A stretch of 64,000 nucleotides of DNA from positions 43,761,614-43,825,613 of the forward strand of contig OY735207.1 of the NCBI GenBank assembly GCA_963457665.1. The letters are read 5' to 3'. The notes beneath the pieces are model-generated. The model did not search any database, was not told the DNA's origin, and saw only the letters and a list, made by a program, of their open reading frames with translations. The stretch is from Thysanoteuthis rhombus (lineage: Eukaryota > Mollusca > Cephalopoda > Oegopsida > Thysanoteuthidae). Positions 1-64,000 of this stretch are shown piece by piece. The position numbers and the translations under genes are program-made. The number at the start of each line of letters is the position of its first letter. Position 1 is the first letter of the stretch.

Positions 1-426
1 GATACACTTTACAATGAAATTTTAAGAAACTACTTTTTGCAGAATTGAAGTCACTTTTAGGTGTTTGCAGTGAATATGGTAAGAGTAAATGATACTCTCA
101 ACATTTGTACATATCACTGAAAGTCACTTCAACTAGAAAGTATATGAGTAACTGAATAAATCACTTAGGCCCAATGCAGATTTGTTGGTTTCACTCTTCA
201 ATTTCAAGACATATGAATTCACTGCATACACACCTAATATTCATTTGTATAAACATTTTTCCAAGAATTAGTATCAAGGCCATGAAAATTAATAATACTG
301 GCATTAAAGATGCTTCATAACCCAACAGTTTTAGTATTGTAGAAAAAATTGTTTTTGATTCTAACCACAGATGAACAACAACTGGGGAAGATTTCAGGTC
401 TTAATTTGTAGAAAAAGAAGTCTTTG

Positions 427-558
427 TCACACTACAGTAGGATTGATTCTGTTGAGGTGAAACTGGTGGAGGTAATCTTTCTGTATCTGGAAGAGGTTAG
501 CATGAGATCGTTTTGATATGATTTGTGCCCAGGCATCAGCATCATCCATATTGTAGGT
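427..558 (-). CDS. PTPMT1: PTPMT1-A coding exon 4 (C-terminus)
   Basis: This exon has 43 codons plus TGA (429-427), starting after an acceptor ending CTACAG. It reads TYNMDDADAWAQIISKRSHA, then LFQIQKDYLHQFH. That parallels the family's C-terminal 'W..EEAV..I...R......Q...L..FH' helix pair, with the family's 'RSY' replaced by RSH. No AATAAA was found between the stop and the window edge on the minus strand, so the 3' UTR probably continues out of the window. Confidence 0.85.
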   Translation of the reverse strand, partial: TYNMDDADAWAQIISKRSHANLFQIQKDYLHQFHLNRINPTVV

Positions 559-3500
559 CTGTAGGAAACAAAAAACAATGAATATATTTCAACAGTTGAA
601 AACATTCACCCCACTAAATTGTGCATGTATATAAACACTATTACGAAAGAAGGAATGTATTTTCAGAGAAGTGTTGGGAAGAAGAAAGAATGTTGATTAG
701 AAGAAAATTATTTGATGAACCACTGAATTTAGGAGCTGTTATCAGAGCTGTCTAAAATTTTGATATGAGAGGCGGTCATTATTTCATAGGTTATGAATCT
801 TGATATTTTTTCAAATAACATTTCAGTGGGACAAATCTTCATCTTTCATCGGGTGTATGTATTCAATATTTTCAGTCTTTGGGTGTTAGTTTTTGAAATT
901 TTTTTTAAAAAACTGGAATTTAGTGAATGCTTTCATAATATTATTTTTTTGAAAAAGACAAATGTACATTTATTTTGGCTTATACTTGATTTTTTAATGC
1001 AGAAATAGAAAAATTTTATAATGCAAATCTATGAAATATAGTATTTAAATTTTCCAAAATATATTGCTCACATATCTGCATGAAAAATAAATATTGTATC
1101 TTTGTGCCAGTTTTCTCTCCAATTTTTCACACCCCTTTCTGTTCTGCTGAAGGAGAAAAGATGCTGTCTAAAATTCAAAGCAATACCTTCAACATCAAAA
1201 TTTAAAAAAAAATTTTTTTATTATTATTATCATTATTATGATTATGATGATGATGAAGAGCAGCAGCAGCAGCCTTTTAGCATCCATCATTGGGTATAGA
1301 CCTTCCCCAAGGTCTCTCTATCATGGTTGTCGGAGAGTCGATACTTTCTGAACTTGTCTAGTTTATCATGCCATCTTATATTTTGTTTCACATATCATCT
1401 CTGGGGTTCCACGTTGTGAGTCGTGATGTCCATCGGTTGTCTGCCATTCTTGCAACATAACCAGCCCATTGTCATTTGAGTTTTTTAATGGACTCTATGA
1501 TATCTTGGAGTCCTGTTTTTTCTCTGTGCTGTTTTGTGCAATTTAAAATCGCCACCTCCCCTATCTATGTCCCCAAGGGTATGTCTTTTCACCCCAAATT
1601 TTTCTATATGTGCATGTAAGTGGATTGAAATGGGTTTTTTTCCAAATGTTACAAAATTTTGACTTGTTAGGAGTTGAAACTCTTTTTTTCTCTTTAAATT
1701 TTGTAGAAATAGGACGAAATTCTTTTTTCTCAAAAGACTCAACAAATAAATGCATATTTTTGCTTTAGTTCATAATAATAGCTTAATTGATTTTTGTTCT
1801 AATATATACTTTTTGTAAAGAACGATTTCAGTATTTTCTAATCATATATATGTATTTTTAAAAAACTATTTTGAGATATTTTTACTGTGATGAAATACAT
1901 TAACGTTTACCTTCACCAATATGAATTTGGAAGTTATGTTATTGTTCTTGCAGATTTGTATGCTGTAAGGTTTGTTACAGTATGCGTTCCCATACTTGGT
2001 GGCTTGCTACTGCAATATGATTGCATATTTCAGGATGTTACTGTATATGTTTGAATATTCAAGAAAAATAGATTTATATTTTTTCCTACTATTTATTCTA
2101 ATAGTGTCTGAGCCAACGGCACTGAAATTTTATTTTTTTATAGTTTTCAATTGTTTTGGAGGGATGAATGAACATTGTTTTAACAACTCACCAATTCCAA
2201 TAGTCTTGTTTTAATTTGATGATCACTTGACCACCTGCTGCCAAAATGAATAACTGAGTATCCATGCAATATGCCTACTATGGTACTTTGAGTATGTACC
2301 AAATGCTTCATTTGTAAAATATAAGCTACAGAATTACAAATGGGGAAGTATTCAAGAGAAATGATCAGAAACATCTGACTGATACCATCACAGATAGATG
2401 CATGAAGCTAGCTGGACACATCTTATACATGCCAGAAAATTGCAAAGCTTTTGTGGCAATAAGGTGGGTTCTAGCATTGGGGAAGAGAAGAACAGGTAAA
2501 CAAAGAAAATACTGATGCTCATCATTCAACAAAATTTTTCAGAGAGTTGGAATAACCTCGGGGGAACATGCAAGATGTTGTAATGGATCGATCAAAATGG
2601 AGTCAAACAATTGCCTGATATGTCCCTCTTGCATGGATGGATATAAACTAACCAATCAGATGCCTCACATAGGATACAGTTTCATAGTAAGAGAACTTGG
2701 AGAATGAATGAATGTTTCAAGCGGATATTTTTGAGAAGGTTTCAAAAGGGAGTTATTGCTATCAGTGCTAGATTTACAAGGGGGCAAAAGGGGCAATTGC
2801 CCCAGAACCCCTCCATACAAAGATATGATAATTAAAGAATTAGTTTCTTTAATTAAAGAGTGAATTATTAATTAACTGCTTGGAATTCATTTCATAATGA
2901 TGGCTTCAATTGTTTGAAATGAATTATCAAAATTACTGCTTGTGATTTGGGTCTACAGTAATTGGAGTATAGGTTACAAAAATGAATGATTTGCCTGAAA
3001 ATTCACTTGGGGTTTTGCTGACATGTATTAACATTGGATATATAACTCTTTTAACCTTTCTATGTATGCATAACTTGTCGGTTCCACTTACATGCAATAA
3101 ACAGACTTTGATTATTTTCATAAAGAATATTTTAACGATGGTTTGGGAGTCAAAATGAATGCTGGATAAGGTCCTTGCTTCATTTTCTAGTATCTCCTCG
3201 ATTCTTTGTGATGTAATAGTGAGTGAGGTAGTTTAGCATAACATTACTACTGAGTCACAGGTTTCATTTTCACTGAGTGACTCACTCCTGTGGCCTTGTG
3301 CCAGATTAAGTCAAGTATAATACACAATCCCTGAGTGCCGTATAAGCAATATACATGCATGGATTAATAGAGTAGAGATGGCTTCTTGTGATATATATTC
3401 TTACAGACGACTGATGTAAAAGTTTGCTTGCATTTATAAGTTCTTTACCAAAAATACTAACTTGCGATTTGCCATGTATCTTAATTTCTGTGTATGAGAG

Positions 3501-6420
3501 ACCCAACAAACCTAAAGTGTCCTGGGCCACTCAGGGTCTAAATCCAGCCCTGATTGTTATGAAACCTTGAATTGCTTTTAAGGATTCTAATCTAACATCA
3601 ACATTTGCATCTGTTAAGAGTGAACACCACTGCAAGTCATTGCCAATGATTTCTCTCTTCAGGCTGCTCTTATATTAGACCATATTCTAAAGTTGGTTTA
3701 AAACGATAAATATTTCATTCGCAAAATCTAATATTGTGTATTAACATGTATGACATTTGACATTATAAAAATTTTGTATCAATAATGCTCATCAATGTAT
3801 CTCACTATTTGTTCATTATTAAGTATGCTAAAATGTATATGTACATAAGAATGGCTGGTAGTATAGTAATGACAGTAATTGTACACTTGAGACTACTTGA
3901 TGAAACATAAGTATTAAAATATTTGTAACCATGTTTTATTTCATATAAAGTGAAATTTGTTCAGATAGATAACATTAAAATATTCATTGATGATTAAGAT
4001 AAAATTAAGATTTTTTACAATTAATTCTGGATCATCAAAACTCTATTCAGGTTGTCGATCTATGGCGGCAAGTGATCAGCATAGATCAGAAATTAAGAAT
4101 AAGCTCAAGGTGAGATTCGAACTCATGTCCCTTTTTTGAGTATGAAAAAGCTTTGGAAAAAAATGTTTTTTTCATTATGAGGCACCCTTTAGTAATTATT
4201 ACATTGCAAACAAGTTTGTTTTTTGGCATTTAATAAATATTTGGTCGACACAGAGTACTATGGCCCAAGAGGAACCATCAACATACCTTCATCAAGTAAC
4301 AGGCAACCAGGGTTGCACTTCTGGTCCGTCCTGCTTTACAGTGGACATAGACACTGTGACCCTGATTTCTATGGTTTTCAATGAAGGATAAGGCTTTGTC
4401 TAGCTGAGAAGGTGAAGGGGTGCCCATGAAATCAAGAACAGCAAACCGTAAATAGTCAACACCAAGCTGTTTCCATTCCTGCCAACAGTAAGACCAAAGG
4501 TATCAAAACAACATAAATGAAAAGCAGAACTGAAAACAATATCAAATATTCTGAAAAGAATATTTTGAAATGTCAATATGGTTTGGTAGGCGTTATTGCA
4601 CTGGTCACAAAAGCCATGATAGTACGTGAAAATTAAATGATTTTTCTTGCTTCACAAAATCTGACTGGATTGAACTTTAGAAAGTCAAGGTAACTTGAAG
4701 TATATGTCATCAGAGTGCAGTTGTGGAATAAATCATGTTTGAGTTGTCTAAAAATGTTACTTTCTTGTGTAAAAGAATGAAACCTGGAAGCCTTGTTGTG
4801 GATCAATAGTTAAAAAGCTGGACTAGCAGATTGTAGCGGGTGTGATCTTGACTGGTTTCCCCCACCACATGTTGCCTTGTGCCAGACTAAGCTTGGTAAA
4901 TAAGCTATGAGTGCTTCATCATGGAGTAGTGGTTCACAAACTAGTCTTTCAGGTTATTACTACAGTACTGAGTTCAATCCTCACTGAGTCCACCACATGT
5001 GGACTTATGCCACTTAGAGTAAATATCAAGAATGAAAGCTTGTTCAAACAAATTTGAGGCATCAAAATAGTTTTAAAAATGCTTTCAGGTTGATATTTGA
5101 TTATCTGGAAAATAATATGGTTAATTAAGCTGGCTGTCTAACATTTCAGAAATTCATGTTAATCATGAACTATAAATACCTACCAATAATGTCTTCGTGC
5201 AATTGTGAGGGTTTTTTTCCCAAAGCATAGCAGAGTTTAACATCATTTTGTGAACCCCACCTGATGACTATTTGATTATAAAATAATAATTTGTTATTGT
5301 TTTTGAGAAGTGTTACATTTTTCCTATTTTACTGTGAAAATTCAATTTTTTGCTCAGATTCAAAAAAAACTAAACTAATTTAGGTTTGGAATTTCCCAAA
5401 GCCAATTAATTTTCTCCAAGATAAATCCAATAAAATAAGGCTGGTGTTATTTGTCTTTCATTTTCAATTATTTAAAATAAGAAATTACATAGATGAGTGC
5501 TCACTTCTTCAGTAGGTGTGAAATGTTCCACTTCAAATTTGTGGTTTGTGGAGACAACTGCTTGCACATTTTCCTTTTCTACAAGCTGCGGAAGAGAAAA
5601 GATATTTAATTGGAGACAAAATGAAACCTATTTACTGACATGCACTCAATTCATTTTCAATATTTTTCAGTTGAATCATCAGTAAGGTTCAAATCTTTCT
5701 AACTACTATTTCAACAAACAAGTTTTCAATCACAAACATACAAGCATTATCTTTTCAAAAAGTGAATTTTCAAATCTAACCCAGAAAACTAATGTAGACA
5801 TGTTAGATTGGATTAATAATCAGATTAGTGATACACTGTGAACTCTACAAAGATTTTTGTTATCATATATATAGCGTTAGTAACATCGTTTGGAGCAGAG
5901 ATTTCAATATCAGATTATACACATCGAATTTTTGAAAGCCCCACCCCACGAAGCCATGTAATCCTGGCAACCACTACCACTCTTCCAAGGAAGGGGAAGT
6001 TAGGGGCTTGAGGGCACAAAGTTATGTTTCCGAGTTGAGGTGATTTCAAAAGTGTTTATTCAGAAGATATCTTAGTGGTTACCCTGTTACCAGTGAGTAA
6101 TAATAAAATCTTTTTATATCGGAATGTCAAGTTGAAGTTACATTAAACAATTGTACGGTATCATTATCTTTTATTGACTATAAGGTTCCAACTTTCAACC
6201 TCTCCTTCCCACGGTAAGATGGCCTGATCCAAGGGGGTGCAAATACACCCCCTTAGCGGGTACCCATGCATGTACTAATGTTTTTCTTTGATGCTGTGAC
6301 TACTTTTAACCTGACTCCAGACAGCACAACAATTCAGTGAAGGAAAATAGTGTGATGCTAAAAAAACAAAAAATAAATCAAGTTGTGTGTTTGTTTTTTT
6401 ATTTTTTATTATTATTATTA

Positions 6421-6479
<59 letters not shown>

Positions 6480-8076
6480 AATAATAATAATAATAATTCT
6501 TTATGAGCATTTTCTTTCATCTTGATTTTTAGTTGCATTTTATCTCAACTTACTCAGGCCATCAGTCTATGGCATTGAGTAAACAACGCAGATTGGAGAT
6601 AAAAGCAACCAAAAATTAAGGAGAAACAAAATACTAGTCAAAAATTAATAATAAAATAATGATTGACAATCATCAGCATTAGCTTTTTAGAATCTGTCAT
6701 TAGACATAAATCTTCCCCAAATAGACCTTCCTCAAGATACGGCAGACCTCTCTATCATGGGTCTCATGGAGACAGTATTATCTGGATTTATCTAGCTCGT
6801 CACATCATCTTACTTTCTATTGGCCACAATTTTGCTTTTGATCTCAGAAGATGCAAATTATGAGTCATGTTGTCCTGGTTGTCTGACATTCTTGCGACAT
6901 GTCCAGCCCATTGCCATTAGAGTTTTCTAACTGTTTCTATATTTCGGACTCCTGTCTTTCCTTTGATATACTTTGCTGTCTTATGATCTCTCCATGTGAT
7001 GTTGAACATGATTCTCTCATGTGCATGTTGAATGGTTCTCAGTTTGAAGGTCAGTTACTTGATTAGGTTCTATGTTTCAGCTCCGTATATGACTAACGGT
7101 TGGATGTATTTGTTGTATACCCTTACTTTTTAGGACAAGTCAGATTTGTGTGTTCTTGAAAGTTGAGCCTGCTCTACAGAAAGCTTGCCAACCTAGTGTG
7201 ATTGTTAACTTTATTTATTTTTCTTTTGAGACTCACTGTCCTAGGTAGATATATGATCTACTTTTTCCAGCTCTATGTTTTTGATATTGATCGTTGTGTC
7301 TTTGTCCCCAACATGTTTGTCATACATGACATTTGTTTTGCTGAAGTTCATGTGGAGGCCAACTTTCTTGCTGTCTTCATTTAGTTTGTCTAACAATATT
7401 TGGAGACACTACCAATGTGAAAAAAATATCAAACATGGCACAGAGAGAGATCAAGGAAGGAAGAAAGGTATGTTTAAAGGTTTCTTGTAGCTTAGTCAGA
7501 AGAGCAGCTGCTTAAGTATGGTTAATCTAGCTTCCTTAAGGCAAAAGGAATGCAAGTTCAAGTCTCACTGAGAGATTATCCTTTATTTCCTCATTTTTGT
7601 TGTTTACTCATTCCTGTAGATTGACAACCTGAGCAAGTTGCGATAAAAAGCATTACGATGAATAAAAAGGCAGGCCAAAAATCATTGATAAAAATGATTG
7701 ACAATGCTTCTTCTTATACGAAAAAAAAAACAATAATGTTAGCTGTATCTCTCCAGCCACACAAATAACAACTACCTGATCAATGACTTGATAAGAGAAA
7801 TTTTGATGTCATGACAATTTTTTTTACTCTCAATTTATGGTCATTTAAAGTCTAAACAAAACTTGAGAAATAGGATGCAAATTTCTTCATATATGTACAC
7901 AAACACAGAATACTTACTTCTTTAGCTATCTGTCGCAGGGGTAGGGCACCAAACAATACTGTGTCATCGATGCGATGGTACCAGGGTCGTTTCCAGACAA
8001 GATGCACAACATAATTATATAATAGGGTGGGATAAAATGCAATCCGAGCAAATACGTAGGTAGCTGTTTTTGACAT
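427..8076 (-). CDS. PTPMT1: PTPMT1-like mitochondrial dual-specificity phosphatase, copy A (4 coding exons)
   Basis: Coding exons, in transcript order on the minus strand, are 8076-7918, 5585-5505, 4478-4287 and 558-427. Together they encode 187 aa ending in TGA; the human protein is about 200 aa. The N-terminus has the family's FYPTLLY segment, then WYHRID and GALPLR. The catalytic loop [14 protein letters not shown] gives the HCX5R signature with nucleophile Cys127 and Arg133. Asp96, in VLDF before the GTP, sits at the general-acid position. The family dephosphorylates phosphatidylglycerophosphate to phosphatidylglycerol on the matrix side of the inner mitochondrial membrane, a step toward cardiolipin. 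All introns are GT-AG and phase 0 (2332, 1026 and 3728 bp), and they carry LINE and SINE debris. A paralogue with the same exon lengths lies about 12.7 kb upstream in the direction of transcription. The family assignment is secure; separate activity of this copy is inferred from the intact active site. Confidence 0.93.
1215..1545 (-). mobile_element. RTE-like LINE 3' end, truncated
   Basis: This is the 3'-terminal piece of a LINE family seen five times in the window. It includes the TAGACCTTCCCCAAGG block and the motif complementary to 'cacaacgtgga ... catcacgactcac'. The element's 3' end abuts a (ATT/GAT)n run at 1218-1256, the usual simple-repeat tail. There is no open frame. It lies in PTPMT1-A intron 3. 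Confidence 0.7.
2375..2660 (+). mobile_element. LINE reverse-transcriptase C-terminal relic
   Basis: The forward translation reads CMKLAGHILYMPENC, then IRWVLALGKRRTGKQRK, a stop, and further on VGITSGEHARC and DRSKW-like remains. This fits the tail domain after the RT of many non-LTR elements (LGHVLRMP ... W.P.GKR.RG.P ... TW.EA...A.DR..W). It is decayed by stops and lies in PTPMT1-A intron 3. Confidence 0.6.
2764..3556. mobile_element. non-autonomous DNA element candidate with similar inverted ends
   Basis: The left end reads GTGCTAGATTTACAAGGGGG. The right end, reverse-complemented, reads GGGCTGGATTTAGACCC. The inside, around 2857-2990, resembles the interior of the 8.2-kb MITE (ACTGCTTGGAATTCATTT against ACTGCCTGTAATTCATTT). 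A lone right-type end (AATCCAGCCCTGAC) is at about 58783. It lies in PTPMT1-A intron 3. Confidence 0.45.
3225..3330 (+). repeat. SINE block fragment (CTTGTGCCAGA type)
   Basis: This contains CACTGAGTGACTCACTCCTG followed by TGGCCTTGTGCCAGATTAAG, a block that recurs at 4870, 4995, 26480 and 55675. It also recurs, reversed, at 42790, 42855 and 43475. Confidence 0.45.
4287..4478 (-). CDS. PTPMT1: PTPMT1-A coding exon 3 (catalytic)
   Basis: This exon has 64 codons between acceptor TTGGCAG and donor GTATGT (4286-4281). It runs from EWKQLGVDYLRF through VLDFMGTPSP to [14 protein letters not shown] and CYLMK, so it holds both the general-acid Asp and the HCX5R loop. It is 52/64 identical to copy B exon 3 by hand count, the best conserved part of the pair. 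Confidence 0.94.
4795..5035 (+). repeat. tandem pair of tRNA-derived SINE pieces
   Basis: Two consecutive units are seen. The first has a tRNA-like GATCAATAGTTAAAAAGCTG and the CCTTGTGCCAGACTAAGC block. The second has AGTAGTGGTTCACAAACTAG, a B-box-like GAGTTCAATCCTCACTGAG, and a decayed CTTATGCCACTTAG. They lie in PTPMT1-A intron 2. Confidence 0.55.
5505..5585 (-). CDS. PTPMT1: PTPMT1-A coding exon 2
   Basis: This exon has 27 codons between acceptor TTCCGCAG and donor GTGAGC (5504-5499). It encodes LVEKENVQAVVS and ends HFTPTEE, corresponding to the family's 'ENVRGVITMNEEYE' beta-strand region before the WPD-like loop. Confidence 0.9.
6406..6498. repeat. (TTA)n/(TAA)n microsatellite with strand switch
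   Basis: About 23 TTA-phase units are followed from 6476 by TAA-phase units, forming an inverted trinucleotide tract. It lies in PTPMT1-A intron 1. Confidence 0.95.
6673..7410 (-). mobile_element. RTE-like LINE fragment
   Basis: This is a longer decayed copy of the same LINE, running from the 3' terminus up into the RT C-terminal region (read on the minus strand: LDE-x-KESK..GLHMNFSKT-like and IFKNTQI-like remnants). Frameshifts interrupt it. It lies in PTPMT1-A intron 1. Confidence 0.7.
7484..7690 (+). repeat. tRNA-derived SINE
   Basis: The A-box-like GTAGCTTAGTCAGAAGAGCA is followed by the B-box-like GCAAGTTCAAGTCTCACTGA, a body, and a tail of GCGATAAAAAGCATTACGAT. The same family is at 22165. 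It lies in PTPMT1-A intron 1. Confidence 0.65.
7918..8076 (-). CDS. PTPMT1: PTPMT1-A coding exon 1
   Basis: This exon has 53 codons from ATG at 8076-8074, ending in ATAGCTAAAGAA before the donor GTAAGT (7917-7912). It carries the N-terminal hydrophobic segment FARIAFYPTLLYNY and the WYHRID block. The start was chosen because it is the first in-frame ATG, lies 53 nt after a strong acceptor, and aligns with copy B. Confidence 0.92.
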
Positions 8077-8129
8077 GGCTGATCACACCAGATTTTCTTG
8101 GGTTTAATATTTATCAATAACCACAGGAA
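8077..8129 (-). other. PTPMT1: 5' UTR segment of PTPMT1-A after a UTR intron
   Basis: A strong splice acceptor (TTTTATTTACAG on the minus strand) ends at 8130, 53 nt before the ATG. The equivalent segment in copy B is 55 nt, which supports a real 5'-UTR intron. The upstream non-coding exon and promoter were not located. Confidence 0.6.
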
Positions 8130-8199
8130 CTGTAAATAAAATAAATGTAATTTATGTATAAAAAGTATTGTGTACAGATTTGGGAACAATTCAAGTAGT

Positions 8200-8581
8200 G
8201 TGGTCCCTCCTGCTGACCTATGAGTATTGTTTTATTTTTACATCTCATACTTCAATGCCTGTGGTCCCAAATTACCTAACTTTACTCCAACCCCAATGTT
8301 GTGCAACAGGAATGTCCGCAAGGTTTTGACCATATAGTGTTGCACATCTCTCAGTGGTTTGTTACCCTTTCAATTGAGTCAAGATAAATTAATAATTACT
8401 GCCTGTAATTCATTTTGGGATTCACCTTCATTATAATGCCTTAAATTGTTTGGAAATAAATCAAACTACTTATTACAACTTGGCATTGAATATCATTGTA
8501 ACACTTTGAATTGGGCTGTCTGTCATTGAAGTATGGGATGCAAAAATAAAGAAACATTCCTAGCTCTTTTGGAGGGACCAA
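8200..8581. mobile_element. foldback MITE (long inverted repeats)
   Basis: The left arm starts GTGGTCCCTCCTGC and runs through TATTTTTACATCTCATACTT. The right arm, reverse-complemented, starts TTGGTCCCTCC and runs through AGAGCTAGG and TATTTTTGCATCCCATACTT. The arms are about 58 nt and imperfect, and there is no coding capacity. A sister copy is at 54003-54190. Confidence 0.75.
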
Positions 8582-9195
8582 ACTATAGATTTGCTAAGGT
8601 CCAGTAGATATTCACTTTAGTTAGTTTATTCTAGTGAATTGTTTGCAAGACCAGCTTGCTGACCAATACTCTATGGCAGGCACCTTTCACTATTGTCCAT
8701 TATTGATCAAATTCTGAGTATAATTTCTATAATAATAGAAAATTAATAGAAACAGCAACATTTGAAATATACAAGTCTGGTTAGTCACTCAGGAGAAACC
8801 CTCACATGACCTTGTTGGGGGTGATCAATCAAAATATTTGAAAAAAAGGGTGATTGATGAATAAATCACTTCTTTTTTTTATGGTGAGATCACTGGAAAT
8901 ATTTGAATTTTTTAAAAACAAGCATGAACGCAAACTAAGAGAACAACTCAACATAAACTCATTGAAAAAAAAGTATTTGGGGCAGGAAATCTTCAAAAAA
9001 CAAAAAAATATTTTTTTCCTTGACATAATACAGAGTATATACTTGAATATTCAGCCCTCTAGCTCCATTGGTACAGACTATGCACGTAACACATACATAA
9101 GTAGCCAGCCAGCCAGTTAGACTCTCTTGAATACTGAAGAAACCCGTGTTGAAAGTTTTGGTGACATTCTTTGTTGACATTTTCTAATAAGGTGT

Positions 9196-9300
9196 TTCAA
9201 CATGGAGTAATGGTTAACAAGCTAGTGTCAGAGCATAACAAGTGTAGTGAGTTGGATCTTCACTTGTGGCCTAGTATCTAATTAAACTTTGTGCATGCAT
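9196..9300 (+). repeat. decayed tRNA-derived SINE
   Basis: ATGGAGTAATGGTTAACAAG (A-box-like) is followed by GAGTTGGATCTTCACTTGTGG and CCTAGTATCTAATTAAAC, a diverged CCTTGTGCCAGATTAAG. It parallels the 4.9-kb unit. Confidence 0.45.
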
Positions 9301-9367
9301 GTCCCTGAAGATCAAACTATCAACTTTTTAGTAATGTATATGCTGGATTAGCTTGTTAACCATTGCT

Positions 9368-9784
9368 CTATGACTGCTACTCTGGATATCGGGTCTGAAG
9401 CGAAGGTTTCAATCCTGCCTCGTGCTACTGGATGGGATAATGGATTGTCTATAGCCACACTGAAGAGTTGTAATACAATGAAACAGCTGTCTGTGGATGA
9501 CACAATGATTAATGCTCCTCTATTCAGGGTTGACCACTCTTCAAGTGAGGTAACTCGTTCATTGTAAGCTTATGCAATGCTCTTCCATAGGAATAGAGCA
9601 CTCTGGTGGATGGAGAATTTAAGCTAAAATAAATATATCGCTTAAATCCAGCCTTACTGACTGTCCAGTTCCATGGCTCAGCAGGTAGAATACTGGTCTC
9701 CGGGTCTGAAGCAAAGGTTTCAATCCTGCCTCATGGAACTGGACGGAAGAGTTGTAATACAACAAAACAGCTGTCTGTGGATGA

Positions 9785-9817
<33 letters not shown>

Positions 9818-10032
9818 GTTCCATATGCTCTTTCAACTCTGGAATAGAGCACTATGGCATAAGAAAAAAAAAAACCTTAAGTTCAGCCTTTCTGACTGTC
9901 CAGTTCTGCGTAGAGGTAAAATGCCAGCTTCTGGGTCTGAAGCTAAGGTTTCGATCCTACCGCAGGGTACTGGATGGGATAATGGATAGTCTATTGTACT
10001 ACAACAAAACAGCTGTCTGTGGATGATTTAAT

Positions 10033-10062
<30 letters not shown>
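9368..10062 (+). repeat. three-unit tRNA-related SINE array ending in (AT)n
   Basis: The block GGGTCTGAAGCNAAGGTTTC, with B-box-like GGTTTCAATCC, occurs at 9391, 9702 and 9933. Each time it is followed by TACTGGATGGGATAATGG or ACTGGACGG and by ACAGCTGTCTGTGGATGA. Units 2 and 3 end in (TA)n runs (9788-9817 and 10035-10062). A reverse-orientation copy is in ETFB intron 4. Confidence 0.7.
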
Positions 10063-10067
<5 letters not shown>

Positions 10068-10071
10068 TATA

Positions 10072-10395
10072 GTCTAGAAAGCTTCACAGCTTTAAACAAT
10101 TAGCATTAAAAAAAATTTTCAAAATGTTTTTGTGCCACTTCAGTCACTTATTTCCCAATATCTGTCAATGCAATTTATATAATTTTCTTCAGTTTTTTTT
10201 CTCTCTGTTTTATTATACTTTGTTATTGTGGTACAATGGATAAATTTTCTTTGATAGGGTCATCAGTTGTTTACAATGTAACCATTTTGGAGATTTTCAA
10301 AACAAAACATGACTCCCCAGCAGTGTTGATCAAACACCACTGCTCTTTCAGCTATGATTTTGATGTATAGATTATCTCATACATGTAATTTGTTA
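10072..10395. repeat. interspersed repeat, copy 1
   Basis: This matches 50643-50925 over its length: TCTAGAAAGCTTCACAGCTT, TTATTTCCCAATATCTGT, TTGATCAAACACCAC and CTATGATTTT. Both copies adjoin a (TA)n run. There is no coding capacity or clear terminal repeat. Confidence 0.6.
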
Positions 10396-10759
10396 TTTTA
10401 TTTAGGGTATTATCAAAATGTATTTTTAAATGGATATTTTTTTATACTATACATCATTTAATTTCTTAAAACAGGGCTTACTTAGGTTGGTTACCCCAAA
10501 AAAGTATTTAACGATGAGGGATCAGTAAGTATAACAACAGACGTGACTCGCTGTTTGTGTCACTTCTATTGAGTGTTCACCCATGTGAATATTAAATCCG
10601 TTGTGTTAGTTTTAATTTCAGACTGCATGCAAACCAACTTATGATATTTCTAAAAATACTAGTTACCCAGAAAAATTTCTTTGAGTTGATTCTCTACCAA
10701 TATATTCAACCAAAGAATTTGACTATTTTTTTCTATCAATCTAAACACATATAACAATA

Positions 10760-10775
10760 GTTTCATTCATTTCTC

Positions 10776-10835
<60 letters not shown>

Positions 10836-10847
10836 AATGAATGAAAC
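10760..10847. repeat. 20-bp inverted repeat around (TA)n
   Basis: GTTTCATTCATTTCTCATAT (10760-10779) and its exact reverse complement (10828-10847) flank a pure TA core. The whole 88 bp is self-complementary. Confidence 0.9.
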
Positions 10848-10947
10848 AATTGGAAGTTTTATTTCAAATTATTGAAAACAAATCTTCCAATATTGTCATT
10901 CATTTCTTATATTGTCAGATTAACCATGATTCACATCAATATTTATT

Positions 10948-10955
10948 CATATGTA

Positions 10956-11042
<87 letters not shown>
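10948..11042. repeat. (TA)n microsatellite with GTATAT/ATACAT interruptions
   Basis: This is a long TA tract with scattered G and C, followed by a short CA stretch. It accounts for the tyrosine/isoleucine-rich open frames here, which are not genes. Confidence 0.95.
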
Positions 11043-11045
<3 letters not shown>

Positions 11046-12412
11046 CACACACACATGTGTATGACTGCGTTTGTGTGCGTAATTCAGTTTTACCTGATAA
11101 AGTTTTCTGCTTCTGTTTTTTCTGTAATAGGGCAACAGCAGCATAAATAATTATGTCTACTGAAGTTTCAAAATTCCAATGAACCCATTCCAAACAATTA
11201 CCAAATAAATAGGAGGCACTTTTTATATTTATTGGACCAAGATTTGACTCTTCAGCTATTATGTTGTGTCAAATAATTTGAATATCATTGTTTTGTTTTA
11301 AAAATACACATAGTTAAATACAAAACGTTAGCAATATAAATTACTTATTTTTGATTTTTTTTTTACTAATTGAATGGAGACGATTTAAGACAAAACAATA
11401 ACAATGTAATATACTTACATTCATTTACAGGCTTGTAACAATCAACCATTTACTAAAGAGAGTTTTTTTCTTTCAAATCAATATAATCTAATATCTTTGG
11501 TTTTTCAAATCAATATAATTTAGTACCTAGTTTATAACAAAATGATAAGAAAATAACAAATTACTTACATTTGTAAACAAGTAACAGTCAGCCGATTATT
11601 ACAGAGAGTATAGAACCAATGATATTGAAAACTGAATGTATTTATCAAACAAACCATTGATATTCAAATTATTGAGGATGATGTAATAACTCATGCCACC
11701 AGTGTCAGCAAAAAAAAAAAAAATGACCTTTTGTAATGAATGAAATGTCAGTCATGTAACTGTTAGAAGCGCCAAATATTTAAAAAATCTTTAATTTTGT
11801 GTAAAAGAAGTAATAAAGACAATCATGCCAGGAAAAAAATTCTTTCAATAGCATCTTTTGACAAAAGTTGTCTCCAAGACTCTTGAACCAATTTTCCAAG
11901 ATTCTTTTAGTCCTATTCCCCAGGAAGATTAAATCCACTCAGTTTTATATACTATGCTTATATTAGTATTTGACAGTCCCTCCTCCAAATATAAACTATC
12001 ATACCAAAAATATGAAATTGGGTAGAACTTTTTAAGATGATTTCCTGATCAAGAATAATATAAACTTGTTCCCTAAGGGTGAAAAGTGCATAAATTGATT
12101 CAAGATAGTTCTACTAGAAATTTAAGAGTAGTAGTTTTAATTTATATCTCATGAAGAGAGAGCTAGAGCAGTGATTTCAAAATTTTGAAAACTCAAGGAC
12201 CCCCTTCCTATTAGGGACTGGCAAACCCTGCTTTTTTAATTTTAGTTTTTAGACTGTAATTAGTGAAATACTATAAAAATAATTTTTGACTTTTAAAAAA
12301 CAAATGTATTCTAAATGGATTACATTTATTTCAATTTGAATATACGGTATGGGTCTATCATTTACGTCCTTATTTCAAAGGGATTATAAACGTAGTAGTC
12401 ATAGTAGTATTA

Positions 12413-12665
12413 GTGACATTACTATTTGCGGAGGAGGAGGAAGAAGATGAGGTTGATCCAGCTGAAGGTCTAAACTAAGTTTCATATCCCACATGAAATG
12501 GCTGGGAAAATTGATGTTTAACATTACTACTCGTGGTAATAGTAGCAGGGGATGAGGAGGTAAAGGAAGAGGAAGAAAAAGTGGTTGGTTTAGCCTAAGG
12601 TACGGACCAAGTTCCACATCAATCTAACATGATACAGCTGAGAAAATTGACATTTGATATAATTG
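12413..12665 (+). repeat. diverged tandem duplication, purine-rich
   Basis: Both halves run ACATTACTA, a GGAGGAGGAAGAAG-like stretch, a CTAAACTAAGTTTCATATC or CCTAAGGTACGGACCAAGTT block, and GCTGGGAAAATTGATGTTT or GCTGAGAAAATTGACATTT. The end blocks are 136 bp apart and the front blocks 105 bp apart. Confidence 0.6.
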
Positions 12666-15400
12666 GGACCAACCAATCGACCAACTGACTGACTGACCAA
12701 CTAACTGACCAAAAAGTGTCTAATAGAGATGCATGGATGTATCTGAAAAATGACAAGTTCATTCATTAAAAGATGAAAAAGAAAAATTACTTACATGCGA
12801 CGTATTTTTGACATTATTTTTAAAAAATCATGTGAAGACCAGTAAAAGTGAAAATTGGTCTTTGCTCCAATGGTGATTGATGGATCTTTAATTTGCTGCG
12901 TAACTTTTTCTTAATCTGTTGTCAGTTATTGCTGCTTCAATTAAATCCTCTGGCAATAATCCGATTAAGTAAAACAAGCCAGGTTGAAGTGTTGAGTCTG
13001 AAGTTACAACACAGTAGAATAACTAATCATAAATTTGGAGACGCAATAATCCAAATCAATTAGTGTGTAATGTTAAAATGAATCTTAATATTCCAACTTT
13101 GGGAAAAGAAAATGAAATATTCAAATTTTACCTTTGAGGCCAAATTGATAAAACATGTTTTTTAACACACACACACGCTCACACAAAACTCAACAACAAT
13201 GATACACAAACCCACTAAGCACGAACCCACTATTTGAAGGGAGTTGAGTAGTAGATTGGTGGCTAAGAGGTCAGCAGTTATCCCATTAGTCAAGTGCAAG
13301 ACAATTGTGGAGCTGGTAAGAAATAACCTGTGAGTAAATGAAGCTAGATGTAATTAAAAAAATCAGATTTCTACTCTTTCTTCCCGAAAGAATTATAGAA
13401 TCCTTGTGGTTGAATGTTGCGTTGGTATTTCTTTCAGCATGTGTCTACTTCCATTCTAGTTTATGAATATAATCTGCTTTCAATTCAATAGCATTTGTAA
13501 AGTCCTGCTGTTGCGAAAAAGACGTCAGAAGCTTGCGTAAAATGTGTTCGAGTTGCATCCGATTCTGATAAATCACTACTCGTGTTGACATGTACAAGGT
13601 TACAGCTCATCTAGTAAAGACTCATTCATCGATTGAATGGTAGGCACACGAGAGAAAAAAAATCCATATTTTGAAATCAACTAGTTTTATCTATTAAGCT
13701 GAAAGAGCTCTTCGCTAGGTCCACACATACCAAACCCAGGGTTCTATTGATTTACAAAATTGCACTTTAACAGTATTGTGTAATAACGGTTGACATTAAA
13801 AGTTTGTTCGGTTTATTGACCCTTTAACTGCTGCAGTAGCAGCTCGATTGTCAAGTTCTAAATGCTGCGGTAACTTTTATTGTACAGAGTGGTACAAAAT
13901 AAGCTGAACAGTTTGTTTTCTCTGTAAACCATAGACTCCTCCACTGAAAGTTACAGACAGAGAATCCTAGAAACAGGCAGAAAAAGTCGTCCATAGTGTG
14001 GCTGAGGGAAATTTCCATCATTAGCAGTTGAGCAATAGTTACCTGTAATTAATGGATGAAGTAAAAATAAGACATATTTTTTTTTACATTAACTTTGAAT
14101 CAACAACATATTCACCATTATTATTCATTTTCGTTACTATTATCTTCATCTTAACTGTTGTTGCTTTTTATTGCAACTTAACCCTGGCTTCAAACTGCCC
14201 GGTCCTGGGAGATGAGGGTTGACATGGGCAAGGGACTGCAGTTTCTAGATGTTATGAACACAACCCTTCATCCAGACATCGTATTGTGAATATCAAAAGA
14301 TTATTCTGGTTGAGCTGACTATGCAGTGGGAGGAGGGTTGTGAAGAGGCCAACAAGAGAAAGGCCATAGAATACTAGCCTCTGATCTAGGAGGACCAGAA
14401 CAAAGGATGGCAAGCATGATTTTTCCCCATGGAGGTTGGTTGTAGAGGCTTTCTAGTGAAATCAGTATCTGGACCAAAAGAGACAAAAGCAAGCATCTCG
14501 TAGGATGGAGGAAGAAGCAGAACCTGTCTCGTGCTGGATATTGAGCAGGTGAGTAGATGAAAATTGAAAGCCAGGACTAGATGAGCAGTGATCTGGCCAC
14601 CAATGCTGAGCCGATAACTGGAGGATGTTGTGGTTTAAGGGTCAAAACACCCAAGGAAGGTTGTGTACCACCTGATGACATCTGCCTCCAAAACAAAAAA
14701 AAACAACAAACAAACACAGTTACCCAATAAGGTAAACGTGTCCATTTTTATTTTTAATAAGGTAACCAGAAAACACAACCTAACTGGAGTATTCTATCAG
14801 TAAATTAAAAGGGTAGAAGTAGTGTCTCTGTTAAGTTGTAGGTTAGCTGTGAATGATAGCAGTTAGCAAGTGAAACTAGGGATGTTGGTATCAATGAAAA
14901 AGGGAAAACTTGCTGTAACAAAAGAATATCAAAAAGAGATATTCATTGAACTAATAAAAAAACACTCGCATTACAAGGAAAGCTTAATTTGAGAGAAAGT
15001 TCTTGATATAACTCAATCATCATGCCAATGCAAATGAAGTCAGGAAAGTAGGAATGTTAATAGTTTGAATGTGTCTGTGTAGAAAGTCTTTGTGAGTCGT
15101 ATATAAGCATGTCAACAGAAGATGATTTTGTAAGTTCTTACTTGCTTTTGTGGTGACATGTATTTATTGGTGTTGTACATGAAAAGGTGAATGCATGTGT
15201 GTGTGAGACAACCATCTTGACCACATGTGTATGGTGAGATAACTTCTGGCTGTCTGCCTTATTTGGCCAGGTCAACTGATTATATGTTAAACAGGTGGTT
15301 AAGAGAAATTATGTTGCGAGTTTTTGTCTTACATTAGATCATGTGATGTGATTATAACTATGTCTGTGTGATTTTTCTAGGTAATTCTGTAGAGCCTCCT
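12666..15400. other. intergenic stretch between the PTPMT1 copies
   Basis: No exon was recognised. The 13500-13620 part has a few CpGs and one GACGTCA (13531-13537), which could belong to a promoter of PTPMT1-A, but nothing ties them together. The 14.16-14.70 kb block is described separately. Confidence 0.35.
14160..14700. other. GC-richer block of unknown nature
   Basis: Base composition is visibly richer in G and C than the flanks, from about 14170 (ACCCTGGCTTCAAACTGCCC) to 14690 (GATGACATCTGCCTCC), ending at an A-rich tail (14690-14715). No long open frame was seen. The abrupt composition and A-rich end suggest a retroposed repeat in plus orientation. Confidence 0.35.
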
Positions 15401-15481
15401 TGATGAGTGATATTGCCAAGATATGGGAAAATGCTTGGAGCCTGTTTGTTGACAGCTATGTTTCCTGTCAAGCACATAGTT

Positions 15482-16330
15482 CATCATCATCATCAGTCTT
15501 TTAATATTGGTCGTTGGATAGAGACCTTCCCCAGGATTCACCACATTTCTCTATCGTCGTGGAGCCAGTATTTTCTAAATTTGTCTAGTTCATCTCTTTT
15601 TCTGTTGGCCCCTGGTTTTGCATGTGATCTCTCGGGATCCATGTTGTGAGTCGTGATGTCCATCAGTTATGTGCCATTCTTGCAAAATGACCAGTCCATT
15701 GCCATTTGAGTTTTCTAATAGATTCTATGATGTCTCAGACTCCCATTTTCTTCGTTATATACTGTGCTGTCTTGTGGTCTCTCCATGTGAGGTTGAGCAT
15801 TTCTCTCACATGTGCGTTGCATGCCTCTCAGTTCACGGGTCTGTCTCTTGGTTGGGTTCCATGTTTCAGCTTCATAAGTGACTATCAGAAGGATACATTG
15901 GTTGTATACTCTTCTTTTTAGGATTATTGGGATTGTCTTATTTTTGAAGGTTGAGCTTGCTCGGCTAAAGGGTTGCCATTCTAGGGTTATTCTTCTCTTG
16001 ATTTCTTCTTCTTTTGTGGGTTTCATAGAGATTCGTTGTCCTAGATAGATATAGTGTTCGACTTTCCCCAGTTTTGCATCTTCGATTTTGACAGTCATGT
16101 CCTTATTATTGATGTAATTGTTGCACATGACTTTCGTTTTACTGAAGTTCATGTGCAGGCCGACTTCTTTGCTTTCTTTGTTCAGTTCATCCAGCACCAC
16201 ATATTTAGAGGACTCCAATCCCGCTATATACACTGCATTCTTTGGATGAAGACCAGCTTCTGATATGATTAGTGACAGTTGTGGTTCATTTCCCTTGCAC
16301 CGTAATATCTTGCATTCTATATTTTCCACC
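15482..16330 (-). mobile_element. RTE-like LINE fragment with a 204-codon reverse-transcriptase tail ORF
   Basis: The minus-strand frame 16329-15715 is open for 204 codons. It reads VVLDELNKESKEVGLHMNFS, KTKVMCNN, YIYLGQRISM, EEEIKRRITLEWQPFSRASS, then FKNKTIPIILKRRVYNQCI and ETWNPTKRQTRELRGMQR. This is the part of the reverse transcriptase after the YxDD motif plus the connection region; the YxDD itself, the fingers and the endonuclease are absent. The 3' end at about 15485 is a (GAT)n-like tail. It is 5'-truncated and dead, but it is the best preserved copy here. Confidence 0.85.
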
Positions 16331-16334
16331 TTAT

Positions 16335-18860
16335 ATCACTTGGACAAAAAACCTCAAGATATAAATACATTCCAGAGTTTGTTTTCTTGCTTATAAAAAG
16401 CCAAAAGCCAACAGACATACTCAAAATGATGCAAATAATTTTCAATACTTGATTTAGATATTTTGAATAAGTTGGCTATCCCTTGGGTTGTATAATATTG
16501 ACATTTCTCCAGTAAATATGTTTGTTTAATTGTTATTAACCTCAAGTGGTCTACTTGATTGAAGAGCATCATTCAACGGGAAATCTCCAATTTTGACACA
16601 TTTGATCATTCACACGACCATTACCTTCTCTATAAATTGCACACGTATTTTTTGAGTAGCATTGATACCTTTCTTAAAGTAAAAAAGTATATGCCAAAAA
16701 TGCTGCCTCCTTTCTAAACAAAACATGATAATTTTGACAATTTTCAATGCACACTGATTTGACAGCTGTCACAACGACAATCAAAAGCAATCTTTTTGAA
16801 TGGAGTTAGTTAAAACTAAATTAATTATGTTTTTCAATAACAGGAGAAAAAAAATTTCATAATATTTACACTTTTGAATGGTTGTTAATTATAAATTTTT
16901 CATACACTAAAATAACTAGTATCATCTTTAATTTTCATGAACTTTTTAAATGACAGTATTTCTTGTGAAAATATAAATGTTAAACTGTTACTTCTAGTCT
17001 TATGTTGTGACTCTATTTTATTTCCAGTTAAAATTAAGTATGGAAATAAATAGGAATTAATATACAGCTCTGAATACAAAACCTATAACTAGCCACATAT
17101 TCACTGACATCACTTCCTTTCAGCTTCAGTCTATTTAAGTCCTCACTTCAGTTAATCACTCTTTCACTGCACACAATATTACATCCAAAAGGAAATTTCC
17201 TTTTTCTTCTCTCCAAGACCTTTTTTTCTGTCACCAAAAGAACACACCATACAAGCTGAGCACTTTTTGTAGTTAGAAAGGATTCTTTTAGGGAGAACTG
17301 TTGAGGCTCTAATTTACATTACATTACCAACATTTTCCTGATTGTTTTTTCTCTACAAGACAAAACATATTCCATTTCATTCATCCACCTCATACTTTCT
17401 TTATGGTGGTAAATTTTGCCAAGTCACTTTGTGCCTGTTAATTCCTCTATGAATCAAAATGTTCTCATTACACTGTTAATCCTTCAGATTTGTTCTTTTT
17501 GTTTGTTTCTGACCAGTCCAACCGTGTACTAATCTTGATTTGTGTTACATTTTCAGGAGCTGAGGCAACAAAAAAAAGCAAGCTGAAATTGTCTATGGCT
17601 GAATAAATGTTGGTTATGATAAGAACTTTCCAAATTTGTTATATTTCTGGATTAATCAATCAAAAAATGCAGCAGATAATTCTATGCTTTCATTATTCAA
17701 ACATAAATTCTGAGCCAAAGAGGATCGCTGCACAGGAACATTTGGATCCCTTCATGGCCAGGGAATAAACAGTATAATGTCTAGTTCCAGGACGTCATTC
17801 ACCCAGGCTGCATCTCCCCATTGCATTAAAAGGGGTAGGGCCAGGGTCAATCCCTGATACATGTCAAAAGACAAGTGCTGGGGGGACTTGATAATTTCTG
17901 TTCTTACTCACATGTACTTGTGAGGTTCCCTGTGCTAAACTCAACCTTGTGTCTAATTCTGTTATCGTGGGTCCATCTTCATTTGAGGAGATACTCCTAG
18001 TACTTCAACTGGCCAGAGTCATTCAAAGAATTTCTACTAAAATACACCATCAGTCAGTCTTAACAGAAAGATTCAACTGCAGCTGATCACATGATCAACT
18101 TTTAAAATACTTGCTATATATATATGTGGCTACTGAATTGTTGTCTAGACTAATGTCTACCTCACCCAAGGTTCTTACTGCTGCTATGATTTATACACAC
18201 ACACACACACACACACATAAGTATCCTATGAAAGACATAGAATTTTCCTTCCAGAATAATCATTTATTACTATGGAACAGCTGATAATGTTTCTTCTTAT
18301 TCTGACTGTTAATCAGACAGTGATTTAAGACAATTCATAGCTGATAATGGAGGCAGTTAGAGTAATGATTGTCCTAGAATGACTGATGAGGTATCTCAAG
18401 AGAAATTTCTCTGTCTTACGTCTTCTTATTCTGGAATTGAATCAGATACTGATGTCAATGAAAGTGATAAATGGCCTGGAACAGTTGAAAAGGTATTTTG
18501 ATGATGTGACATCATACAAGTAAATCTTTAATTCAAGTGGTTAATCAATAAATAAGTTGTGAAGTAACCTTTGACATTGAAGTCAGTACGGTGATAAGAA
18601 ACGGTAGAAGTGTTACATCCTTTATAGGTTAATAAAGATGAACAAGCAAATCTATCACTATAGAGACAGCGAATGTTTATTCATTGGTTTGCTTGTTTGC
18701 ATGTGTCTCCCAAATGACTGAATCCTAGGAACTGCAGATCTGTCTATAAGGGTAATGTGACCCCAGGAATAACATAGGATATGTGGTGCTAAGCTCAAAG
18801 ATCCTTAGATCAAAACCATTATTCCAAACTAATTTGTAAGCTTCTATTTAAAGACTCATT
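16335..18860. other. intergenic stretch, no gene seen
   Basis: AT-rich sequence. At about 17740-18020 there is a less AT-rich part with a B-box-like GGGTCAATCCCTGATAC, perhaps an old SINE. Nothing else was recognised. Confidence 0.4.
18194..18219. repeat. (CA)n microsatellite
   Basis: A pure CA run of about 12 units follows TTATA. Confidence 0.9.
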
Positions 18861-18869
18861 CATTTCTAC

Positions 18870-18960
18870 AGCGATCAGTGGAAGCACCAATGGTCAAGTG
18901 GTTGGATGCGCAGACAATGAAATCAGTAGACCAAGTTCAAATTCTGGCAGAAAAATGAAT
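18870..18960 (+). repeat. tRNA-derived SINE head
   Basis: CAATGGTCAAGTGGTTGGAT (A-box-like) is followed about 40 nt later by CAAGTTCAAATTCTGGC (B-box-like). No intact tRNA fold is made, so this is a SINE head and not a tRNA gene. Confidence 0.5.
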
Positions 18961-19433
18961 TGTTTTTCTTTTAATTTTCTACGCTTTTGTTTTTCTTGGA
19001 AAGAAATGAAAATAGCCACTTTTATTGCTAAACTTGACCTGAAGTAGCCATTTTATAGCTAGGTGTATTTTAAACCCATCAGAGCAAGGTTAACCTGTTA
19101 ATTTTGTAAATGTACAAGTTCACTCATGCTGTTAAAAAAGAACGTAATAATTAAGTAATTTGGCAATTGCATTGTACTTATAAAATATCAAAAACATTAT
19201 GTTGTGCAGCAACTTCTTGTCTATGTTCAATACTTCCTGAATATTAAACTTATCTTAAGGTAAAATTAAGTGAAGATACAATTTATCAAGTTCAATGTAA
19301 CATAAAATTCTATTTTTACTAAGTTACATCACTGGTAATGTAAGTATGAGAGATGATAAATGCAAATGCCAATTATTACATGTATGTACTTATTAGAATT
19401 AGATAATCCTTTGTGTATTTCTAATATAAATTT

Positions 19434-19767
19434 TTGTGGGTTCAATGTTTCAGCTCCATAAGTGACTATTGGGAGGATACATTGGTTGTATACCCTTCTT
19501 TTTAGGATAAGTAGGATCTTCTTGTTTTTGAAAGTTGAACTTGCTCTGCCGAAGGCTTGACATTCTAGAGTGATTCTTCGTTTGATTTCCTCTTTTGAGG
19601 GTCTCATGGAGATTCGTTGTCTTAAGTAGGATGTAATGGTCTACTTTGTCCAGTTCAGTGTTTTTGATCTTAATCTTCATGTTCCTATTTCCAATGTGAT
19701 TGTTGCACTTGAGCTTTGTCTTGCTAAAATTCATGTGTAGGCCAACTTTCTTGCTTTCTTCATATAA
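19434..19767 (-). mobile_element. RTE-like LINE internal fragment
   Basis: Minus-strand remnants include HMNFSKTKLKCNNHIGN, DKVDHYILL, EIKRRITLECQAFGRASS and RRVYNQCILPIVTYGAET. The 3' terminus is missing, so this is a broken internal piece with a frameshift between the two halves. Confidence 0.8.
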
Positions 19768-20069
19768 AAAAAAAAATTATTAAGAAATGGATATATATGG
19801 ACAAATAGCTTGGGTTTGTGGAAAAATATTTTTTTTCCTTTAGTTCATCATAGCAATAGGACCTTAGATAGCAGGGCCTGTGTACAGAATAACCATCCAG
19901 TCTGAGCAATTAAATTTTGAGGTGAAGTTTGACTTTCTATACAGAGATGCAAGATTTAAACTCATATTGGTCCAAATATTGAGGATCTAGCAGTAAAGTA
20001 TCAAGTACAAGGGCTACACTGAATAAGTATAATGTCATTCCAGTTTCATTGAGAATTTTTTCTTTGTTC

Positions 20070-20170
20070 GGGAAGATGATTACTTCAAAAAAATAACCAA
20101 AAATGTATGGGACAATGGGAAGATGATTACTTCAAAAAAATAACCAAAAATGTATGGGACAATGGGAAGA
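20070..20170 (+). repeat. perfect 47-bp tandem duplication
   Basis: Unit 20070-20116, beginning GGGAAGATGATTACTTC, is repeated exactly at 20117-20163. The first 7 bases of a third unit follow. It lies 3' of PTPMT1-B. Confidence 0.9.
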
Positions 20171-20307
20171 AAGAAGATTAAGAAACCCTGTTTTAAACAC
20201 GTTTCCTTCTGTTTTTTTCATTCCTTGAATATGCAAAAAAATTTTGTTTGTTTTCCACTCTTATTCAAAGAGGAAACCAGAAAGCTGAATGAAAACTACC
20301 AATACAG

Positions 20308-20333
20308 TTTATTTTTTAGAAAATAACTTTATT
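20308..20333 (-). terminator. candidate polyadenylation signals for PTPMT1-B
   Basis: Two AATAAA hexamers on the minus strand (20313-20308 and 20333-20328) lie about 480-500 nt past the copy B stop. Either could end the transcript. Confidence 0.4.
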
Positions 20334-20519
20334 TTAATTTTCTTCATCTTGTTGATTTTTTATCACTTCTGTCTAGGTTCAATAACTTCCAACCATCAGA
20401 ATAAGTAGTGTGCGGTGGGAACAAAGTAGGTTTCAAAGAGATTTGAACAAGCATCTTATATCCTGAGAGCTTATCTTTCGTGGACTGTGTCTTGACAAAT
20501 TTGGCTACAAAAGTTTATG

Positions 20520-20700
20520 GTTAGATAGGGCCTGAACCTCTTCATACTGACACATTTCTTTTGGTATACAAGTTCAAACCTCGTCAAAAGCTACTCTTTT
20601 ATTCTGATTTTCATTGCTTGCTTTAGCATTCAGAGAGTATTTGACCCAGAAATGTTGTGATAAAAAGCTACGATTAGATGAAGAAAACTAGTAAAAAGAT
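20520..20700 (+). repeat. tRNA-derived SINE, third copy
   Basis: The B-box-like TACAAGTTCAAACCTCGTC is followed by TTATTCTGATTTTCATTGCT and the family tail GTGATAAAAAGCTACGATTA. The A box is lost. It lies 3' of PTPMT1-B. Confidence 0.55.
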
Positions 20701-20811
20701 TAACGCGGAAAATAGACAGGCTCAGAATTCAATTAAAATTACTTAAAGTATAAATTACTACACTTTGTACAGAGTTTTTTTAAAAAAATGTTTTATATAA
20801 ATAGAGTCTGT

Positions 20812-20943
20812 TCATCCTGCCTCAGCACGGAATCCATTGAGATGAAAATTTCGGATAAAATCCTTTTGTGGTTGAAAAAGCCGTGCATGTGGACGCTTGG
20901 AAGTGATGTGATTCCAGGCAGTTTGATCATCCCATTTGTAAGT
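20812..20943 (-). CDS. PTPMT1: PTPMT1-B coding exon 4 (C-terminus)
   Basis: This exon has 43 codons plus TGA after acceptor TTTCCAG. It reads [20 protein letters not shown], then [16 protein letters not shown]. The pattern is shared with copy A, with about half the residues changed. Confidence 0.88.
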   Translation of the reverse strand, partial: TYKWDDQTAWNHITSKRPHARLFQPQKDFIRNFHLNGFRAEAG

Positions 20944-23900
20944 CTGGAAAATAAACAATGAAGAAATGATATAAAATCAATCAAAGAGTTCTGCTATAAT
21001 CATATGCTTATCCTTGTATGTCTGTACTGCTAAAAGTTGAAAAAATACCGTCTCATGATGTATCTTTTATCTTTTCCCGTCTCCCTCCCTAACTATCATT
21101 GCAATGTAATGAATAAGGGTAATAATGAAGTGGGGGGGGGATTATGCTTGAAAAGGAGCTCAATCGTCACTATAAGTATTAACCATTCATGACTCCTCCC
21201 TCACAAGTCTGAAGCTTAAAAATCAAGTTATACTTATTGTAGATAACAGGGATATAACAGATAGCAAAAGTAATCAATAATAATATGAGATATATAGGTT
21301 TTATTTGCCTTTGCATGTTATTATAGTTAATATAAATGGATTCCATAAGTAATAAATTACTTGAGCAAAATTATATACTTTATTTGCAGATATACATTTG
21401 TGAGAATTAGTGATAATACTTGAATTAACAACCATGGGTCCAGCTAGTTTTAAATGATTTTAAAAATGAATTTGCTGTAGCACTGACACTTCTATGGCCA
21501 TTACAGTGTGGTATGTGTCAGTTAGACGATAGAGTATAAGTTGCAACTTAAAGAGAGATTTTGGGATACAGTGAAACAGAGGCCAAACAATTGATTAGAA
21601 ATCTGATATATATAGGGGGGGGGCAGGGACATCATATTGTACAATAGAACTGCCACTAGAGCTTTGTCAATCCAAATTGTCAGAGACCAATGTTTTTGGT
21701 TATGTGTAAAACACAGAATCATGAATGTACTATACATAAATAAATATGGTAGCATTACTGCAAGGAACTTTCATTATGATAAAGAATGACTTACTTTTAT
21801 CAAGTAACAGGCAACCAGGGTGGCACTTCTGGTCCGTCCTGCTTTACAATGAACATACACACTGTGATCCTGATTTTTATGCTTTTCAATGAAAGACAAA
21901 GCCTCGTCTAGCTGATTAGGTGAAGGGGTGCCGAGAAAGTCAAGGACCTTCAAGCGAAGACAATCCACACCAAGTGCTTCCCACTCCTGAACATCAGAAA
22001 AGGTTAAAAAACAAATTTAAATGTTAGAAAGAATGAAAGGGTATTTTAGAGAAAAAAAAATCAAGTCTCCATAAAAACAATAACAAATACTGCTTTGAGC
22101 TACTCAGAAAAAGGAAAGGTCAGGTTTAAGGGTTATTTTGATCATCTGCCAGCCATAGAAGTTCTTGTAGCTCAAGTGACAAAGCACCTGGTATGGATAA
22201 CCAGGCTTCCTTGAGGTAAAAGAGATGTGAGTTTGAGTCTCACTGAGAGCTTATCCTATATTTTGGATCTGTACTGTTTACTCATGACCATAGACCAAAC
22301 ACCAGAATAGTTGTGATGAGAAGCAAATAAATTAAGATGAAAGAAAACGTTAGTCATAATCACAAATTTTGTTTGGAAAATTCAACTCCTTTATGTTCCT
22401 GATGTTACTACCATGTTTTGGCCAATTCATTTGTCAGCCCTCATCAGATGTAGAATTGTTAAAAAAGAGGAAAAAAAACCCTAGTTTTCTTTTGAGTTTT
22501 TGATCATTCTAAGCAGAAATAAAGGGTATTTTTTTTTTTTACATACCTCTGAATTCTATACATCAATAATTATGGCACTTTGAAAAAAAATATGAAAATC
22601 GTTATCATTAATTACCATATAATGATAAAATGATTGTACTCTTTATGTCCTCTGCATATATGAAATAAATTAATATATTTCAAGACATGGATTTCCAAGT
22701 TATTATTATTATTTTGCAGTGTATAGGATGCAGCCTGTTGGGTTATTAGTAATACACTGCATATATTTATTCTAAAGTTGCCTGGATATTCAGACTCAAG
22801 TGATTCAGAGATCCTAAGCCTGACCTTCATTGCGTAGAATGAAAAGTTTAATAGAGGGTCAGATTTTGAAGAAGAAAAAAATGTATCTCATATACCACAA
22901 AATACGGTATTTCAAGTGAAATTGAAGTGGTTCTTTATAGCTTCATTCCACCTTATCGATTGGTGTGACATACAGGGCAAGCATAGAGTCTATAATTCTT
23001 CTCGAATTATGTTGTGGCATTACATAGACCAATTAATAGGAACTCATTTTTTTTTCTGCACAGGTGGTGCTGCAATCACAAATATCAAGATGGCATCTAT
23101 ATGTTCTAAATTAGAGAAAGACTTTATACTCACCCTATAATTTATACACATTGATAATTCATTAATTCATATGCAAATGATACACATTATTTATTGACAG
23201 ATTGCATTGAAAAATTATCGTGCACTTTATGTCCTCTATATATACAAAATTGATACAGATTTTCAAGTTATTTAAGAGAAATCAAAAGAGTTTCACAATA
23301 CCTCATCAGTCGGTGTGAAATGCTTCAACTCATGTGGCTGGTTGGCAGAAAGCACAGCTTTAACATTTTCTTTTTCCACCAACTGGAACAAAATAAGAAT
23401 GATTATTATACCGTTTGACGAATTCATAATCAAGTGAACAAAAGTCTTATTAATTAGTTCAACTGTAATATTATGCAGAATTAAAAGTGCATATAATAGA
23501 AAAATATCATACATATTGCATTCAACACTTGGCTGCATATAGTAATTCAAATATAGTGTATGCATAAAAATATGGGCCAATTTTGAAACAAGCAAACATT
23601 TTGCTCGGTATTGTTCATCATTCAATATGGTATTGATTTTTGATGAGACACAAATACCAGAATGAAAATTTGGTCAAGAAAATTCAAAATGGTGGATTTT
23701 GAGATCTGGCTCTGTAGACCAAAATTTTGATAACTCAAAGTATAGACATGTTATATATCATCAGGAAGCTCTTTTAAAGCTGATTAATATTCACGTAAGG
23801 ACTATGGTCATAAAATCAACAGAATTTGCTTTAGAGGCATTGGGGGGGAGGGAAATGCCTTATATGCAGTCAAATATGGTAATAACCTGAAGTATCTTTT

Positions 23901-24440
23901 TAATGGAAAATCATTTGCAAGGTTTTTAATCGTAAATAAATTTTAATGTAGAAAATAATTCAATATGCATGTCATAGTAAATATCAGCAATGTCTTTATG
24001 TAGTGATTCATTTGTATGACCTTTCTATGATAAATTATTGTGTAATTCTGAAGAAAAATATCTGCAATGTTTAAGTTAATAACTTGCTGATAGATAGACA
24101 AAGACACATGAAGAGAGACAAATCTATATCCAATTTGGATGGTTGGTTATGCCATTTGAGGGGCTACAGTGATTTGATAGAGGAAGAAAAGAAAAAAGAA
24201 AATAAGGAAAAGGGGAAAAAGAAAGAAATAAGAAAAGTCACACTGATCTCATTTGAACATTGACACAGATCTGGTCCTTACCTCTTTGGCAACACGTCTG
24301 AATGGGAGTGCACCAAGGATGACAGTCTCATCTATTCGATCATACCAGTTCCGGCTAGACAGATGGCTCATGGCATAGTTGTAAAAGAGACTAGGGTAGA
24401 AGGCTAAACGAGCGAATATAACGCTTCCTGTTCCAGGCAT
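20812..24440 (-). CDS. PTPMT1: PTPMT1-like mitochondrial dual-specificity phosphatase, copy B (4 coding exons)
   Basis: Coding exons, in transcript order, are 24440-24282, 23382-23302, 21986-21795 and 20943-20812. Their lengths (159, 81, 192, 132 nt) equal those of copy A, and the product is again 187 aa. Key blocks are [23 protein letters not shown] and GALPFR near the N-terminus, then VLDFLGTP with the putative general acid Asp96. The catalytic [11 protein letters not shown] has Cys127 and Arg133. The expected role is phosphatidylglycerophosphate phosphatase of the mitochondrial inner membrane. Introns are shorter than in copy A (899, 1315 and 851 bp), and all are phase 0. By hand alignment the paralogues match at about 121/187 residues, highest in exon 3 and lowest in exon 4 and around residues 24-31. 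Two AATAAA motifs lie about 480-500 nt downstream of the stop. Confidence 0.94.
21795..21986 (-). CDS. PTPMT1: PTPMT1-B coding exon 3 (catalytic)
   Basis: This exon has 64 codons between acceptor TGTTCAG and donor GTAAGT (21794-21789). It holds [10 protein letters not shown] and [14 protein letters not shown], which make up the whole catalytic core. Confidence 0.94.
22165..22345 (+). repeat. tRNA-derived SINE
   Basis: GTAGCTCAAGTGACAAAGCA (A box), GTGAGTTTGAGTCTCACTGA (B box), GAGCTTATCCTATATTTTGG and the tail GTGATGAGAAGC match the 7.5-kb copy block by block. It lies in PTPMT1-B intron 2. Confidence 0.65.
23302..23382 (-). CDS. PTPMT1: PTPMT1-B coding exon 2
   Basis: This exon has 27 codons after acceptor [20 protein letters not shown], ending HFTPTDE. 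The donor GTATTG is weaker than usual. It is placed by homology to copy A. Confidence 0.9.
24282..24440 (-). CDS. PTPMT1: PTPMT1-B coding exon 1
   Basis: This exon has 53 codons from ATG (24440-24438) to GTTGCCAAAGAG, followed by donor GTAAGG. It carries the hydrophobic N-terminal segment and WYDRID. The start is equivalent to that of copy A. Confidence 0.92.
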
Positions 24441-24495
24441 TTGGCTAGAGATCTTTGAATATTCACCAAATATTAAGGTAATTCCTTTTCTTTAT
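24441..24495 (-). other. PTPMT1: 5' UTR segment of PTPMT1-B after a UTR intron
   Basis: An acceptor preceded by a long T run (TTTTTTTTTATGCAG on the minus strand) ends at 24496, 55 nt before the ATG, matching the position in copy A. A possible partner donor is AG|GTGAGT at 27379-27374 on the minus strand, but that pairing is speculative. Confidence 0.55.
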
Positions 24496-24636
24496 CTGCA
24501 TAAAAAAAAAATGTACTAAATTTAAAATGACAAAATAATGTATTGAATAAACAAATTAGAAAACATACTTTAGGTGCAGGTGCTAAATTAATAGGGTATA
24601 TGGAGCTTTTGCCCACATAATGTTAATTGGGGACAA

Positions 24637-24835
24637 TTTAAGCGAGGTATGGGTGTCCTAACAGTTAATGGCATGGAGGCAGGAATTGGCAAAACGAGCT
24701 CCAACTCATGGATCCACTTCTCCTCCCACCTATGGGTAAATAGCAGGGTGGTTGGAGCCCTTTAGTCCTGTAATACAGTCCATCTTGGGCATCAGGCTAG
24801 CACTTGAGCCCTGTAAAAACCTACAACTGATACAA
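24637..24835 (+). repeat. tRNA-derived SINE, second family
   Basis: GTGTCCTAACAGTTAATGGC (A-box region), GAGCTCCAACTC (B-box region), GGATCCACTTCTCC, GTCCATCTTGGGCATCAG and CTGTAAAAACC match, in order, the reverse complement of 56865-57110. Confidence 0.65.
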
Positions 24836-25074
24836 ACAATGATCGGGTCTACGTGGAGCATTCAAGATTTAGAGACAAAATCAATGCCTTGTGTCATGTA
24901 ACACTGGAATTACTGATAATCATTTTGTGACCCTGATCTGTTTTTTAGCCACAAATTTGTTTGTACCTTTCATTAAAGTTACATACCGGTGTAAGTCTTC
25001 TCCGAAACACAGATTCTATTACCATGAATTAGTTAACTCTGGATCCATTACTGATTTGCACTAGATAACAATTC

Positions 25075-25150
25075 AAAATGGTGGCGGGGCGCTTTGAAGA
25101 AACCTTGGATCATAAAGGAGGGAACGTGACCTGAGAACCACAAATATAGA
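25075..25150 (+). repeat. short interspersed repeat (pair with 59168)
   Basis: GAAGAAACCTTGGATCATAA, then GGAGGGAACGTGACCTGAGA. At 59175-59220 the same order reads GAAGAAACCTCGGATCACAA, then GGAGGAATGTGACCTGGGAT. Confidence 0.5.
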
Positions 25151-25409
25151 ACTTTCTTTCTAAAAAAATGTATAGGTCTCACTCTACTCCTGGAGTCTAA
25201 TCTCTTTTGCCTCCAGTTGTGACTAGCTCGTCAAGGTTGACAACGGGCATAACAGCTTTTTAAAAAATAGTTATTACTGCTTCGACAGTAAGATAGTTCT
25301 GAGGGAGTAGTTAACCAAAGTGTTTCAACACCACTCCTCTTCTTCATCAATCATTGTGGTATATCAGCTATGATGCTTTTTTTGTCAAGATATCAGGCAA
25401 TAGGATATA

Positions 25410-25560
25410 GTACAGGGGTGTGGATTCATATCTTTCCAAAGGGCATTAGCGCCAAGTAAACACAAGCAGTCTCAACCGAAATTTGAACTCATTCTAGCAT
25501 TTTGCTGATCGATTCTGTTTTACCTCTAATTGAAGTAGTCTGACTAATTGTAGACGGATA
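25410..25560 (-). repeat. tRNA-derived SINE, second family, partial
   Basis: TGGATTCATATCTTTCCAAA, GGGCATTAGCGCCAAGTAAA and AATTTGAACTCATTCTAGC parallel 56985-57070. The far part is decayed. Confidence 0.5.
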
Positions 25561-25887
25561 TCATTAGTGTATAACAACAGGCTTGGCTGATGCCGGCTAC
25601 TGATACCATAAGTATGACAGATACATCGTTATGTTTCACATTTTCTGCATAATTCATTCAGATAAAAGAAAATTGAATAGGAAAGTTAAAATCTCAGCTC
25701 CTTCAGCAGCCGATACGAAGCGTAAACGGTGTAACATCAAAAGTGTCCCAATTAGATTAGCGAATCTTCGCAGTAATGAAGTTCGACGTTTGCCCAACCA
25801 CCAATTAACGGTTAAACACATACCCCGATCATGGTCAAATAAATAGGTGCTCCGGTGAGAAGGAGTATTTATAACTGTCTGGTTACA

Positions 25888-26372
25888 AAACAAGTCGATC
25901 CCATTAATCCTAAAAAGAAGATACAACCAATGCAATCTCCCGATTGTCACTTATGGAGCTGAAACATGAAACCTAACCAAGAGACAGACCCGCGAACAGA
26001 GAAGCATGCAACGCGCGCATGAGAGAATAATGCCCAACCTCATATGGAGAAATCATAAGACAGCAAAATATATCAGGCAGAAAACAGAAGTCTGAGACAT
26101 CATAGAATCTACTAGAAAATTTAAATAGCAACGGGTCGGTCTTGTTGTTAGAATGGCAGAAAACCGATGGGCATCATGACTCACAACATGGATGCCCAGA
26201 GATCACATGCGAAACTGAAACCGGCAGAATACAAGATGGAGAGACGATCTGGACAGATTCAGAAAATACTAGCTCTGCAACGCTTAAGATAGAAAGATGT
26301 GACGAATCCTGGGGAAGGTCTGTGTCCAACGACGGACGATTAAAGACCGATGATGATGATTACGAAATAAAA
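25888..26372 (+). mobile_element. RTE-like LINE 3' end, plus strand
   Basis: The forward translation gives IPLILKRRYNQCNLPIVTYG, then LTKRQTREQRSMQRAHERIM, WRNHKTAKYIRQKTEV and TRWRDDLDRFRKY, with stops. The element ends in a (GAT)n tail at 26350-26362. It is the only copy in plus orientation and extends furthest toward the C-terminus. Confidence 0.8.
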
Positions 26373-26394
26373 TGATAATTTGTTGTCTAGGAGC

Positions 26395-26520
26395 AGTAAT
26401 TAGCTGGCTAGCCTAATAGTGCAGCTGCAGACCATACAGTAGTGTAATGAATTCAATTCTCACTGGATGCTTCATAAGTGGGGCCTCGTGCTCAACTTAT
26501 CGAAGTTCAACAGGTTCACC
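26395..26520 (+). repeat. tRNA-derived SINE fragment
   Basis: AGCTGGCTAGCCTAATAGTG and AATTCAATTCTCACTGGATG resemble the A- and B-box regions, followed by GGGGCCTCGTGCTCAACTTA, a decayed CCTTGTGCCAGACTAAG. It abuts the LINE that ends at 26372. Confidence 0.5.
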
Positions 26521-27059
26521 CACAAGCAAATAGAGGGGAAGGTTTATAAAAAAAAGGGGGAAAAGTAACAAGAAAAAGAGTGAGGGAAACGAGACAAACT
26601 AACAATGGTAAAGTTTTTAACTGATTAACTAATCGGACAAGTAGTTGCAGCTTAACATTAAACAAGTTTGTTATTGTTTTGTTTTTTTTTAGCGAAATCC
26701 GATAATAAAACTTTATATTATAGTTTATTAATTAAGTGAGCTAAGTGGCGAAATCCAGGCCCGTTCACGTATGGATTCTTTAGAATTTTAGAGTTTTTCG
26801 ATCTGTTCAATTAGAAAGGTGAACATTCTATTGCTTAAAAATTATGTTATAGAAACAATTTTTTTTCTTTTGACTCAGTTAAAAAAAAGTTTATAACAGT
26901 CTGATTTACACCGGTATTAATTCGTTTAGATCTTGAAAAGGGTTTAAGTTCTCGAAGAAACATGAAAATAAAAGCAAGATAATTTCTGTAGCAAAGAAAG
27001 CAGATATGTAATGCGAAAGAAAGAAGAGGCACAGATTACCAAACATTTTTTAAGAAAAT

Positions 27060-27260
27060 AATCACACTGACCGATCAGAATTTGAAATTATTCAACATCT
27101 CCGTAGATCCAACGATAAAATTCTGCCCACCACGATCGAAAACGCCGGGTTCGGAGCGAAAGCGAGTTGAGCAATGTCAAGGGCATATGCCAGTGTCGAC
27201 TGAAAAGTATCAACTCTGAAAAATAGTCCGGAATTTCATGCGAAATTGAACGACCCTAGT
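27060..27260. promoter_or_regulatory. CpG-richer patch, possible PTPMT1-B promoter
   Basis: This patch contains CGATCG, CGCCGGG, CGGAGCG and GTCGAC motifs in an otherwise CpG-poor region, 2.6 kb upstream of the PTPMT1-B 5'-UTR acceptor. No core element or matching donor is convincing, so the link to PTPMT1-B is a guess. Confidence 0.3.
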
Positions 27261-27379
27261 CACCAGGGATGACTAAGGTTTCATCTTTTTTTTTTTTGTA
27301 TGTGCCTATGGTAGTATGCTCCAGCGCTCCTGACCATACTGTTTTGTCCAGAGACTTGATAATTGATATTAGTACTCAC

Positions 27380-30300
27380 CTAAAGCCCTTCTAAAAATGC
27401 TTCTTTTTTTTTTTCATTTTTGAAAAAGATAAGCCTTTTATACCTTTTGGGGACCTTATTTGGATGGATATATTACATAAATGACATATAGATTTTCCAG
27501 AATCTGGATGTTTCTAGTTGTTTTTTTGTTGGTTTTTTCTTTACTCAATTTTAGATTTTTCAGTGGAAAATTGCAGTGATATCATAAATAGAATTTATTC
27601 TGACCATATTTATTCTTTGATGGAATTTTTTTATACGACTTCAAATTTTGAAACTATCTTAGTTTAATAAGTGAAAACAGAAGGGACACAACTCCTATCC
27701 CTTACTTGAAAATATATTTGACTTACACCAGCAAAACAAATGTAAAAATGAAATGAATTTGACAAAAAATATTTCAGTTGTCAGTGAACAGAACTTAATT
27801 AACTTGAGCTTTTCCTTTCAGGAGCTCTGATACAGGGCAGCAGTTTACGGGTTGAAAGGGTTTCGGTTTAAGTCATTGATGTAAATATTTTGTTTTTAGG
27901 AATTGAAAATTCAGTATACTATCTAACATATTGTTTTTATTTTGCTGGTATTGTTTAATAAAAAAAATAAACATCAAAGTGTGGGTGTTTCTATAAGTTT
28001 TATCTGCTGTTGACTCCATAAAGAAAGAATTTATAGCATCTTTTTAATCACTGTCCCACCACAGCAAAATCGGGCTTAACGTGGGAAAAATCGGAGCAAA
28101 CCTTCCAAAAATGGCTCCAGCAAGAAAGAATTTATAGCATAGTATCAGAAACTTCCCTCAGATAAAATCAGATGTGTGCTTACTACTACTTAAAAGGGTG
28201 TGTAGATGTATCATTCAGCTCAATAAGGGAAAAAGGCTTGAAATCTAGAGAGAAACAAATCGCAGAGGAATAAACGACTAAGTTTTATCATGTAAAAATG
28301 CTACACTATTAATTGATGTACATGAATTATGAACAAATAAGAGAAATGATTTCATGTATTTTGTAGTGACTGTAAAGTCTTTTCAAAGTGTAAAGTAAAA
28401 GTCTGTAATCAAGGTACTCGTTTTATAATTGTGCTGTTTTTTGTCAAAGGGATTTTGTCAGACTGGCCGCTTATCTCTTGGCTTCTCCTGAATGAATAGG
28501 GGGTTTCAATTTCATAGAACTTTGGGCCTTTTTCTGGGAATTCTTGCCATTTATGGTAAAAGAGGATAATTTCCAGGAAAGATGTTTAGTCTTTGGCGAA
28601 TTCTCAAGTGAGTTCTATTTCTAAATTTATTTATTGTATTTTCAGGTAAATAGACAAATTAGAGAAGGAGAGTGAGAGAGAAAGAATGAGTGTGTGTATG
28701 TGTATTTGTAGTATACTTAACTAAGATATTTAATTATAGTTATGTTTTTATTTGGTAAGATCATTTTTATTTATATATATATATATATTTTATTAAATCG
28801 GAATCACTACAAAAACATGCCTTTGTTTATTTTTTTTTAAATTTTGTTATACGATTGACAATGTTTGCCATCTTTCATTTATCAGCTCCTCCTTGAATAT
28901 CACCCATACGCATGCAGTTATCACGGCTTGGTTATTATATAGTTGACTTTCTTGGACCTCAACACCCACATTGTAATGGGGGACTCCAACACAATAATGT
29001 TACGATAAAATACAAGCATATGCTCTGATTACAAATTAGCATTAGCATAAGCATTCTTTAGTGAACTGAAATTTGTGCTGGCTTTGAAAGCTTTTTTGAA
29101 AACTTCATTTCACAGAGCTCCATGAAATTTTCTTATTTTATAGAATCTTTCTTTTTGAATGTGACCTTTTGTTCTGATTTATTTCAGTACATTTGTTGAT
29201 ATCAAAATCATTTTTTTAAAATCACCATTAAAATTCAAAAGAAGAAAAGAAAAGTGTACATAAATTTTTAATCATCACTACCCACAACAAACTGGTTTAA
29301 ACACTGTTGCTGAGTTTAGGTTATTCATGTATTCTGACATTTATATATATCTATGTAGCAATGCATCTATGCATTTACTCTTTGCCCAGCCCCAACCATT
29401 CATAGCTGAAACTTGAAATTTTGCACATACACTTCCCTCAAAGAGTAGGGAAAACATTTGTTTTTTTAAAAATCCCCTCCTCCCTAATAGATTTTCCATT
29501 TAAGGTTATCCTCTATTGATTTTTGAGTTTCTTTCGGGCTGCTCTCAGGCTTGTTTCCAGAAAATTCAGACTTTTTAGTGAACAAAATGCCAGAGAAGTA
29601 ACTTATTCATTGTTTTTTCTTTAAATCATGAATTTATGGTTAAAACTGTTCCAGTAGCATTTTCATCTAAGTAACTTGATTGTACCAGCAACACTGCTTA
29701 ATTTAAGAGGTGAAATGAAGCATATACTAATCATTTGTTTTGGCTAAACTTATTTTCTCTGTTAACTCACAACTTCACCATGCTCTGCAGACCTCTATGA
29801 ATTTTTGCAGCTAATTTGTGCAGATCAAACCGACCTACGTACGAACTGTCACTAACATCGTCAACTTTTCACAACCTCTTATCTGATAAGACTTATCAAG
29901 TGACTGTCACGACTACTCTTGAAAGAGGTGATTATAAACCTACTCATTTGTTATTCTTTTAACTCAGTCTTCATTCTCAATCACATCTACCGACTGAATT
30001 TTACAAGTATTTCTTTCAACATTAATATTGTTTTATTTATATCTCAAAAGTTCATTCCAGAATTATTTTGGTTCAGTTGTGCTGTTTTTGGTTTTTTTTT
30101 GTATCTTTGTTATTCTTTCATTCACGTCATCATCAGCACTGCAGTCCTTTTGAAGCAGATGCACCTAGCCCGTGGAGATTCCATATCTGTGGCAAATTCT
30201 CCTCATTGCTCAAAACAAGAGTTGGTCACCCTGATGCCTTTGTGGCAGAACAGGGACTGTACAATTTTTGCTTCTACCAAGAAGAAGAAGAGGAGGAGGA

Positions 30301-32395
30301 GGAGAATTTATATTTATATACTTCATTGATGCAAATTGCACTGTCACTCAAATAACAAAATGTGAAAATTAGTAGATTAAGCCTCTTATATGACTAAAAT
30401 CAGAGATAAAGATAGGTTTTGGGAACAAGGTTTACAATGAGGCTGTATTTAGGATTTATATTTTGGGATCACAGGGATGAGTGCAGTGTACTCATACAAC
30501 TGGGGTTCTGTAAACCCCTATGGGTAATTTGATAAAGGACAGCTAATAATAAATGTCTCCATTAGTAGACATTGAACACACAAAAAGCCTAGAAATTGAG
30601 AAGTAGGAATACTGCAAACCCCTGCGTATCTCAACCCCAACATTTCCACCACTAACCAAAAAGAGAGACCTCCAAAACTCACTTGTGTGAAAAATCCAAG
30701 ACTGGTCACATAGCCATACATCTGATTAATCAATCAATCGGAAGTCTATCTAAACACCTTGAAACATCCTTAGTTTTGAGCCACTTTTTTTTTCTATTTT
30801 CTCCAATTTTTCTATAAATAAGTCACCAAACCATTCCCATTAGTTCCAGTGTCTGCCTCACTTGAGTGCAGACAGTTGGCTTAAAACAAACATCTTTCCT
30901 TAACATACTTTCTATGTTAAACAAACAACATACAAGAAACAAGAAGTTCATTTTTTTCTCGTACATCATATACACAAACCTTGACTGAAGAATTTTTCTA
31001 TTTCTGACGACTTCAAGAAAAATTTCCGCATTTAAACGTTTTTATTACTCTCAATGTGTAAAACTAGCAATTTGTGTTTTATGAGCCTTTTCTTTCAGTC
31101 AAACATTTCTACACAAAAAAATTTGCTCCCTTTGGTATTTTGTTAAATATTATAATATATTATTCACTTGTTAACCTAGATGAGACATTTTATCTTTCAT
31201 TCAACGTCTATTGAAATGGCAATATTTGTCAACACTTTTTTACTTAACCTATGCTGCAGTGGTTTATTGCTGTGAGTAAAGAAAACTAACAGTAACACAT
31301 CTCTCTCCTCGCATACATGTACTGCCGCTGGCTGTTCATTAGTAATTTACATTAAATACCATGAAAGAATATTTGTAGTTGGAATTAACCTAAAACAAAC
31401 TGAGTTAGATATTCCATTAAGTGATTAATTTCTCTACAACTGCAATGTGAAGGAAAAGTAATTAAGTCACATTTAGTTATTTCAACTATTTGTTGTAACA
31501 TGGTGTTATTAAATGAAACGTACCTTGTCCTTTTTTTTAAATTTTTAATTTTTGTGGGATTATGATTTGAATCCTGCTGGGTCCATAATTGTATTTATTT
31601 GAACATTCATTGCTCAAAGCGAGTCAATCTTTAGAGAAACAAAAAAAAAAAATTCCAATTCATTATACATGCAGAAATTCAATGGGTCCTACACAGTGGG
31701 TTAAATAGTTACATGTTTCCAATTGGCATTTCACTTTATTTAGCCGGGTGATACTAGATTAAGCTCAGTTACTTGGTAATAACTGGTTTACCGATGCTGA
31801 CAGAAATGATGGCAGTATTCAAATAATCTTGCAACTGCATTTGGATTTGCATTTTTTAGTTTATGTTCAATCAGAATGAGCCCGGATTTTTTAAGCATTT
31901 GCAAAAAAAATATAATTCAGTAAGGCAGACTACTTAAGGATTAGCATTCAATAACTATCATTCTTGACAAATGTTACAGATGAAAAATATATTCATTTGC
32001 ATGTCATATTTTACGAGTAGATTTTATACATACAAACACAATATTTGGTAGAAATTAGTTCAGAGATGTCAGAAAATATTTTTCAGCGACAAATACTTTT
32101 TGTAAAAATGTATAGGGCTATATTGTATAGTTTGGTTGTTTGCTTTCAATTATCTTTAAACAAATATATATATTTGGGAGACAAAGTTACTTTTCATTAA
32201 ATCAATTTATTCAGAAATAGACATTAATATTAGGATTGGTTTAACTGGTTATCAAAGATAAAAATTAGACATTGTATTTCTCATATCTGTTCAAAAAAGC
32301 CTTGGAAAAATTAATATCGATAGTTTCCTTTTTCGGATTTACAAGTATTTCTTGTATTATGAGATTAGGCAATAAACAGAACCTTCACCGTATAA
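27380..32395. other. intergenic stretch between PTPMT1-B and ETFB
   Basis: I see no exon, RNA or transposon coding match. A (GAAGAGGAG) purine tract is at 30278-30303, and the 19-bp direct repeat pair is at 28.02-28.14 kb. A perfect minus-strand donor, AG|GTGAGT, is at 27374. Confidence 0.4.
28021..28140 (+). repeat. 19-bp direct repeat flanking 82 bp
   Basis: AAGAAAGAATTTATAGCAT occurs at 28021-28039 and 28122-28140. The sequence between has more CpG (AATCGGGCTTAACGTGGG) than its surroundings. Confidence 0.8.
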
Positions 32396-32398
32396 GAT

Positions 32399-32480
32399 GT
32401 GACGTCAAACTACAGGATGTGACGTCACTTTCGATCGATAACTCCAGTGGGTCGGTCTGCTTCTTGGCGTATTTGGAAAA
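32399..32480 (+). promoter_or_regulatory. ETFB proximal promoter / 5' UTR with two CRE sites
   Basis: Two perfect palindromic TGACGTCA sites (32400-32407 and 32420-32427) are spaced 20 bp start to start, each preceded by GATG. They lie 54-81 bp before the ETFB ATG. Locally there are several CpGs (CGATCGATAA, GGGTCGGTC), unlike the flanks. No TATA box is evident. CRE sites bind CREB/ATF-type bZIP factors; the regulatory role here is inferred. Confidence 0.6.
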
Positions 32481-32534
32481 ATGTCTCTTCGCGTGTTGGT
32501 CGGCTGTAAAAGAGTAATTGATTATGCCGTCAAG
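32481..32534 (+). CDS. ETFB: ETFB coding exon 1
   Basis: This exon has 18 codons, [18 protein letters not shown], followed by donor GTACAG. The ATG follows GGAAAA, an A-rich context with A at -3. It aligns one residue short of the human N-terminus, so this start is well supported. Confidence 0.95.
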
Positions 32535-35500
32535 GTACAGTTTAATCTGTTAAATAATATCAACTTTGCTGTTGAAGCCCAGACGGAACTGTTGTTTATT
32601 AGAAATTGTTTCAATACGACCTTATTATTTTTTTTCCTCCTTCAAAACAAAACATGCTCTCGAAAGCCCTCAAGATTTCCTCACGTTGTTTTTTTTAAAA
32701 AATTTATCAACAATACTTGACTTCTAAAACTTTTACTATTTCATGATTATTAATTATAATAATGATCATATTTTGTTGTAAAATCATTTTAAAATTTCAT
32801 CTTTTTACTCCAAAACTTGATCGATTCATTTACAACCTGAAAGTTTTTAAAAGATGTGACCTTTGCTCGAGTTGTTTGTACTTAGAAAAATGAATTACGT
32901 TTACACCAGTTAATAATGGGTTGAAACAACGTGTCCAAATGAATGTTTTTAAGTACATCGAGAAAATTACTTAGTTATCACTTTTATAGTCATATGATTT
33001 GGAAATTGACTTTGAAAGTTTTTCAACTGGTGATTTTTCTAGTTTGTTGTTGATTAAAACTTCGGGGCACATATAGCTTATTGTTTTTCAATTACGAACT
33101 TTTTTTTTTCTGTTTGGGGTGCTGAATGTGTGAATAAGGGGAAAATGAGTCCACTGTTCTCATTCATTAGTAGTATACACATAAATATTGAATATGTTCT
33201 TCTAACTTTTTTACTTGAATATTTTTCCACTAATACTTTCACCCGTCCAGTGACTGGTGTTTTTCAAAGACAACGATGTGTATGTTATTGTTCATCTTAT
33301 ATAACCCCTCTCTAATCAGCATTACTAGTAGTATAATTTTCATATATTATTCAAGACCATGTTTTTTTTTTGTTTGTTTTGTTGTTTTTCTTTTGCATTC
33401 TTCGTTTCATAGCAACGGTTTGAATTTCGTTTTGTGAGTAAAAAAAAAACGGAGAAATATTCTTTTGCGACTTCAAAAACTAATGCCAACGATGTGAAAA
33501 GTAAGTTTACTAAAACTATTACTACTGAGGGTTTAGGTAGACCTTTTCGTCTATCAGTCATGTGTCTGAATTCACGTATTTATTTATCTTCTCTTACTTC
33601 CATGAGCATAGGCAGAATTAATTTGTTTCTCTTTGGTTTTGCTTTATATAGCCGATTTTGAAAGTAAAAAACAAATTAGGATTTTCCACGTGTATCAAAG
33701 ACTCAATTCCTCAAGATGAGGGTCTGAGTTATGCACCAATTAAAGTAGCTTCCCCTTATTTTTAACTTGCCGATGTAAAACGGAAGATCTCTCTCACCCC
33801 ACAAAAAGTCAACCATGAAAATGTTGGCGATATATAAGCACATGACAAAAGGTGTGTCTGATTGTGAAAGTGATCTCCCGCTTTTGCCTCGTAGGCAAAG
33901 AGAGGAATCTTTATAAGTATATGTATGTATGTGTGTATTACTTGAAGTGTGAAAATTAGATCGAAATGAAACATTTCTGAAATTCTAGAATACGACCTCA
34001 GACCTAGATTCAAAATTAAAATCATCTTTTAAGGTCAAAATGTAGTTCCTTTTATTTACGAAAAATCGGTTGCTAATCTGTAATTTTTTAAAAGTAAGTT
34101 GTAAATCTCTAATGTAAGTTTATTTTGTTGCAGTTATAGTGATAAAATCTTCTTCAAATAACTAGCTCGATTTGTTTACAAAATATTACTGAACGAAAAC
34201 TGACCTATATTTTGAACCCTTTTTTTTCAATTATTAGAACTGGCCTATATACTGAACTTTGTATTGAGAGTAACTTCCCTTGCTATCTGTGGAAATGGAG
34301 TAGTTAGATTCAACTTGATTAATTAGTTTATCTGTGTGTACATAAGTTATTTTACTACAGATCCTCTTTATAAAAAAAAAATTGGTAAAATCATAAGATG
34401 GATGATTAAAAATACGAACATAGGAATACTTGATTTTTTTTTTTTCTTTGTATCTCAATCAGGACAATATTAAGTTGAAAGTTGGTCAGGTCAACCTATG
34501 GAGTCCTAGTGTGGCTTATTATTTGGTTCTAACATTCATACTCGAACATTCAGTGTCCACGATCTTCTCTGAGATTTGATTTGAATATGTTTGTTCGGAG
34601 AAGAGACTGTGGTGCTTCCTAACTTCAGTGGCTGTTCGGATTTGTAGCTTCTTGCTGAGTCCTCTCATTGCACTACTTAGGAGTGGCTGTAGCATATTTA
34701 AGAGTACCTAAATAAATCGGGTGCCAGGAAGTTTTTAAAATAATGTTTTATTATTTCAATTTCTTTTTGAGGAAATGTTTTTTAGTAAAGATTTTGGCAG
34801 CATTATTTTATTATATTATTTTAGTTGAGCATATATATATATATAAACTTTTCATCTATGCAAGTTTCATTTAAGAGTATCACCATTTTTCATCAGTTCA
34901 TTTTTCTTGTCAGTCTGTCCAGTTTTCGGATGGTGTTCTCTATTGAAATGAAATTTGGGACAAACGCAGATCCGTGACTTCAAAACAAACCAACTGTGAT
35001 GGTAAAAAATACTTTGAAAGAAAGATAAATTCATGCATTTTGGGAAATTTATACACTCCTTCAAAATGGCTATCAAAAACACCATCCGAAAAATGAAGAA
35101 AATAGGACCGACAAAAAGAAAATGATACAGTTCAAGGAACATATATATGTTTATTTGTTACTTCATAATATCATATGAGAAACTCTAATTGGAAAATTCT
35201 ACAAATTGTTTAATTTTTGTTCCAACCTCGCAATTGAAGTCTAGGCCTGCTTATCTTCTTTAGTCTTTTCTGAATAAAGTACGCCTGATCTATTCAGATA
35301 AGTTCTATATATTGTACTTAATTTTCAAAATGAAGTAGATTTTAATGAATTTTTCAATAATTTCATTCACCTGTTCTCTTCATTCATGTAATGTTGGAAA
35401 TTGATCTAACATAATCAGCTAATGTCCAGTAAGTATGATATTCTGATGCTACAAAATGGTGCTTAGTAAACTGGAATCATGTAAGAATAGCTTATTATAA

Positions 35501-37604
35501 TCTGGCATTACTTTGTTTACTTTTTCCTTCTGCAAAGATAGTTTATTGAACAGGTAACATTAATTCTCCCAACAATGTAAGAATATTTAATATGAAAGTA
35601 GAGGACAGTGAATAATGACATGATACATAGATGTTACCAGTGACTTGACACAGGATTCTTTGTAATCTTTTGTTTTATGTTGGTGAATTTAAGAAATGAA
35701 ACGACAAGAAGCTACTCTCTCTTAGTGCATTACAACTGTTTGCTTGCAGTCTTCATCTGTCCACCAATATTTTAATTCCAAAGATTAAGATTAGGGATCA
35801 TGTATGAGTAGTGTCCTCTTATTTCTATTTTTTGAATTTATCAACAAACCAAAAGATCCCCAGCCTCTTAGACTTGGTTGTTCGACAATCACAATGTTTG
35901 ATTAGTATAACCATGACAGTTATTAGTCGAGAATCTTAAAAGTTTAAAATTCCAACTTGGGTATTCATTGCCATACTCTGAAGAGGCAGCGTTAGGTTTT
36001 AAGGACAAAATATTCTTCTACGGTTCCAAATGGTTAAAAAGATAGTCGTAAGAATGTGGATCCTTTTTATTTTATTCTGCAAATGAAGTCTCAGTCAGTA
36101 TGTACAATGTTTTGCACACTGACTGCACTCTGCATGGAATGCCTTAGAAAACACCTTCATCGGAATGAGGACAGCTAAGGATGAGGTTACCAAGTACACC
36201 ATCATCCTGGTATTAAGAGACTGATTTATAACCCAAAGATCCCTATCATACTGAAACGACCTTTCGAATAAAATAGTAAGCTCAATTTTTATTAACATGT
36301 TAGAATACATCTCTGAATTTTTGAGATGAGGTATTATTATTATTATGGACACATAGCGTAGTGGTTACAGAATTAATTACTGCAAGTATTCTGATGGTTC
36401 TAGGTTCAATCCCAGTGTGAGACAATAATAATACTACTAATGCTAAGAGGGGGATGCGGTCAATATACCCCCTCCCCCCTCTGTCGGTTAAATAAAGGGT
36501 TCGGTTCGTTACTTCCCCACACCTACCAGATGATACCTGATGGAGGCCATAGAGTACAACGGCCGAAACGTTGTATGAAAAACAACCAGGATGAGGATAG
36601 TTCGAATAATAATAGAAATAATGTTAGAATACAACCTATCAAAAGAAACTAGCTTACCACTCAAGTATAACTATTTCTAAAATACTCGCACTTTAAATGT
36701 TAACCCCTATCACGTCTGTCAGTTCTATCTTCAGTTGGTCATTTTGTGGCATTGTGATTGTAATATCTTCTATAGAAGGACTTTATCCATCTTGTATTAC
36801 TGACTTTAGTCCAAGGCTCTCTTTAGATAACAAGTCACCTTGAGCACTTATCTTAATCAAAAGGTCAATATGAAGAATGTATAATAATAGTTAAGTATTG
36901 GGTATGTTTTTGTAAATTTACTAATATCCGACTAAGTTTAATGTCTAAGAAGACAGACTTATTTATTACTCTTATTATTTGATTAAATGTCAAATTCTTT
37001 AGTTTCAGATTTTTAAGAATGCCTTGTGGGGTTTTATGAAAATAATTGTAAATTACTTGTTTTAGTGTCCGATTTTTCTCAAGTCTGGCCGGTTAAACCA
37101 GTTCCTATCAGACATATTCCATTGTTTATGATTAATGAAGCATTATGTAAAAGTTTATTAATCTGTATACTTTAAGGCAACTGGTAGTATAAAGGCAGTG
37201 GACATGAAAATATTTATTTGAAGAATCCTATGTATGTACCTTTCTCTAATACATATTTGTATGTACCGTATGAATAAAATGTACGAGGATGGATCATCAA
37301 GTCTGTAGCCCAACACAATTATTTGCCGAATTTTAATCTGAAATTATTACTATATAATTTTTTTATTTAGGTGATTATTAGAGAAGTATTGGATTAAGTG
37401 CACTGGCAGGGGATAATAAATATTTGATGTAAAATAAATGCCTTCATCATTAGGCTATGAACTTATTTATTTACTTATATACTTGAGGGATAACGTTGGT
37501 GGACATATGTATATAGTATGTGTATATTAGCATATTTTTTTATGTACATCTCATGTGTGCATATATAAGAAGTAGAAATGTCTACATAAATGTGTGTGTG
37601 TATA

Positions 37605-37655
<51 letters not shown>

Positions 37656-40600
37656 ATTTTTTTTTTTTTTTTTTTCAAGAGGTAAAATCTGTTGTATTTA
37701 AAATATGTGTGTGCATGTGCATTTAAATATAGTATTTGATTATAAGAGAGAAAGATAATTTACAAGTAAAAGGTGACTCATGATAAGCTATTGTTTGAAG
37801 TGGGTTAATAACTTGTTGCTTGTTATATGTGAGGGTGGGTCAATTGGTCTGTTGCCTGAATTGAGTGCATTGACAAGGAAGGGGATAGTCTTGAAAAATA
37901 AATATTTGTTGTGTAAAATAGATGCCTTTTTAATCATTAGACGACAAACTTGTAGATTTATCTATACACATAAACCATATCTTCGTTTTCATTCTGATCT
38001 CATGTAAATCTGATATTCTGAGGATATCATGATGAGGGAACTCTTTTGTTTTTGACATTTCTTTCTGAAGTGTCATATTTCTAAAGTGTCCAATGTTAAC
38101 TATTCCAAAGTCAGCTAAAGAGAAAAAATATTCAACATTGCTCTGTTGTTAACTCTCTTCTTTGACTAACTGTTCACTGATAAAATTGTGAAGTTCATAA
38201 TCACAGCTTTCTTTCTTTTTGTTTCTTCTCATTGATAGCTATTTTTATCTCATTTTTTTCTTTCATTTGTTCCAGTATTCCTCTTATACTTACTGGATCT
38301 CTTTAGCATCCTCCCCCACAGACAGGTGGGGAGCATGTTAAAGTGATCCTCTTCTTTTAGATGTAAAGGATCACTTTGAATATGTTACTGCTAGGAGTTT
38401 TTTTTTTTGTTGTTGTTTTTTTTAGGTACTCATAATCCTTAATCACTCCCATGTTTATTTCATTTATCTTTCTTTTTTTCCCAAAGTTCAAACAACCTTG
38501 AAATATCAATGTGAATTAGGAGACCTATTCATAGTAAAATGTGATCAGTAAACATATAAAATTTCATGGAAACTGATTTTGTCCTTTCCAAGTTATATCA
38601 AGGTTGTTTTTTTTTTCTTTTTTTTTTTTTTTTTTTTAAATTCACCTGTTTGTTGCCAAGTATATTTTTAAAACATTGTAATTCCTATGCTTTTTTTTTT
38701 TTCTTCTCATAAAAAAAATTCAAGATAGTCTGAATTGCATGTTTGAAACAGTTTTATTTCAAGTCAACTAATATGTACTACAGAATATCTGATTGATCTA
38801 ATATACTTACAAACATTGAAATATAATATTTTGATGATTTAAACGGGTATGAAATGCCTTGGAACATGGACCTACACAGAATGCTACCTTTTTGCCATTT
38901 TGTATTTGGCCCACTTTTTAATAGGGTTTTGACATCTTGGTGAAGAATAACCCACTAGGTTTCATAAGATAAGATATCTTGTTCATAGCAGTGAATGCAT
39001 AGCTGAGTATCTTCATCATGTTCTCCTTAACCCTGTCCATAATTTGAAATTTCCCTTTCAAAGATGATTTTAACTTTGTTGGGAAAAGCAAGAAGTCACA
39101 GGAAGACAAATCTGGACAGTGTTGGGGACCGGGCTGATTGACACGGTTGATGTGATGTTTTGCAAAATACCTTGCTCAGTATGCGAAAAATGGGTATTGT
39201 GTATGTGATGGTCACATTGTACACAAGCTCACTCAATGACATCTCTCTGCTGACTGGGTAACCACACGAGAAAATGTCTGTTCACTCGTGTGCAGTAAGA
39301 TCCCCTCTGGTTGCTATGTTACATCAACATTACACAAACAGTTCTCTTGATATTGAAAGTGGTTGGTTCTTTTCCGGACAAACCTCATTCTAAACTTTTC
39401 ACAGCTTAACTGATAAGAGTGTTTACTTGAGTCTTTACCTGGTAGAAAGTTTTAGGCTTAATGCCTTAACCTTGATTTTAGGTTAAACAAATAGTTACCG
39501 AAGTATTTGTATAATGTGTTCATTTTGTTGTTTTTGTTTTGCTTCTTTCATATGCTATTGGACTATTGAGTTCTTTGTTTCTGAGTTGAAAGTTGACAGT
39601 CAATCATTCCTTTTATATTAATGTTACCTCGGTATTTTATGGCATATAAGGAATACTTTTTCAGAAAAATGCAATTCTGTGAAATCTTCTTACTTATAGC
39701 CAAATTTTTTAACTCTTCCTCAATTTCTGACCAATGTGGGGCTGGATAGTCAAGGTTATGTTTATCTATAGAGACATTTTGGATAACTAAAAAGGGGTTC
39801 TTATCTGCCGTCAGATATGATCTATGCAAATATTCAAACTCAGATTTGAAATTTGCCTTTCTCTTTCTTATTGAATTTCTGTTATTGAAAAAAAAAAAGC
39901 ATTTATAGATTATTTTATAATTTTCATTATTATCTATGATATTTGCTAAATTTAGCTCAGTACTGCATACAGCCAAATGTGGGGAGGAATATTGTCTACC
40001 TAGAAAATCTGAACTGAAATTTTGGATTCCACCTGGGTTCAGGCACTGACCACTGGCACTGGTGGGAAATGCAATACTATTTCAGTCAGGAGGCAGTCCA
40101 TACGTTCTGAATTACTTATCCTGTACTTTTTTTTTCCTTCCACTTTGGTCCCAGTCATTAAGTGGTGTAAAGTTGGCAAACTAGTTTTACTAATATTTAC
40201 TAGTAAAGTGAATTCATTCTTTTTGTGTTCCCTCTATTGTAGCACTTAGACAGGAGACAGAATATACTAAGCTTGATTGTTATTTACCCACATTTTGATT
40301 ACAATTTCAATTTTTCCATGTTTGATTGGTTGTGTGTGATTTGTTGTGCAATATTTCATAATGCTGTATGTTATTTTTATCTAGCATAAAAAATGATTTG
40401 GTTATTTATGTTAAGATTGGCACTTCTACCTAGGATCAGTGTTGTATATGTGCTACATGCACACACGCGTGCACACACACATACACATATATATACATTG
40501 CATTTCATACATGTGAATTTTGATTAAAAAATATATATGTACAAACATAAGTACCTTTATCCAAATTTCTCTACAGGTGCGGGTTAAACCTGACAAGAAA

Positions 40601-43600
40601 GGTGTCGTCACCGCTGGTGTTAAACATAGTATGAACCCATTTGATGAGATTGCAGTAGAAGAAGCTGTACGCCTTAAAGAAAAGAAAATTGCCAAAGAAA
40701 TCATCGCAGTGTCTTGTGGTCCAACACAATGTCAAGTGAGTGCTGTAATTGATAAATAGAATCATTTCATTCTGGAATAACATCATTTCCTTATTTACTA
40801 CAAATGATATCATTTTGCACGTTTGCTGTTAAAAAGAATAACTTCTCATTTGTGAACAAGTGTTGAAGTACACTACATTTTATCACCTCCATCCTCAAAT
40901 ACATTGCTACTCATATGAATTAGTCTGATGTGTATAATAGATCTTATTTTGTTTTTCTTCCAGGAAACATTACGTACTGCTCTGGCCATGGGTGTTGACA
41001 AGGCTATTCTTGTCGAAATTCCTGCCAAGGATTATGAGACCATGCAACCATATCATGTGTCAAAAATACTGACAAAAATTGCACAAGATGAGAAAATAGA
41101 CCTCTTATTTTTGGGAAAACAGGTGAGCTTTTTTACAAACGTGTGTATGTATAATCGTGTATTTGACGGCCTATAAAAAACATCTGAAAGTTTTAATTTC
41201 TTTATACACCCCGTATTTGTAAGCCTATTACTTGTTTCCACAACTGCTGATAATAGTATGAAACCCATGCAGAAATTAGTTCACATTAAACTAATAATAA
41301 CGACATAGTACAAGGGAGGCAACTTCTATCAAAAGTGACTTCCTTTGAATAATTTCTTTTTTTACTTGGATGAATATGAAAGGCAATTATCAAAGAATAA
41401 TGCAAGCACTTTTTGTTGGGTGTGTTCTTCACATTAACATATAAATTTGCAAATACTTTTTTCATTTCTTTATACACTCTGTATTTGTAAGCCTATTAGA
41501 CACTTTTCATATCTCTTTAGAAAAAGTATCTTGACCCTTTTGTGACTTCTGGGACACATATATATCTCCAGGTGCTGGTCCTGTAGATCTTCTTTTAGAA
41601 GTCTACTGGGACGTGTGTGTCATGAAAAATAAAGTAAATGAGATTTTCCTTGTTTCCACAACTGCAGACAATAGTATGAAACCCATGCAAAATTTAGTTC
41701 ACATTAAATGACTGAACAAGAAAGACATATAGGTGAAGTGATCTGCAAATTCCATGTTTTTAATCTGTCCCAGGATAAATTATTAATGGTTTTTCAAAAT
41801 ATGGAAAATTCAGACCTTAAGCACCTTGATAGTTTAGTCTTGAAAGGTTTGACCTCATGGGACCGGCTGATGAGATCTTGTGAGAAATCTATTTCTGGAG
41901 CAATCGACAAGCTATTTTACAAGAAACTTTATTGTCCTGTTCTGTTTTTTCTTCTTTGGTGGCGAATTAGACAATAATGAAGATAGTGAAAGCAATGATT
42001 GGTCCTTGTGAGATATTTTGCCGATACATTGATTATGTAAAGGAAACCTGGGGGGGGGGGTTACATTTTCCTTAAGTTAGTATATCTATGGGGTATCTGA
42101 ATTCAATACCTCTGGCTACAATGCACTATTTTGACTACTTGGAGGTCACACAGATTAACCAAATCCGATTTTTAAAATTGTATAGATGTGTTAATATATT
42201 CTTCAAATCAAGTTCCAAAGTATACTTTTCCATTCCTAGATTGTCCTACCAAAAGAATATGTAAGGCACGTTCATTTATATTATACACTTAGCCAGTTAT
42301 GCAGGAACAAACTCATGTGGAAATTGTACATTAATTCTTAGATTCATAGACCACTGGTAAACGTTCTGGAAGTTTTCAATAAATTGGATTAAAAAAATGG
42401 TCCTCTTGTGAATTGGATTAAAGGAATTTCTTTAAAAAAAATTACTATATAGTAGAAGGGAGGCAACTTCTATCAAAAGTAACTCCCCTTGAATTATTTC
42501 TTTTTTTTTTCCATTATGAATTAGGAAGGTAATTATCAAAGAATAATGCAAGCACTTACTGTTGATTGTGTTCTGACTTTGCATTAATAAGTCATAAATT
42601 TGCAAATACTTTTTTCCATTCACCCATTATATAAACTGTCAATATCAAAAGAGTCATAACTTTTCCTAATTTTCATTAGATTAAAATTAACAAGTTGTAT
42701 TTTTTACATGTTGTGTTTGTTTCCTTTTAATAAAAAAGAAAATCAGAATTTACCAATTTTAGTTTCATCTTTTTTGTTTGTTTAGCTTCATCTGGCACAA
42801 GGTTGCCATTGAAGATGGAACTCACTACAGCTATTTACTTATAGTAGCCTTGTCTGGCACAAGGTCACAGCAGTATGCGCACCCATTGATATTTAGACTC
42901 TTTCTTTCGTCTCCTCCAAAAACCAACATCCATAATTTTTTTAAGCACTGAAGCTTAAAAAGAAGAAAAATATTGTCATATTTTCTTTTTCTCAACTCCT
43001 AGAAACTCAATTCATGGTGTTAGTTTGGGGTCAATTTTAACTGTAATCTGATCTTGCGGAATTGAAATATTCAAACTTTTCTCCTGAATGATCAGTTTGT
43101 ATATCTTTTTTTAGTTAGGTGCCAGTTCGGTCAAATCGTCAAACTTTTGCAGCTTTGCCTGAGGCTAATGCTACGAATAAGTTAAAATTTGCTATTTAGG
43201 GCCTGGCATTTTAGGGTTTTTCCGTTAGTTCCTAAACTTTCCAAAATTTTCATAACCAATTGGAATTGATATGTCATGTTTATTTTGTTAGTCCTCTCCA
43301 GGATTTAGCATTTTGTTTTCATATTGGGGGATTAAAGAAGACCCAGCATTTGGGGTCTATTTGTGTTGCGAAAAAGAAAATGCAACTTGGTCCCTTTCCC
43401 CCCCCCCCTTTAGGCTTCCATACTTTAAAATTATAGAACAAGCTTTTGGTTGGGAATAACCAAAGAGCTCAGCTTTCTCTGGCACAAGGCTGCGATTGTG
43501 GAGCATCCAGTAAGGATAGAACTTGCTATAGTAGTAATGGTTGGCTAGATTAGTTTGCTGAGCATTGCACCATGGTGAAGTACCCATTTAATTATATTTC

Positions 43601-43892
43601 AATAGACTGGATGATATCTGGCTTTTGATTTTTCTATTACTTTAGATGAACTTTTAAAAGCTTGTAAAATCTCTTTTATACCAGTGATTTTGAATTCATA
43701 AAATTTTTCTCATTATAACCAGGCTATTGATGATGACTGCAACCAGACTGCTCAGATGACTGCAGCCTTATTAGACTGGCCACAGGTAGGTACTTCTTAA
43801 ATAGTACAATATTTAACAATTGTGATTTATAGAAACTCAAAAGATACTAAGAAAACTAGAATAGTTATGGCTGTTATGTTCTGAGGACCAAA

Positions 43893-43943
<51 letters not shown>

Positions 43944-46314
43944 ATCAAATAATTGTCATCCACAGACAGCTGTTTTGTTGTATTACAACTCTTCATTTCC
44001 CATCCAGTAACATGAGGTAGAATCAAAACCTTCACTTCGGACCCAGAGGCTGGCATATAACCTCTGCCCTACACAGAACTGGACAGTCAGCGAGGTTGAA
44101 TTTAAGTGATATATTTGTTCACACAGAATTCTCCATGCACCAGAGTGCTCTATTCCTAAGTTGGAAGAGCATTGCATAAGCTTATAATGAACAAGTTACC
44201 TCGCTTAAAGAGTGTTCAACCCTGAATAAGGGAGCGTTATAGATGAAGAAGAAAACATACCCTACATTTCAAAGTGTTCTAGACAATTGACCTCCTTCTT
44301 GTTTGTATTGCTGATATTTTTTGGCTGATCTATTGTATGGCTTTCTCAACCATAGACAGTATCCATACTGTATGAGTATCTACCAATTAATAAAGCAGGT
44401 CAAACCTAACCCTGGCATCTCCATGTTGAATTGTGAACAGCTTGTAGAGAATCTATTCAAGAGAACCATCTTGCTTACTCCTGCACAATAATGGGGCCAT
44501 GCTCTATATCTCTGAATAAATAACACCATTTTCAAATATATTCATGATAATTCTTTATTTTGAAAGAAAAACAAAACATAGTTGGCTTGGATGATGATCA
44601 ACTGATATTTATTTAATTCAAAATAAGGACATTTTTTTTTCTTTTGTTATAAACAAACCTTTTTCCAACATTTAATAGAATTTATCTTTAACAGAATACA
44701 TTATATTTCTGCAACAAAAAATATCTTAATATTCGCTCTAGTATTTTATAAACTGAATTCAAAATAGTGTTGTTTTAATAAAGTCGCTTGTGAATAAAGT
44801 TTAACAGTTTTATTGCTGTATGCTACTTCAGACAAGATGCTGCTATATCTGACTTCATTTTACAAAAAAATATACACACTTTTTTCTTTAGCAAGCCAGT
44901 GATCTTCATTTTTGACTGAATAGTTATTCCATCTACTCGGCATCAGTCCTGTAGTCATTTATTTCCTGTTTTTTTGTTCAGAGCTAGTAACTCTTAAATA
45001 TGTTCAAGTTTCAATATCTGCTGTTTTGATAAAATACATTTTATTCTAATGGTGTGAAGAGACCCTGATTGTATAGTTAGGAAAAGGGATCACAAACTTT
45101 TATATTTTCTTTTTAACCTAAAATGAATATTTGATACAATCTACAATATTATTGTTCGTCTTTTGTCAGGCCACTTTTGCTTCACAAATAGAGAAAACTG
45201 ATGGTAATCTGAAAGTTACCAGAGAAATAGATGGTGGATTGGAAAATATTGAAGTAAAAATACCAGCCGTCATCAGTGCTGACTTGAGACTAAATGAACC
45301 ACGTTATGCCACATTACCAAATATTATGGTAAGTATTTATTTGCAGATCTTGCTGTCAACGGTGGAATATCATCTTAAAGTGAAATTAAAGTCACATCCT
45401 TCTACAACAGATTTTAGCATTGAAATAATATAATAAGGGGAATATCTTATGATATTAAAACTCTGATAACTTTTACTTTTATTTTAGATTATAGAACCTA
45501 TTTTCCAATTCTCTCTCCCTCAATATAATTATGAACCATAGATGTGCTTGTCAGAGGGTGTTAGTGTCTTATCTCTTATCCATGCATGAGATGTAAAGAT
45601 AAGGCAGGACAGCCGGTATCCAAAACCTTAACAGAAGTGAAGAAGGAATTCTGCTCTTCCAGTTGATAAAGTTTGAAATACAGTAATGTATTCAGTATAT
45701 GGCTCAAAACATCAGTTCTTTTTCTTCTGTATTTCATCTCCAAGTTTCTAAAGTATTCTCTTAATGTTGATTACTCATTTCTTAATACCTTACTTTTCTT
45801 CTTTTTGGATCATGAATTTTAGCTTGTTACCTTTTTTTATTTTTTATTTTTTATTTTTTCCCCTCGTAAGCTACTTATGCTAATATTACCTTGTCTATCA
45901 TTTTCATACTACCCTCTGGGCTTGATTCATACATACAGCTTACTTCACTCATGGCGCTTTCACTTTCAACTGTGCAATTCCCAGACAGCTGCTGTTCCTT
46001 GTTTCTCTAATCAGTCTGTGCTACTACACCTCCATTATTTGCTCTTGAATTTTCATTTTTCATGCTTTTCTAATTCAGCATTTGCACTATTGTAGCTGTG
46101 TCTCTTGCTGATATATTTCATTAATATTATCTTTTAGAAAGCCAAAAAGAAACCCTTAGCCAAGAAGAAAGCAGCAGATTATGGTGTTGACCTGAAACCT
46201 CACCAGAAGGTAATTTCGGTTGAGGACCCTCCAGTTAGGGAGGCAGGACAGAAAGTGGAATCTGTAGAAGAATTGGTCGGCAAATTAAGAGATGCTGGTA
46301 TAATATCTACGTAA
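32481..46314 (+). CDS. ETFB: Electron transfer flavoprotein subunit beta (6 coding exons)
   Basis: Coding exons are 32481-32534, 40577-40735, 40964-41122, 43723-43785, 45170-45328 and 46138-46314. They give 771 nt, or 256 aa; human ETFB is 255 aa. ETFB and ETFA form the matrix heterodimer that takes electrons from acyl-CoA and other dehydrogenases and hands them to ETF-QO; the beta subunit binds AMP. Visible family blocks are [16 protein letters not shown] at the N-terminus, [44 protein letters not shown], the ETF-beta signature [10 protein letters not shown], and [18 protein letters not shown]. The last is the partner-recognition loop, with Leu194 equivalent to human Leu195. Lys199 and Lys202 match the lysines methylated by ETFBKMT in mammals. 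All introns are GT-AG and phase 0. Intron 1 is 8042 bp and holds a mariner relic and an unrecognised open frame. No residue is missing or broken. Confidence 0.97.
34895..35130. repeat. foldback repeat in ETFB intron 1
   Basis: The 15-bp motif TTTTCGGATGGTGTT near 34922-34937 recurs as a perfect reverse complement near 35080-35096. Outside it both arms carry T-rich CATTTT...TGTC stretches in inverted orientation. There is no coding match. It is probably a MITE or hairpin element. Confidence 0.5.
36355..36430 (+). repeat. tRNA-derived SINE head
   Basis: ACATAGCGTAGTGGTTACAG (A-box-like) is followed by TTCTAGGTTCAATCCCAGTG (B-box-like), then a short ATA-rich tail. It lies in ETFB intron 1. Confidence 0.6.
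37587..37678. repeat. compound (TG)n(TA)n(TG)n and poly-T
   Basis: TG units, a TA core, more TG units and then about 22 T. It lies in ETFB intron 1. Open frames through it are low-complexity artefacts. Confidence 0.9.
38850..39300 (-). mobile_element. mariner-type transposase C-terminal relic
   Basis: The minus-strand translation gives [20 protein letters not shown] followed by [20 protein letters not shown], then [13 protein letters not shown] and an F..W-like helix. The PDLSSCDF block with LFP..K corresponds to the last catalytic Asp region (D34D) of mariner transposases. Upstream catalytic blocks are absent or degraded. It is inserted in ETFB intron 1 against the gene's direction. Confidence 0.8.
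39563..40081 (-). other. unrecognised open frame of about 172 codons in ETFB intron 1
   Basis: The minus strand is open from just after TGA at 40084 to the TGA-type stop at 39563, with no ATG in the first 150 codons. It has mixed, non-repetitive composition: [72 protein letters not shown] do not recognise a family. With no start codon it could be an exon, a fragment of a mobile-element ORF, or chance. It lies antisense to ETFB, 0.5 kb before exon 2. Confidence 0.3.
40577..40735 (+). CDS. ETFB: ETFB coding exon 2
   Basis: This exon has 53 codons after acceptor TTCTCTACAG, from [11 protein letters not shown] to [10 protein letters not shown], then donor GTGAGT. Confidence 0.96.
40964..41122 (+). 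CDS. ETFB: ETFB coding exon 3
   Basis: This exon has 53 codons after acceptor TTCTTCCAG, from [15 protein letters not shown] to IDLLFLGKQ, then donor GTGAGC. Confidence 0.96.
41190..42640 (+). repeat. interspersed repeat in ETFB intron 3, several interrupted copies
   Basis: Block X (CTTTATACACCCCGTATTTG) is at 41200 and 41470. Block Y (CCACAACTGCTGATAATAGT ... GTTCACATTAAA) is at 41236-41290 and 41653-41708. Block Z (GGGAGGCAACTTCTATCAAA ... AATAATGCAAGCACTT) is at 41315 and 42460. In the second set about 147 bp of unrelated sequence separates X from Y. Confidence 0.6.
42780..43580 (-). repeat. three CTTGTGCCAGA SINE blocks, minus orientation
   Basis: Reverse-orientation copies of CCTTGTGCCAGA appear at about 42790 (CTGGCACAAGGTTGCC), 42855 (CTGGCACAAGGTCACAG) and 43475 (CTGGCACAAGGCTGCG). 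Bodies such as GGAACTCACTACAGC and GATAGAACTTGCTATAG accompany the first and third. They lie in ETFB intron 3. Confidence 0.5.
43723..43785 (+). CDS. ETFB: ETFB coding exon 4
   Basis: This exon has 21 codons, [14 protein letters not shown] to LLDWPQ, part of the nucleotide-binding region. Acceptor is TATAACCAG and donor GTAGGT. It is too short to stand out without the homology. Confidence 0.96.
43894..44240 (-). repeat. tRNA-related SINE with (TA)n, minus orientation
   Basis: This is the reverse complement of the 9.4-10.0 kb array unit. It includes the TCATCCACAGACAGCTGTTT block, ACCTTCACTTCGGACCCAGA, and the CAGGGTTG / AATAGAGCACTC blocks. A (TA)n run at 43896-43938 sits at its 3' side. It lies in ETFB intron 4. 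Confidence 0.7.
45170..45328 (+). CDS. ETFB: ETFB coding exon 5
   Basis: This exon has 53 codons after acceptor CTTTTGTCAG. It carries the ETF-beta signature ([10 protein letters not shown]...IPAV) and the first half of the recognition loop ([13 protein letters not shown]). Donor is GTAAGT. Confidence 0.96.
46138..46314 (+). CDS. ETFB: ETFB coding exon 6 with stop
   Basis: This exon has 58 codons plus TAA after acceptor TTATCTTTTAG. It opens with KAKKKP, the basic half of the recognition loop, continues [20 protein letters not shown] and ends AGIIST. Only 6 nt after the stop there is a strong donor, AGG|GTGAGT. Confidence 0.95.
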
Positions 46315-46320
46315 TCTAGG

Positions 46321-47222
46321 GTGAGTAAATATATTGTTTTCTATGACTTTTTATAATCTTGAAATGCAAAAAACGCTGTTTTGTGTGTAGATTCGTAAAA
46401 TGCAATAAAAATGTTATTTTGTTGTAAAATTATTCACTCACTCTTATACCATGTCTGTATTTATATTGGGGAAGATATGAATCCACCCCTCTGCACGGTG
46501 TCCAATCGCCTGATATTTAGACGAAAAAAACGTCTTGTCTCTACCATACCACAATGTTTAGTTGAGAAAAGAAAAGAATTCTCTTATAAGTGTTGGCCAA
46601 GCAGTAATAACTGTAAAAAGTTGTTATCCCTATTGTTAACTTTGTCATTCAGTATATTTATATCTATTCCGCTACTGCTCTGCATTTAGCAAAAGCACAC
46701 AGTATGTTCACAATCTTGCTAAAGAATTACACACTATCATAAGACATGTTATTTTTTCAATGGCAGCGAACAGCTTGAAGAAGATATATCTACCATATTT
46801 ACTTGTGTACAGTGTGAGAAATTTAATATTAAAAAAAATTAGGGTTAAAATTGAGGGGTAGTGTAAAACTAATGATTACATAGATAGATTACTGAATTTT
46901 GGCTACAAAAAGTAGGGATTGCATTATATTCAAGATCACATTGTACACTAGTAAAAAAGGTAAATTGAAAAATATCTTTCATTTATGTTTATGAGCTGGG
47001 TTCTAATGGTCGAACATTGATTGAGTTAATTCAATTGATTGCCTATTGATAATCAGTGATGCTTTCTCTTGCATGAATTACCATTATTAATCAGTTATTT
47101 TTATTCATCCTCTCTTTGTTCATTTTCATTTACAATTTTTGTTTATTTGTTCATTGATTACTTGATGTTTGTAATTACTGCATCGTTTCAAGATGTAATA
47201 CTTGTTTCTTCTGTATTTTCAG
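46321..47222 (+). other. ETFB: probable 3'-UTR intron of ETFB
   Basis: The donor AGG|GTGAGTAAA begins 6 nt after the ETFB stop. A pyrimidine-rich acceptor TTTCTTCTGTATTTTCAG ends at 47222. The intron would be 902 bp. A junction 6 nt after a stop normally escapes nonsense-mediated decay. If it is not spliced, the AATAAA at 46404-46409 would give a short 3' UTR. Confidence 0.6.
46404..46409 (+). terminator. candidate proximal poly(A) signal of ETFB
   Basis: AATAAA lies 90 nt after the ETFB stop, inside the proposed 3'-UTR intron. Use of this site and splicing of that intron would be mutually exclusive. Confidence 0.35.
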
Positions 47223-47596
47223 GTTAGACTTAATTTGAATTGATTACTGCTGCAATGGGGCTGATATTTCTTCTAGACTCGACAGACAAAAATCTTTCTT
47301 GGCCCAGCAACAGAATTAGATGGGTGATTTAGGATTGAGCACTGAGCAGAAAAAAAATTAATGAAAAATGTGATTGCAAGAGTTATTGCTTTTTTTTTTT
47401 TTTTTTTTCTTTTTTTTTCCAATGGATTTTTTTTTCAATATTTTTTTTTTTTTTTTTCACTTACAAATTAAAAAAAAGTATATGATTTTTTCAATTTTAA
47501 TCTTTGTTTTCTTTTCTTGTTGGTTATGTTTGTACGGTGTATCATATGAATACAGAACATTTAAAAGTGATCAAAAACCCATTTTTTCTGTCGTAG

Positions 47597-47602
47597 AATA
47601 AA
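47597..47602 (+). terminator. candidate distal poly(A) signal of ETFB
   Basis: AATAAA lies 375 nt into the proposed last exon, which is otherwise T-rich (long T runs at 47390-47460). It is the first canonical hexamer after the acceptor at 47222. Confidence 0.4.
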
Positions 47603-47607
47603 GATTA

Positions 47608-49335
47608 CACATTGTATATCTTGGTGGATAAGATGACACTTGAATCTTCCCACCCCAAAACTAGAAGTCATCTTATAGGCCAAATACAAGCACCAAAGAC
47701 CACCTCCAGAGCAATAAGATTTTGAAAATTCAACTCAAATCAATTAATCATTGGATTTCAATATAATTTGGTTACTCATTCATTAAGAATTTGTGGAAAT
47801 TTTTTTTTCCAATCCCCGTTCACTTCCTTTATATGATTTTGTGAAATCTCTGTAAAATATCATTTTGACTTTGAGCATATTTACATTTTTATAAAGATAA
47901 GTCTCCGGAGAAATAAATTCAGTTGAAATTTTATTCAAAACTTCAATATGATATGTAATAATATCCAATGTATCATTGTAAAATAAAAATCGCGATAAAA
48001 CTGAAATAGTTTTGTTTAGAAAATTTTTAGTTGCTTTTTTAAAATTTTTTTATCATCAAAATATAAACTTTGGGTTGTGAAAAAAATTGAATGTGTCAAT
48101 GAAATTAAGCGCTTTTCAGGTGGGTATCCCCAGCTATATGGAGCCTACAGTTGTAGAACCTCAAGGCTCCTTTAGCTGAGGATGATTCTCCGCTGGTTCA
48201 GATTGAAATGTTTTGTGTGTGTTTATTTTTTTGTTTTTTTTTTCCCCGACTTTGAGTCTTATTTATAGCTGATAGATTGGAAAAGATAATGAAATTTATG
48301 TAAGAATTGAAGTTATGTATTTGTGTTAGCAGTAAATTAAGTATTGCTTCTTGGTTACTTTTTGGAAAAAAAAAATTAGGTTTAAACTTTTTTTTCTTTT
48401 TTTTTTGTCTATTCTTTGATAGGCATCCTAATATTCACATAGTACATGAGTAATTTCATGTACTACATTGAGGTAAATAGTAGTTAGAATTAATACAATG
48501 GGTTGTAGTCAATAATTGGTTGAGTTTACATACATCTCAGTTTTCGTAGAAAAAACATTTTTATTTACCTTATACATAATATCGTAGGAATGCCAAAAAC
48601 AAAATTGAATCCCTAATATAAATGCAGTGGAGGTGAAAGACAAAAAAATTCGACTTGCTTATTTTAATTAATAAACAAATATTATGATAACTAGAGCCGT
48701 TTTAATTAAGCTTCTGTACTTAGAATGCTAAACATTACTTTTCGTTAAGCTCTTAAAATAGATTTTCCTGCTTCTAAAATCACAGAATTCTTTCCAAATT
48801 ATTGTCTATAATCATCTAAGATGAAATATCTAAATCCTACATCCATTTTAGGTGGAGGGAGAAACGTCATGACAGGTTAAGGGAATATCCATTATGTATA
48901 TAAAAGATTGTATTAAATTTCTTTATTCATTATTCTATTTGGACATTTCTGAAATGTTCTTATGGAACAATAACAGCGTTTTAATATTCAAGTCCACCAG
49001 CTCAGTCGTAGAACCCAATGCTCACAATATGTAAACAAATCTGTTATTGACTTGGATTAAACTACTACATATTATCTAATATTATGATAATTTCTTTTTT
49101 TTAATCTAATTATACACTTCACTGATAACATAATGAATTGAAATGATTCTTATAACGGGTAATACATTCAAGGTATTTAATTCATTGTATTGGTGTATCA
49201 CAGTATTGGTTGTTTTCTAGGGTTGGGGGTTATCTTATGCTAACAATATGTGGTAAAACATTGAAATTCAAACTGAAATTTTGGTGTTGTCTAATTTGAA
49301 AGCTGTCTTATCCACCAAGATATACAGTATGTATT
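47608..49335. mobile_element. inverted repeat ends, possible DNA element or two opposed MITEs
   Basis: TATATCTTGGTGGATAAGA at 47615-47632 recurs in reverse complement at about 49305-49324, with related sequence continuing inward (GATGACAC against GACAGC). The 1.7 kb between has no transposase-like frame, so either an internally decayed element or two solo MITEs fits. Confidence 0.45.
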
Positions 49336-49737
49336 TTGGTAGAATTTTTCCATTGTGACCTTCAGTAAAACTTGTATCAATCAGGAAATGCTCCCTCCTT
49401 TTTTTTTTTTTTTTTAAACTTTAAAGAAAAAAAAATCTGTCTTGTTTTCTTACGATTTAACATAGATTGGTGAATATAAGAATTGTGCATATATTTCTGA
49501 CAAGTGATTTTGGTCATTCTGTTTTCAAGGTTCAGACTTTTATGATTTGGGCCCATAACCATAGAAGTTTGGACCTTCAAAATATCTTAAAGCATATGGT
49601 CAGAAACACATGAACAGTTCTTGAATTCACTATCCGCCAATCAACATTGAATTTTGAGAAAGGGGAAACTAATAATAAAAAAAATTGAAAGAGCATTCCT
49701 TTTCTGTGGCCTATGATAGAATGTGTATTAAATCACA

Positions 49738-49739
<2 letters not shown>

Positions 49740-49777
<38 letters not shown>
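49740..49777. repeat. (TA)n microsatellite
   Basis: This is a pure TA tract of about 19 units, 260 bp upstream of the collapsed mariner relic. Confidence 0.95.
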
Positions 49778-49778
<1 letters not shown>

Positions 49779-50034
49779 TGCTTATATACTGCTATAAATA
49801 GACAGAAAATCATTTGTATAGCTATGAATATATAAAAGAATTGCCTGACAGCTCTGATGGTTTGGGAATGTGATTTGAATCTAGCGGCTATGTAGGTATG
49901 ATTGAAAAATTTTGGTGGGAAATCAACGCATGAGAAAAATGAAAAAACAACTTGTGTACTGCAGTTCCAATATTGGTTCAATATGTTTAGTTCTTTTGTT
50001 CTGAATGATGAAGAATTATTGATAGCAGAGTTGA

Positions 50035-50305
50035 GTGGGCCATAAACAATGGTTTGAGCACTATCTGGAAATTTTGGGTCTTCAACAACAATCATATCAC
50101 ATCATCTCAAAGCAAAAGAAAGTGTTGGAAAGATGGGTTCCACATGAACTAAATGAAAGGCTTCATAACAAGATCTCATCCCACACCCCTCAGCTAATTG
50201 TGTCCAAGCTTAGAGAATCGGAATATGAAGTCCTCCAGCATCCCCTGTATTCTGACATTCCTACAGCATTCATTCAAGCATTTTCAACTTCATATCTGTT
50301 ATAAA
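50035..50305 (+). mobile_element. internally collapsed mariner-type transposase relic
   Basis: An 89-codon open frame joins two distant mariner blocks. KKVLERWVPHELNER, the linker after the N-terminal helix-turn-helix, is followed directly by HTPQLIVSKLRESEYEVLQH, PLYSDIPTAF, the C-terminal 'HT....KL...G.EVL.HPPYSPD..P.D' block. The region between, which would hold the first two catalytic Asp residues, is missing. Confidence 0.75.
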
Positions 50306-50642
50306 GAGGTTTAATTATCGGAAGCCTCATGCCTTTACTGAAATTGTGACTACTTAACCTAAAGAATTTTATAGAGATGACATATTATCATGACAGGATC
50401 ATTGGAAAATGGTTAATACTTGTGTTTCTCTGCTATTTGTTTGATTAATTACTTTGCTTGTTAAATGAATAGCATTTCCTATGACTAATAATGCAGGTCA
50501 GGTTTCCCTTTTTGCACCTCATCACTTGATCTTTTATTCAGTAGGAGAATTCTGATTTTTTCACTCAAGTTCATTATCTCTAGAGGCAAGGGATGGTATG
50601 TAACAGTTACTATTACGGTGGAATCAGCAAACTATGTGCAGC

Positions 50643-50916
50643 CTAGAAAGCTTTACAGCTTTAAACACTAAACACTTCAGCCACATATTTCCCAATATCT
50701 GTTAATGTAATCTATGTAATTTTCTCTTTTTTAAATTTTTCACGTATACTTTGATATAATAGTACTATGTGCTAAATTTTCTCTTGTTAAAATCATGTTT
50801 TGAGGATTTAAAAATGAAACAGTTATATCAACATGGTACCCAGTAGTATTGACCAAACACCACCTCCCTTTCAACTATGATTTTAATATATAGCTTATGT
50901 CATACTATATGTAGTT

Positions 50917-50960
<44 letters not shown>
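50643..50960. repeat. interspersed repeat, copy 2, with (TA)n
   Basis: This is the second copy of the 10.07-kb repeat: CCTAGAAAGCTTTACAGCTT, ATATTTCCCAATATCTGT, TTGACCAAACACCAC. It is followed by (TA)n at 50921-50960. Confidence 0.6.
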
Positions 50961-50961
<1 letters not shown>

Positions 50962-51800
50962 CATATAACCATAAAAAAATAATGGTTATTTATGTTTGGT
51001 TTGGCACTAAAGAGTAGAGATCTATTTTATTCAGTAATTTTTTATTTTTTTTAATAATTCAAGTATTCTAATTTAAGTCTCAACTCAACTCAAATTGTTT
51101 TAATGTGTGACCAGATATGAAGTCTCATGAGTTTCTATTGAGTAATCTATGATGTTATTTTTTATTTATTTTTTTTTTTTCCAAGTCTCATCTCAACGTA
51201 GAACATTTTCAAATAAACAGAATTTCTGCGATGTATTATTCGTTATGTCTCTACAGGCAATCTCATTTTATTGCTACTCTTTAATTGTTTTTCTTTTTTT
51301 CCTATGTCAATCTATTTCACATGGACAGAGAAACTGGCTTTCATTTCAATTAAAACGTTAGTTACAACAGCTGCTGCTGATCTCAAGCTAACATTTTGTG
51401 TGAAAATTTAAATCCTCAAGTATGACAACGGCTGCTGAATCTCAAGTTGAAAAAATTTGTGTAGTTTTTAATTGCAGTTGTGGCATCTAAGATGAAGACA
51501 TTTTTCTGAGCTCATCTGGTGTAAACACAAGCTATCACTCGGAATTATATAATTAAATAGAAATTTGCATACATGGCTTTTATAATATATATATATACAC
51601 AAGCATATATCCATAAAAAATGATAGGACTATGTCTGGATCGGCAATAAAAATGCCAAAAACTATTAGGTAATTTATCTTAAGTAACTTAAATCTGAGTT
51701 GCTTTTTTGTTTTGAGCCTTGAGCCAACTCAAACTGTTTTAATGCGTGATCAAACATAAGGTCTTGAAAGTTTCTATGAAGTCATCTTCATTGTTATGTC
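50955..51800 (+). repeat. direct repeat pair, about 640 bp apart
   Basis: Segment 50958-51160 (AAGCATATAACCATAAAAAA ... CAACTCAAATTGTTTTAATG ... GTTTCTATTGAGTAATC) recurs diverged at 51599-51795 (AAGCATATATCCATAAAAAA ... CAACTCAAACTGTTTTAATG ... GTTTCTATGAAGTCATC). A smaller duplication (GCTGCTGATCTCAAG against GCTGCTGAATCTCAAG) sits between them at about 51370 and 51430. Confidence 0.55.
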
Positions 51801-52038
51801 ATAATAGATCAGTAAATTAACAAATGAGATGCGTGAACATGAATGAACATGATATTGATTTTTTCCAAGTTTTTTTCCTCAAGGAACACTGTAAGTATTA
51901 TACATGCTGTGAGCACAAACATTTGGGTGTAAATTCATAAATTGATAAGCTACCACTAAGACTATAGATACTTTTTTCTGCCTTATTTAAATACGAGCTG
52001 TTTATGTAACCATGGTATCAAGGGTGGAGTTTGTTTGT

Positions 52039-52044
52039 TTTTTA

Positions 52045-52078
<34 letters not shown>

Positions 52079-52097
52079 ATAATAATAATGATAAAAA
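52039..52097. repeat. perfect 20-bp inverted repeat made of (ATT)n
   Basis: TTTTTATCATTATTATTATT (52039-52058) and its exact reverse complement (52078-52097) flank further ATT units. The C/G interruptions are mirrored on both arms, so the symmetry is not simply that of the triplet. Confidence 0.9.
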
Positions 52098-52464
52098 TGA
52101 ATAAATTTCAAAAAATGTTGGTGAGGAATGCTCCAATAATCAAAGCGCTGTCTGAACCTGATTTTACATAGGTAAGGTTTAGGTTTCAGCTTTTTGTATC
52201 ACTGCCCACTGAATGTACTGCTACTCCCCCACTTTGCTTTAATCATTTTTTTGTTCAAACAAACTATATATCTCTGAGAGTGAGGGGTAAAAAAATGATA
52301 ATTAAACCCTCAGTTAGAAATTTTTGATCTAGAATTTGTTTTAACAATTTTTCACACCTAACCTGCATTGTGCATTTGAAATCATGAAGAAAGAAATCGT
52401 TTAATGCATGCCTCACTGACAAAGTAGGGATGTCTACCTTACTCCATGGGGTACCTTTCCAGGA

Positions 52465-52690
52465 AATTTTAATTGCAATTCATTGAGAATTTTCGGAGAT
52501 ATTGTGTGGACATGTAGCTACGATGCAGGGACATAACTGTAAAAGAAATTCCTTGATTCGCCCCCCCCCAATCTTTTACCTATTCTTCCTTAGCTCATGG
52601 CCCATCCTCCCACAAAATGTCACCTAAATTCATGGAGAACTTCTGGAGATATTGTGTGGACAGACTGACATGAGCAAATACATATATCTA
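52465..52690 (+). repeat. two copies of a short repeat
   Basis: TTCATTGAGAATTTTCGGAG, ATATTGTGTGGACATG at 52480-52517 recurs as TTCATGGAGAACTTCTGGAG, ATATTGTGTGGACAGAC at 52631-52670. A C9 run separates them at 52561. Confidence 0.55.
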
Positions 52691-52999
52691 ATCCAACTTC
52701 GTTAACAGTTGAATCATCAGCAAGAAAGGAATTGTCAGAGGTCAGGATTAAGGCGAAGATTACTGGCAGTTGAGGGCCATTATGGATTATTCTGTGTCAT
52801 ATTCCTAAGTAGTAAAGTTTTCCTGTTGACTTTACACAAATAGTGTTACTTTAATATAAACAGCATTTAAAACTCATTGAACTTCAGATTTGTAATTGAA
52901 GTTTTCCAATATTAAAAAATCCAAATTTGAGCTATCCTACAAAACTGGCTTTCATCCCTGGGTATTAAAAGAAATGTACGTGAACATTTCTCGATATCT

Positions 53000-53225
53000 G
53001 TAGTTGCAACCAAGTGTTCATAAGGCATCGGGGGGGGGGGGTTCAAGAATAAGAACCCGTGTATGAGAATTCGGTTGGAATATCAGAGTACTAGTTTTAA
53101 ACAGAATGTATGGCCATCAACCTGAATTACATTTCTGGTCCCTTGTACTGGAGAGTATAATTCTAATTACTTTCTTCTTCTAGGGGGTGAAATAAAGTTG
53201 TTTTGGGGGGGGAAGGGGGTGAAAA
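53000..53225. other. G-run-rich stretch
   Basis: A run of 12 G at 53030-53041 is followed by GGGGGGGGAAGGGGG at 53205-53219. No gene is present. Confidence 0.6.
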
Positions 53226-54002
53226 AAGGGAGAGAAGAGGTAAATTGTACTCCATGTCTGTTCCAGGCACAAAATCAAGAAACGTATTTGCTGGGCTCTG
53301 AAACACATGCTTCACTGGAGTATTTGAGGGACTAATGCTCACTGCAACTCATCCAAGCTCCATAGCTATGCCCCTTGACTTTTAGTAAATGGCCCCTCAG
53401 TTTTGATACCAGCACTTTAGGCACAGTGTAATATTTGCTTAATTATTTTTAAATTCAATGTGCACCTTACATGCTGGCAAATACAGTATTTTCTGATAAA
53501 AATTTGTATTTGGTATTATGAAATTTTGAACCAATTATCCAAGTTCTATAGTTTTTATCAACAATATAATTTTTGTTCCAACCAAAAGGAAAATGGAGAG
53601 TTTTTCTTTACTTTTCTTCACTCAGGTAAATGAGACTTTTCATAATTCCTTCCTAACCAACAGTATTTCCAAGTTTTTAGATGACACCGAAGCAGTAAAG
53701 TGATTATTCACTCAAACAAACTCCAATTTACTATAAGGTAGAACATAAACTGATTCGAATCAATCCTTGAGTACCCCTAAACTAAAGAATTTGATAATTA
53801 TTGAAAGAATTTTTGAGGTATTTCATGTATAATCTCTGAATCAATAGGTTTTACACTCTTTATTATAATTCTGAATTAGATTTAATTTAATATTCATTAA
53901 CATCAAACAAGATTCTAAGCTGGTCTGTTCCATTATGTGATTTTTTTCAATGACTTAGGAGTTAGTATTATTGCTGTAAAATGTTGATACAAGTCAAGAA
54001 TT

Positions 54003-54190
54003 GTGGTCCCTCCTACAGAGCTAGTATAGTTTTATTTTTGCATCTCATACTCCAGTGACTGTGGCCCTGAATTATTGAACCCTAACAATGCTGACACTAC
54101 TGTTGTACCACGTTAGGGTTAGGTAATTCTGAACTACTCATTGGAGGTGCTAGAATAGTACAATACCACTAGCTCTTTACGCGGGACCGC
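54003..54190. mobile_element. foldback MITE, second copy
   Basis: The left end is GTGGTCCCTCCTACAGAGCT. The right end, reverse-complemented, is GCGGTCCCGCGTAAAGAGCT. Similarity between the arms continues inward almost to the centre (AATTATTGAACCCTAAC against AATTACCTAACCCTAAC), so the 188-bp element could fold into a near-complete hairpin. It shares TATTTTTGCATCTCATACT with the 8.2-kb copy. Confidence 0.75.
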
Positions 54191-54589
54191 ATTTACTTTT
54201 AGGGGCTGCAGAACTTGAGAAACAGACTGAAGAATGATACAAGTTAAGAAACCAGTCTCACAATTTAAAAACCACGATAATCATGAGGTCTTTCGTAGCT
54301 GGCTCAACCAGCTCAACTGGTAATATCCTAGTTCATTTGTTTTTAATTTATCTATTTTTCCCACCTAAACGGAGTGCTGAAGATTTTAAATCGTAGAAGA
54401 ACAATTATCTCACCAGCTACTGCAATCAATTTAGTGTTTTCAAATTACGACGAGAAAATAAAATCAAGAAATCGAATTTCGAAGGCCTCAGGCCCAACTA
54501 AAACGTTGGCTATCATCAATATTATTATTATAAATAATAATAATTTACTGGCTACTGCTGACACAAGGATTTCGAAGCTTGAAGCAGAA

Positions 54590-55260
54590 ATTTAGGGAAC
54601 CAGTTCATTCTCTCAATTTTACTGCAATTACCATGTGCTTTAAAATATTCTGGTCAAGTAACAACATGCCTCTTCGGAAAAAAATGTTCGTATGCATCAT
54701 CATGACACGAAGCCTAAGTGCAAGCAATAATGGCTAGCGATACCCATCATCTTCTTTTACCTCCTGCCAATCTCGACTCCCTGTCCATCCCCCAGCAATC
54801 ATTATCTCCCTCCCTATTCGTGTAACAAGTTCTGTTGGCTTCCCTGATACGTTTGCCGCACAGGGGCCTTCCCAAACGGACTGGGTGATCGATCGTGCTT
54901 CTGTAACTGACAGGCGACTTGTCATTGATCCAGTGTTTCGGTTATTACTTATACGCTGCTGATAAATATGATTAATGCCATCTTTTTGAGGTGGGCTGGG
55001 CTTTCATTTAGAGATTATTATACCATAAGATCCCGAGGAATGTCTTAAGGGAAACCGTCTCTGACCGTGGGGAACAAATCCGGCGATATCTAACTATCCC
55101 TTGAGTAGGATGGCATCGGATTCGAATTGTAATATTAAGCCATTTAGGCTGCGGAAACGCCATTAGCTTTTGAGTTGTTACGGTTTGCTGGGCGGGTTTA
55201 TTCTGTTGGAAGAGAATAATAGAATATCGTAATCATTTTTACGATCGATTGTTCGAGAGA
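54590..55260. other. CpG-richer intergenic patch
   Basis: Several CpG-bearing motifs (GATCGATCGTG, CCGGCGATAT, CGATCGATTG) and C-rich runs contrast with the AT-rich flanks. The minus strand is open for 63 codons at 54925-54734 without a recognisable family. It could be an unmethylated promoter or old coding debris. Confidence 0.3.
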
Positions 55261-55649
55261 ATGCATTCTCTTATTCGAGAATAGAGAAAGAATATAGAAT
55301 TAGAAATACCAGAACCAGTTTTTGTATTAAAGATTCCAGTTTGGCAAGTTTAAAACGTTTAGGCGATACTTCATTCAAGTTTGAATTTTTGTAAATTTTT
55401 TGTTTCTAAAAATAGAAAATGTGATATACTTATTTAGCATAAGAAAAAAAATGCTCATATTAGGTTTCTGTTCATGAAAAGCCTTTGAAAGTATTTAAGT
55501 TTTTTCAGGTAAATGTCCAAGCTTATGTTACTCTTCAAAGATTATAAATTGATCCAAAGAAGCACTGAATAGCCTGTTTATCCCAAGTTGGATTAATTAT
55601 TCCATATCAGATATTTAAAACCTAATTTATGTGTAGTATTGATTTTTTT

Positions 55650-55885
55650 CTTTGCTTCGTACACCACTGATATAGCCTTATGCTAGACTAGGCCAAACTT
55701 AATAAATATCTACTTATATATTCCAGTATAAATAATATATAAGTCATTAGAAGTATTTTTGTTATCAATTTTGATTTGTTTTTTTATCAATATTGTAGCT
55801 TTTTATCACAGTTTTCAAGTTATTCGATATGAGCTTTGTGATAAAAAGCCACTATTATGATAGAGGAAAAACCAGTCAAAATAAA
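55650..55885 (+). repeat. SINE fragment
   Basis: This has ATAGCCTTATGCTAGACTAG (decayed CCTTGTGCCAGACTAAG) and the tail GTGATAAAAAGCCACTATTA with GAGGAAAAACCAGTCAAAAT. It shares its 3' part with the 7.5-kb and 20.5-kb SINEs. Confidence 0.5.
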
Positions 55886-56864
55886 TAATTATTATTTTAA
55901 TTCATTGGTTTAATTTTTGACCCTTCTTTTCTCCACATTGAAGTTAGTTATCTTATAGTCAGTCATCCACAGATATTAAATGTTTTTGACAATAACAAAA
56001 ATATACACAATAGTTTTAATTTCAGAGAAGGTTCCATATTAAATGTCCTTACTATGCACGCTTCAATTCAAATTGTATTTGTAGAAAGAAATTCTGGAAC
56101 GAAAGTTACTGAAGAAAAGTCACAATGTAGTGCTACCCTGAGCTACTTGAGTATCGTAACTGGAAGAAGATTCACAGGGAGAAAAGTCAGAGACCAAAAG
56201 TCGCAGAAAAAGTTCCTTTTGAGTAAAATACGTAATATTTTCATTCAATTTAGGCTGATTCAATAATTCAATTTTTCTTTGTTGTAAATTTGAATGAATG
56301 AAGGTTCCTTTGTAATTTTTGCAGTTGTCTTGTACCTCTGAGAGCGAGATTTACATTAGTTTGAAAGTTTTAGGAAAAACTTCTTTTTTTTTTTTTCATA
56401 AAGAGGATTATGTATGGCTGTGGATGCCAAAAAAAAGAAATGAAAATAAAATCAAGAAATAGACAAAAAGTTTCATTCAAATTTCTGAGAATATGGACTA
56501 CTGCTAAGTGCTATACAATTTTTTTTTTCAATTCAAAGAAATGTCAATTTGCTTTAGAAAAAATAATTATAAAAGGGGAAAGGAAATTGGAGAGGAGCCT
56601 CACCACCTTAGCTGATTGATGAACAGTAGATATCATGCATATTGCAAATCTTTCTTAAAGGCGTTGATGCTTTTTTGAACCAGGAATCAATTTTATTTTC
56701 TTTCAAATGAATATTGAATTATGAGCCTCACCAACCAATCACTGGGTACAGAATCTCAGTTCTTTGTTGAATGAATATACTCAGTAGCTCCCATGTCATG
56801 TGACATATGAGACAATGATTCTGTATCCATTTCTCAAACAACCCATGGAGACCCAGTTTTTGTT

Positions 56865-57110
56865 TGTATCAATTGTGGGTTTTTACGAGGCTATGGTGCT
56901 TGTCTGATCCCCAAGATGGACTGCCTTACGAGGCAGAGGATTTCAGACTGCCCGGCTATTTATTGATAGCTGGCGGGAGAAGTGGATTTATGCCTTTCCC
57001 AAGAGCATTAGTGTGAAGTGAACTCTAACTTTCCAAGCTGGAGTTTGAACTCAGTTTGTCAATTTCATTCTCCATGTCATTAACCATTAGGCCAGCCACA
57101 CCTGGTTTTA
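56865..57110 (-). repeat. tRNA-derived SINE, second family, best copy
   Basis: On the minus strand the element reads TGGCTGGCCTAATGGTTAAT (A box), then GAGTTCAAACTCCAGC (B box), the body (AAATCCACTTCTCCCGCC), CAGTCCATCTTGGGGATCAG and a 3' side with GTAAAAACCC. Confidence 0.7.
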
Positions 57111-59167
57111 TTCATTTTATTGCATAAACTTCGGGCAGTGCAAAAATAAAGAAAATAAACATTATCCTGAAGGAATTTGCTGCCAGTTGCTTTGTATGAT
57201 AATGAGGTAAATGGAGTCATTTTGATATTCACATTCACTTATTCACTCATTCTTATTCACTTAATCTTATTCTCTCATTCTTTCTCATTCATTCATTCTT
57301 CCTCTTGATTCTTCAACCAGTTTCTGATTACTGAAAAGAATATTTCTCAGAATAACTTTCATTCCCTTATTAGTGAATGGTTTATTACAGACTTTGCAAA
57401 CGCAACGCTGAACACTTGGAGTAAGCACAATTGTTTCATCCTAGTTGGAAATAGGAATTTACCATTTTGCACGTAACTTTGCACAGAAAAAACTTTCTTG
57501 CAATGGCATTCTAGAAAAAAATCTGTTCATTCAATTTTTTATTTCTCTTTTGTTTTGTTTTCCTAAACCATATTTTAGTACAAGACTGATATCAACAATG
57601 AAGATTTCTTTTAGAGCCTGTGATAACTGATAATGAATCACATTTATTTGGTGGTTAGAAAGAAACCACAGATTTCTTAAGAGCCTGGTCTCTGTTACAT
57701 CATGGAACAAAATTCAGAAGGGTGCAAGTTTGACTATGTCTCTCTGGCCTGCATATGTCAAAAGCTACCAAAGGAGAAATATATGAAAATGGCGGACAGT
57801 TAAATATTTCTATTTTGTTCTGTTCCTGTTCATCTTCGGACAACCTTTAGTACCTGTTGGACTCCCTCAGTCATGAAAGAAGTTACAGCAGACTAAAACT
57901 GAAGTCTACTTAGTTATATACATTTGTAAGTAATTGTAACGTACGTATGTATGCTTACAGTGATAGCAGCAGTAAGAAAACTAATCTTACATGAAATAAA
58001 CTTCTTCCTGAAATAAGTCTATTCATATCCAGGCTTTTGGTTTGAAAATATTGCTCTTGCTATCAGGAATAAGATATGATGTACAAAACAGTTGGTTTAC
58101 AAAGTATAAATGAATTTTCATTTCAGCAATCAGAAAAGTTATCTGTTAAAAAGGTGATAAGTAAGTTAACACACGGTTCGTGTTGTCTCTTTGGGCACAA
58201 GTCACTGACTGAAGATTAAGCTATCATGAGTGAGTTGTATATGTTCATCTGAAGACAATCTGGTATTGAATGTTTTCATGTGGATTTGAATAAATATGCA
58301 TTGGTTCGGAAAGCTCTCAAAGAAGGACTTTGAACAGTGCTGGATCAGCTATGTAGCAGAAAAATCAAATGCTACTTGCCCAGCAATACCAGGGAACCTA
58401 TGCTAAATGCTTGCAAGCTATCAATTCCGATTCACTGATTCTGCACTTGCTCATTGTGCAATACAGCCTTCAACTTATATGAACAACTGAGTGTTTAAGG
58501 TTAGTGATTATCTCCTTTAATTGGGGTTATTATTTTTACACAGTAATCAATGAGAGAGTGGAATCTATAAATACAGAGGTATTTAAAACTGACATCATAA
58601 CCACTGCGCAAAGATCAAAAAGTAAACAAAATAATACTGAATCTGATACGCCAGATACATTGTCGTATTATATGGCCATATAGTTAATGAAAAAAAAATC
58701 ATTTTGCCAGTAAATGATTATTTTAATATTCACACATATTTTCTTAATTCGGGGTCCCTTTATAACTTAAGGCCCTGCACAGGCTTAATCCAGCCCTGAC
58801 AGACTTTCTCTGTTGATTGGATAGTCATATCACTTTTAATTGGTTAGAAGAGATGATTTTGAAATTCAAATTTTCTAGTGTCGTTTTCTTTTTTTAAAAA
58901 CTGATTTGTACTTGTAATAAAAATAGCATAAAACTCTGTATCACACAACCATATTCATCCATTCATTCATTCAATACTGTATAAGTTTTATAGACTACAA
59001 AAGTATAAAGCAATTTTCTTTCTTGAATTCAATTTATAGCAGCGATTCTCATGTGGAGAAATTCTAGCCCTGAGAGGAATTGAGAAGAAATTTCAGTCTG
59101 AGGAAAAAGGAATGTATATTGAGATTAAAATAGCAAAAAATAACTTGATGACAATTTTAGAATGGGT

Positions 59168-59235
59168 GAGGAATGGAAGAAACCTCGGATCACAAGGGGA
59201 GGAATGTGACCTGGGATTCTAAGGGAATATCCATC
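59168..59235 (+). repeat. short interspersed repeat (pair with 25075)
   Basis: This is the second copy of the element at 25075-25150, with about one mismatch every 6-8 bases by eye. Confidence 0.5.
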
Positions 59236-59649
59236 GCTGATCTGAAAATTAAGAATAGCTAACAGAACTCTATGCTCTCAGTCTTGTGCTAAAGATAATT
59301 TCTAACCATTTATGTCATTGATACTTTTACAAGCTTGGATTGATTAAATCCAGTAACCGATTGAATTCTCTCCAATAGGCTATTATATGAACTAAACATG
59401 TGTCTCAAGTCTTGAAGTTCTTAGATGAAACATTAGTATTTTTATAAGTTTTTTCTTTCATCTTTATTTTTGTCGCTTTTTATTGGTATGCTTAGCTTGT
59501 TTTTACATTCTTCAACCATTGAACAAACAGCATGGATGTTGGAGAGAGTGAGCTTCAGATGAGATAGTAATAAGATGAAAGGAAAACTAGTAAAAAAAAA
59601 TGAATAATTGACTGATCAGTCAGAGATTAGTTGTTTTTATCTTATTCAT

Positions 59650-59662
<13 letters not shown>

Positions 59663-59736
<74 letters not shown>

Positions 59737-59742
59737 TAGATA
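59663..59742. repeat. compound (TA)n(GA)n microsatellite
   Basis: About 20 TA units run directly into about 15 GA units, then GATA units. Confidence 0.95.
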
Positions 59743-60229
59743 TGTGTGTGGGTGGGGGTGTGCCTGTGTGCAGAGGAAGTAGCTTATTGTGACCATTTTG
59801 AGATAGGGTCTTTCAGTCAGTGGTGGTGCCTGCATTTAGTACCATTTTCAGGCAATGTTTAGCCAGAAAATATGAGAATGGGCAAAATCTTAATTCAAGT
59901 AACAATGCCACATAAAGATTAAAATTAGTGAGTCTGGACAATACTGTTGGTAGCCCGGGCAATGTCCAGGCTTTCCCTGGCCTAGTACCGCCTGTACCTC
60001 TAGATATCATAGAGTAAAGAGTACATGGAGGAAGTCATTTTGAATAAATTGTTTGGGACCGACTGATTTTGATAACGATAACCGTTTGATAACATTATCA
60101 CTGATTATAATAATCGGCTTCCACTGTTCTATATGAATTTCAAAGAAAGACAGAGCAGTCTTGTGTTGAAGACTATTCCGTTATTCCGTTAATAGAAAAA
60201 TCCTGGGATAAAACGAACGCATAGCACTG

Positions 60230-60330
60230 GAACCGCCTGCACTGACGTCACTGGTCACGTGGCCGGGGCGGGTGCAGCAATAATTGACGCCCGCCATTTT
60301 GACGAAGAGTGACAGCCGTCTGTATGCGAG
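60230..60330 (+). promoter_or_regulatory. CpG-rich promoter with probable first exon of an off-window gene
   Basis: Within 90 bp there are a CRE (TGACGTCA, 60243-60250), an E-box (CACGTG, 60256-60261), a GC box (GGGGCGGG, 60265-60272) and a YY1-like CCGCCATTTTG at 60291-60301. CpG density is far above the surroundings. A strong donor GAG|GTGAGC follows at 60331. The exon is probably non-coding, though an ATG at 60324 would give ATG CGA G before the splice. No coding exon was recognised from here to 64000, so the gene body probably lies to the right of the window. Confidence 0.6.
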
Positions 60331-60942
60331 GTGAGCCTCCAATTAGATTTGCCTACCGTGTGTGTCTCTCTTTAACAGCAGCTTGCTTTGCCCCCGAATT
60401 ACTTTAGACAACAACGAACGATAGTACGGCCGTTCGTTTTTGTCTAATTCTCATCTCTGTGTGCGATCTTTGTTTTTGTTTTTTTTTTGTTTTTTTATTA
60501 AGTCTTCGTTTGTTTTCATTTATTTATTTATCTACATGTTCATTCACAATTTGGTGGGTCTGTTGTTTTTTGATAGCATGGCTGCCGGTCGGTAATCGAC
60601 ACGTGTGTGGCTAGAGACCTTCTTTAAAAAGAAAAATCCTTAAAGAAAATATATGCCCCCTCCTCTATCGACGCACGCACAACCTCTTTTTAGGCTTAAC
60701 CTAAACCATAACACTTGAGCTAGGCCTTCTTACATAGCAGCTAGGGGTACGCGATATTTTCAAATTATCCCCACCCCGTAAAAACTGCTATCATCATCTA
60801 CAATACTAATTGGGTTATTATTATTAATTGTTTACTACTGTGAATTTAAAAAAAAATATTATTATTGAATAACTGTCATCGTAATCGACACACTTTACTT
60901 ATTAAGTGTCTTTTAGAAAATAGTTCTGACTATCTTTTTATA

Positions 60943-60966
60943 TAATATATATATATATATATATAT
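60943..60966. repeat. (TA)n microsatellite
   Basis: This is a short TA run downstream of the 60.3-kb splice donor. Confidence 0.9.
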
Positions 60967-61340
60967 TAACCTCAATATTTCTTAATATGAAATCCAAACT
61001 ACTTTGAAAGGTTATATATCTTCAACTGTAGCTCTTGAGTTATATCACTTGAAGATGATGAATACTAGTGACAACCGATTGAAACTAGATCTTTACGAAA
61101 CTGGAGAACCAAAAGTTTTGTTTTGTTGGTACTAACAACAACAGTTTTGTTTTTTCACTTTGCACAAGATTTAAATTTTGTCTTCTGTAACCGAATTCCT
61201 TTGATTTTTACCTGCTTCTCTTGGGGTTGATTTAAAAAAATTTTTTCCATTTCTGCAAGATCTTTTAAAAAATTTTTTAAAATCCCATCTTCTGATATTA
61301 GTTGTTTCAACTAGTTTTTTTTTATCGTCAAATCTTCAAC

Positions 61341-61342
<2 letters not shown>

Positions 61343-61377
<35 letters not shown>
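61343..61377. repeat. (TA)n microsatellite
   Basis: This is a pure TA tract of about 17 units in the presumed first intron of the off-window gene. Confidence 0.95.
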
Positions 61378-61380
<3 letters not shown>

Positions 61381-64000
61381 GTCACTTGTGTTCCTTTAGT
61401 ACCTTTTTTCCTTTTATTTTTTTATTTTTTTGAAAGGAAAATTTCCTCATGCACGCGAGTGAAGAAAGTACACAAGAAAACAAGTACCTTCTTGCTGTTC
61501 TTATGTGTATCTTGACTTGACCTCTAACTTGATTACTTTTTACCAAAAACCAATTTTAAATAAGTCGGAATTTAATTTCTTTCTTTCTACAAAAATTACA
61601 CCCTTTTTTTCTTTTTCTCCCCGTAGTCTTCAATTTGATTATTTTTTTAAAAAAATTGATCAGGTGCGATCCAAAAGCTGAAACGAAAAAAATGTGTCAA
61701 ACCGTTTCGATTTAAAATCCTCTAAGATCTCCTTTACACTTGTTTCAAAATATTTAAAATAACCGTTCTTTATTTTTCCTTTCGTAAATCATTTGAATGT
61801 TTTAAGAATAAATTTGATTTAAATCAAAAGTGAGAGTTCAATTTTGTTTACAACAATTCTTTGTTTATACCACTTTCACTGTACAAACATGCGTGGTCGT
61901 TCGTTTATAATGCTCGAGAATGTGTTACATATATTTATATGCATATCACATTACGCACACATACATATGAATATATAGATGTGTGTGCGTGTGTGTTTAA
62001 CACAGAAAGTCCCTCCTTCCTTGGGTAACTGGCAGATTGACATGTACTGGGCGGTTGGGCAACCTTCTCGTCGTCTACAAGCAACCCTTGACTCGCCCTC
62101 CCCAAAAGTCTAGACTTAGGTGTATATAGGTAAATTCTTTTAAACCTGTTTGTTAGTCGATTAAAAAAAAAATAATACTTCGTTAATTTTTTTTATTTTT
62201 TTTCTGCAGTATTTACATACCATTTTTTATTTTTTGTTAAATCAAAATACCTGATGACGTCTTCGATGTATAAACATTTTTTTTCATCAGTAATGCCTTC
62301 ACTTAGATGCTTTACTTGAACAAAAAGCATTTTTCCGCAGAAGCCAACTTAGACCCCATCACTATTTACTTGTCAGTGAAGATCGTTCAATGGCATTTAA
62401 ATTCTTGTTGGAATGAATTATGAAATTAACCGTTTTTTGTTGTTTTTTTCAACTTGAGATAACAAAGTTCTATTTTAATTTCTTTCTCTGAAAACTACGA
62501 TTTGAATTCTAATCATCGCTGCATAAAAATAATTTACTTCTAGTCTTGTGTTATTGTATTGACTTCATTCTCGTCGGAAACGAGTATTTCATTTAGTTGT
62601 TATTCCCACCTATTCGGTATGAAATAAATCGAAATTCTTTGAAAATTGTGCGAAGTCAACAGTTGCAACTGTAACCACTGAAAAACAAAAGAAATAAACT
62701 ATCCTCCTTATCGTAACTTGTACTGAAGACAAGTCGGGAACAGATTTAAGGCGATTTGGGTTTATATGCTTTTTTGTTCTGCTTGATTTTCATAACGTAG
62801 ACCAGAAATGTCAACGTATATTATTTACGATTTAAGATGAGATGTAGAAAAAAGAATCACTAGTTTAAATTGTCAAAGAAAAATCTTTTATTGAATAGGA
62901 TATCGACTTGATAGTTGGAGATGAGATCAAATAAAAAGTCGATGACACTAGTTGAATTCATAAATCTAAATTTGTCATGTATTGGCTCTTAAAAGAAATG
63001 GCTCTGTCGTCGCCGTCGTCATTATATTTTAATATGACCTTTCTTCTTCTTCGTAACATTCAACACGTAACCAACATAATAACATCGTCTCTGCCTTCTC
63101 TTCTTTAGACATCCAATGCTCGGCGTAGCGAAATTTATTTCTTATCTTTCCTTCTCGTGTCTAAAATCTGAACGAAAACTTATGCCTAGCTTACCGAATA
63201 ATTAGTTTTTGCATTGCAAGTTTAAAAGTAGAAATACAAAGAAAGAAAAAAAACAACTTTATGATGAAAAATTATTTTTATTTCATAGCTTTGTTTTGGA
63301 ACTAAACGCACGGCATTACCAACTGTATTTGGTTTTCTTCGCCCTCGAAATATTATTAGCTTCAGTGTCTTGTGACGAAACAAGTCTATTTGTTAATATT
63401 AAAGATTTGAAAGAAAAATTAACATCTTTTTAGTTCGGAAATATCATTTTAATGACAATTATTACTGCTACTTGATTCCTGCTGCTGCTAGACATCTCTC
63501 GTTTCCTGCAATTACCTATTCACACACCATCATCACTTGTAACTTTTGAAAAAAGCCGTTCACGTATTTCCCTTCTTATTAAAGGGAAGTCATTGGAACC
63601 ATAAAGAATCTTACAAGTTTACTCGGCCTATTTCCAGTTCAGTGTTTTAAAACTTTGAGATGCATCCGTTATTTCTTTGAATATATGTGGAGCCTGTGAA
63701 AAATTAAAATATAAATTTCACTTTGTGTCAATTTCTGTAAGTTTTGGAGGTGGAAGGTCGGCAAATTTCATTACCGAAGCAAACTACTCGAAACAATCAT
63801 TTACTCTCTTTAATAGGCGATTTTAACGTTTTGAAGTCAAATGTTGAAACCTGCTTCTTCGGTTATTTACTAAGCTCAATTTGGTCTGGCATGAAGTCAC
63901 AATATTGGGGTACACAGACGAGCATGCTAACCATTGTGCTAAAATTGGCTTGCACGTGTCCCTTCAAGTAAAAAGATTCTCTTATTAACTTTGATCTTTG

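Follow-up and report, generated by a model that had tools for sequence, protein, structure and literature searches.

An old tandem pair of PTPMT1-like phosphatase genes in Thysanoteuthis rhombus, with probable local gene conversion in the catalytic exon

PTPMT1 dephosphorylates phosphatidylglycerophosphate at the mitochondrial inner membrane, a step usually served by one enzyme encoded by a single-copy gene. The PTPMT1 family is defined by its EEYE loop, which we take to be part of the active site. The structural references used here are the PDB chains 3RGO and 3RGQ (title, "Protein-tyrosine phosphatase mitochondrial 1"), which are presumably from mouse. Local gene conversion between tandem duplicates is a known general phenomenon. 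In literature listings and the beginnings of abstracts, we found nothing that joined PTPMT1 with EEYE, with cephalopods, or with gene conversion. In the same sources, the only match for PTPMT1 and octopus concerned a Wolfram syndrome protein, the matches listed for PTPMT1 and tandem duplication dealt with leukaemia or blood-cell metabolism, none of those listed for gene duplication and mollusc involved PTPMT1, and EEYE appeared in none of the matches listed for PTPMT1, cardiolipin, and crystal structure.

Two four-exon genes in the same orientation

The minus strand of the window, by which we mean the whole 64,000-nucleotide stretch of DNA analyzed, carries two four-exon genes in the same orientation, copy A (8076-427) and, upstream of it, copy B (24440-20812) (Table 1). 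The end of the copy B coding sequence (20812) lies ∼12.7 kb from the copy A start codon (8076), and the two genes are adjacent as judged from a partial scan of this interval for other genes. Exon lengths are alike (159/81/192/132 nt), intron positions and phases are equal, each of the six introns has GT-AG ends and phase 0, and each copy encodes 187 aa without an internal stop. Reading the exons thus confirmed the earlier note on this DNA, which had described two complete PTPMT1 genes of equal exon lengths and 187 aa that keep the catalytic Cys, Arg, and Asp. A tandem duplication arising at the DNA level would be expected to conserve exon architecture in this way. A tblastn search of the whole window with both proteins recovered all eight exons and, at E up to 10, no third copy or fragment; the nonexon matches all had an E of at least 0.21. 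Possible 3' splice sites (a pyrimidine-rich run plus CAG, picked out by eye) lie on the minus strand at ∼8129 for A and ∼24495 for B, 53 and 55 bases, respectively, before the start codons. As such sites precede both ATGs, they suggest that A and B have a conserved 5' UTR intron in common.

Table 1. Coordinates in the window of the exons of both copies and of the putative converted stretch
Feature	Position	Strand	Basis or remark
Copy A exon 1, codons 1-53	7918..8076	-	ATG, open frame, GT donor
Copy A exon 2, codons 54-80	5505..5585	-	Read from sequence
Copy A exon 3, catalytic, codons 81-144, D96 C127 R133	4287..4478	-	Sequence and 3RGO alignment
Copy A exon 4, including stop	427..558	-	Read from sequence
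Copy B exon 1, codons 1-53	24282..24440	-	Read from sequence
Copy B exon 2, codons 54-80	23302..23382	-	Read from sequence
Copy B exon 3, catalytic, codons 81-144, D96 C127 R133	21795..21986	-	Sequence and 3RGO alignment
Copy B exon 4, including stop	20812..20943	-	Read from sequence
Probable gene-conversion tract, copy A, codons 96-142	4293..4433	-	pS 0.31 vs 0.74; bounds approximate, by eye
Matching stretch, copy B, codons 96-142	21801..21941	-	pS; bounds approximate, by eye

The window has other features besides the pair. On the plus strand at 40517-45433, pieces of three open frames match the Pfam family ETF (PF01012) in profile order, with E values of 3.4e-08, 1.8e-07, and 0.00057, the third falling below the curated cutoff; an electron transfer flavoprotein gene, which we guess to be that of the beta subunit, probably has exons here. 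Within 1-26000, the part covered for repeats, diverged fragments at 1385-1519, 6939-7383, 15615-16335, and 19437-19766 apparently belong to one dispersed element and are 68 to 85% alike. A 206-codon open frame on the minus strand (15715-16335) resembles a non-LTR retrotransposon remnant by eye, and another on the minus strand (38918-39175) resembles, likewise by eye, a piece of mariner-type transposase; neither has a Pfam match at 0.001. Short dispersed repeats at 9391-9994 and at 7516-7588 and 22191-22263, which by eye contain tRNA-promoter-like boxes (GGTTTCAATCCTG; GTTCAAGTCTC), are possibly SINEs. Searches of the window for tRNA genes (ARAGORN) and for Rfam families at gathering scores gave no matches.

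Relationship to PTPMT1 and absence of most of EEYE

In phmmer searches of PDB chains, the PTPMT1 chains 3rgo_A and 3rgq_A ranked first for both copies, and the matches to 3rgo_A (E = 3.4e-37 for A and 3e-34 for B) exclude chance. At E up to 0.001, the search with copy A returned 62 sequences, the next relative after PTPMT1 being ShufPTP at 1.6e-11; that with copy B extended to E up to 1e-20 only and gave two matches, both PTPMT1. Among eight Pfam families, DSPc was the best for A and B alike. Both copies align without gaps to 3RGO/3RGQ over 148 residues and share with 3RGO the VYVHCKAGR(S/T)RSAT loop, whose Cys-X5-Arg part reads HCKAGR(S/T)RSAT as in PTPMT1, and the WY-x-RID-x-TV-x-x-GALP motif. 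Both copies keep C127 and R133, and also D96, which aligns to the Asp of 3RGO that we take to be the general acid. Unlike 3RGO, the squid sequences come from two tandem genes, and identity is partial: A equals 3RGO at 64 of the 148 aligned positions and B at 60, while A equals B at 106. By homology, A and B most likely dephosphorylate phosphatidylglycerophosphate at the mitochondrial inner membrane.

A bacterial PTPMT1-like phosphatase from a Pirellulaceae MAG has the same core (identical to A at 56/169 positions and to B at 59/169). It resembles A and B also in the N-terminal segment (AQLLFVPTLAWN like ARIAFYPTLLYN), downstream of which 3RGO starts, but is shorter after the loop and elsewhere, with 8 gap positions per alignment. 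Where 3RGO reads NEEYE, copy A has NHKFE and copy B NQPHE, so that only the N and the last E are kept and both copies are without the first three residues of EEYE. ShufPTP has VEEYE and the Pirellulaceae homologue CLEY at the same place, and on these three comparisons the change looks derived in A and B. As EEYE is largely missing, we filed the pair as PTPMT1-like.

The copies themselves are identical at 121/187 residues (64.7%), with 29/53, 18/27, 52/64, and 22/43 in exons 1 to 4, so the hand counts of the earlier note (65% overall, 81% in the catalytic exon, and 50 to 67% elsewhere) were correct. The strong differences it placed at residues 24-31 and in the C-terminal exon are likewise real: by eye on the alignment, the copies agree at 1/8 of the former residues and at 0/7 of the last seven. 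To compare the DNA, we ran blastn with 1-8500 against 20001-25500 at E up to 1e-3 and obtained five matches, of which two are exons 2 and 3 and the remaining three join noncorresponding places. One of these three, 7482-7611 with 22162-22285, is in the same orientation and was also classed as a dispersed direct repeat; the other two are in opposite orientation, and all three fall within 22162-22347 on the B side. Divergence of exons 1 and 4 is too great for detection by blastn, and the introns are otherwise unlike. Outside exon 3, silent sites have reached or nearly reached saturation (see below), and the introns can be aligned at repeats only, which marks the duplication as old; the view that an old tandem duplication left two apparently intact copies is thus supported. 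At 51/148 positions, A and B carry the same residue and 3RGO another, which would fit a duplication that followed the divergence from vertebrates but does not prove it, since this number includes changes on the 3RGO branch and any that conversion may have made. A scan of genome contigs with the 3RGO, A, and B alignment and two peptide patterns matched 8 stretches, of which 2 were confirmed; as these are one full-length bacterial homologue and one fragment covering query residues 90-146 only, the scan does not date the pair.

Pairwise dN/dS is ∼0.18 for the whole gene, a value that uses a dS of 1.39 mixing regions of low and of near-saturated silent divergence, and 0.20 for exon 3. The dN/dS check suggested earlier for each branch was carried out in pairwise form, in which the ratio is well below 1. 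Against 3RGO, 5 of the 148 positions carry A-only changes and 9 carry B-only changes, too few to call an acceleration in either copy, and neither copy stands out as released from constraint. These values leave the proposal of divided roles for the two copies unsupported, although such roles could lie in expression.

Three other accounts of the pair have to be weighed. An assembly artefact, in which two haplotypes were joined head to tail, has a negligible probability: the haplotig mis-join named in the earlier note as fatal to its claim was not borne out and is ruled out by a protein divergence of 35% and by introns that have in common repeats alone, at noncorresponding places. That one of the two has recently become a pseudogene, or is never expressed, is most improbable. 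Copy B has one AATAAA/ATTAAA signal 209 bases past its stop, and none is found in the 426 bases past the copy A stop, where the window ends, which would suit this account; yet pairwise dN/dS is low, and the frames and the six splice-site pairs are intact despite near-saturated silent sites outside exon 3. It is somewhat less improbable, but still unlikely, that the pair forms a paralogue family distinct from a main cardiolipin-pathway PTPMT1 located elsewhere in the genome, as the lack of most of EEYE might indicate. Against this account, the remaining core aligns to 3RGO without gaps, and the N-terminal segment is like that of the Pirellulaceae homologue.

Silent-site similarity within exon 3

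Silent differences were counted by the Nei-Gojobori method with a self-written script on two sequences only, A and B. The pS values of exons 1 to 4 were 0.78, 0.76, 0.42, and 0.68 (pooled, 0.77 in exons 1 and 2 and 0.74 outside exon 3), and exons 1 and 2 exceeded the Jukes-Cantor limit. Exon 3 was below the rest with a Fisher p of 0.0005 (on rounded counts) and a codon permutation p of 0.00085. Our dS values of 0.62 for exon 3 and 1.74 for exon 4 compare with 0.68 and 2.18 from Biopython. GC3 of exon 3 was 0.44 in both copies, and that of the other exons was 0.30 to 0.47. As silent sites are also unusually alike in exon 3, the 81% protein identity of the catalytic exon is not a clean mark of protein constraint.

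Inside exon 3, pS was 0.71 in codons 81-95 versus 0.31 in codons 96-142, with bounds set by eye once the data had been inspected. A scan of all codons for intervals of at least 15 gave codons 99-157 as the best interval, matched by 0/400 permutations. The ends of the tract are blurred, since this interval overshoots by 13 codons into exon 4, beyond an intron, and since the scan script capped silent differences at each codon's silent sites. Where A and B encode the same residue (Met and Trp excluded), the second half of exon 3 has identical codons at 23/28 positions and the first half at 12/23, with 6/27, 8/18, and 9/21 in exons 1, 2, and 4, respectively. The best count in 25 of these codons had a permutation p of 0.003 and that in 20 a p of 0.016; their longest identical run was not significant (permutation p of 0.16). 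Fourfold sites were identical at 9/14 in the first half of exon 3, 8/11 in the second half, and 3/15, 2/8, and 2/7 in exons 1, 2, and 4. The contrast within exon 3 is thus weaker at fourfold sites; the exon taken whole is clearly set apart from the others, and its inner bounds are soft. The blastn match of exon 3 stops within ∼35 bases of the exon on the intron 2 side and at the exon edge on the other, so no homogenized intron backs conversion.

With two sequences alone compared, the case for conversion is the clustering of silent sites, and on that footing local gene conversion of ∼140 bp is the simplest and best reading. In full, and with a probability of roughly 0.7, we propose that one PTPMT1-type gene was duplicated in tandem at the DNA level into two complete genes in the same orientation, and that purifying selection has kept both as dual-specificity-type phosphatases, the activity of both being presumed. 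Later, a nonreciprocal conversion probably rehomogenized ∼140 bp of exon 3 containing the Asp and the Cys-X5-Arg loop, which would make this stretch younger than the remainder of the genes.

The main rival dispenses with conversion and holds that the silent sites of exon 3 are themselves constrained, by exonic splicing signals, codon choice, or RNA structure, in addition to strong constraint on the protein. We judge it the less probable account, although it is far from negligible. Exon 3 is indeed the best conserved exon between the A and B proteins (52/64), and against 3RGO its 31/64 identities in each copy exceed those of exon 2 (9/27) and exon 4 (10/35 in A and 8/35 in B), though not those of the aligned part of exon 1 (14/22 in A and 12/22 in B); that only two sequences were compared and that the longest-run test fails also suit the rival. 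However, exon 2, with two-thirds of its residues alike between the copies, is nevertheless saturated at silent sites. The drop in pS is moreover local within exon 3, with the reservation that its bounds were set by eye.

Comparison with known tandem duplicates

In kind, the pair is an ordinary gene duplication; what it adds most usefully is that silent sites in the catalytic exon are locally similar, which alters the reading of that exon's conservation. Given the probable conversion, a whole-gene tree or dN/dS test would combine two histories and might date the duplication wrongly; therefore, exon 3 should be analyzed apart. If both copies work, this animal lineage would have two enzymes for a step usually served by one. 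An unlikely extension is that the catalytic exon stays common to both copies through conversion as the terminal exons diverge, with EEYE mostly lost, so that one module might serve two enzymes that differ in their membrane or partner preferences. Compared with tandem duplicates known to undergo local gene conversion, the squid pair differs in that the event is deduced here from two sequences only. It is like them in having near-saturated flanking exons around a short, more similar stretch.
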